Translations under genes and position numbers: made by a program
Source of the DNA: Halichondria panicea
Taxonomy: Eukaryota > Porifera > Demospongiae > Suberitida > Halichondriidae
Direction of reading: 5' to 3'
Assembly: GCF_963675165.1 (NCBI RefSeq)
Contig: NC_087388.1
Location: forward strand, 6,109,651-6,173,650
DNA: 64,000 nucleotides
Notes under the pieces: model-generated
Told to the model about the DNA's origin: nothing
The model's input: only the letters and a program-made list of their open reading frames with translations
Database searches by the model: none
In this document: positions 1-64,000 of the stretch, one piece after another
Numbering within the stretch: the first letter of the stretch is position 1
Layout: each line of letters opens with the position of its first letter

Positions 1-1829
1 TATAAAACTATTACACACACCAGGAACTTAATTGTGGAAGAACTGCACAAAATTTATCTACCTGTTTTGAATCAGCCATTATAAGACCATCCTCGCCAAA
101 CGCTTTTAGCAGCTTCTTTGTTGAATTAACTTCTTCCTGTACATACATGCAATGCCATGGTTTAGAAGTATACAACTATAGCTGTACAAGGTACAGAACA
201 AATAAGACATGTACACTATGCACTTTAGTATTGTAAACCTAACGTGAATATACTTATCACCTTCAGTAATACTTGTTGACCAATTTTGACTTCAATGAAT
301 GCATTTTCTTTCAGGTCCTGCATCTGTTTAGGACTCAATTGGCTGTAAAAATGACTAAAATAAGCTGGAACTCGAAACACCAGCTCTGTACAGCCTTCTC
401 GAACATGCTTCAAATTCAGAACTTGGTGTGGTAGTTCTTGTTCCCAGCATTCTATAAATACTAACTTCAATTCTTGAATTTGATCGTAGGTGATTGTATG
501 AAAATCAACATCAACCTTACATGTTATCTCCACTGATTGAATGTGAGACGGCTGAGGGCCAAAGTCATCAACAAATAGAAAACATTGTCGATTAACATAT
601 TGCTGAAACCAATCCTTGTATCTCTGTAAAGCTTGGATCATTTTCCTTCACTGGGAAAAGAAATTCTTCTTTTATTGTGGAAATGAGTGAATAATTAAAC
701 CAAGAGCAGACATTATTTTGTAGGAAGTCAGATAATTCGCTAAAGCTGGTAACATCACGGAAGAGAATCTGCTCAGAAGGTCTACGATAAATTGCGTTGT
801 AATGCGATTCTTGTGGTGTGAAAAGCATCTGGACGAACTGCTTTATTTCAGGAACATCATACTTTGCTTCCAGATTCGTAATCGTGTTTTTGAGTAAGCT
901 ACAAAACTTCGTGTGCATATATTTTGTTTCTTTACGCAGGGCTGTCATGAACATACTATATGAGATTTCCGTGGCTGATACTGTACCGCTATAAGGAGTA
1001 TCACGAGTGCATCTTTTAATTTGAGGTGGCAATTCAATTCTTGGTCATTCAAAGTCATCAACAAATAGAAAACATCGTCGATTAACATAATTATTGCTGA
1101 AACAAACACTCATATTTGTGTAATGCTTCATCGTCCTCATATGGGAAAAGAAATTCTTCTCGTATTTCGGATATTCGTGAGTAATTGAACCAAGAGCAGA
1201 AATTATTCTGTAGAAACTCAATTAAATCATTAAAGCTGATAGCATCACAGAGCAAAATCTGTTCAGAAGGGCTACGATAAATTTGGCTAAAATACGAACC
1301 TTGTGGTGTTAACAACTTCTGAACGTATTGCGTGAGATCATATTGTTCTTGTTTTTCAAGATTTATAATCGTGTTTGTAAGTAAGCTACAAAATTTCGAA
1401 TGGATTTTGCGAGTTTCTTTATTTAGGGCTTTCATGAAGAAGCTTACAGAAATTTCTGTCGGTGATACTGTATCACTACAAGCAGTATCACAAGTGCATC
1501 TTTTAATTTGAGGTGGCTTGGAGCTTAAACACTTATCTCTGCCAGTGACATGACCCAAGATGGTACACTCTCCACAGCCGCATTGGAAGTTAAAAAATGT
1601 CAGATGATCAGAAGTCGTGAGTGATCCAGTTCCAGATGAGCTTGTACTGGCAGATCTTGGTATTAACTCTCCACCTGCTTAAGCGAACATTTATTGGAGG
1701 CACATGTAATTAAATCTCACTCCAAGATAATTATGTACAATTGTATGACTTTATAATTATTATCCTTTAATTTATAGTTGCACTTACTGGTTGCAACAAT
1801 CCTCTGTGGTTCTACTGGAACTTCAGTTT
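1..1829 (-). pseudogene. Broken class C receptor copy (linker, CGCGKC-domain exons, start of ankyrin exon), runs off left edge
   Basis: Read on the minus strand, exon-like blocks are 1829-1788 (reads ETEVPVEPQRIVAT, phase 1 at both ends), 1674 leftwards into the CGCGKC-type domain, and 136-62 (reads KKLLKAFGEDG, matching the start of the ankyrin exon of the gene at 3570-8088). The domain exon is damaged. A first copy (1674 to about 1045) hits a stop just after FQQ because of a 4-base insertion relative to the intact gene. It is then joined to a second copy (about 1033 to 261) that restarts at PPQIK and has a further one-base frame change near 640-650, after FLFP. The domain ends at a good donor (261/260). 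No CARD exon is visible upstream; the transposon at 2275 lies there instead. The linker exon matches 48331-48381 of a class A gene, tying the classes together. Most likely a decayed duplicate; splicing around the breaks or assembly error cannot be excluded. Confidence 0.65.
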
Positions 1830-2265
1830 CTGCATGCAATTGCAATACAAGTGTGTTTTTGGCTTACGGTATATGCATGCATATTTTATAGCATAAACTA
1901 CTGGTTACAGCTACTGCATGGATCACACACACATAATTATACCACAGAAAATTTTTGTTGTTAAATGCTCTGAGATTGATTCTAACGCAATCTGGCTAAA
2001 TAAATGAGGGTACTGCTTCTTTGAGGGTACTATAGTGGTTAAGCCACATCTTCATCTGAAGATGTCCTATAAAATGCATTGTTTTGAGTTGTGACAATTA
2101 AATCATGCAGCTGCTAACCAACCAGGTTCTGCTTGTGAATTAGCAGGACAGGGTGGCAAGCCACTTGCAGTTGCAGTTGCTCTGTGAACTATAGGCTCAA
2201 CTGAAAAATACTCAAAGAGTGACATGATGATGATGGTGATAGCTGCTGAACAGTCTGCAACTCTG
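1830..2265. other. Non-coding stretch, nothing recognised
   Basis: AT-rich sequence between the first visible exon of the left-edge receptor copy and the transposon. I see no CARD-like reading frame here on either strand, although a CARD exon would be expected at about this distance. Confidence 0.4.
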
Positions 2266-2274
2266 TGGGGGACC

Positions 2275-3362
2275 TAGCCTCGATCCCAGGCCGAGTTTTC
2301 GCTTTTATAACGGTTAGGCGAACAACTGGGCCTGGTACTAGTTGTCTGCGCATGCGTCAGTCGTTCGTCAGATTCTGACGAATGGATATTCTCGTTCACT
2401 TTCGTGACATTTATATTCGTGTACTATCGTGTACTAGAAGTCAGTTCCCGTTTTATCATTATTGGAATCGATTGGAATGGCTCTTAGCTGAAGCTTCTCT
2501 CTTCTCTGAAGCTTATTCTGAAGACTGAACAACAAGGGAAGAGGTATAAAGCTTTGTCAAGCTTGTTAAGGTCAGATATTTTTGTGTGGGCCCTATGGCC
2601 GGCTGTGCTATCAAGTCTTGTTCATGTTTGGCAAGAATGTAGGTAGACTATAGTTTCATCATTAATATGGTGGATCAAATGAAGAGTGTGAGCTAGAGAA
2701 CTTGGTGCTGCCATCATCAGCTCGTCGACAATGACACTATAACCGAGAAATTTAATATGTATAGATCTACACGTATTTAAAATGTCTACTTCTCTGTACA
2801 GGAGCAATGGCTAATATCCAGCTATCCCAACAGTGCTCCTCTTGGCTATACTAACGGACGAGACTGGACAGTTTGAGGTAAGGGTTTAACCGTCTTTGGT
2901 TTCTTTTAATATTGTCCTATACTCACAGACACAGGATTGGAGTATGACCTGCTCATTCGAGCGTTGCTGGGTAGCTCAGAGACATCAAGAGAATCTACGT
3001 TTTCTCAAGCAATGAGTTACGAGTTGGGGCCTAGAATCAGAGAAGTCCAGCAGCCTGCTAAATCTTTTTGAAACGTAATTTGAAGGCATTCAATCATCCT
3101 GAAGTTGCCCTGGGTCACTGTAATTGTGCTGCAGCACAACTGGCAACTCCCCAGGCCTTTGTGAAGCAGCTCCCTATGTGCATCTTTTGTGTACTCACCC
3201 TGTGCATTTTCTGTGTACAAATTTCGATTATTGATTTATTAAATATTTTTGCCGACCACAAATATACAATGAAAATTTGACACATGCGCAGACAACTAGT
3301 ACCAGGCCCAGTTGTTCGCCTAAACGTTATAAAAGCGAAAACTCGGCCTGGGATCGAGGCTA
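2275..3362. mobile_element. Non-autonomous DNA transposon, about 75-80-bp terminal inverted repeats, 9-bp target duplication
   Basis: The ends read TAGCCTCGATCCCAGGCC and its reverse complement, and the inverted match continues inwards through the shared block ACTAGTTGTCTGCGCATG (left copy about 2275-2354, right copy about 3288-3362). Both sides are flanked by tgggggacc (2266-2274 and 3363-3371), a perfect 9-bp target-site duplication. The 1.09-kb length, long inverted repeats and 9-bp duplication fit a Mutator-like non-autonomous element. The interior has only short reading frames and no transposase that I recognise. Two tiny elements in this window (15939-15989 and 46509-46547) share the terminal bases and also have 9-bp duplications. 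Confidence 0.85.
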
Positions 3363-3569
3363 TGGGGGACCTTGGTCTGCTCAGCAACATGGCTTTGCGC
3401 ATGTGCACTGAATGAATTATTTGGAGGTGGAGCTAGATAAGTTTTGAGTTGATCGTGCGCTCTAGTACTCTCGATCTCATATCAGCTAGCTAGCTTAGCT
3501 AGGCTCGCATAATTATTATTGACTTATACTGGTAACAACAATACGCAGTACACAGAGACTGACTAATAA

Positions 3570-6500
3570 TTATAAGACTAAAATAAGAACTATAGATAAA
3601 TAGAAAACTAGAATAAATAAAATAAAAATAAAAATAATAATACGCAACATCAATCTGTTAGATCCAGTTTTCAATTTCTTGTAGATTGGCGGGACTAAAA
3701 GCCACACAAGAAATAACGTAATCAATATTAGCCACAAAGGGAGTGAATTTTTTGATGAGAATGATGATGAATATGAATACTGGATTTCTGCTTTTCTTAC
3801 TACATCACTAGCGTTTCGTTTGGAAACAACTCCTATGATACACAATTCTGGTGTGTTCACAAAACTGTCAAAGTTGTAATTGCAAGCTGCTGTTGTAGCT
3901 GTGGATGTTATTGAGCAAAGGCTTGTGAACGAGCTAGTTGAGTTTTCCTCCTTCCAACCATTGATACGATAAGTTATGTTTCCCATGATATGAGAGATGG
4001 CTTCAAAATGGACACCAAAAAAATAATAGCTATTTGCTGCAAGTATGATACTGATTGAGAAATTGTCAGTTTTGATGCAGTACTCCATATAGGTGAACGT
4101 CCAAGATCCATTGTGCAAAAAAGATTCATATTCTTTAACATCGTCAAAAACCACCAAAACAAATGGGCATTCTAGATCTGAGCTGTTATAGTCCGCTGAT
4201 AATTGGATTTGCAACCTCAAAGAGGCGATATATTCTGTGTAGAGCTCATAAATTGGAGTATTTTCTTCTGGAGTGAGTATTCCTTCCTCGTATATTGTGG
4301 AATTTTCTTTTCTGATATCATCACAATTGCTAATGTTGAAGTAAATTGGGATAATTTGAGCATTTGGGATCTCGGTGAGTGTTAGATGTAGCACATCAGG
4401 TCTGACTAGAGCTATAGGTAGTATGGATGGCTGGAGAAGCTGAGCGATATGTAATGAGCCTTCATACACCGGGGGATTTGTTGTGATATACATAAGGAAA
4501 ACAAAAACTGCTGCAAAGGCGAGAATCCCCGTAAAGAAGTAAAGTCTAGAAAATCTTTGAGAGCTTTCTTCAGAGACGGTACGGTTACATCTATACATCT
4601 GTAGTAAATGATAGAGTATATAATAATTATAGGCTAGCTAGCTAGCATTTCAAGAAAATGGACTGCATGCATGCATCCAGTAGCTATTTTACCTTGTAAA
4701 TCACCTTCCCCCAATGATTGTCAACAAAACTGAGGAATCCGGTACACAGGGATTTTGTTGTTGAGGATACGGTATTCTGCAATGCATGTATGTACATCAA
4801 AATTATAGCTACATGCATGTTATTGATAAACAGATACATAATTAGTATATACACTGATATAATTACATGCATATAATATGTAGGTACTCATGGCATGCAC
4901 TGATCTGAAAGCATGCACGACGTCCGTAAGTGTATTGCACATACTAAATTTGGCACCTGTTTACCTGATGTTCTTCATGAGGTTGAGAATCATTAATTAT
5001 AAGGTTGTTTTGGGAGTCTGAATCATCAGGTTGTGTGTGGAGATCGTTAATAGCTTCTGAATCTTGTTGTGAGGGAGGAGGCTGCTGGTTGCTATATGCG
5101 GGAGGACGAATATCTGGTAAATTGTATCTGGGAGGACCATTTTCATTAGATTCTGAGTAACTTGGAATTGTAGGTAGCCTGGTACTTTCACTGTATCCCG
5201 GTGGATTATCGGAATCAGATTCATATACCCCATCATCATCATCATCATCAACTTCGGACTTTAAAACAGGAGGTGGTGTATAATGTTGACTGGACTCTGA
5301 AACAACACTCCGAAGATTTCTTGATCTTATGGTACTGCCATACCTTTCAGCACGACTTTGATCTGTGTACATAATATAAGCAAATGCATTACACTCAAAG
5401 TGATACATAATCATGTGTAAAAACCTACGTGATAATGTGGATATTGATGAGAGATCTTCCTTTGTAGAAGATACATCAGATACTGAATTCAAATCGTCCC
5501 CTTGAGGGCTGGTGGATTCATCTGTGAGCACAACACACGCGCATGTTTAAAATCAGTATTTTTTTACACTTTACCTGCACAGGGTGACATTGGCAATGCA
5601 TCTGAGTCACTGCTTGTTCCGTGTATGGGTTCATCTGACAGAGAAACGTCGTGAGTGCTGATTATTGGAGCGCTTATTATTGGGATGTTGGCATTGCACT
5701 CGACCAGCACTCTCAAAACTTCTTGATGCTGCTTTTGATCTGCAATGTCAAAGGAAGTTAATCCAGCGTTATTTCTAGCATTGACATCACTGAGCTCAAG
5801 AAGATATTTGGCAGCTCCTTTGTTGTTGAATCGAGCAGCTATGTGAAGAGGTGTGTCTCCATCCTCATTCACAACTGAGACATTATGGTGGTGTGTTTTG
5901 ACCAATTGGGTGACTAAGAGTCCCCACTTTGACCAGTCCCAGCGACAGGAAAGATGGAGGAGGGTCATTCCATCACTATCCCTGATTGAACTGACATCAA
6001 CTGTCGGATCAAGCCCTATCAGTAAGGCTAAGGCAGAAGTTTGGTCACCACCATCTTGGCCGAATACTTTTAGTAGCTTGTTCGCCATAGGTTCACTGAG
6101 CATTGAAGCAGTGCCTGGATAAGCATCTGCTGGGGAGATCGAGTTAGCTTCTGCCTGCAACAGTGTAATACATTGTTTAAAGAAGCGGTGTAGGGTAAAC
6201 TACAATAAGTATGATGATTTTGTAAAAGTATGAATATAGTATTACCTTTAGTAGTGTTTGTTGACCAATTTTGACCTCAATGAATCTTTTTTCTTTCAGG
6301 TGCTGCATCTGTTTAAGACTCAACTGGCCGTAAACATGCTTAAAACATGCTGGAACTCGAAACACCAGCTCTGTACAGCCTTCTCGAACATTCTTCAAAT
6401 TTAGAACTTGATGTGGTAGTAGTTGTTCCCAGCATTCTATAAATACTAACTTCAATTCTTGAATTTGATCGTAGGAGATTGCATCAAAGTCAACATCGAT

Positions 6501-8088
6501 CTTACATGTTATCTCCATTGATTCAATGTGAGACGGTTCAGGGCCAAAGTCATCAACAAATAAGAAACATCGTCGATTAACATATTGCTGAAAGAAACGC
6601 TCATAACTCTGTAAATCTTCGTCATCATTACAATTTGGGAAAAGAAATTTTTCTCGTATTGCGGAAATGAGTGAATAATTGAACCAAGAGCAGAAATTAT
6701 TCTGTAGGAAGTCAGATAATTTGCTAAAGCTGGTAACATCAGGGAACTGAATCTCTTCAGAAGGTCTAAGATAAATTGGCTTGTAATACGATTCTGTTGG
6801 TGTTAAAAGCGCCTTGACGTACTGCAATACTTTAGTAATATCATACTTTGCTTCCAGATTTGTAATTGTGTCTGTGAGTAAGCTACAAAACTTCGAATGA
6901 ATGTATCGTGTTTCTTTATGTAGGGCCGTCATGAACATACTATATGAGATTTCCGTGGCTGATACTGTACCGCTATAAGGAGTATCACGAGTGTATGTTT
7001 TAATTTGAGGTGGCTTGGAGCTTAAACACTTATCTCTGCCCTTGACATGACCCAAAATAGTACACTTTCCACAGCCGCATTGGAAGTTAAAGAATTTCCG
7101 ATCTGTATTAGAATCAGAAGCCGTGAGTGATTCAAATCCAGATGAGCTTGTACTGGCAGATCTTGGTTGTAACTCTTCACCTGCCTGACCTTTGTTATCT
7201 GCTGTGACGAAGGGACAATTTATTGGCCCACTATACGTACAATCATGCATGGGGTGGTATACAAACTAATATAGCTATAGTTTCATCAGCCATGACAAAC
7301 CTAAACGGCTGGGGAAGGGTTGTAGCAGGTTTAATGGATAGCTCTCATATCTTGTATATATATTAATCATGCAAAACCAGTTAATTTGCTTTGCACACTT
7401 AACCTCATGTGAAATGCAAGCCTTTGTAAGCCTTATTAAAGTCAACCGCTATAATTATACAGTGTGCACAGTGACATCGCTCTTCTGTCTTCGATAAATT
7501 TTTGCGGAAATGCCTTTAGAAAGGTTTTCACGGATTTAATTTTCGTGGAATAGCAGCTTTTTTTGCAGTATGATTGCATGGGATATTAAGTTCGCGGTTA
7601 TAAATGTTCGTGGTCCAGCTTAATCCGCGTAAACCACTAACATTTGCACCCTCAAAATATACCCGCTATACGATATAGTGCAATACATATGAGTTGAGTT
7701 TTCATAAAGCAATCTAGGATTTATATTTATACAACCTACCTCTCTCTTCCATTCTTTGAGTTTGATCGCACTGTTGATTTTGTCTCTGGAACGCATCATG
7801 GAGTTTTTGCACTACAGCCTTCGTAAAACTACCAGCTTTTTCAAGAGCACTAACCAATGAATTAAAAACCAGTGGATTGTTTTTTATCTGGAGCATCACA
7901 GATTCCATTATTCTTCGTGCTTTGTCACCATTATCATGAGTATCATTCTTAAGATATCCCAGATCGTCTGGTGCTAGGATCTCGAAAGGGAGTAATTGAT
8001 CACAGACATCTTTGGGAGACTGCTGAACACAAGTAAGAAGACTGCTGTGACAGTCCATGAATGCTTTGTACTCAGCTGACTCAGACAT
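3570..8088 (-). CDS. Class C receptor: CARD - CGCGKC domain - ankyrin repeats - PPxY linker - TM - ectodomain - TM
   Basis: Seven exons join in frame on the minus strand: 8088-7740, 7180-6246, 6154-5575, 5521-5429, 5362-4965, 4776-4693 and 4598-3570, giving about 1155 residues. ATG at 8088 opens MSESAEYKAFMDCHSSLL, a CARD-like helical domain (about residues 5-100). Residues about 117-428 start with a Cys-rich QCGCGKC segment and contain NNFCSWFNY and VREGCTELVFRVP; I recall this domain from uncharacterised cnidarian and sponge proteins, without a name. Ankyrin repeats follow (DSDGMTLLHLSC, EDGDTPLHIAA), then a linker with an Asp run and three PPxY motifs (PPGY, PPRY, PPAY). TM1 is about 832-853, the ectodomain has VLVVFDD and many N-glycosylation sites, and two hydrophobic segments end the protein. 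The 66-base gap between exons 4 and 5 is also open in frame, so its retention is possible. The acceptor of exon 2 could lie at 7203 instead of 7180. Presumably a plasma-membrane sensor with a cytosolic death-fold output; ligand unknown. Confidence 0.85.
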
Positions 8089-8480
8089 GATGCTTGACAG
8101 TAAATGAAGAATAAGCTTTAAGAATGAAACTTTGAAAGCAGTATCCCATGTCACAAAGGCACACCTACCACACTCTACCACACCTAGCATTGTGTATCAA
8201 CTATGCATGGTTGTAGAGTAATACAAATTAGTCGACAAACAAGTTCCCCAAAACTAGTTTAAGGACTGTTAGAATTGTGAGATGGCTATGTGGTACAACC
8301 ATATTCTACACTGTAGTTTTAATCAAACAATATGACTATTCTACTCATCTGATCACAAGCACTATGATTATAATTATGAACACACTGTCAGCAAAGTAAG
8401 CCATTAACCCTACACACACTGTATATACATGTAAGTATAGACAGTAAATGTACGCACACACACACACATCTCCGAGTCAC

Positions 8481-8900
8481 CTGATCATGTTAGCGTAGAG
8501 TGTGAGGAGTGCTTGTCTCAGGTGTACTGTATTGTGGGAGGTGTGAGGAGACCATTCTCCAGGAGTGTGAGGAGGGGGGTGCTCCGATGAGTGTTGTGGG
8601 ACCTCTGGAACCGTTGGACCGAGGAGAAGGTGGAGTCAGAGTAGAGTCCGTCCAATCGATGGCTACTGCTCAGATAGTTGAGGTGTTAGAGGAACAGCTA
8701 TATGTGTGTGTGCATGGATCACTTCAATTCCTGTAAACACCACACATACCCGCCCCCCGTACCTCCTAAAAAGTAGTGTCAGCAATGACAGCCAGTTCCA
8801 ATGGAGTGGGGGAACAGGAGAGTCTGTTGAGGGAATCCCCCACTTCCCTCAGGGCATCAGTCAGGTACTCAGTGTACAGGATACTCAAGTGGTCCAGAGA
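8481..8900 (-). pseudogene. Fragment of an unrecognised antisense gene (two exon-like blocks)
   Basis: On the minus strand, 8664-8481 is an exon-like block (acceptor GAGCAG before 8664, donor CAG/GTGACT after 8481) that matches the block at 52676-52494, where the same frame is fully open. Here a 2-base insertion gives a stop after PPTIQY. A second block, about 8885-8776, reads TEYLTDALREVGDSLNRLSC and looks like real coding sequence. I do not recognise the protein. Other pieces lie at 51875-52676 and 62935-63136, next to receptor genes. Confidence 0.5.
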
Positions 8901-10022
8901 AAACAGAAAAGAGTGTCATTACAGCTAATGTTGAAGTAGAGGCTAACAGGTTTGGAAGTGTATACAGTGTAACAATTTCACTGAGACAATGTGGTAAAAG
9001 AATGTACAAGGTCCTGCATGGCATGGTACATTATTTTAAGCTCAGAGTCCCCCCCTATATAAGTAGATACTTCATAGCTGTCACTGAGTTGAACAAAATG
9101 TTACTATACTTTTTCCTTCATGCACTGTTGGGTTGGAGGTGAGTCCACTGGACTGGTGGAAGCCCCCATTGAACGGGGAGTCAATCTACACCAGAGAGAG
9201 AACAAGTCAATGCTAGTAGTCACCGCCTTGCATATAAAGGTATAGTTGTGCACACACCGAGGCTGAATTGAATGTACATTGTGCTCAATAAGGAAAGTAA
9301 TAGATACTGGCCTATAGTACACACATACAGGTGCATGCATATCATTGTTATATGTACCCTGTACTGTAAATGTTAGTACCGTTATGACAATGCTAGTAGT
9401 ACCCAGGACAATGCCTTGCATAGAGTAATTGTGCACACTGAAGGCTGAGCTTCAAATGTTAGTACCCCTCTTCCCCCCTATGCAATGAGCCCCCATCATT
9501 CCTACAAAATGTGACATAATAATTATAGACAAAATTAAGACGTATAGACATAAGACGGCAATCTTCTATTGAAGATCCACTATCAATGAAACATTCAATC
9601 AATAATTATTATTGTGTTAAGGTTACAGAAGATTGTTAAATTATTGGGATTGATTGTTCCACTTGTAATAGTGGATTTCCAATAGAAGATTGATCTTTAC
9701 CAAAAATGGACTAATTATTTATGCTAAAATTATTACAAGCATAATTTATCAGGGCTTATAGTCCTACTGTTGAGCGTAACGATGTAGCCGAGAAAATCGA
9801 AGACAAATATGTGAGGACATGCATGTACCGTAACTATGTAGTTGCTATGTATAGTCTATAGCAGATTAACAAATTAAAACAGTTAGAACAGTTAGAACCA
9901 TTGTGAAGAGTATGAGCATGTAACACAAGGTGACATTTCCTTGTATAAATCATTGACTCACATGGCATGAAAATCTCTACATAATATACATAATTTTTTT
10001 ATGATGTACATACAACAGTATC
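8901..10022. other. Intergenic, contains a fold-back repeat at about 9551-9700
   Basis: No supported gene. Inside is an imperfect inverted repeat: CAATCTTCTATTGAAGATCC near 9554 pairs with GATTTCCAATAGAAGATTG near 9674, with an AT-rich loop. It looks like a fold-back miniature element. Short open frames here lack recognisable features. Confidence 0.4.
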
Positions 10023-11721
10023 TCAGCAACTATACCAAAACATTATAAAGTTAAACATTGCACACGACAAAGCAAAGAAATTTGGAGTGCTCTGTTTGCC
10101 TTCATTAGAAAGTGGATTTACACTTAGTACAAAAGGAGATACTATAGCAACAACACACAATTCATCATTTTCCTCAGTCATAGTGATACTAGTAGATAGT
10201 GAAATGGTACATTGCTTGATGTTATTGTCATAAAAAATGACACTACATCTACTTATGGATTTCTCCGCAATCGCACGGATATTATATTGGTGAGAAATTC
10301 CAGAGATGCGTAGATTGATGGTAGTAGGTACAATAGTAGTACAGATCATCAGACCAGCGTATAAATAGGAGTTTTTATTGAGTACTATTTTTATAGACAG
10401 CTCGTCTTGATTAAAGCAAAAGTCAACGATAAAACCAGCTTGTATACCAGTTTTAAGAAACTCGGTATATATTTCCAGGTCATCATATATCACTAGAATA
10501 ACCGGGCAATCACATGAGCTGGACACAATACCTTGAGATGGGGTAATTGAATATGTTAGAATGGACCCATTCAAATAATAGCCTTTGTCAACGTGTTGTA
10601 TTGGTCTAGTTACGCTCAAGGAGATAGGTTTATTCACAGCAATACGGTCAACATCCAGTTCTTGACAATCGTTGACTGTGAAGACAATGAGAAGTTCATG
10701 AGAAAACTGGATTTTTTCGAATACAGTGAAAGTTATCGAGTCGTATGCATGCTCGATAAACGAGTTAACAAAGATTATATACCCTCCAGGCAGTTCGTAT
10801 ATGCTGTTTACAGTGATGTTTATTACAGGAAGGACTGTAGTCATGTTTGTTACAGCAATTGTAGGAAACACTAAAGAATCGTCAGGAACAGTAGTGGGCG
10901 GAGTTGACGTTGTCCATGGATATTCAGAAACAGTAGTAGTTGGAGTTGATGTTGTCCATGGAGATTCAGAAACAGTAATGTATATGATGGGTGGAGGTGA
11001 AGTTGAAGATTATTATCGTCAAGAGCCACGACCATTTGCATCGCCTTGAATGCTGATGAAAAAAGTTGAATAAATAATACATTAAATATAATGCTAGTTA
11101 AGGCTTACCGTTGTTACTAGAGACTGATCGCCAGTGCTGGATATGTCTCCATGATTGGTGTCAGCTTTGCTTGTGTGATCTGCATTCAGTGCATTCATGT
11201 TGTGAATAATTATATAGAAGTGTCTATATAGAGTTAATTTACCTTTGGTGGGATCAATGGAATTTTTCTGCTTCACTGTATTGATGCTGGTCATTTCCAT
11301 TGTGCCGCTGTCAGACCCTTAATAGAGTATAATATAATGATTGTAATTCTGAGCAGGTATAGCACTAACCATTAGTAGCCAGCTGCAGTGAAGAGGAACT
11401 CAGTCTGTACTCTGTATTTCTGGTAGCTTTAGTAAGACGTCTTTCGACCACCTTTGCGAGATCATTGTGCCCAACACTAGAACGTGAGAGAGCCTCAAAC
11501 ACGTCTGTCCAGTTTCTCTCACCACCTTTTAGCCACTCTGATAGACCCTCAAGATAGCAGTTATCAGGATCTTCACGACATCTTATATTGATAGTTTCAA
11601 TAGTAGAATTATTAACTTGCAGAGCTAACAGCATCTGCTTCCATTTGGCTCTAGCTTGAAATGTTGCTTCATAGACTGCACTAAGATCATCTAAAGTTAT
11701 TGAGAGTTTGGAGTCGGCCAT
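10023..11721 (-). pseudogene. Class B receptor copy with its transmembrane segment deleted and frame lost
   Basis: Exons on the minus strand are 11721-11370 (Death domain), 11317-11243, 11179-11109 and 11052-10023. The first three are intact and join in frame; the Death domain reads LDDLSAVYEATFQARAKWKQ and ends ERRLTKATRNTEYRLSSSS. In the last exon the usual membrane-spanning stretch (LLVVIVVLTVVVLAVLL in the copy at 28005-29697) is missing: the code passes from WLLTIII straight into a Thr/Ser/Pro stalk, and the downstream ectodomain is in another frame. The ectodomain frame itself stays open to the stop at 10023, with VILVIYDD and SYLYAG kept. Either a recent pseudogene or a gene making only a soluble Death-domain protein. 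The C-terminus also differs from the intact copies. Confidence 0.7.
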
Positions 11722-12434
11722 AACAATAATTATAGCTAAAATTAATGATTCACTGTTTCTCTCAGTATGCATGTGGTTGGCTAACTGTACACAAAGATGT
11801 ATAAAAAAGGGCATCAGATACAACACAAGCCACACCAAGGCATAACCAGTATACAGTGGCCCAGATGGTCACCCGCCACTGTTATGGCCACTGCTATGGC
11901 TACTGCCAATTGCAAAGAATCACCATGCATATGGCAGCCCGGCCCCCTTATCTCCTGGTGGTATACCAGTCATGCAGGTGTTCACATCAATCAAGTTAAT
12001 GCTGTATATACTTTTAACTTTGTTTTGCATGCTTGCCCTGCTGGGAATGTTCTGAAGCCTGCTAAGGTAGTCATATACTTGTTAATGTATATACTGCTAT
12101 ACATGCATATACTTGGTATATAGGTATCCAAGCATGTAGCCGTAACTTATGGCTACATATAATTTATGGCATAAGATAGCGTGGGAGTCAGCAAACGCGG
12201 GGAACAGCATGTAGCCATAGGATAGCGTGTGGGAGTCAGCACACGCAGGGGATGCATAGTCTATAGATAAGCAAAACAGTTCGTGAAACCACTTATAGGA
12301 GTATTAATCAGGATACTTAGACATAGTTATTTTGTTGCTCACTGACTCACATTGTAATAAAAGCAAATTGCTATAAATTATACTTACGACTATAATTATT
12401 ATACATTATAATGAGCTATACCATAATTAAATAA
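11722..12434. other. Intergenic block, near-identical to 29698-30416
   Basis: Upstream region of the class B copy at 10023-11721 and downstream region of the one at 12435-14236. By eye it is almost identical to 29698-30416, which lies in the same position between the other two class B genes, so it was copied with them. It holds an imperfect tandem pair of GATAGCGTGKGGAGTCAGC words (about 12175-12250), also found near 14632 and 27786. No gene seen. Confidence 0.6.
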
Positions 12435-14236
12435 TTAAACTGTAAATAATAGCGTTATTGCAGATACTAAAACAAAGAAATTAGCAGTGCACTGTTTACC
12501 GTTGTTAGGGGGAGTACAAGTAGGAGCAAGAGGAGATAGTCTCGGAGATACCAGAGCAACAACACACAGTTCATCGTTTTCCTGGTACACATTAGAGAGC
12601 GAATTTATAGTGCAGGTGTTGATGTAGTGATGGATAACGGTGCACCTGCTCAAGGATTTCTCCGCAATCGCAAGGATATTATATTGGTGAGAAACTCCAG
12701 AAATGCGTAGATTGATGGTAGTAGGTACAATAGTAGTACAGATCACCAGACCAGCGTATAAATAGGAGTTTTTATCGACCACTATTTTTGTAGACAGCTC
12801 ATCTCGATTGAAGCAAAAGTCAACGATAAAACCAGCTTGTATACCAGTTTTCTGATTCAGAAACTCGGTATATATTTCCAGGTCATCATATATCACTAGA
12901 ATAACTGGGCAATCACATGAGCTGGACACAATATCTTGAGACGGGGTAATAGAATATGTTAAACTGGACCCATCCAAATAATAACCTTCGTTAACATGTT
13001 GTATTGGTCCAGTCACATCCAAAGACAACGACTTATTCATTACTGTACGGTCAACATCCAATTTTTGACAATCGTTGATCGTGAAGTCAATGAAAGCCCC
13101 TCGAGGCAGCCAGCTCCCTCCGAATATAGATAAAATTAAGGAATCGATTGTATGTTTGATAAATGAGTCAACGAAGATTGCTGACACTTTAGGCAGTTGA
13201 TATATGCTGTTTACATTGATGAGTAGGTCTGATGCAGGAGTCGTGCCACCTGCTACGGTGACGTCTATTGAAGCTGTATGAAATATGCTCTCTGTTGGAG
13301 TAGATTCAGAAACAGTAGTGTATATGATGGGTGCAGGTGAAGTTGATGTATCAGTATGAGATAGCTCTAGTTTGAGAACAGGCAGTAAGACTGCTAAGAC
13401 CACCACTGTTAGTACCACAAAATACGACCAATAAGATTATTATCGTCAACAGCCACGACCATTTGCAACGCCTTGAATGCTGAAGAAAGTTGAATTAAAT
13501 TCGCATTCATTCTGACACGAAAATGTATATAGCTCTGTCAATTGTCTGTCATGCATGCACAGCCACAGCCACATGCATCTGCACATGCACATGAGCACAT
13601 GACAGTAACTAGTTTAAGCTTACCATTGTCACCAGAGATTGATCGCCAATGCTGGATACTTCTTCGTGATTGGTGTCAGTTTGGTTTTCTGCATTCATGC
13701 AATGTTGTTATAAAATTAAGTGGCTCTTGATAGTTTGGAGTGTATTTATATACCTGTAGTGATATCAAGCTGACTTTTCTGTTTCACCTCACTGATGTTG
13801 GTCATTTCCATTATGCCGCTATCAGATGCTTAATGGAGTATATTATAATAATGATTGTAACTCCGAGCAGGTATATGTACTAGCACTAACCATTAGTAGC
13901 CAGTGAAGATGAACTCAGTCTGTACTCTGTATTTCCGGTAGTTTTAGTAAGACGTCTTTCGACCACCTTAGCGAGATCACTGTGCCCAACACTAGAGCGT
14001 GAGAGAGCCTTAAACACGTCTGTCCAGCTTCTCTCTTCACCTTTTAGCCACTCTGATAGACCCTCAAGATAGCAGTTATCAGGATCTTCACGACATCTTA
14101 TATTGATAGTTTCAATAGTAGTATTATTAACTTGCAGAGCTAACAACATCTGCTTCCATTTGGCTCTAGCTTGATATGTTGCTTCATAGACTGCACTAAG
14201 ATCATCTAAACTTATTGAGAGTTTGGAGTCGGCCAT
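12435..14236 (-). pseudogene. Class B receptor (Death domain - TM - ectodomain) with a one-base frameshift in the TM
   Basis: Exons 14236-13891 (Death domain, MADSKLSISLDDLSAVYEAT), 13828-13754, 13688-13624 and 13479-12435 join in phase (1, 1, 0). The last exon starts with the usual basic juxtamembrane segment, but about 13418-13428 has one extra base compared with the same spot in the genes at 28005-29697 and 30417-32185, within the membrane-spanning codons, so the ectodomain falls out of frame. From that point the ectodomain frame is open for 327 codons and almost identical to the one at 30417-31430. With a single-base lesion and everything else intact, this is either a very young pseudogene or a sequencing/assembly slip. 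If repaired by evidence it would be a normal class B receptor of about 500 residues. Confidence 0.7.
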
Positions 14237-14878
14237 AACAGCTAATGTTTGAGTTACAAAAGGTTTACTGTTTCTCACATAGTTTTTTTGGAATGATTGT
14301 GGTTGGCTCACTGTACACAAAGCATGTACACAAAAGGGTATCAGGTACAACACAAGCCACACCAATTAAGGCACAACCAGTGGCAGTGGCCCAGATGGTC
14401 ATCTGCCACTGCTATGGCCACCACCAATTGTACACTATGGCAACCCCTTATTTCCTGGCGGTACCAGTCAGGTGTTGACATCAATCAAGTTAACGCTGTA
14501 TACTTTACTTTGTCTTACTTGCCATGCAGGGAATGTTCTGAAGCCTGCTAAGGTAGTCATACTTTTAAATAAATAAATCTAGTTAATGTACTACTGCTAC
14601 ATAATATGTATCCAATCACTTATTGCATAAGATAGCGTGGGAGTCAGCACACGCGGGGGGTGGGGTTATTTATATTATGTACCGGTATTATGTATTATAG
14701 TCTATAGATAAGCAAAACAGTTCGTGAAACCACTTATAGGAGTATTAATCATGAGGATATTGGATATATAACTTGAAGTTGTTGCTAAGTCACTGACTCA
14801 CATTGTTAAAAGCAAATCGCTAAAAGTTATACGTACAACTATAGTATAATTATGAGCTATATCCAATTATAACAATAA
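14237..14878. other. Intergenic, diverged copy of the block at 11722-12434
   Basis: Contains the same words as the other class B intergenic regions (GGAATGTTCTGAAGCCTGC near 14531, GATAGCGTGGGAGTCAGC near 14632), with more differences and deletions. No gene seen; short plus-strand open frames here are not conserved. Confidence 0.5.
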
Positions 14879-16665
14879 TTAAACTGCATGCATGTACATT
14901 ATTGCGGGTACCAAAACAAAGAAACTAGCAGTGCACTGTTTGCCGTTGTTAGGGGGAGTACAAGTAGGAGCAAGAGAAGATAGTCTCGGAGATACCAGAG
15001 CAACAACACACAGTTCATCGTTTTCCTGGTACACATCGAAGAGCGAATTTATAGTACACGTGTTAATGTAGTGATGGATAACGGTGCACCTGCTCAAGGA
15101 TTTCTCCGCAATCGCAAGGATATTATATTGGTGAGAAATTCCAGAGATGCGTAGATTGATGGTAGTAGGTACAATAGTAGTATACAGATCACCACACCAG
15201 TGTATAAATAGGAGTTTTTATCTTTGTAGACAGCTCGTCTCGATTGAAGCAAAAGTCAAAGATAAAACCAGTTTGTATACCAGTTTTCTGATTCAGAAAC
15301 TCGGTATATATTTCCAGGTAATCATATATCATATCACTATAGTAACTGGGCAATCACATGAGCTGGACACAATAGCTTGAGATGGGGTAATAGAATATGT
15401 TAGACTGGACCCATCCAAATAATAGCCTTCGTCAACGTGTTGTATGTAGGTCTAGTCACATCCAAAGATCGACTTATTCACTAATGTATGGTCAACATAT
15501 AATTTTTGACAATCGTTGACCGTGAAGTCAATGAAAGCCCCTCGAGGAAGCCAGCTCCCTCCGAATATAGATAAAATTAAGGAATCAAAGGTATGTTTGA
15601 TAAATGAGTCAACGAAGATTGCTGACACTTTAGGCAGTTGATATATGCTGTTTAAATTGATGGGTAGGTCTGATGCAGGATTAATTAGAGTTGTGCCACC
15701 TGCTACGGTAACGTCTATTGTATAATATAGCTGTACGAAATGTGCTCTCTGAATTAATTGTCCATGGGTATTCAGAAAAAGTAGTGGGCGGAGAGTTGAT
15801 GTTGGCAATATAATTATATATGATGGGTGGAGGTGAAGTTGATGTATCAGTATGAGATAGCTCTAGTTTGAGAACAGGCAGTAAGACTGCTAAGACCACC
15901 ACTGTTAGTACCACAATGATGACCAATAAGATTATTACTAGCCTCGATTCCAGGCCGCTGAGAAAGGCAAGGGGCTGGAGTCGAGGCTAGATTATTACCA
16001 TCACCAGCCACGACCATTTGCAACGCCTTGAATGCTGATGAAGAAAGTGAATTTCGCATTCACACGAAAATGTATAGCTCAGTCAATTGGCTGTCCTACA
16101 TGCACAGCCACATGCATGAGAGTAACTTACTATTGTCACCAGATATTGATTGTCAATGCTGGTGTGCATGCATGTCAGCTTGTTTTCATGATCTGCGATA
16201 ATAATAGAGTTAACTTATGTTTTTTGTATTACTTGTAGTGATATCAAGCTGACTTCTCTGATCCACCTCACTGATGTTGGTCATTTCCATTATGCCGCTA
16301 TCAGATCCTGAGATATAATTGCATGCAGGTGTATATAATACATACATCCATGGACTAACCATTAGTTGCCAGTGAAGATGAACTCAGTCTGTACTCTGTA
16401 TTTCCGGTAGCTTTAGTAAGACGTCTTTCGACCACCTTAGTGAGATTACTGTGCCCAACGCTAGAGCGTGAGAGAGCCTCAAACACGTCTGTCCAGCTTC
16501 TCTCACAACCTCTTAACCACTCTGATAGACCCTCAAGATAGCAGTTATCAGGATCTTCACGACATCTTATATTGATAGTTTCAAATAGTAGCATTGTTAA
16601 CTTGCAGAGCTAAGAACATCTGCTTCCATTTGGCTCTAGCTTGAAATGTTACTTCATAGGATTAT
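14879..16665 (-). pseudogene. Heavily broken class B receptor copy
   Basis: All parts of the class B gene are recognisable on the minus strand but broken. The Death-domain exon (about 16665-16364) lacks its start and first helix and has one extra base after NNATI giving a stop. The two linker exons are near 16308-16240 and 16190-16130. The membrane exon (from about 16030) carries a 51-bp transposon insertion (15939-15989) that brings an in-frame TAG. The ectodomain is split over at least three frames (15808-15452, then about 15400-15150, then 15097-14879), with small insertions such as tatcatatc near 15331. The C-terminal NNGKQCTASFFVLVPAI remains readable. It stands head to head with the CARD gene starting at 17009. 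Confidence 0.85.
15939..15989. mobile_element. 51-bp miniature TAGCCTCG element inside a receptor TM exon
   Basis: Starts TAGCCTCGATTCC and ends with the near-inverse GACTCGAGGCTA... on the same pattern as the large element at 2275. It is flanked by gattattac at 15930-15938 and 15990-15998, a perfect 9-bp target duplication. Element plus duplication is 60 bp, which keeps frame length, but the first bases create TAG in the receptor reading frame. Confidence 0.85.
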
Positions 16666-17008
16666 TGGTGATTATTTATATCTATAGCTACAAACTGATC
16701 CTTTGCATGTGAATGCATGTGTTGCAATTGACCCAGTATAAACAGAGCCCTAATTAAAGACACAACACAACCATCATGCAAATCATTTTGCCCCCAGCGG
16801 TGGGAGTTAGCTTCGATTACAGGCCACCGGCGTAGCCTCGAATCCAGGCTGATTATTTTTAATCGGCCTGGATTCGAGGCTAGCGCGACAACTCCATTAT
16901 TTCACACGCCCAAAGGTCTCTGGCCCCCCCCCCTTCTCTACTGCAGCACGAGCCCCACCTCCAAAAGTTAAATGTTTGTTTGTCTAAGTTGATCTAATAC
17001 CACAATTT
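16666..17008. promoter_or_regulatory. Shared upstream region of a head-to-head Death-domain/CARD pair, with CACCC-type box
   Basis: About 340 bp separate the minus-strand Death-domain copy and the plus-strand CARD start at 17009. Conserved words also found at 32186-32499 are GACCCAGTATAAACAGAGCCC (near 16729), TTTTGCCCC (near 16788) and, close to the CARD start, ACGAGCCCCACCTCCAAAAGTT (16948-16969, about 40 bp before the ATG). The last is a CACCC/GC-box-like motif on the minus strand. The hairpins at 16808-16882 interrupt the region. The promoter role is inferred from position and conservation only. Confidence 0.5.
16808..16882. mobile_element. Pair of miniature TAGCCTCG-type hairpins
   Basis: An inner hairpin 16833-16882 (TAGCCTCGAATCCAGGCT, AT loop, inverse copy ending CGAGGCTA) is preceded by a half copy, TAGCTTCGATTACAGGCC, at 16808. 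I cannot define a target duplication, perhaps because insertions are nested. It lies in the shared upstream region of the Death-domain copy on the left and the CARD gene on the right. Confidence 0.6.
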
Positions 17009-20000
17009 ATGGCCGAATTGAACAAAGGTTATGAAGCTCTTGTGAGCTGTCATGAAATGCTGGTCTCTGAAATTGCTCAAGACCCAAAGCAGATGGCTGT
17101 CTCATTATTCCAGCATCGCTTTATATTAGAAGATACGAAAGCTAAAATCAATGAGCTAGACCGAACCAGAAAAGATAAAGCGATATTGCTAGTGGACGAC
17201 ATTGAAAACAAAGTTAAGTCTCATCCAGAGTTCTACGAAACATTTCTACTGATTCTCGGTGAAAACGAATTACTATATTGCGACCTTGTAGAGTCACTCC
17301 TACAGCAGTATGAAAAGTATGGAAGGATTGAACCTGAGTCAAAGCATGGTAATGTGTAAACTAAGGCTCTGCTTAATATTATAACCCGCAGCAACTCGGG
17401 TATAGTAGTTGTATATTCTGAATCTGTTCACCTGAATGCGATAGCGCTGCGTTTGTACCATGGATATAGCCTCAACACAAAAGGTAGTTTTTAATTTGGC
17501 AGATTTTGCTTTTTTGTCAAAAAAGTGAGCAAATGCTAAGAAGTTAAGAAGCTAAGAAGCTTGAATCTGCACGGTTGGCCTAAATGTACATACGGCTTTG
17601 ACTCGAGGCTAGCTATGGACTTACACTAAATCCCAAATTAACACGAGGGTTGTACTTTAGTGGTTTAGTTATTGATATCAGTATGTGCAAAGCTATTAAT
17701 TTTGAATCTATATAACAATCATAACCAGCTCCAATATTGATAATCATGTAGGCAGGGCCCGAGGGAATTATGTCATCCAGTGCAATATATGGCATGTTGC
17801 ACGAGGGCGCCTGCAAGCAATAACTATACTGCATGACTGTATCTATTTCTACGTACAGATCCTCTAGCCTCAGGCCAGCGCAAAAGGTCATTGCCATCAG
17901 ATGTAGAAGTTGAAACTCTGTCAAAGCGTCCAAAGAATGATGTCACTGTACAAGGTATGCATGATCTATAATAATATTATATATATAGATCTCCCATTAT
18001 TAATACATGTAAGTATAGATACTTACATGTAATAACATTTAGTGCTGATCACATGATCTCCAGCCAATCAGCTTATCTGAAAGTAGTCAGGTGACCATGG
18101 ATTAAATAACTTAATCCACACTTAAGTGTGCTTTAAGTTGGTTTGTTTATGCACACTTTTTATCAAACAATCATAATACAAGCAGATTGAATCTGAATGT
18201 CATTATAATTATAATAATAATACAAGCAGATTAAATAAGTACACAAGCAAAGCTGAAAGTATGAATGTTATTGTTTCGACTTGTTTCATGTGTAGTAAGT
18301 GTACCGAAGTGCTGACTTGACCATAGCACCGCTTTTTCGTCTGGAGAAATAGGCTCAGCTTGCTTCGGAGATGTACATACCTGTACCTAAGCCAGATCCA
18401 TATAATTGGTTCATCAAAGATGCTTCGAATATCATAGCTTTCCAAAAGAGCAAACCAGATACTCATTGCCATATAGTTTGCGCACAAAGTTTCCCATCCA
18501 GTAAGCCAGATCAGCTGGAGGCATATCCAGTAGTGGGATCGGGACTGTTGGTCAGCAGGAGAAATAAGTCGAGAACATGCCCAGTCAGTCCAGATAGCTT
18601 TAGATCGTATCCTTCTTCTTTGCACCAGTTACTGGATCTACAAACCTACTAAAACTTGCTATTACGTCTAGCTAGCTAGCTAGCCACCAGCAACTGATTT
18701 AAAATGTAGCTAGATCTAGCTGCCATGAGGCTAGAGCTCACGTGACAGCACTAAATCCTTTAGAACACACCTAGCCAAGTCACGTGTTTTAATGCTGGTG
18801 CACTCGGATGGCCTCTCGGTTACGTAATGCACTCGGCTGCGCCTCGAGCACCACGTTAACCTCAAGGCCATCCTCGGCATGCAGATTAAAACACTTAATC
18901 TTGGCTAGGTGTGTTCTAAATAATACATAGATACTTACATGTATTGTGTACACAGTGTTTACTTCCTCTGCCCCACAATGACAACAGAACTCTTACAACT
19001 GCCCAATTCTATTTACCATACATTTTTTAGTGTGTAACTTGTTGCCCAATGACGTCAAACTCTTCTGATTGGTCAAGCTTTTCCCTATAAATTGTAATGA
19101 AGTGTTTTGAGTGAATCTTAGTGAATTCATTAGTTTGCTGAATTTTAGGTTTTTCTTCCCACAACTAGGTAGTGACCAATTAATGAGTATTGGGCGGGAG
19201 GGTGGACCATAAGTCCCAAAAGCAGATTTCTTCCACTGCATTTACACACAGTCAAGAGTAGATAAGAGTAAGAGTGTTGAACTCCTGTAGTAATCGTGGA
19301 ACCGCATTTGCCTTAAATTGCGTCATTACTGTCGTCACTATTCAATTAATGAGGCCGCAATCAACATGTGCAATAAGTGTTGCCAGGAGTACATGTGCTC
19401 CTGGTGTCTAACATAACAAATTAGACTATCAAGTGATGACGCAATTTAAGGCAAATGCTGTTACTAGCAGTTCAACACTCTTACTCTTATCTACTCTTGA
19501 CACAGTAGTGCAAATGCCATATTATATTGCACTGCATGGTATGGTTGCTATGGTAGTGATGCAACATGCCATATACAGAGCACTGTATACTATTGCTTTG
19601 ATCTGCCCACTCACTGGGCAACATATTATGCAATTACAGTTGATACATTTGAAGAACGATTGCTAAAAACCTTTCGAAGTGGAGAATTTGGACAAGCTAT
19701 TGAGATTCTATCCCAGGCTGAAAGTCAGTCCATTGATCTGAGAGACGTGTCTGATGCAGACGGCAAAACTCTCCTTCATCTTGCATGTCGCGAAAACTGG
19801 GTAGACTGGTATCACATCGTGTGTAGCCTCGTCGATAAACACCATTGCAATGTTGCAGCAGTGGATGAAGATGGGAACACACTCCTTCATGAGGCATATC
19901 AATGCGGCAATCTTCCATGCATAGATTACCTGCTTACCTTACCAACTTGTAATCCTGATGCAATTAACAAGCACGAGCAAACAGTACTGAGAATGGCCCT

Positions 20001-20244
20001 GGAGGTAAATGATGAACTAACTGTAAGAAAACTTCTAGAAACTGGGCGAGTCGATCTTGGACAAAGTAGGTCATACGTTCAAAAGTTGCTTGCAAAGAAT
20101 CCCCAATCACAACCACAAAGTCACGATGGCTCAGCTCCTCTTCAGGGAAGCATTCAAGTTGGATCATCATCCCTTACTCGCTCTATCCTCCAATTAGCGG
20201 AAGCATTTATTGATGAAGTGGTAAAGTACAATCCTTCTAGCTAA
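17009..20244 (+). CDS. Soluble CARD-ankyrin protein, no membrane part
   Basis: Two exons, 17009-17348 and 19640-20244, join in phase 1 to give about 314 residues. The CARD (MAELNKGYEALVSCHEMLVS, about residues 5-105) matches the other class A genes. The second exon has the ankyrin cassette (DADGKTLLHLACRENW, EDGNTLLHEAYQCGNLP, TVLRMALE) but departs from the others after LLAKNPQSQPQSHDGSAP and ends early with LAEAFIDEVVKYNPSS and a stop. The linker exons and membrane/ectodomain exon found in paralogues are absent; the 2.3-kb intron holds two miniature transposons instead. AATAAA at 20373-20378 gives a plausible 3' end. It may act as a cytosolic adaptor or decoy for membrane paralogues (inference), or be a decaying gene that kept its frame. 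The intron is unusually long for this window. Confidence 0.65.
18759..18920. mobile_element. Fold-back miniature element in intron
   Basis: TTTAGAACACACCTAGCCA at the left end is the exact inverse of TGGCTAGGTGTGTTCTAAA at the right end, and the match continues imperfectly inward through GTGTTTTAAT / ATTAAAACAC. About 160 bp, no coding capacity. Confidence 0.75.
19252..19500. mobile_element. Miniature inverted-repeat element with 5-bp duplication
   Basis: The left end TCAAGAGTAGATAAGAGTAA is matched by its inverse at the right end, and an inner inverted block (CATTTGCCTTAAATTGCGTC) follows. cacag flanks both sides (19247-19251 and 19501-19505). No reading frame of note. Confidence 0.75.
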
Positions 20245-20372
20245 TGTTTGTTCTAGGAACTGCATGCAGCTGAGCTTTGATATTGGAGAACTGGGTCTAG
20301 ATTATGTTTTCTGTTTCTGTATATATACGAGAGTGTGCAATGTTGAGTATTATACACGTTACAAGTTACAAG

Positions 20373-20378
20373 AATAAA
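20373..20378 (+). terminator. AATAAA polyadenylation signal of the soluble CARD-ankyrin gene
   Basis: Canonical hexamer 129 bp after the stop codon at 20244. Confidence 0.55.
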
Positions 20379-20597
20379 GTGTCTACGAAGTATGACTGTA
20401 TCGTTAACGGTGAAATTTGCGGATTTCCACAAGAAATTATATCATTTGTGTTTCCATAGTTATTATCATATCAAGATCAAAAATAATATATGTATATACT
20501 TCCACGATGGTCTCCATAATTATATATAGGAAAAACATAGAGCTAATAGCTGTGTCTGAGTTGGCAGCAGTGTAATTACTATATCTATGTACCAGTA

Positions 20598-20948
20598 TTA
20601 TGTCTGTCTGTTACAGCTTCTAACTCCTTGTACTTGATCCACAGCTTCGTACTTATCTGTAAGCACTGATAAGAGGAGGTCATCATGTCGCTCATTCCTT
20701 TCCCGAAGTATTGCAATGAATTTATCATAAATTCCTGGAAAACTTTTGACTTTTGCCTGCAATTCTAGCACTAAAATCCTGGCTTTTGCCGTGTTTGTTT
20801 TGTCAAGCTGGATTTCCTGATTCGTTTCTTCTGATATCAAATGGTTTTGGAACAAAACTCCAGCGTATCCTCCCGGATCTGAAGCGAAGTCAGCAGCTAG
20901 CTGCTCGTTGCAACTCACCAATACATCATAACCAACATTTGTTGTCAT
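20598..20948 (-). pseudogene. Orphan CARD exon of the MTTN subfamily
   Basis: On the minus strand, MTTNVGYDVLVSCNEQLAAD to about LTDKYEAVDQVQG is a CARD almost the same as residues 1-109 of the gene at 47896-51257. The upstream acceptor (CATGGCAG before GTCT) is kept. A 19-base direct duplication (GAAGCTGTGGATCAAGTAC) lies near the end, and the donor that in the paralogue reads GCAG/GTATAT is changed to ACAGACAG, so normal splicing to linker exons looks lost. No further receptor exons follow on this strand. Could still be expressed as a stand-alone 116-residue CARD protein. Confidence 0.65.
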
Positions 20949-22935
20949 ATTGCACCTCTCATAGACCTGCCATGCAAGTGAAGCAATTCATTATAATAAT
21001 TATGTTGTCTCAATAGATTAATGACGTACCTTATGCAGTTTTGTCTGAATATAGAATTTTTAAGCGGTTTTGCAGCTAGTCTAATGCTATATACATGCAC
21101 AAATTCTTAAGTGTATCCCCCATGCAAAAAGAGCTCATAATTATAGTATTCATCAGGGAGTTATAAGGTTACGTGTCATGCAGCTCATGAGATTGAGTGG
21201 CTGGATTGAGTGTGAGAGCTTACTCACTGCCATGTCACACATGCACTGCACATACACGAAAGGCTCCTGGAACACACAAATAATAAAGACATTTCTCAGC
21301 CTATCAGCAGTATCACTACACAATATTCTTAGCTGACAACGTCCAATCAGATTGTTCGATTCTTGAAACTTCTGTACATACACTATAGATCCACATATCT
21401 GACGTCAGTTGAAGTATAGGGTTAAAGTTCACTCCGAGCCTGATGCTTGTCAAAGCCAAGTCTGTATATAGAGAAACACAGTGTGTGCATGACAATACTT
21501 TACAGTTGGTACAAGCAATTACACTACACAAAGAAATGCTCCAACACAAACATTTGTAGACTCCTCCATGCCGGCATAGATCATGCACTCATCATGAATA
21601 TGATTTAAGATTACCGTGGGCACACTAACATTTAACAGGGGAGGAAATGTGATATCCTTACCATATGGAACTAACATTAAGATAAAGACTGTGATTCCGT
21701 AAATACTGTGTTGTGTAGTCCATAATTATAATTATTCGATTTTAAAAACCTGACAAGTATAATGTCTAAACCATGCATTAGTCCTACAAGGCCTACAGAA
21801 TTTTTAGCAGGAAGTTATTATACATACATAAATTATAGTATACATGTGTATACACACACACATGCATATCTGCATGTGCATTAGCTGAATTACCAGATCA
21901 CTGATGGTATGCAGATATACAGTTTTGAAAGTTCTTTCTTTGATGCTTTTGCTTCTCACTGTTCTCAGATTACATGGAGCCGGGAGTGGCTCATAAAGTA
22001 ACACGATACTGGAGTGCATACATGTCTGTGCATAGTTTCGAAGCCTAATATTAACGTACTTTAAGTATTATGCCTGTTAATTAAGCAGCAGCCTGGAGCT
22101 AGTGCATGAATACACTCTTCATACCACTCTCCTGAAACCACATGCCTTAGAGTGCATGCATGTGTATACCTAGAGCACTAAAGTGCAAACCCTCGGCTGG
22201 TGACATGACATGATTATAAAGAAACCAGAAGAGTGATATAATACAGCAATGTAGTGATGAATATCATGTATGGCTTAACTGTCTAGCACAGCAATTCAGG
22301 AGCTAAACTAGACTGGAGGCATGCTAAAACATTTGAGAACAGGGTTTTAGTGGCACATATATAGATATATGCACTGTGGACTAGGGTCACAGCAAAGAAG
22401 CGTGGAGTCTCATGCAGAGAAGTATGGCTCCTGGAATAGGATCCCGGAGTCAGCTCAACCAGACACAATTCTAGCTTTCTATTGTATGGACCCTGTTCCA
22501 CATAAAAATAATGAGTTCATAATGCTACTGCGTAACAAGCCAGAACAAAACTGTACATGTAGATTAGTCTCATGGGGGGGCTGATCCATGAAACTACATG
22601 TAGATAGGCAGAGGAGCAATAATTACGTCGTATGTTTTTGCTGAGAGTAATCAGAGGCTAATTACTTGAGCTGCACCACACCTGTTGTACCTCCTCTGGG
22701 TAAATATAGGCTTGGTTCCCGTCCTCCTTCAGGGAGGGCAGCGATGCCCGTCTAGGTTTAGCCATAGATACGGTTTAGCTCGCCTTTTCTGCAAAACAAA
22801 GACTTATTTGCAAAATCTGCCAAATTTTAAGCCTTAGATTTAATACTACAAGTTTCCCTACATACAAATTGTGATGCCTAAATCACCAGGTAAGCCAAAC
22901 TGAGCAGTGACAGACACAGACACAGACACACAGCG
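20949..22935. other. Intergenic with a decayed antisense-gene fragment near 21310-21460
   Basis: Minus-strand words at 21460-21310 (LGVNFNP, then in another frame QKFQESNNLIGRCQLRILCSD) match the antisense exon at 63136-62935, with frame breaks, so this is a decayed copy. The rest shows no gene that I can support. Alternative short frames between 21800 and 22600 have no family features. Confidence 0.5.
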
Positions 22936-23326
22936 GCGTGAGAGAGCCTTAAACACGTCTGTCCAGCTTCTCTCTTCACCTTTAGCCACTCTGATAGACC
23001 CTCAAGATAGCATGCAGTTATCAGGATCTTCACGACATCTTCATGATGTTGATAGTTTCTAGTACAGTGGAACCTCCGTTAACCACCTCCGAATAAAGGC
23101 CAGCTGCTATATAACAGCCAGGCACCCAGGTCCCAAATGAACAGTTTGTGTACAAAACAACCCCTCAACAAAGGCCACCTCTGTATAAAGGCCAAAACAT
23201 TGTTCCCCAAAGGCGTCCGTTATAGAGAGGTTCTACTGTATTATTAACTTGCAGAGCTAACAACATCTGCTTCCATTTGGCTCTAACTTGAAATGTTGCT
23301 TCATAGACTGCACTAAGATCATCTAA
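22936..23326 (-). pseudogene. Death-domain exon fragment split by a miniature transposon
   Basis: The minus strand carries both halves of the class B Death-domain exon: LDDLSAVYEATFQVRAKWKQ (about 23326-23241) and the later helices with CREDPDNC and WTDVFKALS (about 23060-22936). Between them is a 178-bp TA-flanked element. The start region is altered (the MADSKLS start is missing) and small indels break the second half. No ectodomain follows. It faces the CARD gene at 25133, as other Death-domain/CARD pairs do. Confidence 0.8.
23063..23240. mobile_element. 178-bp mariner-type miniature element
   Basis: Ends TACAGTGGAACCTC and GAGGTTCTACTGTA are inverse copies, and the insertion site is a TA that is single in intact paralogues (TAGTAGTATTATTAAC at 29577 and elsewhere). 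It sits inside Death-domain code. Confidence 0.8.
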
Positions 23327-23438
23327 TTTTGCTAATTTTTGAATATTGTCTAGAGCTACATGGTTCACTGATTCTCTGTATGCGTTGACCCAGTGTACAC
23401 AGAGCCCTAATCAACACAAACATCGCCGGTGCATATAA

Positions 23439-24958
23439 TCATAGATGATACAGTACTGACGTGGATGTGAAACGTTTCCGGATTCCGGTATTCTGCTTGA
23501 AGCTATCATAGTAACGGGCATATCCGAGGTAATTTACTAGTTTCCGTAAATTAGGCAATTTGTTCCAAATAAACGCCGAGGGAATTATCGAGGTTATACC
23601 AAGCAGCTGTGTAAGTGAGTTGGCAGAACTGGCCAGAGACAGATAAAAGAGAATCTATGCATTAACAGAGAGGATATTGATGCTGCAAGTGTATTAAGCG
23701 AAGACAGTAGTAGTGACTGTGAGGAGGTAGAATGAGTAGAGGAAGTACAGTCCAGTGCAAGATGATATTAAAAGTCTATAATTATTATTTTATAGTAGAT
23801 CTACCCCTGTACCCATGTAATTATATCCAAAAGCAAGTCACTCAATGTTGGTAGCATGCATGTAGATCAAAAGAAGTGTGGCTGACTCATAACACTAGCA
23901 TGAGATAAGCAAACGGGTGAAAATTGTTGATGATCTGTACGTGTACATGCATGATATGATAATAGAATTTTATAATAGTCTGAGAGTATTAATTTATAGT
24001 ACACGATAAACTGTTTCTTGATCGTTTACGAAGTGGTTGTGAGAGAGACACATTCCAACTTGCCAGTTCAAAATTCCTATACAAGTGTAGATACACGGCA
24101 CTTGAAAAGAGATACAGGTTGGACGTTAATTGCTGTCTTCACCGATGGTGTTGCCTAGAGAAGTAGCACTCGAGTAGGTCCTGGGATAAATTTCACTTGA
24201 TAGTATAATTAGCTAACATTTGGCAATTGATATCTTAGCTCAGCGAAAGACAACACTGCAATTTGGAAAGTTAATGACATGTACATGTACGTGTGAACTT
24301 ATTGATAGAAATCATATAATTGTAGGAACGTAGCATTAATTTTTGTTTAACATGTACATGGATTTTACATATTTTTCTTGAGGCTGTATTTTTCCAATAA
24401 CTTTACTGTATGCTTAGTTAATAGATTCTCCTGCTGCATCAATACACGAAGGTTTTCATCAGCTAAATATGCAAAACGTAGGCTCAACAGGTTTAGAAAT
24501 AATCTCACGCAAAAAGTGCAACCAAGTCATGCTTTTAGGCCTTTGTACAGCACTTAAACTTTCATAACAGTTGTCAAACATAGATTCTCCTCGTAGTTTA
24601 CAGTGTACTTCAAGTATTTCTACTGAATGGTAACCTGAATATTTACTGTCCAAGCAAAAAATCTCACACAAAGTATTTTTACAGGAAAATTTATGCTAAA
24701 ATATGATATTCTCCCATGAGCTTAGAGAAACTAGTCTTACCTACAAGCCCACTGCAAGTATCAATGTGTGCCGGTCATTTTCACCAGTTTTCAGACACAG
24801 AACACTGTTTACTACGCTCTGGTTGCTATATAAACATGACAGTTGCAGGGTTTCTGACAAAATCTGCTCGTTACTATATGATAGCTTCAGACAATTCCCG
24901 TGGACCCCTCCGGATACTAGGCCGTTTCACATCCACGTCAGTACTGTATCATCTATGA
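23439..24958. mobile_element. 1.5-kb inverted-repeat transposon inside a receptor-pair promoter
   Basis: The left end TCATAGATGATACAGTACTG is the exact inverse of the right end. The first 36 bp match perfectly, and an imperfect match reaches about 90 bp (GAAGCTATCATA on both arms). tataa flanks both sides (23434-23438 and 24959-24963). Sequence left and right of the element is continuous with the intact promoter at 32220-32345. Open frames inside are short (70-86 codons) and not recognised, so it appears non-autonomous. Confidence 0.8.
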
Positions 24959-25060
24959 TATAATATTATTATCATTGTTTTGCCCCTATTAAATGCTTGT
25001 TTGCTTCGATTTAAGGCCGCCAAAACGACCGTATTTTCATTGCACGTGCCGTTTTTGCAA

Positions 25061-25082
25061 CACGAGCCCCACCCCCAAAGTT
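25061..25082 (+). promoter_or_regulatory. CACCC-type box before CARD gene
   Basis: CACGAGCCCCACCCCCAAAG followed by TT lies 51 bp before the ATG at 25133. Nearly the same 21-22 bases lie before the CARD starts at 17009 and 32500. Conserved position suggests a promoter element. Confidence 0.45.
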
Positions 25083-25132
25083 ATTGTTTGCTTGGCTTTA
25101 GGTCAGAGGTGCAGCTATGTTGATTTAATACC

Positions 25133-26852
25133 ATGGCCGAAAATTGAACATAGGTTATGAAGCTCTTGTGAGCTGTCATGAAAAGCTGGTTTCTGAAATT
25201 GCTCAAGACCCAAAGCAGATGGCTGTCACATTATTCCAGCATCGCTTCATATTTGAGGATACAAAAGCTAAAATCAATGAGCTAGACAGAACCAGAAGAG
25301 ATAAAGCTATATTGCTAGTGGATGACATTGAAAGCAAAGTCAAGTGTTATCCAGAGTTCTATGAAAAATTCCTGTTCATTCTCGGTGAAAACAAATTGCT
25401 GTATTGTGACCTTTTGAAATCGCTCCAAGAGGAGAATGAAACTGAGTTTAAAGAAGGTAATTTGATTGCATAGACTAGGACTTGTCGATCCTGTAGACTA
25501 TGTATCTACTTAATGCATAGCTACTAAAAAGTGTGTGCACAAGCTACTAGATTATGTACAGTCATGTGATCACTCCTTTAGCCCCAGTTTATATTTTATT
25601 TTGTGCAGGATATGAGAGCAATCCATTAAACCTGCTACAACCATTTTCTATGCCATTTTGATTGTGGTTTTCACAATAATTATAAACTTACAGCATAGGC
25701 TTTGGGGAGCTGTTGTAAGATATTACATTAGTATACAGTGCTGAAATTGTGTGTTCTTGTATATAGAAGTACCTACCATGAACGATGGAGGAACACTACC
25801 TGATCCATTAGAGCACCCTCCTGATGACACTGAAGTAGGAGCGGACCTCAGAGCAAAAAACCAACAAAAGCTTGAAAAGAAGGAAATCAAAAGGACCACT
25901 CTATGGCTCATCTGGGGTAACCTTATTGGGTGCAATGAGCACTTTTGGTTTAGTACTGCATTACAACAATCGGTATTTGCTCGTTGGTACTACCAGTGTG
26001 GCACAAATTCACCGGCAATCTGTACCACTGATTGGAACACTTGACAATCCATCAACTTTTGATAGTGTTAGGTTCTCAGAACCAACCAACGGAACAGACT
26101 TTGTCCCCATTAGCTTCTATACATTGAGGAATTGCTCTTCTTCAGCTGCATTTATAGACGTCGAGATCAACGAGATGGTGATTGTAAACTTTGGCTCCTC
26201 AACTGACAAGAGCAAAGCTGTTACTGAGTTGTATCTGGCGAGAAATACTACAATTATTGTAGGTGTCATCACTGACATCATCCCAACCTATGCGACCAAT
26301 CACTGTGTTGCATTTCTCCTTGTTTATGACGATTTTACCAACTATATAAACTTTGTTTCCAATTCTGAAGAATTGGAAAATAATTTTTATCACAAAGAAT
26401 GTATTGTTAATGAAGATTCACAAACGATGAATATATCATTCAACACCCCATCGTACTACTATATTGGTGTTTATACAGATATTCCGACTGAAGCTAATAC
26501 TTTCTCTTTACACTTTCTTGGAACATTTTTTCAATATAACATTTCAAACAGGAACGCTGGTTGCTCTATAGACTCTATTGTTGCTTTTTTAAGCTGTGAA
26601 TTTTCTCCAAATACTAACTCCATGTCCAAGGAAACTTGTATTGTTGGTTCTGTACCACCTAGTATTACATCATTAGGAATAAAAGGATCAAATGTAAACT
26701 TTTACACTGCTGTCGTTTCAGCCACAAAAAGTGTGATCTATTCTAGTCTTCCTATAATTATTGTTGTTTGCATTATTTGCATTGTGAGTTCCACCTATTG
26801 TTGTTGCTGGTGTTATCAAACGAAGACCAAAGACCGTTATTTTCTACACTAG
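25133..26852 (+). pseudogene. Damaged class A receptor: CARD, linker fused to TM/ectodomain, ankyrin exon missing
   Basis: The CARD exon (25133-25456) matches its paralogues, but two extra bases after ATGGCCGAA put the normal start out of frame with NIGYEALVSCHEK. The second exon (25609 on) reads GYESNPLNLLQPFSMPF then stops and has lost its donor. The third linker (25767 on, PTMNDGGTLPDPLEHPPD) runs directly into the membrane exon with no intron and no ankyrin cassette, and its frame differs by one base from the ectodomain frame. The ectodomain (LVGTTSVAQIHRQSVPLI to ETCIVGSVPP) and C-terminal membrane segment with a CCCWC run stay open to 26852. Several independent lesions point to a pseudogene; the open ectodomain suggests it is young. 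Confidence 0.7.
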
Positions 26853-28004
26853 TTAACATTATTATGCATTGTATATTGCTTATGTTGAATTGGTTCATGA
26901 ATGTAATTGTATTCTTCAATTGGTAACTTATGACATGAATTAGTATTAAATCAAGTTATCTAGTGACGGTTAATTCTCAAAGCATATGTCTCATCTTGTC
27001 TATACAGTAGGCCTATCACTACATTTCAGAGTCATATAGTGATAGTGAAATAGTCAGCAGCAACTGGAATTTTGTGGACTAATCTAAGTTTCTGGCTCGT
27101 GACTATGCTACTCACTTTCTAGTGTCACTGAGATTGTTAGCATCACTTCGGCTATGATAAAACAGTAACTTATGCTACCCTCAAAAGCAGTACAAATTAT
27201 TCATACAAGATCACTAATTATAGTATCAGCAAACTAAACCCTTAATTAACCCTGATATAGCTATATATAGAAGTTGCATCATCATGCAGTGTTTCCGGAC
27301 ATGACAAGTAATGAAGGGTATATAATATACATAGATATAATATCATTGATATCCTAGACACTCTACCTCTGGTTAACAATAACGGGTGCATCACTGCCTT
27401 GTTGCTATATATGTATAATTATTACTCAGCACATGGCCTAGTGCATAGGTTATATGTAAGCAAGTAATAAGACTAAATCTACATGAAATGTGGAGTTGAT
27501 TTCCACATGCACACACAGTGACACAAGCCCAATAATATATTATTACGCTTACTTGCAGACCATAATTGCATGCATTTAGGGGGGGGATTATTAAGAGGGT
27601 AGTGGGGCCATTTCTTTTGTTGCTTTCTTCGTATAGGGAATGTTCTGAAGGCAAAGGTAGTCATGCCTTGAGGCTTATATGGGTTATATGTGACCAAGAG
27701 GCATTCAGTGTTTTAGATTAGTAATTTAATAACCATCTGGTATCTGGTTTATGAATTACCATATTCAGCATGTAGCCACATAAGATAGCGTGGGAGTCAG
27801 TAGATGCAGTGATTCATGTGCTACTGCATATCCGCCATGTATATGTGTGTATAGTCTAGATCTAAGCAAAACGATTCAAGCATAGTGACATCATGCATGC
27901 ATGCACTCAGTTTTGTTTGTATAAGAGTAATTGATTCACATTGTATAAGCAATCACAATCATCATGCATATATACAATAATTATATGATAAACTACACGA
28001 CTGT
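26853..28004. other. Tail-to-tail intergenic, includes a segment repeated inverted at 44395-44670
   Basis: Lies between the 3' ends of the damaged class A gene and an intact class B gene. About 27020-27260 is an inverted near-copy of 44395-44670 (shared words include ACTATGCTACTCACTTTCTA and GCTACCCTCAAAAGCAGTAC). GATAGCGTGGGAGTCAG near 27784 is the class B downstream motif. No gene seen. Confidence 0.5.
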
Positions 28005-29697
28005 TTATCCTGAAACTGAAAATAATAATGTTATTGCACATAACAAAATAAAGAAATTAGAAGTGCACTGTTTGCCATGGTTACCAGTAGTAGTAGCACT
28101 AGAAGTAGGAGGAGCACTAGTAGTTGGTCTCGGAGGTACTATGGCAACAACACACAGTTCATCTTTTTCATCAGTCATACTAGTAGATAGTGAAATGGTA
28201 CAGCGGACGATGTCCTGATAAAAAATGACAGTGCACGTACTCAAAGATTTCTCCCCAATCTCATGAATATTATATTGGTGAGAAATTCCAGAGATGCGTA
28301 GATTGATGGTAGTAGGTACAATAGTAGTACAGATCACCAGACCAGCGTATAAATAGGAGTTTTTATTGAGCACTATCTTCGCAGACAACCGACTTCGGTT
28401 TAAGCAACATTTGAACAGAAAACCAGTTTGTACACCAGTCTTCTCATTCAGAAACTCGGTATATATTTCCTGGTTATCATATATCACTAGAATAACTGGG
28501 CAATCACATGAGCTGGACACAATAGCTTGAGATGGGGTAATTGAATATGTTAGAATGGACCCATTCAAATAATAGCCTTCGTCAACGTGTTGTATTGGTC
28601 TAGTTACGCTCAAGGAGATCGGTTTATTCACAGCAACACGGTCAACATCCAGTTCTTGACAATCGTTGACTGTAAAGTCAATGAGAAATCCTCGAGAAAT
28701 CCGGTTCTTTTCAATTACACTGAAACTTCTCGAGTCATGGGTACTCTTGATAAACGAGCTAACAAAGATTGCTGACATTTCAGGAAGTTGATATATGCTG
28801 TTTACATTGATGTTTAGGGGTGATGCAGGAAGAACAGTAGTATTCATGTCTGTTGTAGAAAATATAGTCTCTTCAAAACCAGTAGTACCAGTAGTGGGCG
28901 GAATTGACGTATCAGAATGAGATAGTTCTAGTTTGAGAACAGGCAGTAAGACTGCTAAGACCACCACTGTTAGTACCACAATGACGACCAATAAGATTAT
29001 TATCGTCAACAGCCACGACCATTTGCAACGCCTTGAATGCTGATGAAAAAAGTTGAATAAACAATGTAATGCTACTTTAGGCTTACCGTTGTTACTAGAG
29101 ACTGATCGCCAGTGCTGGATATTTCTCCATGATTGGTGTCAGCTTGGCTTGTGTGATCTGTATTCAGTGCATTCATGTTGTGAATAATTATATAGAAGTG
29201 TGTATAGAGTTAATATACCTTTGGTGGGCTCAATGGAACTTCTCTGCTTCACTGAATTGATGTTGGTCATTTCCATTATGCCGCTATCAGACCCTTAATA
29301 GAGTATAATATAATGATTGTAATTGCGAGCAGGTATAGCACTAACCATTAGTTGCCAGCTGCAGTGAAGAGGAACTCAGTCTGTACTCTGTATTTCCGGT
29401 AGCTTTAGTAAGACGTTTTTCGACCACCTTTGCGAGATCATTGTGCCCAACACTAGAGCGTGAGAGAGCCTCAAACACGTCTGCCCAGTTTCTCTCACCA
29501 CCTTTTAGCCACTCTGATAGACCCTCAAGATAGCAGTTATCAGGATCTTCACGACATCTTATATTGATAGTTTCAATAGTAGTATTATTAACTTGCAGAG
29601 CTAACAACATCTGCTTCCATTTGGCTCTAGCTTGATATGTTGCTTCATAGACTGCACTAAGATCATCTAAAGTTATTGAGAGTTTGGAGTCGGCCAT
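28005..29697 (-). CDS. Class B receptor: Death domain - TM - ectodomain - C-terminal hydrophobic tail
   Basis: Exons 29697-29346, 29293-29219, 29157-29087 and 29039-28005 join cleanly (phases 1, 1, 0) into about 510 residues. Residues about 8-105 form a Death domain: six-helix pattern with KWKQMLLALQV, CREDPDNCYLEGLSEWLKGG, WADVFEALS and DLAKVVEKRL. Two short Ser/Thr-rich linker exons follow. The last exon begins HSRRCKWSW, then a strong membrane segment (ILLVVIVVLTVVVLAVLLPVL, about 177-197), a Ser/Thr/Pro stalk and a roughly 230-residue ectodomain with CDCPVILVIYDN, SYLYAGLVICTTIVP and ELCVVAIV. It ends NHGKQCTSNFFILLCAITLLFSVSG, hydrophobic to the last residues, like a GPI signal or a short second anchor. 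A basic residue cluster before TM1 supports a cytosolic N-terminus. Presumably a receptor that recruits Death-domain partners; ligand unknown. Confidence 0.85.
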
Positions 29698-30416
29698 AAC
29701 AATGATTATAGCTAAAATTAATGATTCACTGTTTCTCTCAGTATGCATGTGGTTGGCTAACTGTACACAAAGATGTATAAAAAAGGGCATGCATCAGATA
29801 CAACACAAGCCACACCAAGGCATAACCAGTATACAGTGGCCCAGATGGTCACCCGCCACTGCTATGGCCACTGCTATGGCTACTGCCAATTGCAAAGAAT
29901 CACCATGCATATGGCAGCCCGGCCCCCTTATCTCCTGGCGGTATACCAGTCATGCAGGTGTTCACATCAATCAAGTTAACGCTGTATATACTTTTAACTT
30001 TGTTTTGCATGCTTGCCCTGCTGGGAATGTTCTGAAGCCTGCTAAGGTAGTCATATACTTGTTAATGTATATACTGCTATACATGCATATACTTGGTATA
30101 TAGGTATCCAAGCATGTAGCCGTAACTTATGGCTACATATAATTTATGGCATAAGATAGCGTGGGAGTCAGCAAACGCGGGGAACAGCATGTAGCCATAG
30201 GATAGCGTGTGGGAGTCAGCACACGCAGGGGATGCATAGTCTATAGATAAGCAAAACAGTTTGTGAAACCACTTATAGGAGTATTATAATCAGGATACTT
30301 AGACATAGTTATTTTGTTGCTCACTGACTCACATTGTAATAAAAGCAAATTGCTATAAATTATACTTACAACTATAATTATTATACATTATAATGAGCTA
30401 TACCATAATTAATTAA
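29698..30416. other. Intergenic block, near-identical to 11722-12434
   Basis: Lies between the two intact class B genes and matches 11722-12434 base for base over long stretches, including the doubled GATAGCGTG words near 30157 and 30200. It acts as upstream DNA of the gene at 28005-29697. No gene seen. Confidence 0.6.
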
Positions 30417-32185
30417 TTAAACTGTAAATAATAGCGTTATTGCGGGTACTAAAACAAAGAAATTAGCAGTGCACTGTTTGCCGTTGTTAGGGGGAGTACA
30501 AGTAGGAGCAAGAGGAGATAGTCTCGGAGATACCAGAGCAACAACACACAGTTCATCGTTTTCCTGGTACACATTAGAGAGCGAATTTATAGTACACGTG
30601 TTGATGTAGTGATGGATAACGGTGCACCTGCTCAAGGATTTCTCCGCAATCGCAAGGATATTATATTGGTGAGAAATTCCAGAGATGCGTAGATTGATGG
30701 TAGCAGGTACAATAGTGGTACAGATCACCAGACCAGCGTATAAATAGGAGTTTTTATCGACCACTATTTTTGTAGACAGCTCATCTCGATTGAAGCAAAA
30801 GTCAACGATAAAACCAGCTTGTATACCAGTTTTCTGATTCAGAAACTCGGTATATATTTCCAGGTCATCATATATCACTAGAATAACTGGGCAATCACAT
30901 GAGCTGGACACAATATCTTGAGACGGGGTAATAGAATATGTTAGACTGGACCCATCCAAATAATAACCTTCGTTAACATGTTGTATTGGTCCAGTCACAT
31001 CCAAAGACAACGACTTATTCATTACTGTACGGTCAACATCCAATTTTTGACAATCGTTGATCGTGAAGTCAATGAAAGCCCCTCGAGGCAGCCAGCTCCC
31101 TCCGAATATAGATAAAATTAAGGAATCGATTGTATGTTTGATAAATGAGTCAACGAAGATTGCTGACACTTTAGGCAGTTGATATATGCTGTTTACATTG
31201 ATGAGTAGGTCTGATGCAGGAGTCGTGCCACCTGCTACGGTGACGTCTATTGAAGCTGTATGAAATATGCTCTCTGTTGGAGTAGATTCAGAAACAGTAG
31301 TGTATATGATGGGTGCAGGTGAAGTTGATGTATCAGTATGAGATAGCTCTAGTTTGAGAACAGGCAGTAAGACTGCTAAGACCACCACTATTAGTACCAC
31401 AATGACGACCAATAAGATTATTATCGTCACCAGCCACGACCATTTGCAACGCCTTGAATGCTGAAGAAAGTTGAATTAAATTTGCATTCATTCTGACACG
31501 AAAATGTATATAGCTCTGTCAATTGTCTGTCATGCATGCACAGCCACAGCCACAGCCACAGCCACATGCATATGAAAGTAACTAGTTTAAGCTTACCATT
31601 GTCACCAGGGATTGATCGCCAATGCTGGATACTTCTTCGTGATTGGTGTCAGCTTGGTTTTCTGCATTCATGCAATGTTGTTATATAATTAAGTGGCTCT
31701 TGATAGTTCGGAGTGTATTTATATACCTGTAAGCTGACTGTTCTGTTTCACCTCACTGATGTTGGTCATTTCCATTATGCCGCTATCAGCTTAATGGTAT
31801 AATAATGATTGTAATTCCGAGCAGGTATGTACTAGCACTAACCATTAGTTGCCAGTGAAGATGAACTCAGTCTATACTCTGTATTTTCGGTAGCTTTAGT
31901 AAGACGTCTTTCGACCACCTTAGCGAGATCACTGTGCCCTACACTAGAGCGTGAGAGAGCCTTAAACACGTCTGTCCAGCTTCTCTCTTCACCTTTTAGC
32001 CACTCTGATAGACCCTCAAGATAGCAGTTATCAGGATCTTCACGACATCTTATATTGATAGTTTCAATAGTAGTATTATTAACTTGCAGAGCTAACAACA
32101 TCTGCTTCCATTTAGCTCTAGCTTGAAATGTTGCTTCATAGACTGCACTAAGATCATCTAAGTTTATTGAGAGTTTGGAGTCCAT
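30417..32185 (-). CDS. Class B receptor: Death domain - TM - ectodomain
   Basis: Exons 32185-31843, 31789-31727, 31661-31597 and 31460-30417 join (phases 1, 1, 0) into about 504 residues. It starts MDSKLSINLDD, one residue shorter than the MADSKLS of its paralogues. Death domain about 5-105; linkers ADSGIMEMTNISEVKQNSQL and ENQ/ADTNHEEVSSIGDQS-like; TM segment IIILLVVIVVLIVVVLAVLL; ectodomain with FIDFTINDCQKLDVDR, CDCPVILVIYDDLEIYTEF, SYLYAG, RCTVI and ELCVVALV; hydrophobic end ANFFVLVPAITLLFTV. The ectodomain is almost identical to the frame-shifted copy at 12435-13418. The ATG is 314 bp from the oppositely oriented ATG of the CARD receptor at 32500. Inferred surface receptor with a Death-domain output. 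Confidence 0.85.
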
Positions 32186-32499
32186 TTAACCAAAATACTT
32201 TGATTATTGTTTAGCTACAATGGTTCACTGATTCTGTGCACATGAATGCCAGTGTGTTGACCCAGTGTACACAGAGCCCTAATGCAAAAGGGCAATAGAC
32301 ACAACACAAGCCACACACACATCATGCACATCATTGTTTTGCCCCTCATGTTGCTTCGATTTAAGGCCGCCAAAGATCGACGCGTATTACTTGCACGTGC
32401 TGTGTAAATCCCGTGACTCAAAACCATCAAACGAGCCCCACCCCCAAAGTTGACGATTGTGCCTGCAGTTGTCTAGCTAGCTCAAGTTAATCTTATACC
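32186..32499. promoter_or_regulatory. Intact bidirectional promoter between a Death-domain and a CARD receptor gene
   Basis: Only 314 bp separate the two divergent ATGs. Conserved words shared with the other head-to-head pairs are GACCCAGTGTACACAGAGCC (near 32258), CATTGTTTTGCCCCTCATG (near 32332), GCTTCGATTTAAGGCCGCC (near 32352) and ACGAGCCCCACCCCCAAAGTT (32431-32451, 49 bp before the CARD ATG). The last is CACCC/GC-box-like. No clear TATA box is placed for either gene. Co-regulation is an inference from the arrangement and its repetition. Confidence 0.6.
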
Positions 32500-35400
32500 A
32501 TGGCCGAATTGAACATAGGTTATGAAGCTCTTGTTAGCTGTCATGACAAGCTGGTCTCTGAAATTGCTAAAGATCCAAAGCAGATGGCTGTTTCATTATT
32601 CCAACATCGATTCATATTCGAAGATACAAAAGCTAAAATCAATGAGCTTGACAGAATTAAAAGAGATAAAGCTATATTACTGGTGGATGACATTGAAAGC
32701 AAAGTCAAGTGTTATCCAGAGTTCTATGAAAAATTTCTGCTGATTCTCGGTGAAAACGAATTGCTGTATTGCGACCTTGTGAAGTCGCTCCAAGAGGAGT
32801 ATGAAAAGATCGAAGCAGAGTCTAAAGACGGTAATTTGAAAGCATACTAGTACATGCCTGTATAGACTATACCTCTGTTTAGTATGTATAGGCAATGTGT
32901 GTATTTACAAGGTTTCTGCTAACTAAATATTGTATTATACTATTTAGTTGCAGCAAGATACAAGAATGGTCAACTGAGCCTGCTACAACCAATTCCTATG
33001 TCATCTTGGGTTGCCATGACTGATGAAACTGATTCAGGTAATCCCTTAGTATAATTATATAGACTTTGTAGTGAACTGTTATTATTATACATTCATGCAA
33101 TACCAAACTCTCTTTTCTTCTTGTGTAGTTCTTGAGTTACCTACCGTAGACGATGGAGGGACACTACTTGATCCATTAGAACACCCTCCTGATAACGCTG
33201 AAGTGGGGGCAGACCTCAGAGCAGCTGCAACAAGCCGACAGGAAGCCCCTACTGGTATGTAATTGGATTTATAATCCATGCACTGGTGCGATATGACAGT
33301 TATATTTACACAATTGCAGTTGGTACATTCGAAGGACGATTACTACAAGCTTTCCAAAGTGGAGAATTCGAAAAAACCATTGAGCTTCTATCCCAGGCTG
33401 AAAGTCAGTCCATTGATCTGAGAGACGTGTCTGATGCAGATGGCAAAACTCTTCTTCATCTCGCATGTCGCAAAAACTGGGTGGACTGGCATGGCATTGT
33501 GCGTAGCCTGGTTGAAAAGCACCATTGTGATGTTGCAGCAGTGGATGAAGATTGGAACACACCCCTTCATGAGGCATATCAATGCGGCAATCTCCCAATA
33601 GTAGCCTACCTGCTTAGCTTACCATCTTGTAATCCTGATGCAATCAACAAGCACGAGTACACTGTACTGAGAATGGCCCTTGAGACAACTGACAAACCAA
33701 CTGTCAGAGATCTTCTAGCGACAGGACGAGTTGATCCTAGAAAAGGTAGCCCACGTGGTCATACTTACTCAGAATTGCTTGCAATGAATCAGCTCCAACC
33801 ACAAGATTACGATGGCTCAGCTCTTCAAATGGTGACCCAGTTTGCAGAGTGCATGGAGGGTAACAATCACGTTCGCCAACCGTTCACTTCTTATTGTTTG
33901 TTAACAGTACTCCACAAGGTCTTGAAGAACCGTACTCAACTTTCAATCACTGGAATAGTAGATCGTATTAAAGAGAACATGTTACCTCTTCCAGAGAAAC
34001 CAGACGCGATTCATGATTTGCTTATTGATATTCATAGATTGTCAGACGAGTTTGACCTAAGTGGGGAGCCCAATGTTGCGGATATTCAAGTAAGAAAGAA
34101 AGGTAAGTGAGTAGCTATACTGTTCTATGCATCTTTACAAGCATATTTCTCCACATGCAGATGATACGTCTGGGACAGAATTCTGTCAACATGATATTCA
34201 ACTGAAGAGTAGTACGAGAAACGCCCCTCAGAATGTTACAGTTCCAGCTGATATTGATGATCAGGAAATACTTGACTACTCTATTGCAAGCGAAGTACTA
34301 CCAATTTTGCAACCTTCTCATACTGAGGTATAATCGTATAGTATATGTGCATTATGGAATAAGACTGAGTGTTTTATGAAATATATAGGCAACTCGCCCT
34401 CATGCTTGTGGCTGTCTTTATAAAACACTAGCTATAGGATTCTCATACTATATAAGGTGGCATTTTTTGCGGGTATTATTTCTGCTTTATTTCTGCGAAT
34501 GAGAGTAAAAATCGCAAAATGTGTACTTGCAAATAGTGGAAAATGCAATGAATCTCGTTAATCTTTAATTTTAATTACAAACGCTATGAATTTCACAACT
34601 TGAGAGCAGAATTAAATACCAGCAACGAGCTATAATAGCATACAAATCTACCTGCGAAAATATATCACCTTTAGATCAGACAATCCCTTACTAAATCATA
34701 CCTTAAGGCTATATACACGGCCATGTAATAAAAACGGAAGGGACTGTATGATTTTAGTACACACTTTTTACCTTGACAACGTGCTATTAGTAATAATGAT
34801 TGATATTCTTCAACAGGAGAGTATGGTGAACACCTTTCATGATCGTGATTTTGTGATTGCAGCAGATAATGAAGAACAGGAAACACCTGACTACTACTCT
34901 AATGAAAGCGATGGACTACCGATTTTGCAACCTTCGCAAGAAGAGGTATAATACATGCACATATAATTATGAATGATTAGATGTTATGTGCGCTATATTC
35001 ATTTTAGTAGTATACCGTATTTACTTGATTAAACGCCCATCTCGTTTAAACGCCCATGGTAAAAGCTGTCTTTGTCAATAAACGCCCCTCTTAAATAATC
35101 GCCCATGTATGGGGCGTGGCACTGTGGGTGGAGCTGAATTAGCACATGGAACCAGCTGAAACAATGGCAGCATAGATACTTGAGGAAACAGAGGGAGAAA
35201 CACCACTCCTACGACTTAACATTGAAGCTGAGAGCTGTGGCAGCAGCCAAAAGAGCATAATAACTGCTGATGAGCAAGAGTTTGAAGTAGACAAAGCAAT
35301 AAACGCCCGTTTCGAATAAGCGCCCATCTCGTTTAAACGCCCCCTCTACATATGCTGCTAGGAAATAAACGGCCAGGCGTTTCATCAAGTAAATACTGTA

Positions 35401-36448
35401 TATTGTTTGTAATCCAAATGAAATTACGTAAGCTAACATTTTGCATTTACTGGCACTATGATCTTAGGAGCAGAAAACAACACAAAATAATGAAGCTCTC
35501 GGGATTTTGGATAGTGCATATGCAGTATGCTGTTGTTGTTTCTGTTGTTGGTTTGGTGTCTTCTTACTCCTCGGAGTATGCGGTGCAGTATTGTACGATG
35601 GCTATTCACTCGTTGGTACCACTAGTGTGGTGCAAATTCACAGGGAATCCGTACCACTGATTGTAAAACATGATCCATCAACTAAATATAGGCTTTCGGA
35701 AATTAGCGGAACAGACGTAGTCCCCATTGTCTTCTATACACTAAGCGATTGCTTTTCTGATGGTTCATTTACAGACGTTAAGATCAATGAGATAATGACT
35801 GTAAACTTTGACTCCCCGACTGACTATGGCAAGGCTGTTACTGAGTGGTATCTCCTTGGAAATACTACAATTAGTATCAATATTACCACTGAGGTTCTCC
35901 CTCAACATTCCTCAGATTCTTGTTTTACAGCTATCGTTATTTTTGACGATCTTAACAACTATTTAAACTTCCTTTCAAGTTCTTTTTTACTAAGCAGTTA
36001 CTATTACCTAGAATGCATTGCTAATGAACAATCACAAACGAGGATTCTCACTTTCAACAAAACATCATACTACTACATTGGTGTGTATACAGACATTCCC
36101 ACTGAAGTTGCTGCTTACACTCTACACTTTGTTGGAACGTATCTTCAATACGACATTTTAAAAGGGAACGCTATCTGCTTTATAAGCTCTCGTGATGCTC
36201 TAAGTTGTGATTTTTCTACCAACCAACCAGTTTGTATTGTTGGTTTTGTACAACCTACTGATCTGCTATCAGGAATAAGATTAGCAAATGTAGAATATGA
36301 CACTGCTGCCTACTCTGACACAGTAGTAAATACTTTTTTCTTCACTCCTCTCATGTGCTCTGTTTTTTTGGTGTGTTTTGTGAGCTGTTTATATGTTATT
36401 ATTTCACCGTGTACACCAGACAAACATCAGGAAGCACAAATTACTTAA
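32500..36448 (+). CDS. Class A receptor: CARD - linkers - ankyrin - helical module - TM - ectodomain - TM
   Basis: Seven exons join in frame: 32500-32830, 32954-33037, 33129-33254, 33320-34102, 34161-34327, 34817-34945 and 35468-36448, about 866 residues. Residues about 1-105 are a CARD (YEALVSCHDKLVSEIAKDPK to LLYCDLVKSLQEEYEK). Linkers carry LSLLQPIPM and DPLEHPPDNAEVGADLR. The ankyrin exon (about 181-441) has DADGKTLLHLACRKNWVDW, EDWNTPLHEAYQCGNLP and TVLRMALE, then a conserved helical part (PFTSYCLLTVLHKVLKN, IVDRIKENMLPLPEKPDA). Two related juxtamembrane exons follow (QEILDYSIASEVLPILQPS and QETPDYYSNESDGLPILQPS), looking like an exon duplication. A Cys cluster (CCCCFCCWF) precedes TM1. 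The ectodomain has RESVPLIV, FTAIVIFDDLNNYLNF, SYYYIGVYTDIPTE and VCIVGFVQP; TM2 and a short tail end it. AATAAA follows at 36469. Confidence 0.85.
35013..35400. mobile_element. Miniature inverted-repeat element rich in AAACGCCC words, TA-flanked
   Basis: TACCGTATTTACTTGAT at the left is matched inversely by ATCAAGTAAATACTGTA at the right, and the interior repeats AAACGCCCAT motifs. It sits in the last intron of the receptor gene. Mariner-type miniature element by its ends. Confidence 0.7.
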
Positions 36449-36468
36449 TCATGTTTAATTGTTATTTC

Positions 36469-36474
36469 AATAAA
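36469..36474 (+). terminator. AATAAA polyadenylation signal
   Basis: Lies 21 bp after the stop codon of the class A receptor ending at 36448. Confidence 0.6.
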
Positions 36475-37390
36475 GCAATACATGCAGTATTATATAAAAG
36501 TATCTATTATCTCTTTATTTGTTCTCTCAATAAGTGTCACTATAAGCTGACAGCATCCATACAGTCAATTGTAAATCTTGAAACTTCTACACTGAATAAT
36601 GACATCAGTTGAGGTCAAAGTTCACTCTGAGGGGTTGTTAGTGAACCAAGTCTGCATGGGATCCATGTGAAAAATGTACATGTCATGAACATGTACAGCT
36701 AAGTGTTGATACATCACATTAGCATCACAATTATAGGAGATGTCATGCAGTCGTGCAGTATACGGACTGTATATATGTACTTCCATCCACAACATCATCA
36801 CTTCCATGTTTTAATGGATGGATGGATTGTGTATGCATGCTCAACACGGATAATCATCACAAAACTCAACATTAAAAAACATTTTCGTAAAAAAATATAC
36901 ATGTGAATGACGTTGTAATGGATTGGAGTCATGCTCTCACCATTTCTTGTTTTTCTACCCTTTTTGGTGGTTCCCCCGGCCGATCCTAGCAACTTTTCAC
37001 ATTTTGTGGTACTTTAAAACAGAGTATTCCATTAGTGATTTTGTAATAAGCCCAATGGTGTTGATTGTAATTTGTTGCTGCTTTCAAATCAACTCCGCTA
37101 ATTGATATAATTTATGTGTTTATTTGTACCTCTATATAATTATGCTCTAGTTACAAACTCTCCTCTGTTATAGCAGTGCGGTAAAAATGGGCGTAATGCA
37201 TAGGAGCATGTACAGTGTATATCCTTTGTTTGTAGATAGTCATGGTGATCATTGTGACCATGCATTATCCATGATATGGTTTCCTCATGCACACTGCATG
37301 CCTTATATGTATAAATAATCTAGATATCTAGACTGAGTTGAATTGTGCTTGCAGTGCTATATAGCATCATAATTAGTATAATCTAATACC
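36475..37390. other. Intergenic; weak antisense-gene remnant at about 36560-36655
   Basis: 36580-36650 contains CTTGAAACTTCTACAC and GACATCAGTTGAGGTCAAAG, diverged copies of the antisense exon seen at 63136-62935. Further right, TCCATGATATGGTTTCC near 37268 also occurs near 56907, before the class A gene at 57069, so these two genes share a second type of upstream region without the CACCC box. No other gene seen. Confidence 0.45.
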
Positions 37391-40300
37391 ATGGCCAAAT
37401 TGAACATAGGTTATGAAGCTCTTGTTAGCTGTCATGAAAAGCTGGTCTCTGAAATTGCTCAGGACCCTGAGCAAATGGCTATCACATTATTCCAGCATCG
37501 CTTCATATTCGAAGATACAAAAGCTAAAATCAATGAGCTAGACAGAACCAGAAGATATAAAGCGATATTGCTAGTGGACGACATTGAAAACAAAGTCAAG
37601 TGTTATCCAGAGTTCTATGAAAAATTCCTGTTCATTCTCGGTGAAAACAATTACAAATGGCTGTATTGTGACCTTTTGAAGTTACTTCAAGAGGAGTATG
37701 AAAAGATTGAACACAAGTCTAAAGACGGTAATTTGAATACATACTATCACATCACGCCTGTACGTAGACTATGCCTCTACTAAATACATACTATCATAGT
37801 AGAATATATTGTGTACAAAGCCACTAGATTAAAATTTTAGTAGGATATACTAAACTTTGTATCTGTATATATATATATATACACGCATATATAAGTATTT
37901 TCCTGTAATCACTCATTTTCCGTTGTTTATGCAGGATACGAGAGCTATCCATTGAGCCTGCTACAACCATTCCCTATACCATCACGGATTGCAATGGCTG
38001 ATGAAACTGATTTAGGTATAATTATTCTTACAATAGGTATAGCCGGCTATAGTGATAACTATGAGCTATATAATAATATTATATCCCCCAAAATTAAGTT
38101 TTAGAGTTGGCCTGGTGCTGTATTTACATTAACTATGATATAGCTTTGTTGTTGAAACCTAAGATCAAAGAAAACATGAAATTACACAGGTGTACATTGG
38201 ATTGATCAGATATCAGGATAGTGGTATAAGGGTTTTCACACATGAGTAAACACTTGACCATTGCATGGCTACATCACCACAGGATACCATATACATGCAT
38301 GGTAACAAAGTATACGATGTGCACACAATTATAGGCCTGGGTCGATGTCACTACTAAGCAAATATGTATCCCATGTGGTACTCGTGCCGTGCAATAATTA
38401 TTACATACAATGTTAATTGCTTTCATTCAATTGAACTCTATTTTCTTGTAGACATTCTTGAGTTACCTACCATGGACGATGGAGATGGAGGGACACTACC
38501 TGATCCATTAGAGCACCCTCCTGATGACACTGAAGTGGGAGCAGACCTCAGAGTAGCTGCAACACATCGACAGAAAGCACCTACTGGTATGTGATGATAA
38601 TTAAATCAGACAGAGAAATGATTCAATAATTATTATGCTAACACGATTGCAGTTGATTCATTTGAAGGATGATTGCTACAAGCCTTCCAAAGTGGAGAGT
38701 TTGAACAAGTCATTGAGCTTCTATCCCAGGCTGAAAGTCAGTCCATTGATCTGAGAGGCGTGTCTGATGCAGACGGAAAAACTCTTCTTCACCTTGCTTG
38801 TCGCGAATACTGGGTGAACTCATACCAAATTGTGTGCAGCCTTGTTGATAAACACCATTGCGATGTTGCAGCAGTGGATGAAGATGGGAACACACCCCTT
38901 CATGAGGCATATCAATGCGGCAATCTCCCAATAGTAGCATACTTACTTAGCTTACCGACTTGTAATCCTGATGCAATCAACAAGTACGAGTACACTGTAC
39001 TAAGAATGGCCCTTGAGACAACTGACAAACCAACTGCGAGAGATCTTCTAGCGACAGGACGAGTTGATCCTAGAAAAGGTAGCTCACGCGGTCATAGTTA
39101 CTCAGAATTGCTTGCAATGAATCATCTTCAACCACAACCACAAGATTACGATGGCTCAGCTCTTCAAATGGTGATCCAGTTTGCAGAATGCATAGAGGGT
39201 AGCAATCATGTTCGCCAACCGTTCACTTCTTATTGCTTGCGTGACACACTCCATAAAATCTTAAAGAATCGTGACCAAATTTCAATCGGTGGAATAGTAG
39301 ATCGCATTAAGGAGAACATGTTACCTCTTCCAGCAAACCCAGACGAGATTCATGCTTTGCTCATTGATATTCAAAGATTGTCTGACGAGTTTGACGTACA
39401 TGGGGAGTATACTAATGAAGTTCAAGTTCGTTATATGCCATTAAGTAAGTATAGCTATTATTATGTGTTTAGTGTGATTGAGGCGAGCAAAGCGAGTCCG
39501 GCTTACCTAGTGTTCAGCGTTATTTGTATATGTGTTATGTGCATGTGTACAGTAGAACCGCAATTATCCGGCTTGGCAATTTTCTTTGAAAATGGGTGTG
39601 TCCCTTTAATGTGCATGTGCAGTTACCATGGACATAGGCATGTGCAGACACCCACATGCACTGCTGTTAATAAATTAAGTGGGTGGATCAAGGCGTAGTT
39701 TATTTATTCAGTCTGCCTCTGCATGGAACCAAGGTGTTCGGACCAAGGTGTTCGGATAACTGATCGACTGTACTGTCTTTGTTTTATACAGCACCAAAGC
39801 AATTAATTCATGGTCTACATTTGGAACTACAAAAGAAATTATTGACAGTTCGTTCTTAGAATATAATGATTAGCATTATACATGTGACATGGTTACATGG
39901 ACGCTGCCTTAATCCTATAGTGCCAGAACTAACAAACTAAGTGTTTGCTGCGCTTCCCTTTGCTTCTTTGGCTTCCCTTATCGTGCAGTGTGCAACGTAT
40001 ATGTAACCTATAATAATTATGTATGTGTGTACCTTATAGCTGGTAATTTCCGGGGGACAAAATATTCGTGGTTTTTGTGGTTAGAGCTCTGACCACGAAT
40101 ATTTACCCACGAATGAAGCAACCTTACCTACCTTTACTTGCAGTGTAAGCAGCAACCACGAAAATATTATCCACGAAGTGACTAATATTGCTCAGTTAAC
40201 AAAACTTCTGGGCACTTAGATCGATTTAAGTGCACGCAGTTAATTATGCCTCGAGGCGTAGCCGCAGGAGGGATACGGTAAAGCTGACTGTGTGTGTGTG

Positions 40301-40816
40301 TGTGTATTCCAGCAGTAACTGCTCAACGGTTGCAATGCGACGAAAACTAACAGCTTCTATAGGCTTCTAGCCACGTTCTCTTGGATTTTGATTCGTGGAT
40401 TAGCAAACTAAAGCTTCTTTCTCTAGTTATGCTTATGGCTAGTTTGACTCACATTGAAGGCTGTTGCAGTCTCTTCAGAATCTTTTATAGCATCATCTGT
40501 TCGCACAAACTTTCTATTCAACATATGAGTTAGCCTTGCACTAAAGCGCTAGCTTTTTGTTAGCTACAAGACTCAGAAAATATCTGTTAAAACAGCTAGC
40601 TAGCAGTAGCCATTTGTGAAATTGATCTCTTTGGACACACCCCTTTAATTATTCCTGTGGATGTAATTGTTTGTTTTGTTTGTTTTGTTTTTTTCTTGTT
40701 TTGTTTTGTTCCAGCTGCCCCTGAAAAGGGGTAAGTCTGTCAGCATTAGGATGTATGCCTGCTAGACCTTACTACCTTACTCTATTTTCTGTAATGTCAT
40801 ATGCTGTAAAGCTCTC

Positions 40817-40852
<36 letters not shown>

Positions 40853-43800
40853 CGCATGCGCGCTCATTCCCCATGTGTGAGAAAATAATATCCAAGATCC
40901 AGATCCTCCTGGCAGAATCATCTTTGTCTTGAGGGCCTGGTAAGCCACAAAACACTACCATATAACAATATAGATAACAATATGCATGTACACAGGTCTT
41001 TTCTTCTTAGATAGTATTATATACACTGAACTACAGATCCTGGAAGAATCAATTTTCTTCTTTCTTGAGGTCCTGGTAAGCCACATAATACAACAATAGA
41101 TGCATGTAGACTAAATAACTTCTCAGTGACTTTATATAGATAAGCTAACTTTAATATAAAATTCATTATAGAAACTAATATATAACACTCTAATACTTTT
41201 GAGCGAAAGCAAAACATGGCGGGAGGCATTAGCACAGCGCCAGCTTGAACACTAGTTGGGGCAGTAGGCGGAAGCGGGTGACTCTTCTTGGCCACTGTAA
41301 CAACCTATCATCCACTGACCAGGGGCGTAGCTACCATTGTTTCCTGGTTCCCAGGAGCTGCCCTGCCCATCTTTTCATGCACGTGGCTGCAAATCAATCA
41401 TCAGAGCTAGAGATGGCACCATGAAGCGTTTCACTTTGGCTTTGTCTCAGCTAGTCTCAGCTAGCTAGCTACCTCAAATAAAGAAGACCAAGACTTAAGT
41501 TCTAGTATCAATCCCAGTATTCTCAGACTCAGCTCTAAGCACAACTTTATTCAGGAAGTATAAGTTTAGAACAATCTCAGCCACATGAAACCTCTCAGGT
41601 AAATGACATTTAATTGTGCTCAGCTAGACTAGCAATACACAATTAATTAACACCTGCCTTTTAGTATGTCTATAGCTAGCTAGCTAGCTTCTCACAAACA
41701 TGTAAAAAAAGTCAATGAGCAGTAGGTGTGCCCCAATCAAGAGGGTGTGGCACCGGAAGTGGCGTGGTCAAAAATTTCGCGGCGCGGAACCCCTGTCTCA
41801 AAAGTCTGGCTACGCCCCTGAGTCACCTCACACCATGCAGCAAAAAATTAATTAATGTAAAAATATTCATTCATGATATAAGCTATTGCGAATACATACA
41901 TACATATACCGTATAGCCTGTAATTTTCGGGGGGGGCAAAACATTTGGAAGTTTTATTAACCGCATGCATGCACTTAAATCTAATCGCTCGTGGTAGGCA
42001 CATTAAATGCGCCCAGTTATTCCTAATGCCTGCGCGGGGAGATAGATAATGAACCGCCAACGAATTGTCAGGTCAATCTGCACAGGGTCAAAGGTCAGTG
42101 AATCATGTCTGCATTATAATTAGCACACATACAGTTGTATAATTATTATTACTTATATAATTATTATTACTTATATAATTATTATTATACTTGTTGAAAT
42201 GGCCATTTGATGCAGGTAAGTTAATTGGCCCACTATCCTCTATGAATCTTTGAGACACTGTTCAAGAGTAGCTCTAGGACCGATATCTAACTCACTGCAT
42301 CCTACATAGCCATTTCAAAAAGTAATTCGACTCTATAGACACTACAGACTCGAACGCTTTCGCTCGCCCCATGACACCTCCTTGTGTCACTCTATAGTAA
42401 TTATTTTATAATTATGCAGACTATGGAAGCTATCCAGAGAGCCTGCTTCAACCATTTCCTATGCCAGCTTCGACTGTCACTGCTGATGAACCTGATTCAG
42501 GTATTTCCTATAGAATGCATGCATGCTCTAGAGAGCTGTACTGATTATATCCTGCCAAATATATAGAGTCAGTCATTTTTTATACTAAACTTCTAGCAGG
42601 AATTCCTGGGTTCTCTACCGTGGACAACAGAGGTACACTATCGAACCCATTAGTGCACCCTCCTGATTACGCTGAAGTAGTGGGAGTGAACCTCAGAGCA
42701 GCTGCAACAAGTCGACAGGAAGCACCTACTGGTATGTATAATATTATTTTATGTGAGTAGCCAATTATAATGGACGAGGCATCTTCACACAAAATCTTTC
42801 ACAGGAGAGGAGTATGTATCTCGAAACTCGCTGTCAGCTGATAGCACCATTGAAGATCAGGAAACACCTGACCACTACTCCTACGCAAGCGATGAACTAC
42901 CACCCTCACGTCGCCGTGCACTCACTCAGGTAGCTAAAATATATAGCTATAGATGTTAGTGGTAGTAATCATTACGGTAAACGGCCTATATATATATACA
43001 AGACTAAACTATATCTACATCTTCTTGTAGTAGGCTTTATAAAGTTGTGGCATTTTAATGTTTGTCTGCTCTTTAAACAGAGGCTGAGACGAGATGAAAC
43101 AAAGCCGAAGTATATTAAGTTTGGAATTCTCTTTATCAGTTTCTGTTGTGGGTTTGTTGTATTCTTAATTCTCGGAATATGCGGTGTAGTATTGTATGAC
43201 GGCTATTCATTCATCAGTACTACCAGTGTGGTGCAAATTGATCGGCAATCCGTACCACTGATTGTAATTCATGACTTACCAACTGATTTAGTTCGGCTCA
43301 CAGAGTTTGGAACAGACTTTGTTCCCATTAGCTTCTATACATTGAGGGATTGCTCTTCTAATGATTCATTCATAAACGTTGAGATCAATGAGACGATAAC
43401 TGTAAACTTTAGCTCTCCGACTGACAAAAGCAAGCCTGTTACTGAGTTGTATCTGGCGAGAAACACTACAGTTACTGTAGCTATCACCACTGTTGTCCTC
43501 TCAAACTATGAAACTAATCATTGTGTTGCATTTCTCTTTGTTTTTGACAACTTTGACAAGTTCTTAAGCTTCACTTCAAGCTCATTTTTAGTCAAAGAAT
43601 TCTATTACAAAGAATGTATTGTTAATGAACAATTACAGAATATGAATATAACTTTCGACAAACCATCGTACTACTATATCGGTGTGTACACGGACATTCC
43701 CACTGAAGCTACTACTTTCTCTTTACACTTTGTTGGAACGTATCTTCAATACGACATTTCTAATAAAGATGCTGTCTGCACTATAGACTCTCGTGATGAT

Positions 43801-44028
43801 TTAAATTGTGATTTTTTCCCGGATTATAACAACCAGCAAACCTGTATTGTTGGTTTTGTTCCACCTATATCTACTGATACACCATCTGAAGTAACTGTAA
43901 GCTTTTACATGTACGTTGGTAAATACTGGGAGACATCCATAGATTCATCATTTTTTACTCCTCTAGTTCTATTTATTATGTTATTTCTTGTGTTGGCTTA
44001 TTGCTTGTGTACACGTAAAACAGAATAA
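37391..44028 (+). CDS. Class A receptor with a premature stop in its ankyrin exon and a second, ankyrin-less linker set
   Basis: Exon blocks: CARD 37391-37727, linkers 37935-38015 and 38452-38586, ankyrin 38653-39444, then after a 3-kb intron linkers 42420-42500 and 42600-42731, juxtamembrane 42805-42929 and membrane/ectodomain 43081-44028. All splice phases fit. In the ankyrin exon the arginine codon CGA found in all paralogues is TGA (38670-38672), seven codons in; the rest of that exon is open and well conserved. Including the exon gives a truncated CARD protein. Skipping it keeps frame (phase 1 to phase 1) and gives about 612 residues: CARD, two linker sets, TM and ectodomain (SFISTTSVVQIDRQSVPLI, CVAFLFVFDNFDKF, SYYYIGVYTDIPTE, TCIVGFVPP), TM2. 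The CARD has a two-residue insertion (NNYKWLY). The order linker-linker-ankyrin-linker-linker parallels 57069-62533, implying the second ankyrin exon was deleted here. Confidence 0.7.
39445..42419. other. 3-kb intron with several repeat remnants
   Basis: No gene seen. A degraded inverted-repeat element lies near 39548-39775 (ACAGTAGAACCGCAATTATC and a distant inverse). 40035-40190 carries ACAAAATATTCGTGG-type words of the element family at 63154-63363, and 41905-41950 a fragment of the same. A (AAT)n run lies at 40818-40851. Poly-GTTTT runs are at 40668-40710. The region is where a second ankyrin cassette sits in the paralogue at 57069. Confidence 0.5.
40818..40851. repeat. (AAT)n microsatellite
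   Basis: About eleven uninterrupted trinucleotide units. Confidence 0.9.
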
Positions 44029-44139
44029 CTTTGCATGTTGTTTCATGGTCACGTTTTGTTTCTAATCTGTATTGACTGACATTGAGTACATGTATTCCCA
44101 AAACATTAAAGTAATCTCTAAATTGAATTGTTTATCTGT

Positions 44140-44306
44140 TCTCAAAACATGTCTCACAGTGTCACTACATAATACTCCTAGCTGATAATGTCCAATCAGC
44201 GATTGTTCAATTCTTGGAACTTCTGTACACACTTAATAGATCCACATATCCGACGTCAGTTGAGGTGGGGTCAAAGTTCACTCCGAAGTGCTTGTCAAAA
44301 CCAAGT
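44140..44306 (-). pseudogene. Antisense-gene exon fragment downstream of a class A receptor
   Basis: On the minus strand this reads LGFDKHFGVNFDPTSTDVGY-like sequence and later LGVLCSDTV, matching 63136-62935, but a one-base insertion near 44205 breaks the frame between the two parts. The acceptor CTCTACAG before ACTTGG... is kept. Its place just after the receptor stop is the same as in the copies at 51875 and 62935. Confidence 0.55.
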
Positions 44307-44394
44307 CTGTAGAGAAGCAATTAAATAAGTAGATGAACATTTAAGGGCACTATAATGGTTGCTTAGAGAAGCAGTATCCCGTGCATACAAAAGT

Positions 44395-44670
44395 ACCGTA
44401 ATTATAGTATAATAATTATGAAGGGTTTAGTTTGCTGATACTATAATTAGTGATCTTGTATGCATGACTAATTTGTACTGCTTTTGAGGGTAGCATAAGT
44501 TACTGTTTTATCATAGCCTATAGTAGGAAATTATGCTAACAATCTCAGTGACACTAGAAAGTGAGTAGCATAGTCACTCGAAGCAATGAGCCAGAAACTT
44601 AGATTACAATAGTCACAAACTTCCAGTTGTTGCTGACTATTTCACTATCACGTCACTATACGACTCAGGA
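44395..44670. repeat. Dispersed repeat, inverted relative to 27020-27260
   Basis: Shares long words with 27020-27260 in reverse orientation (GGGTTTAGTTTGCTGATACT, GTAGCATAAGTTACTGTTTT). I cannot define its ends or a target duplication. Confidence 0.55.
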
Positions 44671-45380
44671 AACCGATGAACTGTATATTGTTGCTCGGAT
44701 CCGAGATCAACTATTTTATTGCTTCTGAACCTATATGCTCATAAAACATGGCAAACAGTACTGTCATAATGTGCTGTATGCATGCATGTACGAATATCAA
44801 GGCTAGTGAACCCTCACTACGTTCGGGATACTATACAACCAGCCCTTTGATGGGCTTCTAAATCATAGAAACTTCCTAAACAGTGTCTAACTATTATAGA
44901 GACTTGGTGCACTTCCTGGAAACTTGTATAGGCATTCAACTATGAAATTAATGCTCCCCTTCAGCAAAGTACAAATATGTAATTAAAATAATTATGTATG
45001 CCAACGACTAAATTGTATAGTTCTTGTCATGATGCATGCACAATGCTAAGATATAATTATTGTTGCAGTAATTTTGAACTGTTCTTCCAAAGTTTGGGCA
45101 TGCATATCCTTAAATCATGAGCACGGAGCAAATGACCAGAATCACGATAGCGTTATTGTAGTGACTGGTTTTCCTCCATGCACTGTTGCATTGTTGAGGC
45201 AGCACAGAACTAGATCTGAAATTTAGTAATAGGCCTACTATGGGGTATGGGGTGCCATTTGTGTCAAAATTAATACAAATTGCACATACATCATAAATGA
45301 ATACATTATATAAATGCAGGTGCCCCATATGTAAATGCAGCATGTGCATATAGCAAATGAAGTGGTTGCATCACAAATGC

Positions 45381-45636
45381 CACAGGGAAAATATTTAAAT
45401 TTCCTGCTACAGTGCTGCTACATTGCAGCCCATAAAATCTGCACATTTCCTGAAAAATGGCAGGTGTCCTGCAAGTGTCCTGCAACCTACTTACAAAGGA
45501 TAGTGCAACGTTTCCTGTATAGTTTCCTTTACTATTCCTGAAGAAGTTCAGGACATGTGTAAGATTCATAAAGGAAAGTCTACAGGAAATTTTGTACTAT
45601 CCTGAAAGTATAGGAAATTTAGATATTTTTCCTGTG
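45381..45636. mobile_element. 256-bp miniature inverted-repeat element
   Basis: CACAGGGAAAATATTTAAAT at the left is the imperfect inverse of the right end ATATTTTTCCTGTG, and the TTTCCT/AGGAAA words continue inward. The flanks show TGC on both sides. No coding capacity recognised. Confidence 0.65.
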
Positions 45637-45679
45637 TGCAGCACGTACATTTGTATATGTACCTGATATATATAATTAT

Positions 45680-45985
45680 ATGCAGCAGTTGCATATAATA
45701 AATGCAGCAGCGTCATATAATAAATGCAGCAGCCTCATATAATAAATGCAGCAGTCCCATATAATAATTATATGTAGCAGTCGCATATAATAAATGCAGC
45801 AGCGTCATATAATAAATGCAGCAGCCTCATATAATAAATGCAGCAGTCCCATATAATAATTATATGTAGCAGTCGCATATAATAAATGCAGCAGCCTCAT
45901 ATAATATATGTAGCAGTCGCATATAATAAATGCAGCAGCGTAATATAATATATGCAGCAGCCTCATATATTATATGCAGCAGCAC
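45680..45985. repeat. Tandem array of about 20-bp TGCAGCAG..CATATAATAAA units
   Basis: About 14 imperfect copies of a 19-22-bp unit in which GCAGCAG alternates with CATATAATA; a higher-order block (45716-45780 and 45787-45860) is itself repeated. Spacers are not unique sequences, so this is not a CRISPR array. Confidence 0.85.
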
Positions 45986-47877
45986 CGTTTTTTCTGGCGG
46001 CCTGTAAGGCCAGGCAAAGTAGATTAGTAGTTTCTCGGGTTTTTGAAAATTGATGAGGCCATGAGGTCATTATTCATTATTCATTATGCTGACAGTGCAA
46101 TATTTTAATGATATTCATGCACAAACAAACATCACATCATCAGTAATTGCAGTTTCTATTTTGTCATGTGGCTGGGTGTAACTCATTAATTGTAGACCAC
46201 ACCCTGATATACAACGGGTGTGGCTCATTAATTTAGGCCACACCCCCAAAATAATTAATAATGAACTACTAATCTACTTTGCCTGGCCTAATTGAAGCTA
46301 TATAACTCCCACCGCTCAAAAAATGATTTGCATTATATTGTGTGGCTTGTGTTGTCGACTGTCTTTACATTATATTAGGGCTCTGTGTATACTGGGTCAA
46401 CACAGGCATTCACGTGTAGAGAATCAGTTTTATAGGGTTATAGGGATAATGGTGTAGACAAGTTGACCTTGTCATGGTTCTTTATTAAGATCGTAGTAGC
46501 ATGCATGGTAGCCTCGAATCCAGTTAATCGGCCTGGTCTCGAGGCTACATGCATGGTGGTCCTGTGAATAATATTATAGTGGCTCTGGGGGAGTTGTGTT
46601 TGTGTTCAATCATCCCAGGTATGGCATCTGGTACATTGCTGCAGCAACTATTTATTATCTGCACAGTCATGCATACATCGTGTTTCCGGTCTTGACAAGC
46701 ACAAAAGCACCTCGGAGTGCCACCTCAACCGACGTCTTTATTCAAAGAGTATGTACAGAACTTCCAATTAAGGATTTAACAATCAGATTGGACGTTAATT
46801 GTTAGCTATATAGTGATACTGTTGATAGGCTTAGATATGTCTTAACTGATTATCCATTAGTGGGAGTGAATTAGCCTCTACACAGGCTCTCCTTTTTCTG
46901 TTCTTTATTGTTCAATAAGATAAAATACTGTCTTAATCGTTCAATGAGATAAAATACGGTATTAATTGGAGGAATAAAGAAAGAAATAGACGTAGAGTTA
47001 GGAAAAAGGAGAGCCTGTATCGGGAAGTCGCGTGAGGGTAGAAGGGTGGTAGAAGGGTGAAAATGAGCGTGGGCATGCTGAGCTAGAGATGTTGGACTGC
47101 CCACGCAGATATCTATGACTAATAAAACTTTGCCTGCAGCAAGCTGGACATGGACTTGGAACTGGAAGTTTGCAAGCACTATAGCTAGCTATATACCTTA
47201 GGCTTAGCTAGATGATCTACTAGTCTAGATTGTGTGTTCAGATTCTATCAGACTATTACCTTTTCTTGTGTCTTTCTACATGCTAGTATAGATCAAGAAT
47301 AGCTTAGTCATCATTATCATATAGCAGGTAGCTACTGCCACCAGAGCTGGCCACGCTGGTTCTCTGATCTGACTTGCAGCACAGCTTGGGTGTTTGTCTC
47401 AGTACAGTTTTATTAACTCTGAATGCGTGGGAGAATACCTTACGTCACGATTGTGGGCTACATTATTGCCCACGTTCATAAAAATCCTTGTGGATCACGC
47501 GATTTCCCAAACCAGGCCTTACTTTTCTTAATTAACTGTACGCCCATTTCTTTCTTTGCTGCCTCACTATGTCTTTCTTGGATGAACAGTGACAACAGCA
47601 AGAAAAAGTAAGGCCTGGGAACGAGGCTAGGAGTGAATAAGCTCCCACACTCAATCTCATGCATGATTGACATGTGACAGACCTTATACCTGTAACCCTT
47701 TTGAGATATTATACTTTGATGCCAGTGTGCATGAAGCATTAGAGATCAGCTGCAACTTACTTCAATTAGAATCTCAGAGTCTCTATATCAATCTACATTC
47801 TGGCAAAGACTGTATGCATAAGTAAGTTGCTTATTGAGACAACATTGGTATAAGAATGCTTATTGCATGGCAGGTCT
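45986..47877. other. Intergenic with hairpins and a small inverted class B promoter fragment
   Basis: 46325-46440 carries class B upstream words in inverted order (AGGGCTCTGTGTATACTGGG, compare 32260). A 39-bp transposon lies at 46509-46547. 46880-47015 is a fold-back (CTCTCCTTTTTC / GAAAAAGGAGAG), and 47500-47640 another, with AGGCCTTACTTTT and AAAAGTAAGGCCT arms. No gene supported. Confidence 0.45.
46509..46547. mobile_element. 39-bp TAGCCTCG element with perfect 9-bp target duplication
   Basis: TAGCCTCGAATCCAG starts it and CTGGTCTCGAGGCTA ends it. catgcatgg flanks both sides (46500-46508 and 46548-46556). Same ends and duplication length as the elements at 2275 and 15939. Confidence 0.85.
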
Positions 47878-47895
47878 GTGAGTGGTGCAATAACT

Positions 47896-50800
47896 ATGAC
47901 AACAAATATTGGTTACAATGTATTGGTGAGTTGCAACGAGCAGCTAGTTGCTGACTTTGCTTCAGATCCGGAAGGAAACGCTGGAGTTATGTTCCAAAAC
48001 CATCTGATATCAGTCCAAACAAATCAGAAAATCAATCAGCTTGACAAGATAAACACGGATAAGGCCAGGATGCTAGTGGTAGAATTGCAGGCAAAAGTCA
48101 AAAGTTTTCCGGGAACTTATGATGAATTCATTAAAGTACTTCGGGAAAGGAATGAGCGACATGATGACCTCCTCTTCTCAGTGCTTACAGATAAGTACAA
48201 GGAGTTAGAAGCTGTAACAGCAGGTATATATATATATATGTGTGTGATCCATGCAGTAGCTGTAACCATGCAGTAGTTTACGCTATAAACTGTGCATGCA
48301 TATAAGACAATAAATTGCAATTGCATGCAGAAACTGAAGTTCCTAAAAACCCAGTAGAACCACAGAGGATTGTTGCAACCAGTAAGTACAGCTATATAAT
48401 TATAATGAAAGCACCACGGGTGCTGATGCCTGCGGAGGTGCCAAAGCTACATAACATAAAGCTAGCTTACATTACACATTGATCATGATAATTTTGCTGC
48501 ATGCAGACTGAGAATTAAAGAGTGAGTGGGTAATGATCGACGATGATTGTTGTTAAAAACGATGGATGCCAAAGTTCAAGTCTAGAGCCTTGCAGCTCTC
48601 TTTGATCTTTCAGCTACCAATAGCTAGCGTTCTAGTGCAGAGAACACTTGGTGAACAAGTTTTGCTACGGACTCTTCTGAAAAGGCTGCAATGGCAATTC
48701 TAAATAGGCATAACTCGAGAACGAAGCATTATTTTGCAAATCCACGAATTAAAATCCAAGTAAACACGACTAAGAAGCCTATAGAAACTCTTACTTGCAC
48801 TTGATTCATCCTTGAGCAGCTGTAGCGGTCTACACACACAAACATACAGACACACAAACACACTACCGTATACCTCGCTTGCGCATGCGCACCGAGGCAT
48901 AATAATAAGTCATACAATGCAATCAACACTCTTACTCTTGTCAATTAATAGGCTTTGTAGTTATTATATTTACATTAATACATGCAATGCCAAACTCTCT
49001 TTTCTGCGTGGTGTAGTTCTTGAGTTACCTACCGTGGACGATGGAGGGACACTACCTGATCCATTAGAGTACCCTCCTGATGACGCTGAAGTAGGAGCGG
49101 ACCTCAGAGCAGCTGCAACAAGACGACAGGAAGCCCCCACAGGTATGTATGTGAATGGATAAATTCTTTGCAATAACTATACATGTCAATTGTAGTTGAT
49201 ACATTCAAAGGACGATTGCTACAAGCCTTCCAAAGTGGAGAAAGTGAACAAGTCATTGAGCTTCTATCCCAGGCTGAAAGTCAGTCCATTGATCTGAGAG
49301 GTGTATCTGATGCAGACAGCAAAACTCTTCTTCATTTTGCATGTCGCAAAAACTGGGTGGACTGGCATGGCATCGTGCGAAGCCTCATCGATAAACACTA
49401 TTGCGATGTTGCAGCAGTGGATGAAGATGGGAACACACCCCTTCATGAGGCTTATCAATGCGGTAATTTCCCATCCGTAGAGTACCTGCTTAGCTTACCG
49501 ACTTGTAATCCCGATGCAATCAACAAGCACGACTACACAGTACTGAGAATGGCCCTTGAGGTAAACGACAAAAAAACTGCGAGAAATCTTTTAGCAACAG
49601 GACGAGTCGATCCTAGAAAAGGTAGCCCACGCGGTCATACTTACTCAGAATTGCTTGAAAGAAATCAGCTTCAACCACAAAAACAAGATGGCTCAGCTCT
49701 TGAAATGGTGACCCAGTTTGCGGAGTGCATGGAGGGTAACAATCACGTTCGTCCACCATTCACTTCTTATTGCTTGCGTGATACACTCAACAAGATCTTG
49801 AAGAATTGTGATCAAGTTTCAATCACTGGAATAGTAGATCGCATTAAACAGAACATGTTACCTCTTCCAGAAAAACCTGATGAGATTCATGATCTGCTTA
49901 TTGATATTCAGGGATTCTCAGACGAGTTTGTCATGCACAGACACAGACCTAGTAATGATTTGGGGAAACTTAAAGTTCGAAAAAAAGGTACGATTTTAAG
50001 TACGTATACATACAGCATAAGTTTTATGCCTGTTTTCCGCAGTAGATCGAATTACAGTAGTTATTGATGAAAGTGACGAGAGTATTGAGCCAGTACCAGA
50101 ACCCTCTAAACCTCCTGAGGTAGGGTTTTTGCCACCCTACTCATCTACTCAGGTATGATAGATATCTCTACTAACTGATGACAATCCTGTATTTTGTATA
50201 TCCCTGTATTTACTCTATACGTTCACAGAAAGTTCAACGTCCAACCAAACGTGAAATTAAGAAGCTAAACAAAAATCAAACCAAGCGTAAAAATAAAGAG
50301 CCAGAAGAAAGCATAACACGCATATGTCTCTATTATTGTTTCTTTGGATTTGTTATATTGTTTGTACTAGGCATTTTCGGTGCATTATTGTACGATGGCT
50401 ATTCACTCGTTGGTACTACCAGTGTGGTACAAATTCATCTGCAATCTGTGCCACTAATTGGAATACTTGATAATCCATCCACTTTTGATCGTCTTAGATT
50501 CTCAGAACCAACCAACGGAACAGACTTAGTCCCCATTAGCTTCTATACATTGAGGAATTGCTCTTTTGAAGATTCACTTACAAATGTTAAGATCAATGAG
50601 ACAATAACTGTAAACTTTGGCTTCCCGAATGACAAAAGCAAAGCTGTTACTGAATTGTATCTTCTTGGAAACACCACCCTGACTTTACATGTTACCACTG
50701 AAGTCATCCCTAACTATTTAACCGGTCACTGTATTGCATTTCTTCTTGTTTTTGATGATTTTAATAAGTTCTTGAACTTCACCTCAAACTATTTTTTAGC

Positions 50801-51257
50801 CGAAGAATTCTATTACAAAGAATGTATTGCTAACGAAAAATCACAAACGATGAATATAACATTCGACAAACCATCGTACTACTATATTGGTGTGTACACA
50901 GACATTCCGACTGAAGTTGATATGTTTTTTTTACACTTTCTCGGAACGTATTTGCAATACGACATTTCAAATGGGAACACTGGTTGCTCTATAAGCTCTC
51001 TGGGTGCTTTAAGTTGTGATTTTTCTCTGAATACCAACCAGCAATTGCAAACCTGTATTGTTGGTTTCGTACCACCTAGTACTGTGTTATCTGGAATAAA
51101 AACAACAACTGTAAACTTTTACACTGATGTCAACTCGCGAGCAAATATAACAATATATTTCTTTCTTCCTCTATTATTTTTCATGATTATTATGATTTTT
51201 ATTTCTTGTAATTATTGTATACTACATAGATATAGAAGGGGAAAGAAGCCTGCGTAA
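47896..51257 (+). CDS. Class A receptor with MTTN-type CARD - ankyrin - TM - ectodomain - TM
   Basis: Exons 47896-48223, 48331-48381, 49017-49142, 49196-49987, 50043-50152 and 50229-51257 join in frame to about 811 residues. The CARD (MTTNIGYNVLVSCNEQLVAD, about 1-108) is a separate subfamily, shared only with the orphan at 20598. The linker ETEVPKNPVEPQRIVAT matches the class C linker at 1829-1788. The ankyrin exon (169-432) has KTLLHFACRKNW, EDGNTPLHEAYQCGNFP and TVLRMALE, then the helical module (PFTSYCLRDTLNKILKN, IVDRIKQNMLPLPEKPDE). The juxtamembrane exon is acidic and Pro-rich (PVPEPSKPPEV, LPPYSS). A very basic stretch (KREIKKLNKNQTKRKNK) precedes TM1 (about 501-524), so the N-terminus should be cytosolic. 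The ectodomain has QSVPLIG, CIAFLLVFDDFNKF, YYKEC, SYYYIGVYTDIPTE, GCSI and TCIVGFVPP with many N-glycosylation sites. TM2 and a basic tail RYRRGKKPA end it. An extra upstream exon is likely because an acceptor precedes the CARD exon. Confidence 0.87.
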
Positions 51258-51329
51258 GTTTTTATTGAGTTAGGTTCACACAATTTTGATGTTTAAGTTA
51301 AGTTTTTATCTGTTCTCAACTGTGTTGCA

Positions 51330-51807
51330 TTTCTCCTTGTTTTTGACAAGTTCTTAAGTTTCACTTTAAGCTCATCTTTAGTCGAAGAATTTTATTACGA
51401 AGCATGTATACTTGTTAATGAACAATTACAGATGAATATTCAACAAACCATCGTACTACTACATTGGTTTGTACACAGACATTCCCACTGAAGCTACTAC
51501 TTTCTCTTTACACTTTCTCGGAATATATCTTCAATACGACATTTCTAACAAAGATGCTGTCTGCACTATAGACTCTCGTGATGATTTAAGTTGTGAATTT
51601 GCAACCAGCAAACTTGTATTGTTGGTTCTGTTCCACCTATATACTGATACACCATTTAGAGTAACTGTAAGCTCTTACATGTACATTGGTAAATACTCAG
51701 AGACATACGTAGACACATTGTTTTTTAGTCCTCTAGTTATATTGTTTCTGTTATTTTTTGGGTTGGTTTATTGTTTTTTTAAGTGTTGTATACCTAAAAC
51801 AGAATAA
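51330..51807 (+). pseudogene. Partial second ectodomain exon
   Basis: Starts mid-domain at CVAFLLVFDKF-like sequence, loses frame around 51410-51440, then is open from VYTDIPTEATTFSLHF to the C-terminal membrane segment and stop at 51807. It is closest to the ectodomains at 43081 and 61604, not to the one just upstream. A deletion in the NNQQTCIVG region shifts the frame there too. No TM1 or acceptor is present. Confidence 0.75.
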
Positions 51808-51874
51808 TAATTATTGTTGTTACATGGTCATGTTTTTGTGACTTGTATTGACTGACATTGAGTATTAGAAAACA

Positions 51875-52676
51875 TTAAAGCGATCTCTAAATTGAATTGT
51901 TTCTCTGTTCTCAAGTTAGCAGTGTCACTACATAATAATACTCCTTGTCCAATCAGATTGTTCGATGCTTGAAACTTCTGTACACACTTTTTAAATATAT
52001 CCACATATCTGACGTCAGTTGAGGTGGGGTCAAAGTTCACTCCGAAGTGCTTGTCAAAGCCAAGTCTGTAGAGAAGTAATTAAATAAGTAGATGAACATT
52101 TAAGGGAACTATAATGGTTGCTTAGAAGCAGTATATATCCCATGCATACAAAAGTACCATAATTATAGTACGGTATCAACTATGTATACGTCTGGATGGT
52201 TGCAGTAGTACAGATCAGTCGACAAACAACCACACTATAATACCAGTTTAAGGACTATCGACTATTGTGAGATGCATGGTGCTATCTTTCAACCATGTGC
52301 ATGAGTACGTGTGTGGTACGTACCATAGAAGAGCCACATCCAGTATAGGTTTAACCCTCATTTTCTAATAATTATGATTATATTTTGGAACACATGTACA
52401 TTAATACAGTTGTTGCTGAACTACACACTGCATGCATGTACATGTAAATATAGACAGTAAATGTACTCACACATACAGTGCTATCTGAGTCACCTGATCA
52501 TGTTAGCGTATAGTGTGAGGAGTACTTGTCTCAGGTACTGCATTGTGGGAGGAGTGAGGAGACCATTCTCCGGGAGTGTGAGGAGGGGGGTGCTCCGATG
52601 AGTGTTGTGGGACCTCTGGAACCTTTGAATCGAGGAAAGGGTGGAGTCAGAGTAAAGTCCGTCCAATCGATGGCTA
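51875..52676 (-). pseudogene. Two-exon fragment of an unrecognised antisense gene
   Basis: Minus strand: 52676-52494 reads SHRLDGLYSDSTLSSIQRFQ to MQYLRQVLLTLYANMIR with donor CAG/GTGACT, and 52065 to about 51875 reads LGFDKHFGVNFDPTSTDVRY to CSDTANLRTEK after a CTCTACAG acceptor. The donor phase and acceptor phase agree (AG plus A for arginine), so both were exons of one gene. I do not recognise it. The 5' part is absent here, replaced by a CARD remnant on the other strand, so it is a truncated duplicate. The best-preserved copy in the window. Confidence 0.6.
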
Positions 52677-52910
52677 CTGCTGAGCAGCTCAAATAGTTGA
52701 GGTGTTGGAGAACACCTGTGTGTGCGTGTGTATGGGGGGGGGGGGTCAGTTAATTACCAAATCCAGCAGAGATACATTGTACTGTCAGTACAAACACGCT
52801 TAATTCCCCAAACTCTGCAAGATTTTGCAGTGAAAGTGAAACTGAAAGTAGGGGAAGGGTCGTCTATTGTATTTATATTGACGACCCTTCCCCTAACTTT
52901 CTGCCGTGTG

Positions 52911-53115
52911 TTGAGCCCCATCCCCCCCAAAGTTGCCACAAGTAAAGTCATGCAGCTTTTGTGAGTGTCATGAAGCTGGTCTCTCAAAACCCAAAGCTAT
53001 TCCAGCATCAATTACTTGTGAGATTCTTGCAAAAAAGAATAATTATAATAATTATTATGGTGAGTTTGTGCAAGAGCTCCAAGACGAGCACGGAAAGATA
53101 AGAAGAGTCTAAAGT
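52911..53115 (+). pseudogene. Decayed CARD exon with its CACCC box
   Basis: TTGAGCCCCATCCCCCCCAA at 52911 matches the box before other CARD starts. After it, fragments of the CARD exon can be followed (CTTTTGTGAGTGTCATGAAG, CAAAACCCAAAGC, TATTCCAGCATC, GAGCTCCAAGACGAGCACGG) with large deletions. Presumably the former 5' end of the gene whose ectodomain exon is at 55615. Confidence 0.65.
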
Positions 53116-53339
53116 ATCTGCTAGTGTAAGCTGATGGGTAAGTGGGTAACTGAATGCTCTTATTTTTCTTACTATAATTATACACATGAGCTTGTTAGCG
53201 TTGTTCCACTCCAATGCACATGAATAACAATAGGTTAATTGCCTTTATAATTAATTGTTGGCATAGGTAGCCTGGAATGGTGGAGGAGTGTGTCTATATA
53301 TGGATATTTGCCATACTTCCTATAATTATACTGATGCAT

Positions 53340-55183
53340 GAGTGCTACACACAAAGTTGGCGTAACTAAATTGGAGGAATTTGTCTGTTTTAAGACTAAC
53401 TTTGAGTCGTCATAACTTGAGTTTCGATAGTGTACCAGCACAATTATAAATGCATTTTGTAGCCCTTTGTAATGTCTATCTAATGATGTGTTTAAATCAG
53501 CGATAACCTAGAGATAGAAAAAGTTATGTTCTCTGAGAAAAGCCATGGCGTAACTAAATTGTAGGAATTTGGTCTGTTTTAAGACTAACTTTGAGTCGTC
53601 GTAACTTGAGTTTCGATAGAGTACCAGCGCAATTATAAATGCCCTTTGTAATATCTATCTAATGGTGTGTTTAAATCAGCAGAGATAGAAAAAGTTATGT
53701 TCTCTGTGAAAAGCCATGGCGTAACTAAATTTGGTCTGTTTTAAGACTAACTTTGAGTCGTCATAACTTGAGTTTCGATAGAGTACCAGCGCAATTATAA
53801 ATGAATTTTGTAGCCCTTTGTAATGTCTATCTAATAGTGTGTTTAAATCAGCGATAACCTAGAGATAGAAAAAGTTATGTTCTCTGAGAAAAGCCATGGC
53901 GTAACTAAATTGTAGGAATTTGGTCTGTTTTAAGACTAACTTTGAGTCGTCGTAACTTGAGTTTCGATAGAGTACCAGCACAATTATAAATGCATTTTGT
54001 AGCCCTTTATAATGTCTATCTAATGGTGTGTTTAAATCAGTGATAAGCTAGAGATAGAAAAAGGTATGTTCTCTGAGAAAAGCCATGGCGTAACTAAATT
54101 TGGTCTGTTTTAAGACTAACTTTGAGTCGTCGTAACTTGAGTTTCGATAGAGTACCAGCACAATTATAAATGGATTTTGTAGCCCTTTGTAATGTCTATC
54201 TAATAAATCAGCGATAACCTAGAGATAGAAAAAGTTATGTTCTCTGAGAAAAGCCATGGCGTAACTAAATTGTAGGAATTTGGTCTGTTTTAAGACTAAC
54301 TTTGAGTCGTCGTAACTTGAGTTTCGATAGAGTACCAGCGCAATTATAAATACATTTTGTAGCCCTTTATAATGTCTATCTAATGGTGTGTTTAAATCAG
54401 TGATAAGCTAGAGATAGAAAAAGTTATGTTCTCTGAGAAAAGCCATGGCGTAACTAAATTTGGTCTGTTTTAAGACTAACTTTGAGTCGTCGTAACTTGA
54501 GTTTCGATAGTGTACCAGCACAATTATAAATGCATTTTGTAGCCCTTTGTAATATTTATTTAATGATGTGTTTAAATCAGCGATAACCTAGAGATAGAAA
54601 AAGTTATGTTCTCTGAGAAAAGCCATGGCGTAACTAAATTGTAGGAATTTGGTCTGTTTTAAGACTAACTTTGAGTCATCGTAACTTGAGTTTCGATAGA
54701 GTACCAGCGCAATTATAAATGCCCTTTGTAATATCTATCTAATGGTGTGTTTAAATCAGCAGAGATAGAAAAAGTTATGTTCTCTGTGAAAAGCCATGGC
54801 GTAACTAAATTTGGTCTGTTTTAAGACTAACTTTGAGTCGTCATAACTTGAGTTTCGATAGAGTACCAGCACAATTATAAATGCATTTTGTAGCCCTTTG
54901 TAATGTCGATCTATCTAATGATGTGTTTAAATCAGCGATAACCTAGAGATAGAAAAAGTTATGTTCTCTGAGAAAAGCCATGGCGTAACTAAATTTGGTC
55001 TGTTTTAAGACTAACTTTGAGTCGTCATAACTTGAGTTTCGATAGAGTACCAGCGCAATTATAAATGCATTTTGTAGCCCTTTGTAATATGTCTATCTAA
55101 TGATGTGTTTAAATCTAGAGATAGAAAAAGTTATGTTCTATGAGAAAAGCTATGGCGTAACTAAATTGTAGGAATTTGGTCAT
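53340..55183. repeat. Tandem array of about 180-bp units, roughly ten copies
   Basis: GCCATGGCGTAACTAAAT recurs near 53543, 53716, 53894, 54083, 54257, 54446, 54625, 54796 and 54977, spacing 171-189 bp, with an imperfect first unit near 53357 and a last near 55150. Units share TTTAAGACTAACTTTGAGTC and GAGATAGAAAAAGTTATGTT; small deletions define two or three alternating subtypes. No conserved reading frame across units. It lies between a CARD remnant and an ectodomain exon. Confidence 0.93.
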
Positions 55184-55614
55184 GTGTCAATGTGTTTACT
55201 TTTGCTAGCTGCTGCATTATTATATGATATCTTTAGCAACAAATACGGACTTAACTACTGCGTTAGCTATGCTGGCTTCTCTGCCTAGAGGTATAGGCTA
55301 CAATAACTCTTACTCTTCCCCCCCGCTGGATACTAGTACTGAGATGTTCATCTAGCCTTGTTTGAAGCTTGATCTTAGCATATTCTCATGGCCGCATTTG
55401 CAGTTTTCTTACTAAAACTGCCATCATGATGACGTCATCAACGGATAATTAATAGACTTTGTATCCCTGGTTGCATGTAAGAGCTAAAGAATTTAAAGCG
55501 CAAAATCAATGCACAAGAACCCAAATGAGTTTTACCTATGCATGGAGTTATAAAATTAATGAATTAATGAGTGACCTGCACTTTTTAAATTAGTTCTTCT
55601 CTTATCCCAAACAG

Positions 55615-56619
55615 CCTGAGAAGCAAGCAGTAACAAAAGAAGTGTTCGAAGCTGCCTGTGGAGCTTGCATATGTTGTTGTTGTTGTTGGTTTGGTGTCTT
55701 CTTAATCCTTGGAACAACGGGTGCAATATTTTACGATGACTATTCGCTAGTTAATACCACGAGTGTGGCACTGATTCACCGGCAATCTGTACCACTAATT
55801 GCAACACATGATCTATCGACTAAATTCTTTAGGTTTTCAGAAATTAGCGGAACAGGCGTAGTCCCCATTACCTTCTATGAGCTAAGCAATTGCTCTTCAT
55901 TCATAGATGTTGATATAGATGAGATTGTGACTGTAAGCTTTGACTCTCCGACTGACAAGACCAAGGCTGTTACTGAGTTGTATATGCTAGGAAACACTAC
56001 AATTAGTATCGATATCGCCACTGAAGTTCTCCCTCAATATTCTCCGGATTCTTGTTTGGCAGCTCTCATTGTTTTTGACGATCTTAACAACTATTTAAAT
56101 TTCATTTCAAACTCAGAGTTTTCGCCAGGTGCCAACAACTATTACCTATTCGAATGCATTGCTAACACAAAATCACAAACGAAGAGTATAACATTCGACA
56201 GGCCATTGTACTACTATATCAGTGTGTATACAGACATTCCGGCTGAAGTTACTACTTACACTTTACACTTTCTTGGAACGTATCTTCAATACGACATTTC
56301 AAACAGGGACGCTCTCTGCACTATAGACTCTCGTGATGCTCTAAGTTGTGACTTCCGTTCTCTGGATACCAACTCGTTACGGCAAGTCTGTATTGTTGGC
56401 TCTGTGCCACCTACTGATTTGCTATTTGGAATAAGACTAGTAACTTTAGGGTATTACACAGCTGATAGCTCAGATCCAGAAATAGATGTGTATTTTTTTA
56501 TTCCTCTAATATGCATGTGCTCTGTGTTTTTGGTTTGTGCTGTAATTTGTGCTTGTGTTATTCTTATATCGTGTATACGTAGGCATAGAGGCAAGCGCCA
56601 GACAGCACACATTACTTGA
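55615..56619 (+). CDS. Orphan class A TM/ectodomain exon, intact
   Basis: An open exon of 335 codons follows a good acceptor (CCCAAACAG before 55615, phase 0). It begins PEKQAVTKEVFEAACGACIC, with a CICCCCCW cluster before TM1 (WFGVFLILGTTGAIFY), then the full ectodomain (HRQSVPLIATHD, CLAALIVFDDLNNYLNF, LYYYISVYTDIPAE, LCTIDS, VCIVGSVPP), TM2 and a basic tail ending TAHIT. No matching CARD, linker or ankyrin exon lies in the 3.8 kb upstream apart from the decayed CARD at 52911. Its start phase is the same as that of the exon at 50229, so it could be an alternative last exon of the gene at 47896, or a relic that lost its 5' half. Open frame and kept cysteines argue for recent or present selection. 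Confidence 0.65.
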   Translation, partial: PEKQAVTKEVFEAACGACICCCCCWFGVFLILGTTGAIFYDDYSLVNTTSVALIHRQSVPLIATHDLSTKFFRFSEISGTGVVPITFYELSNCSSFIDVDIDEIVTVSFDSPTDKTKAVTELYMLGNTTISIDIATEVLPQYSPDSCLAALIVFDDLNNYLNFISNSEFSPGANNYYLFECIANTKSQTKSITFDRPLYYYISVYTDIPAEVTTYTLHFLGTYLQYDISNRDALCTIDSRDALSCDFRSLDTNSLRQVCIVGSVPPTDLLFGIRLVTLGYYTADSSDPEIDVYFFIPLICMCSVFLVCAVICACVILISCIRRHRGKRQTAHIT

Positions 56620-57068
56620 TGTTTTTTCTTGTTTGTAATTCTCGATTTTTTTATTGACAATCCAGCATTAAATCTCTATTGTCTAGTGAAGTTTTTATCA
56701 GTTCTCAAAGCATGTTAACAGTGTTACTATATGTAGCTGACACAGCGTCCAATCAGGTTTCTCAAAGCATGTTAACAGTGTTATTATATGTAGCTGACAC
56801 AGCGTCCAATCAGATTATTCGATTCTTGGAACTTATGTACACATTAATTTTGTTGATGTCATTTGAGGTAGGATCAAAGTTCACTCCGAATGTGCTAGTC
56901 AAATCCATGATATGGTTTCCCCATGCACACTTCCTTATATGCATAGTGTTAAATGAGCACCAGCATAAATAAACGTTTATCTATGCATCACATGACCCAT
57001 GCAAAGTTTATGTTGCAGTTTAATTTTCAATGTATTAGCTATAGCTATCATATTTAGTGAAATCTACC
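56620..57068. other. Intergenic; short direct repeat and antisense-gene remnant
   Basis: A 57-bp direct repeat (TTCTCAAAGCATGTTAACAG at 56702 and CTCAAAGCATGTTAACAG at 56761) and diverged antisense-exon words (56800-56900). TCCATGATATGGTTTCC at 56906 is shared with the upstream region of the gene at 37391. Confidence 0.5.
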
Positions 57069-60000
57069 ATGGCCGAATTGAACATAGGTTATGAAGCTCT
57101 TGTGAGCTGTCATGAAAAGCTGGTTTCTGAAATTGCTCAAGACCCAAAGCAGATGGCTATCACATTATTCCAGCATCGCTTCATATTTGAAGATACAAAA
57201 GCTATAATTAATGAGCTTGACAGAACCAAAAGAGATAAAGCGATATTGCTAGTGGACGACATTGAAAGCAAAGTCAAGTGTTATCCAGAGTTCTATGAAA
57301 AATTCCTGCTAATTCTCGGTGAAAATGAATTGCTGTATTGCAACCTTGTGAAGTCGCTCCAAGAGGAGTATGAAAGGATTGAAGCCGAGTCTAAAGAGGG
57401 TAATTTGAATCAATGCATCCTATGCCTCTATGTATAATTTTTATAGCTATACTTAATAAATAATAATAGTGTGCTATAATAGCAAGAGTTCATAATAAAT
57501 TTGGAATTCAGCAAACTAATAAATTCACTCAAACACATGCCAATCAGAAGAGTTTGATAGGTCATTGGGTTAGTTATTGCAGGCGCCCTTGTGCAACATG
57601 GCAAATATTACACTGGATGACATAATGCCCCCAGGGTCTGCAGTCCTCAGGCATTATTTTGCTCCATGCAGTGAAATATTTGGCATTTTGCGCTCATGCT
57701 GGGCAATAACTAATACATTAGTCCCAGTATTATTATTTAGGATACGATATAGCTATCCATTGAGCCTGCTACAATTGCTATGGGAGATAAAACTGATTTA
57801 GATATATAATTATTTAGGGAGCTGTTGTGTATATATAATTGCAACACTAGTTGTTGTATTTTGAGTGGGCAGATCAAAGGAAACACTGTGCTAATATCTG
57901 CCATATGGCACAGGTCAAGCCTTGAACTGTGCCACTATCTAGATACTGGCATAGTATGGCTGAAGTTACTTAAAGCTCACCCTCCACCCAGTAACCTGAA
58001 ACGGTCCCTTTTATAGTATAACACTGTTAAACAGATTCAGTGGTAGGCAGAAAATGTTTTTCATGCGTCTGGTGCATTCCACAGCCACCACAAGTAGTTG
58101 AAACTAGTTGTCCTATAAAAGGAGTGATGTGTACACGGAAAGGAATGCACAAGGAATGCAGTTGTTACACAGCTCACTTGTGCACACATGGGATATATTG
58201 GCTCAGTAGTGCCTTTGCCCTCGAGGCCTGCGGCCCTAGGGCCTAAGTCACTACTGAGCCAATATATCCCATGTGGCACTCGTGCATGTGTCACAACTAT
58301 AACATAAACACTAGCTACAGGCATTTATATAATAGATCATAAGGCACCGTAGTTACATCAACTATATACAGTGTTAGCTGTGTTGCATTTTGAAACCTAA
58401 GACATAACACAACATTTATTGGATTGAACATTCATCGCCGATATCACGATAGTGGAATATATGAGTTTTCACAAGAGGAGGTAGGACAGACGCGGTGCAG
58501 CTCAGTGTTTGATGATATAGCCCTTGGCTTGTTTCCTCTGTATATCTCACTCCATTCAACCTTATACTTATACAAGACACATTTATTGTGCTAATGAATT
58601 GCAGCAAATTCGCCAAAATTCGCATCCTAAAAACAGAGTACCGGGTTTAATAGTGACCTTTGGCACGATGTGCACACAATTGTAGGCCTGAAGGCCGTTG
58701 TCACTACTAAGCAAATAATTATGTATCCCATGTGTCACTCGTGCCATGCAATAATTATTATATATGCATGATGTTAATTGCAGTCATGCAATATTGAACT
58801 CTTGTAGATATTCTTGAGTTACCCTCCATGGATGATGGAGAGACACTACCTGATCCATTAGAGCACCCTCCTGATGACACTGAAGTGGGAGCAGACCTCA
58901 GAGCAGCTGCAACAAGCCGACAGGAAGCCCCTACAGGTATGTGCAATAATGATTAATTAAGAGAAATGAGTTAACACAATTACAGTTAATACATTCGAAG
59001 GACGGTTGCTGCAATTCTTCCAAAGTGGAGAATTTGAACAAGTCATCGAGATTCTCTCCCTGGCTGAAAGTCAATCCATTGATCTCAGGAATGTGTCTGA
59101 TGCAGACGGCAAAACACTCCTTCATCTTGCATGCCGCAAAAACTGGGTAGACTGGCATGGCATTGTGGGTAGCCTCGTCGAAAAGCACAATTGTGATGTT
59201 GCAGCAGTTGATGAAGATGGGAACACACCCCTTCATGAGGCATATCAATGTGGCAATCTCCCATCCGTAGAGTACCTGCTTAGGTTACCAACTTGTAATC
59301 CTGATGCAATTAACAAGCACGACTACACTGTACTGAGAAAGGCTCTTGAGGTAAATGACAAGAAAACTGTGACACAACTTCTAGCAACAGGACGAGTTGA
59401 TCCAAGAAAAGGTAGCTCACGCGGTCATAGTTACTCAGAATTGCTTGCAATGAATCAGCTCCAACCACAACCACAAGATTACGATGGCTCAGCTCTTCAA
59501 ATGGTGACCCAGTTTGCAGAATGCATGGAAGGTAGCAATCATGTTCGCCAACCGTTCACTTCTTATTGCTTGCGTGATACACTCCATAAGATCTTGAAGA
59601 ATCGTGATCAAGTTTCAATCACTGGAATAGTAGATCGTATTCAAGAGAACATGTTACCTCTTCCAGCAAACACAGACGAGATTCATGATCTGCTTATTGA
59701 TATTCAAACCCTGTCAAACGAGTTTGACATACGTGGGGACTATACTAATGAGTTTGGGGAAGTTCAAGTTCGAAGAAAAGATATGCCATTAAGTAAGTAC
59801 AGCTATAATAATTATTATGTGTTAGTGTTATATATAATTATAATTACGCTGGTTATGAGGGCAGGGTGTCATACAGGAGGGGAAAGGGGGATATCCCCCC
59901 TGACTCCAATTCCCCCCCCCCCTAAAATTTGCATTGGGGTCCATAGCTGGAAATTTTACATACTAACAGGATATTGAAATAAACAGTTGACCTTTTAGCA

Positions 60001-62533
60001 AACTTTTCTAGTCACTTTTCTTATTTCCCCCTCTACTTCAAAATCATATATGACACCCTGGAGGGAAATTCAGAGAGTCTGCTTCAACCATTTCCTATAT
60101 ATGCCACATTCTGTAGTCACAGCTGATGAACCTGATTCAGGTATTTTATTGTTAAGTTAGTGATATAGCCCAGGACTTTCCCATGCAATTGTATACACAA
60201 TCCAACAATCCAAAATTTGATTAATTGACCTCCTGTCCTTGCTAACCCTGTGTTCCCTCCCCCCACCACACACAGGGGTATAGAAAACTTTATAGGGAAC
60301 TGCATAATTATAAACTAGTCAGTCATAAAATAGTGCTTGTTTCTATTATTTTATCAGTACATGTATTACTTTAGTAGGTATTCCTGAGTTACCTACCATT
60401 GATGACAGAGGGATACTATTGGACCCATTAGAGGACCCTCCTGATGACACTGAAGAGAGAGACCCAGAGGACCTCAGAGCAGCTGTAACAAGTCCACAGG
60501 AGACCCCGACAGGTATATGATTGGAAATAATACTGCCTTGTGATTATCAGGAGATAAAACAATTGTAGTTGATACATTTGAGGGACGATTGCTGCAAACC
60601 TTCCAAAGTGGAGAATTTGAACAAACCATTGAGCTTCTATCTCAGGCTGAAAGTCATTCCATTGATCTGAGAGGCGTGTCTGATGCAGACGGTAAAACTC
60701 TCCTTCATCTTGCTTGTCGCAAAAACTGGATGGACTGGAAGAGTATTGTGCGTAGCCTCATTGAAAAGCACCATTGCGATGTTGCAGCAGTGGATGAAGA
60801 TGGGAACACGCCCCTTCATGAGGCATGTCAATGTGGCAATCTCCCATCCATAGAGTATCTGCTTAGCTTACCGACTTGTAATCTTGATGCAATTAACAAG
60901 CACGACTACACTGGACTGAGAATGGCCCTTAAGGTAAAGGACAAACCAACTGTAAGATATCTTCTAGCGACAGGACGAGTTGATCCTAGAAAAGGTAGCC
61001 CACGCGGTCATACATACTCAGAATTACTTGCAATGAATCAGCTCCAACCACAACCACAAGATTATGATGGCTCAGCTCTTCAAATGGTGATCCAGTTTGT
61101 AGAATGCATGGAGGGTAGCAATCATGTTCGCCAACCGTTCACTTCTTACTGCTTGCTTGACACACTCCACAAGATTTTGAGCAATCGTGATCAAGTTTCA
61201 ATCACTGCAATAGTACACCACATCAAAGATAAGATGTTACCTCTTCCAGAAAAAACGGACAAGATTTATGATCTGCTTATTGATATTCAAACCCTGTCAG
61301 ACGAGTTTGACATACGTGGGGACTATGAGTTTGGGGAAGTTCAAATCATAAAGAAAGGTATGAGTAGCTAATTATTATAATGGACACAAATCTTTACACA
61401 CAATACTTCACAGGAGAGAGGTCTGTACCTCGAAATGTTGAGGTTCTAGCTGATAGCACCAGGATTGAAGATCAGGATACACCTGACTACTACTCTGATG
61501 CAAGCGATGAAGTACCCTTTATCAGCCGTCGCCAGGTATAATTATACTGCATGAATGACATACACCTATTCTTGCGTGCATTTTTTTCTTATCTGGTCCA
61601 CAGAGCCTGAGATGTAGTGCAACAACAACAAAAAAATCAGCATATATAATATTCTGCCTTATTGGTTATAGTTTGTTTGCTCTCTTCTTAACTCTTGCAA
61701 TCAGAGAACCAATGCACTATTCAGTCGTTGGTACCACCAGTGTGGTGCAAATTCACCGGCAATCTGTGCCACTGATTTCCGGTAATGACTTATCCATTAT
61801 GAGGCTCACAGAGACCGGAGCAGACCTAGTCCCTATTACCTTCTATTCGTTAAGCAGTTGTTCGTCTCATGAATCTTTCGTAGACGTCAAGATCAATGAG
61901 ACAGTGACTGTAAACTTTGGCTCGACTAATAAGAGCAGGGCTGTTACTGAATTGTATCTGGTGAGACACACTACATTGACAGTAGATATCACCACTGACG
62001 TCATACCAACCTATGCAACCAATCATTGTGTTGCATTTCTCCTTGTTTTTGACAAGTTAGACAAGTTCTTAAGCTTCACTTTAAGCTCATTTTTAGTCGA
62101 AGAATTCTATTACAAAGAATGTATTGTTAATGAACAATTACAGATGAAGATCTTGACATTCGACAAACCATCGTACTACTATATCGGTGTGTACACGGAC
62201 ATTCCCACTGAAGCTACTACTTTCTCTTTACACTTTCTCGGAACGTATCTTCAATACGACATTTCAAAAGGGAATGCTGTGTGCTCTATAAACTCTATTG
62301 AAATTTTAAGTTGTGATTTCCCGGATTATATCAACCAGCAAACCTGTATTGTTGGTTCTGTACCACCCGCTATATCTACTGATACACCATTTGGAGTAAC
62401 TGTAAGCTCTTCCGCTATTGCAAACCCTGGTGCAGCTATAGTATATTATTTTATTTCTATAATTTCTATTTTTGTAGTTATAGTGACTAGTGTCGGTCTT
62501 TGTATTTATTTGTGTTCACTTGTTACATGTTAA
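57069..62533 (+). CDS. Class A receptor with two ankyrin cassettes
   Basis: Exons 57069-57399 (CARD), 58808-58936 (linker), 58986-59792 (ankyrin 1), 60378-60512 (linker), 60569-61357 (ankyrin 2), 61414-61535 (juxtamembrane) and 61604-62533 (TM/ectodomain/TM) join in frame, about 1080 residues. Two short LLQPFP-type linker exons are dead: near 57741 the donor is lost, near 60065 the frame stops; skipping them is neutral because neighbours are phase 1. Both ankyrin cassettes keep DADGKTLLHLACRKNW, EDGNTPLHEA and the helical module (PFTSYCL, HKIL, LPLP). The juxtamembrane exon has DQDTPDYYSDASDE. The ectodomain reads VVGTTSVVQIHRQSVPLIS, CVAFLLVFDKLDKF, SYYYIGVYTDIPTE, VCSI and TCIVGSVPP. TM1 is ordinary (IIFCLIGYSLFALFLTLAI). 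Longest class A protein here. Confidence 0.83.
57400..58807. other. First intron of the two-cassette receptor, with repeats
   Basis: 57580-57650 carries words shared in inverted orientation with about 17755-17860 (ACACTGGATGACATAAT). A dead linker exon lies at 57741-57802. The segment 58665-58800 matches 38285-38450 in the paralogous intron (TGTGCACACAATT, CACTACTAAGCAAAT), showing that these introns were duplicated together. A fold-back is at 58185-58275. Confidence 0.5.
58185..58275. mobile_element. Fold-back hairpin
   Basis: CACATGGGATATATTGGCTC and GAGCCAATATATCCCATGTG are exact inverses around a GC-rich centre (GAGGCCTGCGGCCC). Likely a miniature element. Confidence 0.7.
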
Positions 62534-62934
62534 TTAATCACAACTTACACTCATCCACTCTTAATTATTGCATAACAGTCTTTGTTCACACTTTGAATTG
62601 TGGTTTAGGCCTCATCTTTGTACTGAAACTCCACCTAGGGGCTCTGCTCCTAGTATGGTTTTGGGCCTCTTTGATTAATTAATGTCAGTTCTGTTTTTGC
62701 TCTAAAAAAATGTCAGTTATTGTTACGCTATTATCTCTAAGAATTTGTTTGAAAATAAACTTCAACTTGTTTTGATAGTCTCTGCTAGTTAGTAGTAGTC
62801 CGACTTTGCCTCAGCCCTGAGCTGCAATTGTTTTTGATTAGACTCGCCTGTTTATATAGGTCTATTGTACAGGAAAGAACTCAATGCTTGAGAAAAGAAA
62901 TAACGTTGCTTTGTTAGTATTATGTTAAACTAAA
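62534..62934. other. 3' flank of the two-cassette receptor
   Basis: AAAATAAACTTC near 62750 is the likely polyadenylation signal. Nothing else recognised. Confidence 0.45.
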
Positions 62935-63136
62935 TTATATAGTGAATCGTTTCTCTGTTCTCAAAACATGTCTCATCTTATTAACAGTATCACTACATAA
63001 TACTCCTAGCTGACAGCGTCCAATCAGATTGTTCGATTCTTGGAACTTCTGTCCACATTTCTTGAATAGATCCACATATCTGACGTCAGTTGAGGTGGGG
63101 TCAAAGTTCACTCCAAGGTGCTTGTCAAAGCCAAGT
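62935..63136 (-). pseudogene. Antisense-gene exon copy, open but with a broken partner exon
   Basis: On the minus strand, after a CTCTACAG acceptor, the frame LGFDKHLGVNFDPTSTDVRY, DLFKKCGQKFQESNNLIGRC and CSDTVNKMRHVLRTEK is open to a stop at 62935. The matching upstream exon just enters the window at 64000-63983 but has a 4-base insertion (ATGCATGATCAG for ATGATCAG) that shifts its frame. Protein family not recognised. Confidence 0.5.
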
Positions 63137-63153
63137 CTGTAGAGATAAATAAG

Positions 63154-63363
63154 TACCGTATAGCGGGTTATTTTCAGGGGACAAAATATTTGTGGTTCAG
63201 CAATATTGAGACATTTTGTGGGTAATATTTTCGTGGTTGGAGCTTGCACTGCAGGTAAAGGTAGGCAAGGTCGCTTCATTCGTGGGTAAAATATTCGTGG
63301 TCAGACCTCCAACCACAAAAACCACAAATATTTTTCCCCACGAAAATTACATGCTATACGGTA
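63154..63363. mobile_element. 210-bp miniature element, TACCGTATAGC ends
   Basis: TACCGTATAGC at the left and GCTATACGGTA at the right are inverse copies, flanked by TA-type sequence. The interior has nested inverted words (ATATTCGTGGT, ACCACAAATAT). Related fragments lie near 7490-7690, 40035-40190 and 41905. Confidence 0.75.
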
Positions 63364-64000
63364 GATGAAAAATTAACAAAGGTACCATAATTATAAGGGT
63401 TTCATCTAGTGGGAGGGGCTAGGGGGAACCTTCCCCCCCTAAAATGCTCATCTTCCCCCAAAATGTTTGTATAATAATGACATCATCACATTAGTACTGT
63501 CTATGATGTGCAATATGTAACTAGATCTACTGTGATGCACTAGCATGTAATAGGGGGTGTGGTCAACACATGTGGGAGTGGCCAAACATTTTGCAGCGTG
63601 CGTAAACCTTCCCCCCCAAACTTTTAATCCAAACCCTGATTAGAATGGTACCAACTACGACGTATGCATGGTTGTAGTAGAACAGATTGGTCGATAAACA
63701 ACGTTTCCACAAACTACATGTATGAATGGACTGTAGACTCTATTTCAACTATTATAATAAAGCCACAGGAGTGCACTCCTGATTCTACACAGTAGTTTTA
63801 ACCAATGACCATTTTACTTATCTGATCACAAGCATGCACTATGATTTATTAGGAACACACTGTCAGCAATAATCCTAATACTAGGGCTACAGTATTTGTT
63901 GAACTGAGAGTTACAGACAGCATGTATACATGCATGTATACATGCATGTACACACACGTACGTATAGACCTTCAAGTTATACCTGATCATGCATGTTAGC
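63364..64000. other. Duplicated intron of the antisense gene
   Basis: 63640-64000 repeats the sequence seen at 8200-8480 and 52150-52490 (GTCGATAAACAACG, CTGATCACAAGCA, ACACACTGTCAGC, then CCTGATCATG at the exon edge). No gene of its own. Confidence 0.55.

Follow-up and report, generated by a model that had tools for sequence, protein, structure and literature searches.

Death receptors of the TNF-receptor superfamily are membrane proteins with a cytosolic Death domain, which is C-terminal, their N-terminal ectodomain being made of Cys-rich repeats. Among invertebrates, about 50 receptor-like proteins of the oyster Crassostrea virginica combine a Cys-rich ectodomain, a transmembrane (TM) segment and a DED-TRADD-N region, according to PMC8195603, which also describes, in the sponge Amphimedon, proteins joining death-like, TRADD-N and ankyrin domains, with an expansion of the NCOA6 clade. 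Sponge NLRs, as presented in PMC12909245, carry an N-terminal CARD or Death domain and form large repertoires, some members having a predicted TM segment. Very large Death, CARD and TRADD-N repertoires are attributed to sponges in both sources (PMC8195603, PMC12909245).

The window, meaning the whole 64-kb stretch of DNA that was analysed, is one end of an array of ectodomain exons covering about 300 kb of C12 (5.87-6.18 Mb) in the one genome of Halichondria panicea from which all the sequence comes. How outside signals reach the sponge death-fold repertoires is, to our knowledge, poorly defined, and these genes are candidates for a direct link across the membrane, with ectodomain and death-fold head predicted in a single chain, in an array of many copies. 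The first-pass annotation had proposed a local array, which turns out to be about five times longer than the window. It contains 49 counted ectodomain exons of three homologous classes (A, B and C) and probably consists of tandemly duplicated genes for receptor-like membrane proteins. Among the ectodomain matches listed in the genome, only one copy, on C6, lies off the array; of 23 pattern matches in viral contigs, none was confirmed.

All six window genes annotated as intact or nearly intact could be rebuilt between the same ends, free of internal stops and 504-1133 residues long. The common order is indeed death-fold exon, optional ankyrin cassette, TM, ectodomain and second hydrophobic segment, with ankyrin repeats identified by Pfam (best E 1e-14 to 1e-20). 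This plan stands for the gene starting at 3570 as well, but was incomplete there, a ~300-aa extra domain and PPxY motifs having to be added. The predicted genes are:

3570..8088, minus strand: class C gene; CARD_C, extra domain (Cys-rich part and possible TRADD-N), ankyrin repeats (by Pfam), PPxY linker, TM, ectodomain, hydrophobic segments; 1134 codons with the stop; exons 8088-7740, 7198-6246, 6154-5575, 5521-5429, 5362-4965 and 4598-3570, without stops
28005..29697, minus strand: class B gene; Death (by profile match), linkers, TM, stalk, ectodomain, C-terminal hydrophobic segment, nearly tailless; 511 codons with the stop; exons 29697-29346, 29293-29219, 29157-29087 and 29039-28005
30417..32185, minus strand: class B gene; 505 codons with the stop; exons 32185-31843, 31789-31727, 31661-31597 and 31460-30417
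32500..36448, plus strand: class A gene; CARD_A, linker, ankyrin repeats, linkers, TM, ectodomain, TM; 839 codons with the stop; exons 32500-32830, 33129-33254, 33320-34102, 34161-34327, 34817-34945 and 35468-36448
47896..51257, plus strand: class A gene with a CARD_A2-type head; 795 codons with the stop; exons 47896-48223, 49017-49142, 49196-49987, 50043-50152 and 50229-51257
57069..62533, plus strand: class A gene with two ankyrin cassettes; 1081 codons with the stop; exons 57069-57399, 58808-58936, 58986-59792, 60378-60512, 60569-61357, 61414-61535 and 61604-62533

Exon joins were placed at anchored GT-AG sites that preserve the reading frame and are consistent across paralogues; these boundaries were used for the final models, a generic metazoan splice-site matrix having overlooked many joins. 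The presence of GT-AG at the joins is thus by construction, since the boundaries were picked as such, and alternative sites exist in places; the informative part is that such joins exist under one phase pattern. The predicted first exon exits in phase 1, and a phase 0 intron precedes the TM/ectodomain exon, in 6/6 window models. Two further complete genes were modelled: a class A gene with a CARD_C head from C12:5871866 (844 aa), and an intact gene of the same plan, alone on C6 and unlinked to the array (1007 aa), with the order Death, extra domain, ankyrin, TM, ectodomain, TM. With these, the death-fold exon exits in phase 1 in 8/8 complete models.

At least seven broken copies had also been announced, and further partial or broken copies were indeed located in the window:

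255..1678, minus strand: extra-domain pieces only, probably of a class C copy with its ectodomain left of the window
10023..11721, minus strand: class B copy; Death exon open, TM/ectodomain frame broken
12435..14236, minus strand: class B copy broken around TM1, with pieces in three frames
14882..16700, minus strand: class B copy; Death and ectodomain broken, with stops
17009..20136, plus strand: orphan CARD_A and ankyrin exons without ectodomain
20637..20966, minus strand: orphan CARD_A2 exon, CARD only
22927-23326, minus strand: Death pieces
25141..26852, plus strand: class A copy, probably broken; CARD, linker and ectodomain, ankyrin and TM1 not found
37391..44028, plus strand: class A copy with provisional splicing; open TM-ectodomain-TM frame, together with CARD, linker, ankyrin and second linker exons
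51318..51675, plus strand: class A ectodomain fragment
55594..56619, plus strand: class A TM-ectodomain-TM exon alone, upstream death-fold exon not found

Near-identical duplicated copies occur alongside many broken ones in a single tandem array.

The architecture is not that of a standard NLR, TLR or TNF receptor, as had been stated, since no NACHT, LRR, TIR, TNFR-repeat or RING match was obtained in the exon frames scanned, which exclude small linker exons. Like the TNF-receptor death receptors, class B products would be membrane proteins with a cytosolic Death domain, but the head lies here in the first exon of every model, two hydrophobic segments are present, and in classes A and C ankyrin repeats separate the head from the membrane. 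The ectodomain, the TM, the intracellular death fold and the lineage-specific expansion recall the C. virginica TRADD-N receptors; in the latter (PMC8195603), however, a Cys-rich ectodomain occupies the N-terminus and there is one TM, whereas the present models start with the head, carry two hydrophobic segments and have an ectodomain of beta structure. A death fold on the inner side of a membrane receptor has a precedent, and the array is a variation on this invertebrate theme. The Amphimedon proteins share with it an N-terminal death fold, a variable C-terminus, frequent ankyrin repeats and a large sponge expansion, and the class C and C6 genes have a death fold, the extra domain and ankyrin repeats in this order, but the described text (PMC8195603) gives them no TM-ectodomain-TM end. 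The TRADD-N identity of the extra domain is also weak here (PF20694 TRADD-like_N matched in 2/16 relatives, best 0.022), and class A and B models are devoid of this domain. An N-terminal CARD or Death domain is common to sponge NLRs (PMC12909245) and to the present models, which differ in having no NACHT or LRR match in the exon frames scanned. This architecture was not found described in the open-licence literature, at the level of titles, abstract starts and selected passages.

The heads had been annotated as CARD or Death, and the Death part of this assignment is the firmer one. Profile similarity supports placing the class B and C6 heads in the Death domain superfamily: the Death (A2) profile matches FADD at 1.4e-6, and Pfam Death was matched in 8/14 relatives (best 5.5e-8), with no Pfam Death match for the window copy scored in detail. 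The class A and C heads resemble CARD, less strongly. Pfam CARD was matched in 5/8 of them (best 8.1e-6), and the member shown in detail remains under the curated Pfam cut-off (21.4 vs 23.9 bits). A genome search with Pfam CARD listed 27 matches, none within the array, and in a PDB profile search the best CARD match, ICEBERG (0.067), ranked below Sin3-type rows.

The stretch between the hydrophobic segments, initially put at about 230 residues, measures 249-266 aa in class A (14 copies), 291-315 in class B (9) and 225-299 in class C (8), with a third hydrophobic segment in 3/8 class C copies. Two class B frames open inside TM1. The three classes are homologous by hhalign (A-C 6e-20, A-B 9e-11 and B-C 1e-17, the class C set including the C6 row) and form separate clades in the tree. 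A structure was predicted for the following ectodomain:

50379..51146, plus strand: ectodomain used for structure prediction; AlphaFold2 pLDDT 85.2, pTM 0.80, mostly beta

The ectodomain is confidently predicted to be an all-beta sandwich, with no family assigned. Foldseek returned 109 PDB matches at E <= 0.001, the best (5.4e-7) being a viral capsid protein whose TM-score (query) is 0.23. VIA-align matched a wide range of beta-sandwich families (capsids, GOLD, PPC, calpain C2-like); its best Z, 9.1, belongs to the N-terminal domain of GPR180 (109 residues, 3.0 Å) and lies close to background according to the tool itself. GOLD-like chains were matched by both ectodomain models in the same part, which is supportive only. 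The ectodomain had been called unrecognised; this holds for the family, but not for the repeated sub-threshold matches to APD1-4_M, seen in 3/11 ectodomains with TM (best 1.5e-4, 22.3 of 25 bits) and 7/29 without TM (best 1.2e-3), APD1-4_N being absent from the listed domain matches. The order of secondary structures compared with APD scored 258.8, above 150/150 shuffles (maximum 255.3, z 3.0), the reversed string scoring almost as high (254.3), and no class reached significance against a local APD-like family in hhalign profile-profile comparison. Plain APD1-4 membership was downgraded to a weak possibility because of this non-significance and of the weak secondary-structure test; the ectodomain is weakly like those of plant APD1-4. 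These plant RING E3 ligases (PF16040/PF16041) carry a RING, for which the receptor exons scanned gave no match. The local APD-like family (C8, C17) has a short start, a TM, a two-part ~250-aa beta ectodomain and a TM, with neither RING nor death fold in the 7 frames scanned.

Net charge before TM1 is positive in 22/31 array frames, in favour of the topology proposed below, but negative in 6 (L011, L012, L014, L015, L021 and window 35468) and zero in 3, which speaks against it; the ectodomains of these 31 frames contain 1-10 sequons and 5-9 Cys. The best explanation, which we consider probable, is that of tandem membrane receptors whose ectodomain lies outside and whose clustering would trigger signalling by cytosolic death-fold heads. 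The cytosolic part would comprise the CARD or Death head and the ankyrin repeats, joined in class C by a possible TRADD-N switch; one TM helix would lead to the Cys-bearing all-beta ectodomain, and the second hydrophobic segment would return the chain, class B ending there nearly tailless. Ligand binding or ectodomain clustering would gather the heads at the membrane, where they could nucleate assemblies with the genome's many cytosolic Death/CARD proteins, and these assemblies might drive caspase, kinase or NF-kB type outputs. The sequence itself shows the frame-consistent models, the domain matches, the homology of the ectodomain classes, the head diversity on one of them and the constraint on the class A head, whereas in vivo splicing, surface location, ligand sensing, assembly and output are inferred. 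The same topology could serve endomembrane sensors or scaffolds, the beta domain lying in the lumen of the ER, Golgi or endosome and the heads reporting on the state or cargo of that lumen; the protein would then be a membrane-anchored signalling platform instead of a surface receptor. Sequons and Cys suit the lumen equally well, and both ectodomain models have p24 GOLD domains among their closest structural matches, but the tool itself rates Z scores of 7-9 as close to background, and about 49 copies with faster class A ectodomains would, in our judgement, be unusual for housekeeping endomembrane proteins. We regard this reading as unlikely.

CARD_A, CARD_A2 and CARD_C are each found on class A ectodomains in complete models. 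When heads outside the eight complete models are labelled by the nearest upstream exon, head type changes at least 8 times on a tree of 27 labelled rows, and well-supported sisters carry differing heads (L018/window 3738, 100/98; L023/L024, 100/100). The inside domain appears to have been swapped between copies. Since the exit is in phase 1 in every complete model, one head can replace another with the reading frame intact, and since three CARD types occur on class A, one ectodomain class could be wired to different adaptors. The uniform phase 1 head exit and the three CARD types on one ectodomain class are new here; head exchange at a fixed intron phase provides a case in which the rewiring of signalling pathways by exon shuffling could be tested.

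In the same 8 class A genes, omega is 0.14 for the CARD, which is under constraint, and 0.51 for the faster-evolving ectodomain, with ectodomain dN exceeding CARD dN in 28/28 pairs; in class B, some broken copies included, head and ectodomain omega are alike (0.54, 0.57). Parsimony counting (p < 0.1, at least 4 changes) detected no site under positive selection in ECTO_A, ECTO_B, ECTO_C or CARD_A. A polymorphic haplotype by which individuals in contact are compared, leading to cell death or rejection, would make these genes self/non-self (allorecognition) receptors, in keeping with the single tandem array, its duplicated and broken copies, the faster class A ectodomain and the differing heads on one ectodomain class; the sample is one genome, however, and positive selection was not detected, so this seems even less likely than endomembrane sensing. 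Should the array prove variable among individuals, it would also qualify as a locus potentially involved in sponge immunity or allorecognition. Tentatively, the receptor array could be a combinatorial locus in which ectodomains diverge on a fixed membrane plan while exchange of a frame-compatible first exon (CARD_A, CARD_A2, CARD_C or Death) replaces the cytosolic signalling head, re-wiring the sensed input to a death-fold pathway; it might then be a diversified sponge recognition system with a previously undescribed N-terminal-head, two-pass topology.

Head and TM/ectodomain exons most likely form one gene, because of the shared phases, the lack of a start codon before TM1 in 5/6 window models, the linkage in the array and the intact C6 gene. 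No Met occurs between the last acceptor and TM1 in these five, the class C model having one as the first codon of the exon. A same-strand death-fold exon lies upstream of 45/49 ectodomain exons (random mean 25.8, maximum 34 in 300 placements), and 25 are linked within 1.5 kb (random mean 7.2, maximum 14). In the strand-flipped control 21/49 are still linked, so that loose-distance linkage partly reflects array density. This count leaves out one ectodomain fragment (5913366), six short CARD_C fragments (5895514, 5895631, 5932429, 6052607, 6071607 and 6071724) and the C12 CARD matches beyond the array. Death-exon counts are lower bounds, array Death exons being possibly missed since 150 of 549 search candidates were scored; of the 19 counted in the array, 18 are followed by a class B ectodomain, in 17 cases at no more than 400 bp. 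Small death-fold adaptors and membrane proteins encoded by separate interleaved genes, joined only by model building, would agree with the 20/65 array death-fold exons counted without ectodomain and with splice sites chosen to fit from DNA alone, but are very improbable in view of the consistent phases of eight complete models, the five start-less ectodomain exons, the same order at the unlinked C6 locus and the Death-class B spacing.

Two exons of the class C gene of the window are of note:

6246..7198, minus strand: exon of the extra ~300-aa domain, with a possible, weak TRADD-like N domain in its second half
4965..5362, minus strand: juxtamembrane linker exon with three PPxY motifs

The extra domain, present in the class C and C6 models, has 50 match rows in the genome and no PDB match. 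It is possibly a TRADD-N domain: across the genome, PF20694 gave one sub-threshold match, which overlaps a relative of the extra domain, but single members match the unrelated families GhoS (0.0073) and DUF2397 (0.02) as well or better. The search with PF13820 (NCOA6 TRADD-N) matched nothing, controls included, and is uninformative. PPxY also occurs in 3/5 other class C linker regions fetched, a count given without chance control. At the other end of the chain, 9/9 class B copies examined stop 0-3 residues after the last hydrophobic segment, and this segment may be a GPI signal.

The gene array on contig C12 is coherent and receptor-like, with an exchangeable death-fold head at the N-terminus and a putative receptor function. 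The first-pass annotation had proposed a clustered family in the window (C12:6109651-6173650); genome searches seeded with three ectodomain sequences, a pair of CARDs, a Death exon and the extra domain bore this out, delineating an array at 5.87-6.18 Mb. The genome, of 131.5 Mb and 39 contigs, is probably that of a demosponge, judging by its Death-domain proteins and their expansions. Forty-nine ectodomain exons were counted after merging fragments by hand: 20 of class A on the plus strand, and 21 of class B and eight of class C on the minus strand. The frame is uninterrupted from before the first transmembrane segment (TM1) to the last hydrophobic segment in 29 of them (14 A, 7 B, 8 C), and two further class B frames open within TM1; the exons beyond these 31 are cut, stopped, devoid of TM1 or were not fetched.

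Features of the array and its relatives (window positions unless a contig is named)
255-1678 and 6246-7198, minus: the extra domain (in pieces at 255-1678), which has an FxCGCGxCT start and a CSWFNY core
4965-5362, minus: PPxY in the class C juxtamembrane linker
17009-20136, plus: orphan CARD and ankyrin exons, no ectodomain
20637-20966, minus: orphan CARD exon, no ectodomain
28005-28100 and 30417-30520, minus: class B ends lying directly at the last hydrophobic segment, GPI-signal-like, on proteins with an N-terminal TM
57069-62533, plus: gene with a tandem pair of in-frame ankyrin cassettes and a separate linker exon for each (rebuilt model)
C12, from 5871866: complete CARD_C-headed class A gene, 844 aa
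C6:5879285-5883193: complete stop-free gene of 1007 aa (Death, extra domain, ankyrin, TM, ectodomain, TM)
C8:5.48-5.61 Mb and C17:1.90-1.92 Mb: tandem TM-APD1-4_N/M-TM family (loci L001-L004, L034-L040)

An upstream death-fold exon on the same strand, within 12 kb and with no same-strand ectodomain intervening, was found for 45 of the 49 ectodomain exons. Random placement of the death-fold exons averaged 25.8 and never exceeded 34 (n=300), and flipping the strands gave 21. Within 1.5 kb, 25 pairs were observed versus 7.2 at random; two pairs about 10 kb apart (one at 5914545, one at 6023518) are unsure. At least 65 death-fold exons were counted in the array, 45 being paired with an ectodomain and 20 orphan; the latter may represent copies that have broken down, or else soluble adaptors or decoys. 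The six gene models initially proposed in the window could be rebuilt with anchored exon boundaries, keeping the same end coordinates and showing zero stops in any frame. GT-AG sites at these boundaries are there by construction, because sites that kept the frame and matched between paralogues were picked. In all six, the death-fold exon exits in phase 1 and the intron preceding the TM/ectodomain exon is in phase 0; in five, Met is absent from the last acceptor to TM1.

Taken alone, the one Death copy of the window that was examined closely had no Pfam Death match, but eight of 14 relatives matched this family (best 5.5e-8), and a profile of the 14 matched FADD at 1.4e-6. Pfam CARD was matched by five of the eight window copies (best 8.1e-6). 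Against this assignment, none of the 27 Pfam CARD matches listed genome-wide falls inside the array, and the CARD profile was weak against PDB, with ICEBERG (0.067) ranked under Sin3-type rows. Ankyrin repeats gave clear matches in the receptor exons. No NACHT, LRR, TIR, RING or TNFR match was found in the exon frames scanned, the small linker exons lying outside the scan. The class B Death type is widely expanded elsewhere (C1:15.5-17.4 Mb, C6:0-0.8 Mb), with at least 150 genome match rows, array rows included, 150 of 549 candidates having been scored; at one locus (L044), it is fused to a protein kinase in a single frame.

The extra domain of about 300 aa, present in class C and C6 genes, gave 50 genome match rows and no confident Pfam family. 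TRADD-like_N matched two of 16 relatives (best 0.022), other families matching single members equally well or better (GhoS, 0.0073), and the single PF20694 match in the genome (0.044, under cut-off) overlaps an extra-domain relative on C5. This domain is possibly a TRADD-N, a reading that fits the Amphimedon proteins combining Death-like, TRADD-N and ankyrin parts, as described in excerpts of PMC8195603.

Head exchange was assessed by labelling each ectodomain with its nearest upstream death-fold exon among the matches listed. Class A thus carries CARD_A (10), CARD_C (7), CARD_A2 (1) or none (2); class B, Death (18), CARD_C (2) or none (1); class C, CARD_C (4), CARD_A2 (3) or none (1). On class A ectodomains, complete models confirm CARD_A and CARD_A2 (in the window) as well as CARD_C (the gene from C12:5871866). 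The ectodomain tree recovers the classes as clades (A 100/100, B 100/100, C 99/99), and two pairs of sisters have unlike nearest heads: locus L018 with window 3738 (100/98), and L023 with L024 (100/100). A minimum of eight head-type changes is required on this single tree, its uncertainty left out, with 27 of 29 rows labelled. Since the head exon exits in phase 1 in all eight complete models, heads are swappable in frame. The C6 gene shares the plan and the phases, Death exon out in phase 1 and last intron in phase 0; its Death exon is similar to class B (55-61%) and its middle to class C (43%), and a genome search with its ectodomain listed no additional copy outside the array. This gene may lie near the ancestral plan, in which case parts of it would have been lost in classes A and B.

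Eight genes of class A, including a probably broken one, were matched; dN, dS and their ratio were 0.043, 0.299 and 0.14 for the CARD, and 0.200, 0.397 and 0.51 for the ectodomain, whose dN was the greater in 28 of 28 pairs. Class A heads are thus constrained and the ectodomains change faster, though this does not prove diversifying selection; excess amino-acid change was found at no site tested. In class B (seven genes, two broken), the head and ectodomain ratios were 0.54 and 0.57, ectodomain dN being greater in 17 of 21 pairs.

Net charge before TM1 is positive in 22 of the 31 array frames, zero in three and negative in six. Ectodomains contain 1-10 sequons and 5-9 Cys. The last hydrophobic segment is followed by 6-18 residues in class A, 4-45 in class C and 0-3 in class B (9/9). 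An N-terminal TM with a GPI-signal-like end, as in class B, would amount to a tetherin-like topology. The class C PPxY recurs in three of five other copies (loci L076, L077, L078), a count with no chance control, and is a possible link to NEDD4-type ligases.

In terms of prior work, excerpts of PMC12909245 describe large NLR, CARD and Death repertoires in sponges, as well as putative membrane-bound NLRs, and those of PMC2575513 describe amphioxus shortcut receptors such as TNFR-caspase; the closest receptor precedent, from the same excerpts of PMC8195603, is provided by oyster proteins. No published description of the architecture itself was found in the literature searched.

Profile comparison shows the three ectodomain classes to be homologous (6e-20, 9e-11, 1e-17). 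An AlphaFold2 model from 29 copies (pLDDT 85.2, pTM 0.80) consists of beta strands and a single ten-residue helix, and fold searches returned beta sandwiches with no clear family. APD1-4_M matched window 50175-51257, TM included, at 22.3 of 25 bits (E 1.5e-4), under the cut-off, and similar sub-cut-off matches were seen in three of 11 copies with the TM and seven of 29 without it (best 1.2e-3). Above the cut-off, the genome has 12 such matches, ten on C8 and two on C17. All seven APD-like frames examined there match APD1-4_M and, more weakly, APD1-4_N, with two hydrophobic segments each and no RING or death-fold match; excerpts of PMC13210498 describe APD1-4 as transmembrane E3s of the RING type whose substrates are unknown. 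One APD-like protein was modelled (pLDDT 74), with an element order similar to that of the receptor ectodomain, a weak test; hhalign between the two families was not significant. A relation is likely but unproven. Of note, a C17 APD-like copy has PPPY and PPKY in its tail, together with a weak WBP-1 match (0.02), and through these motifs it may recruit a WW-domain E3 in place of a RING.
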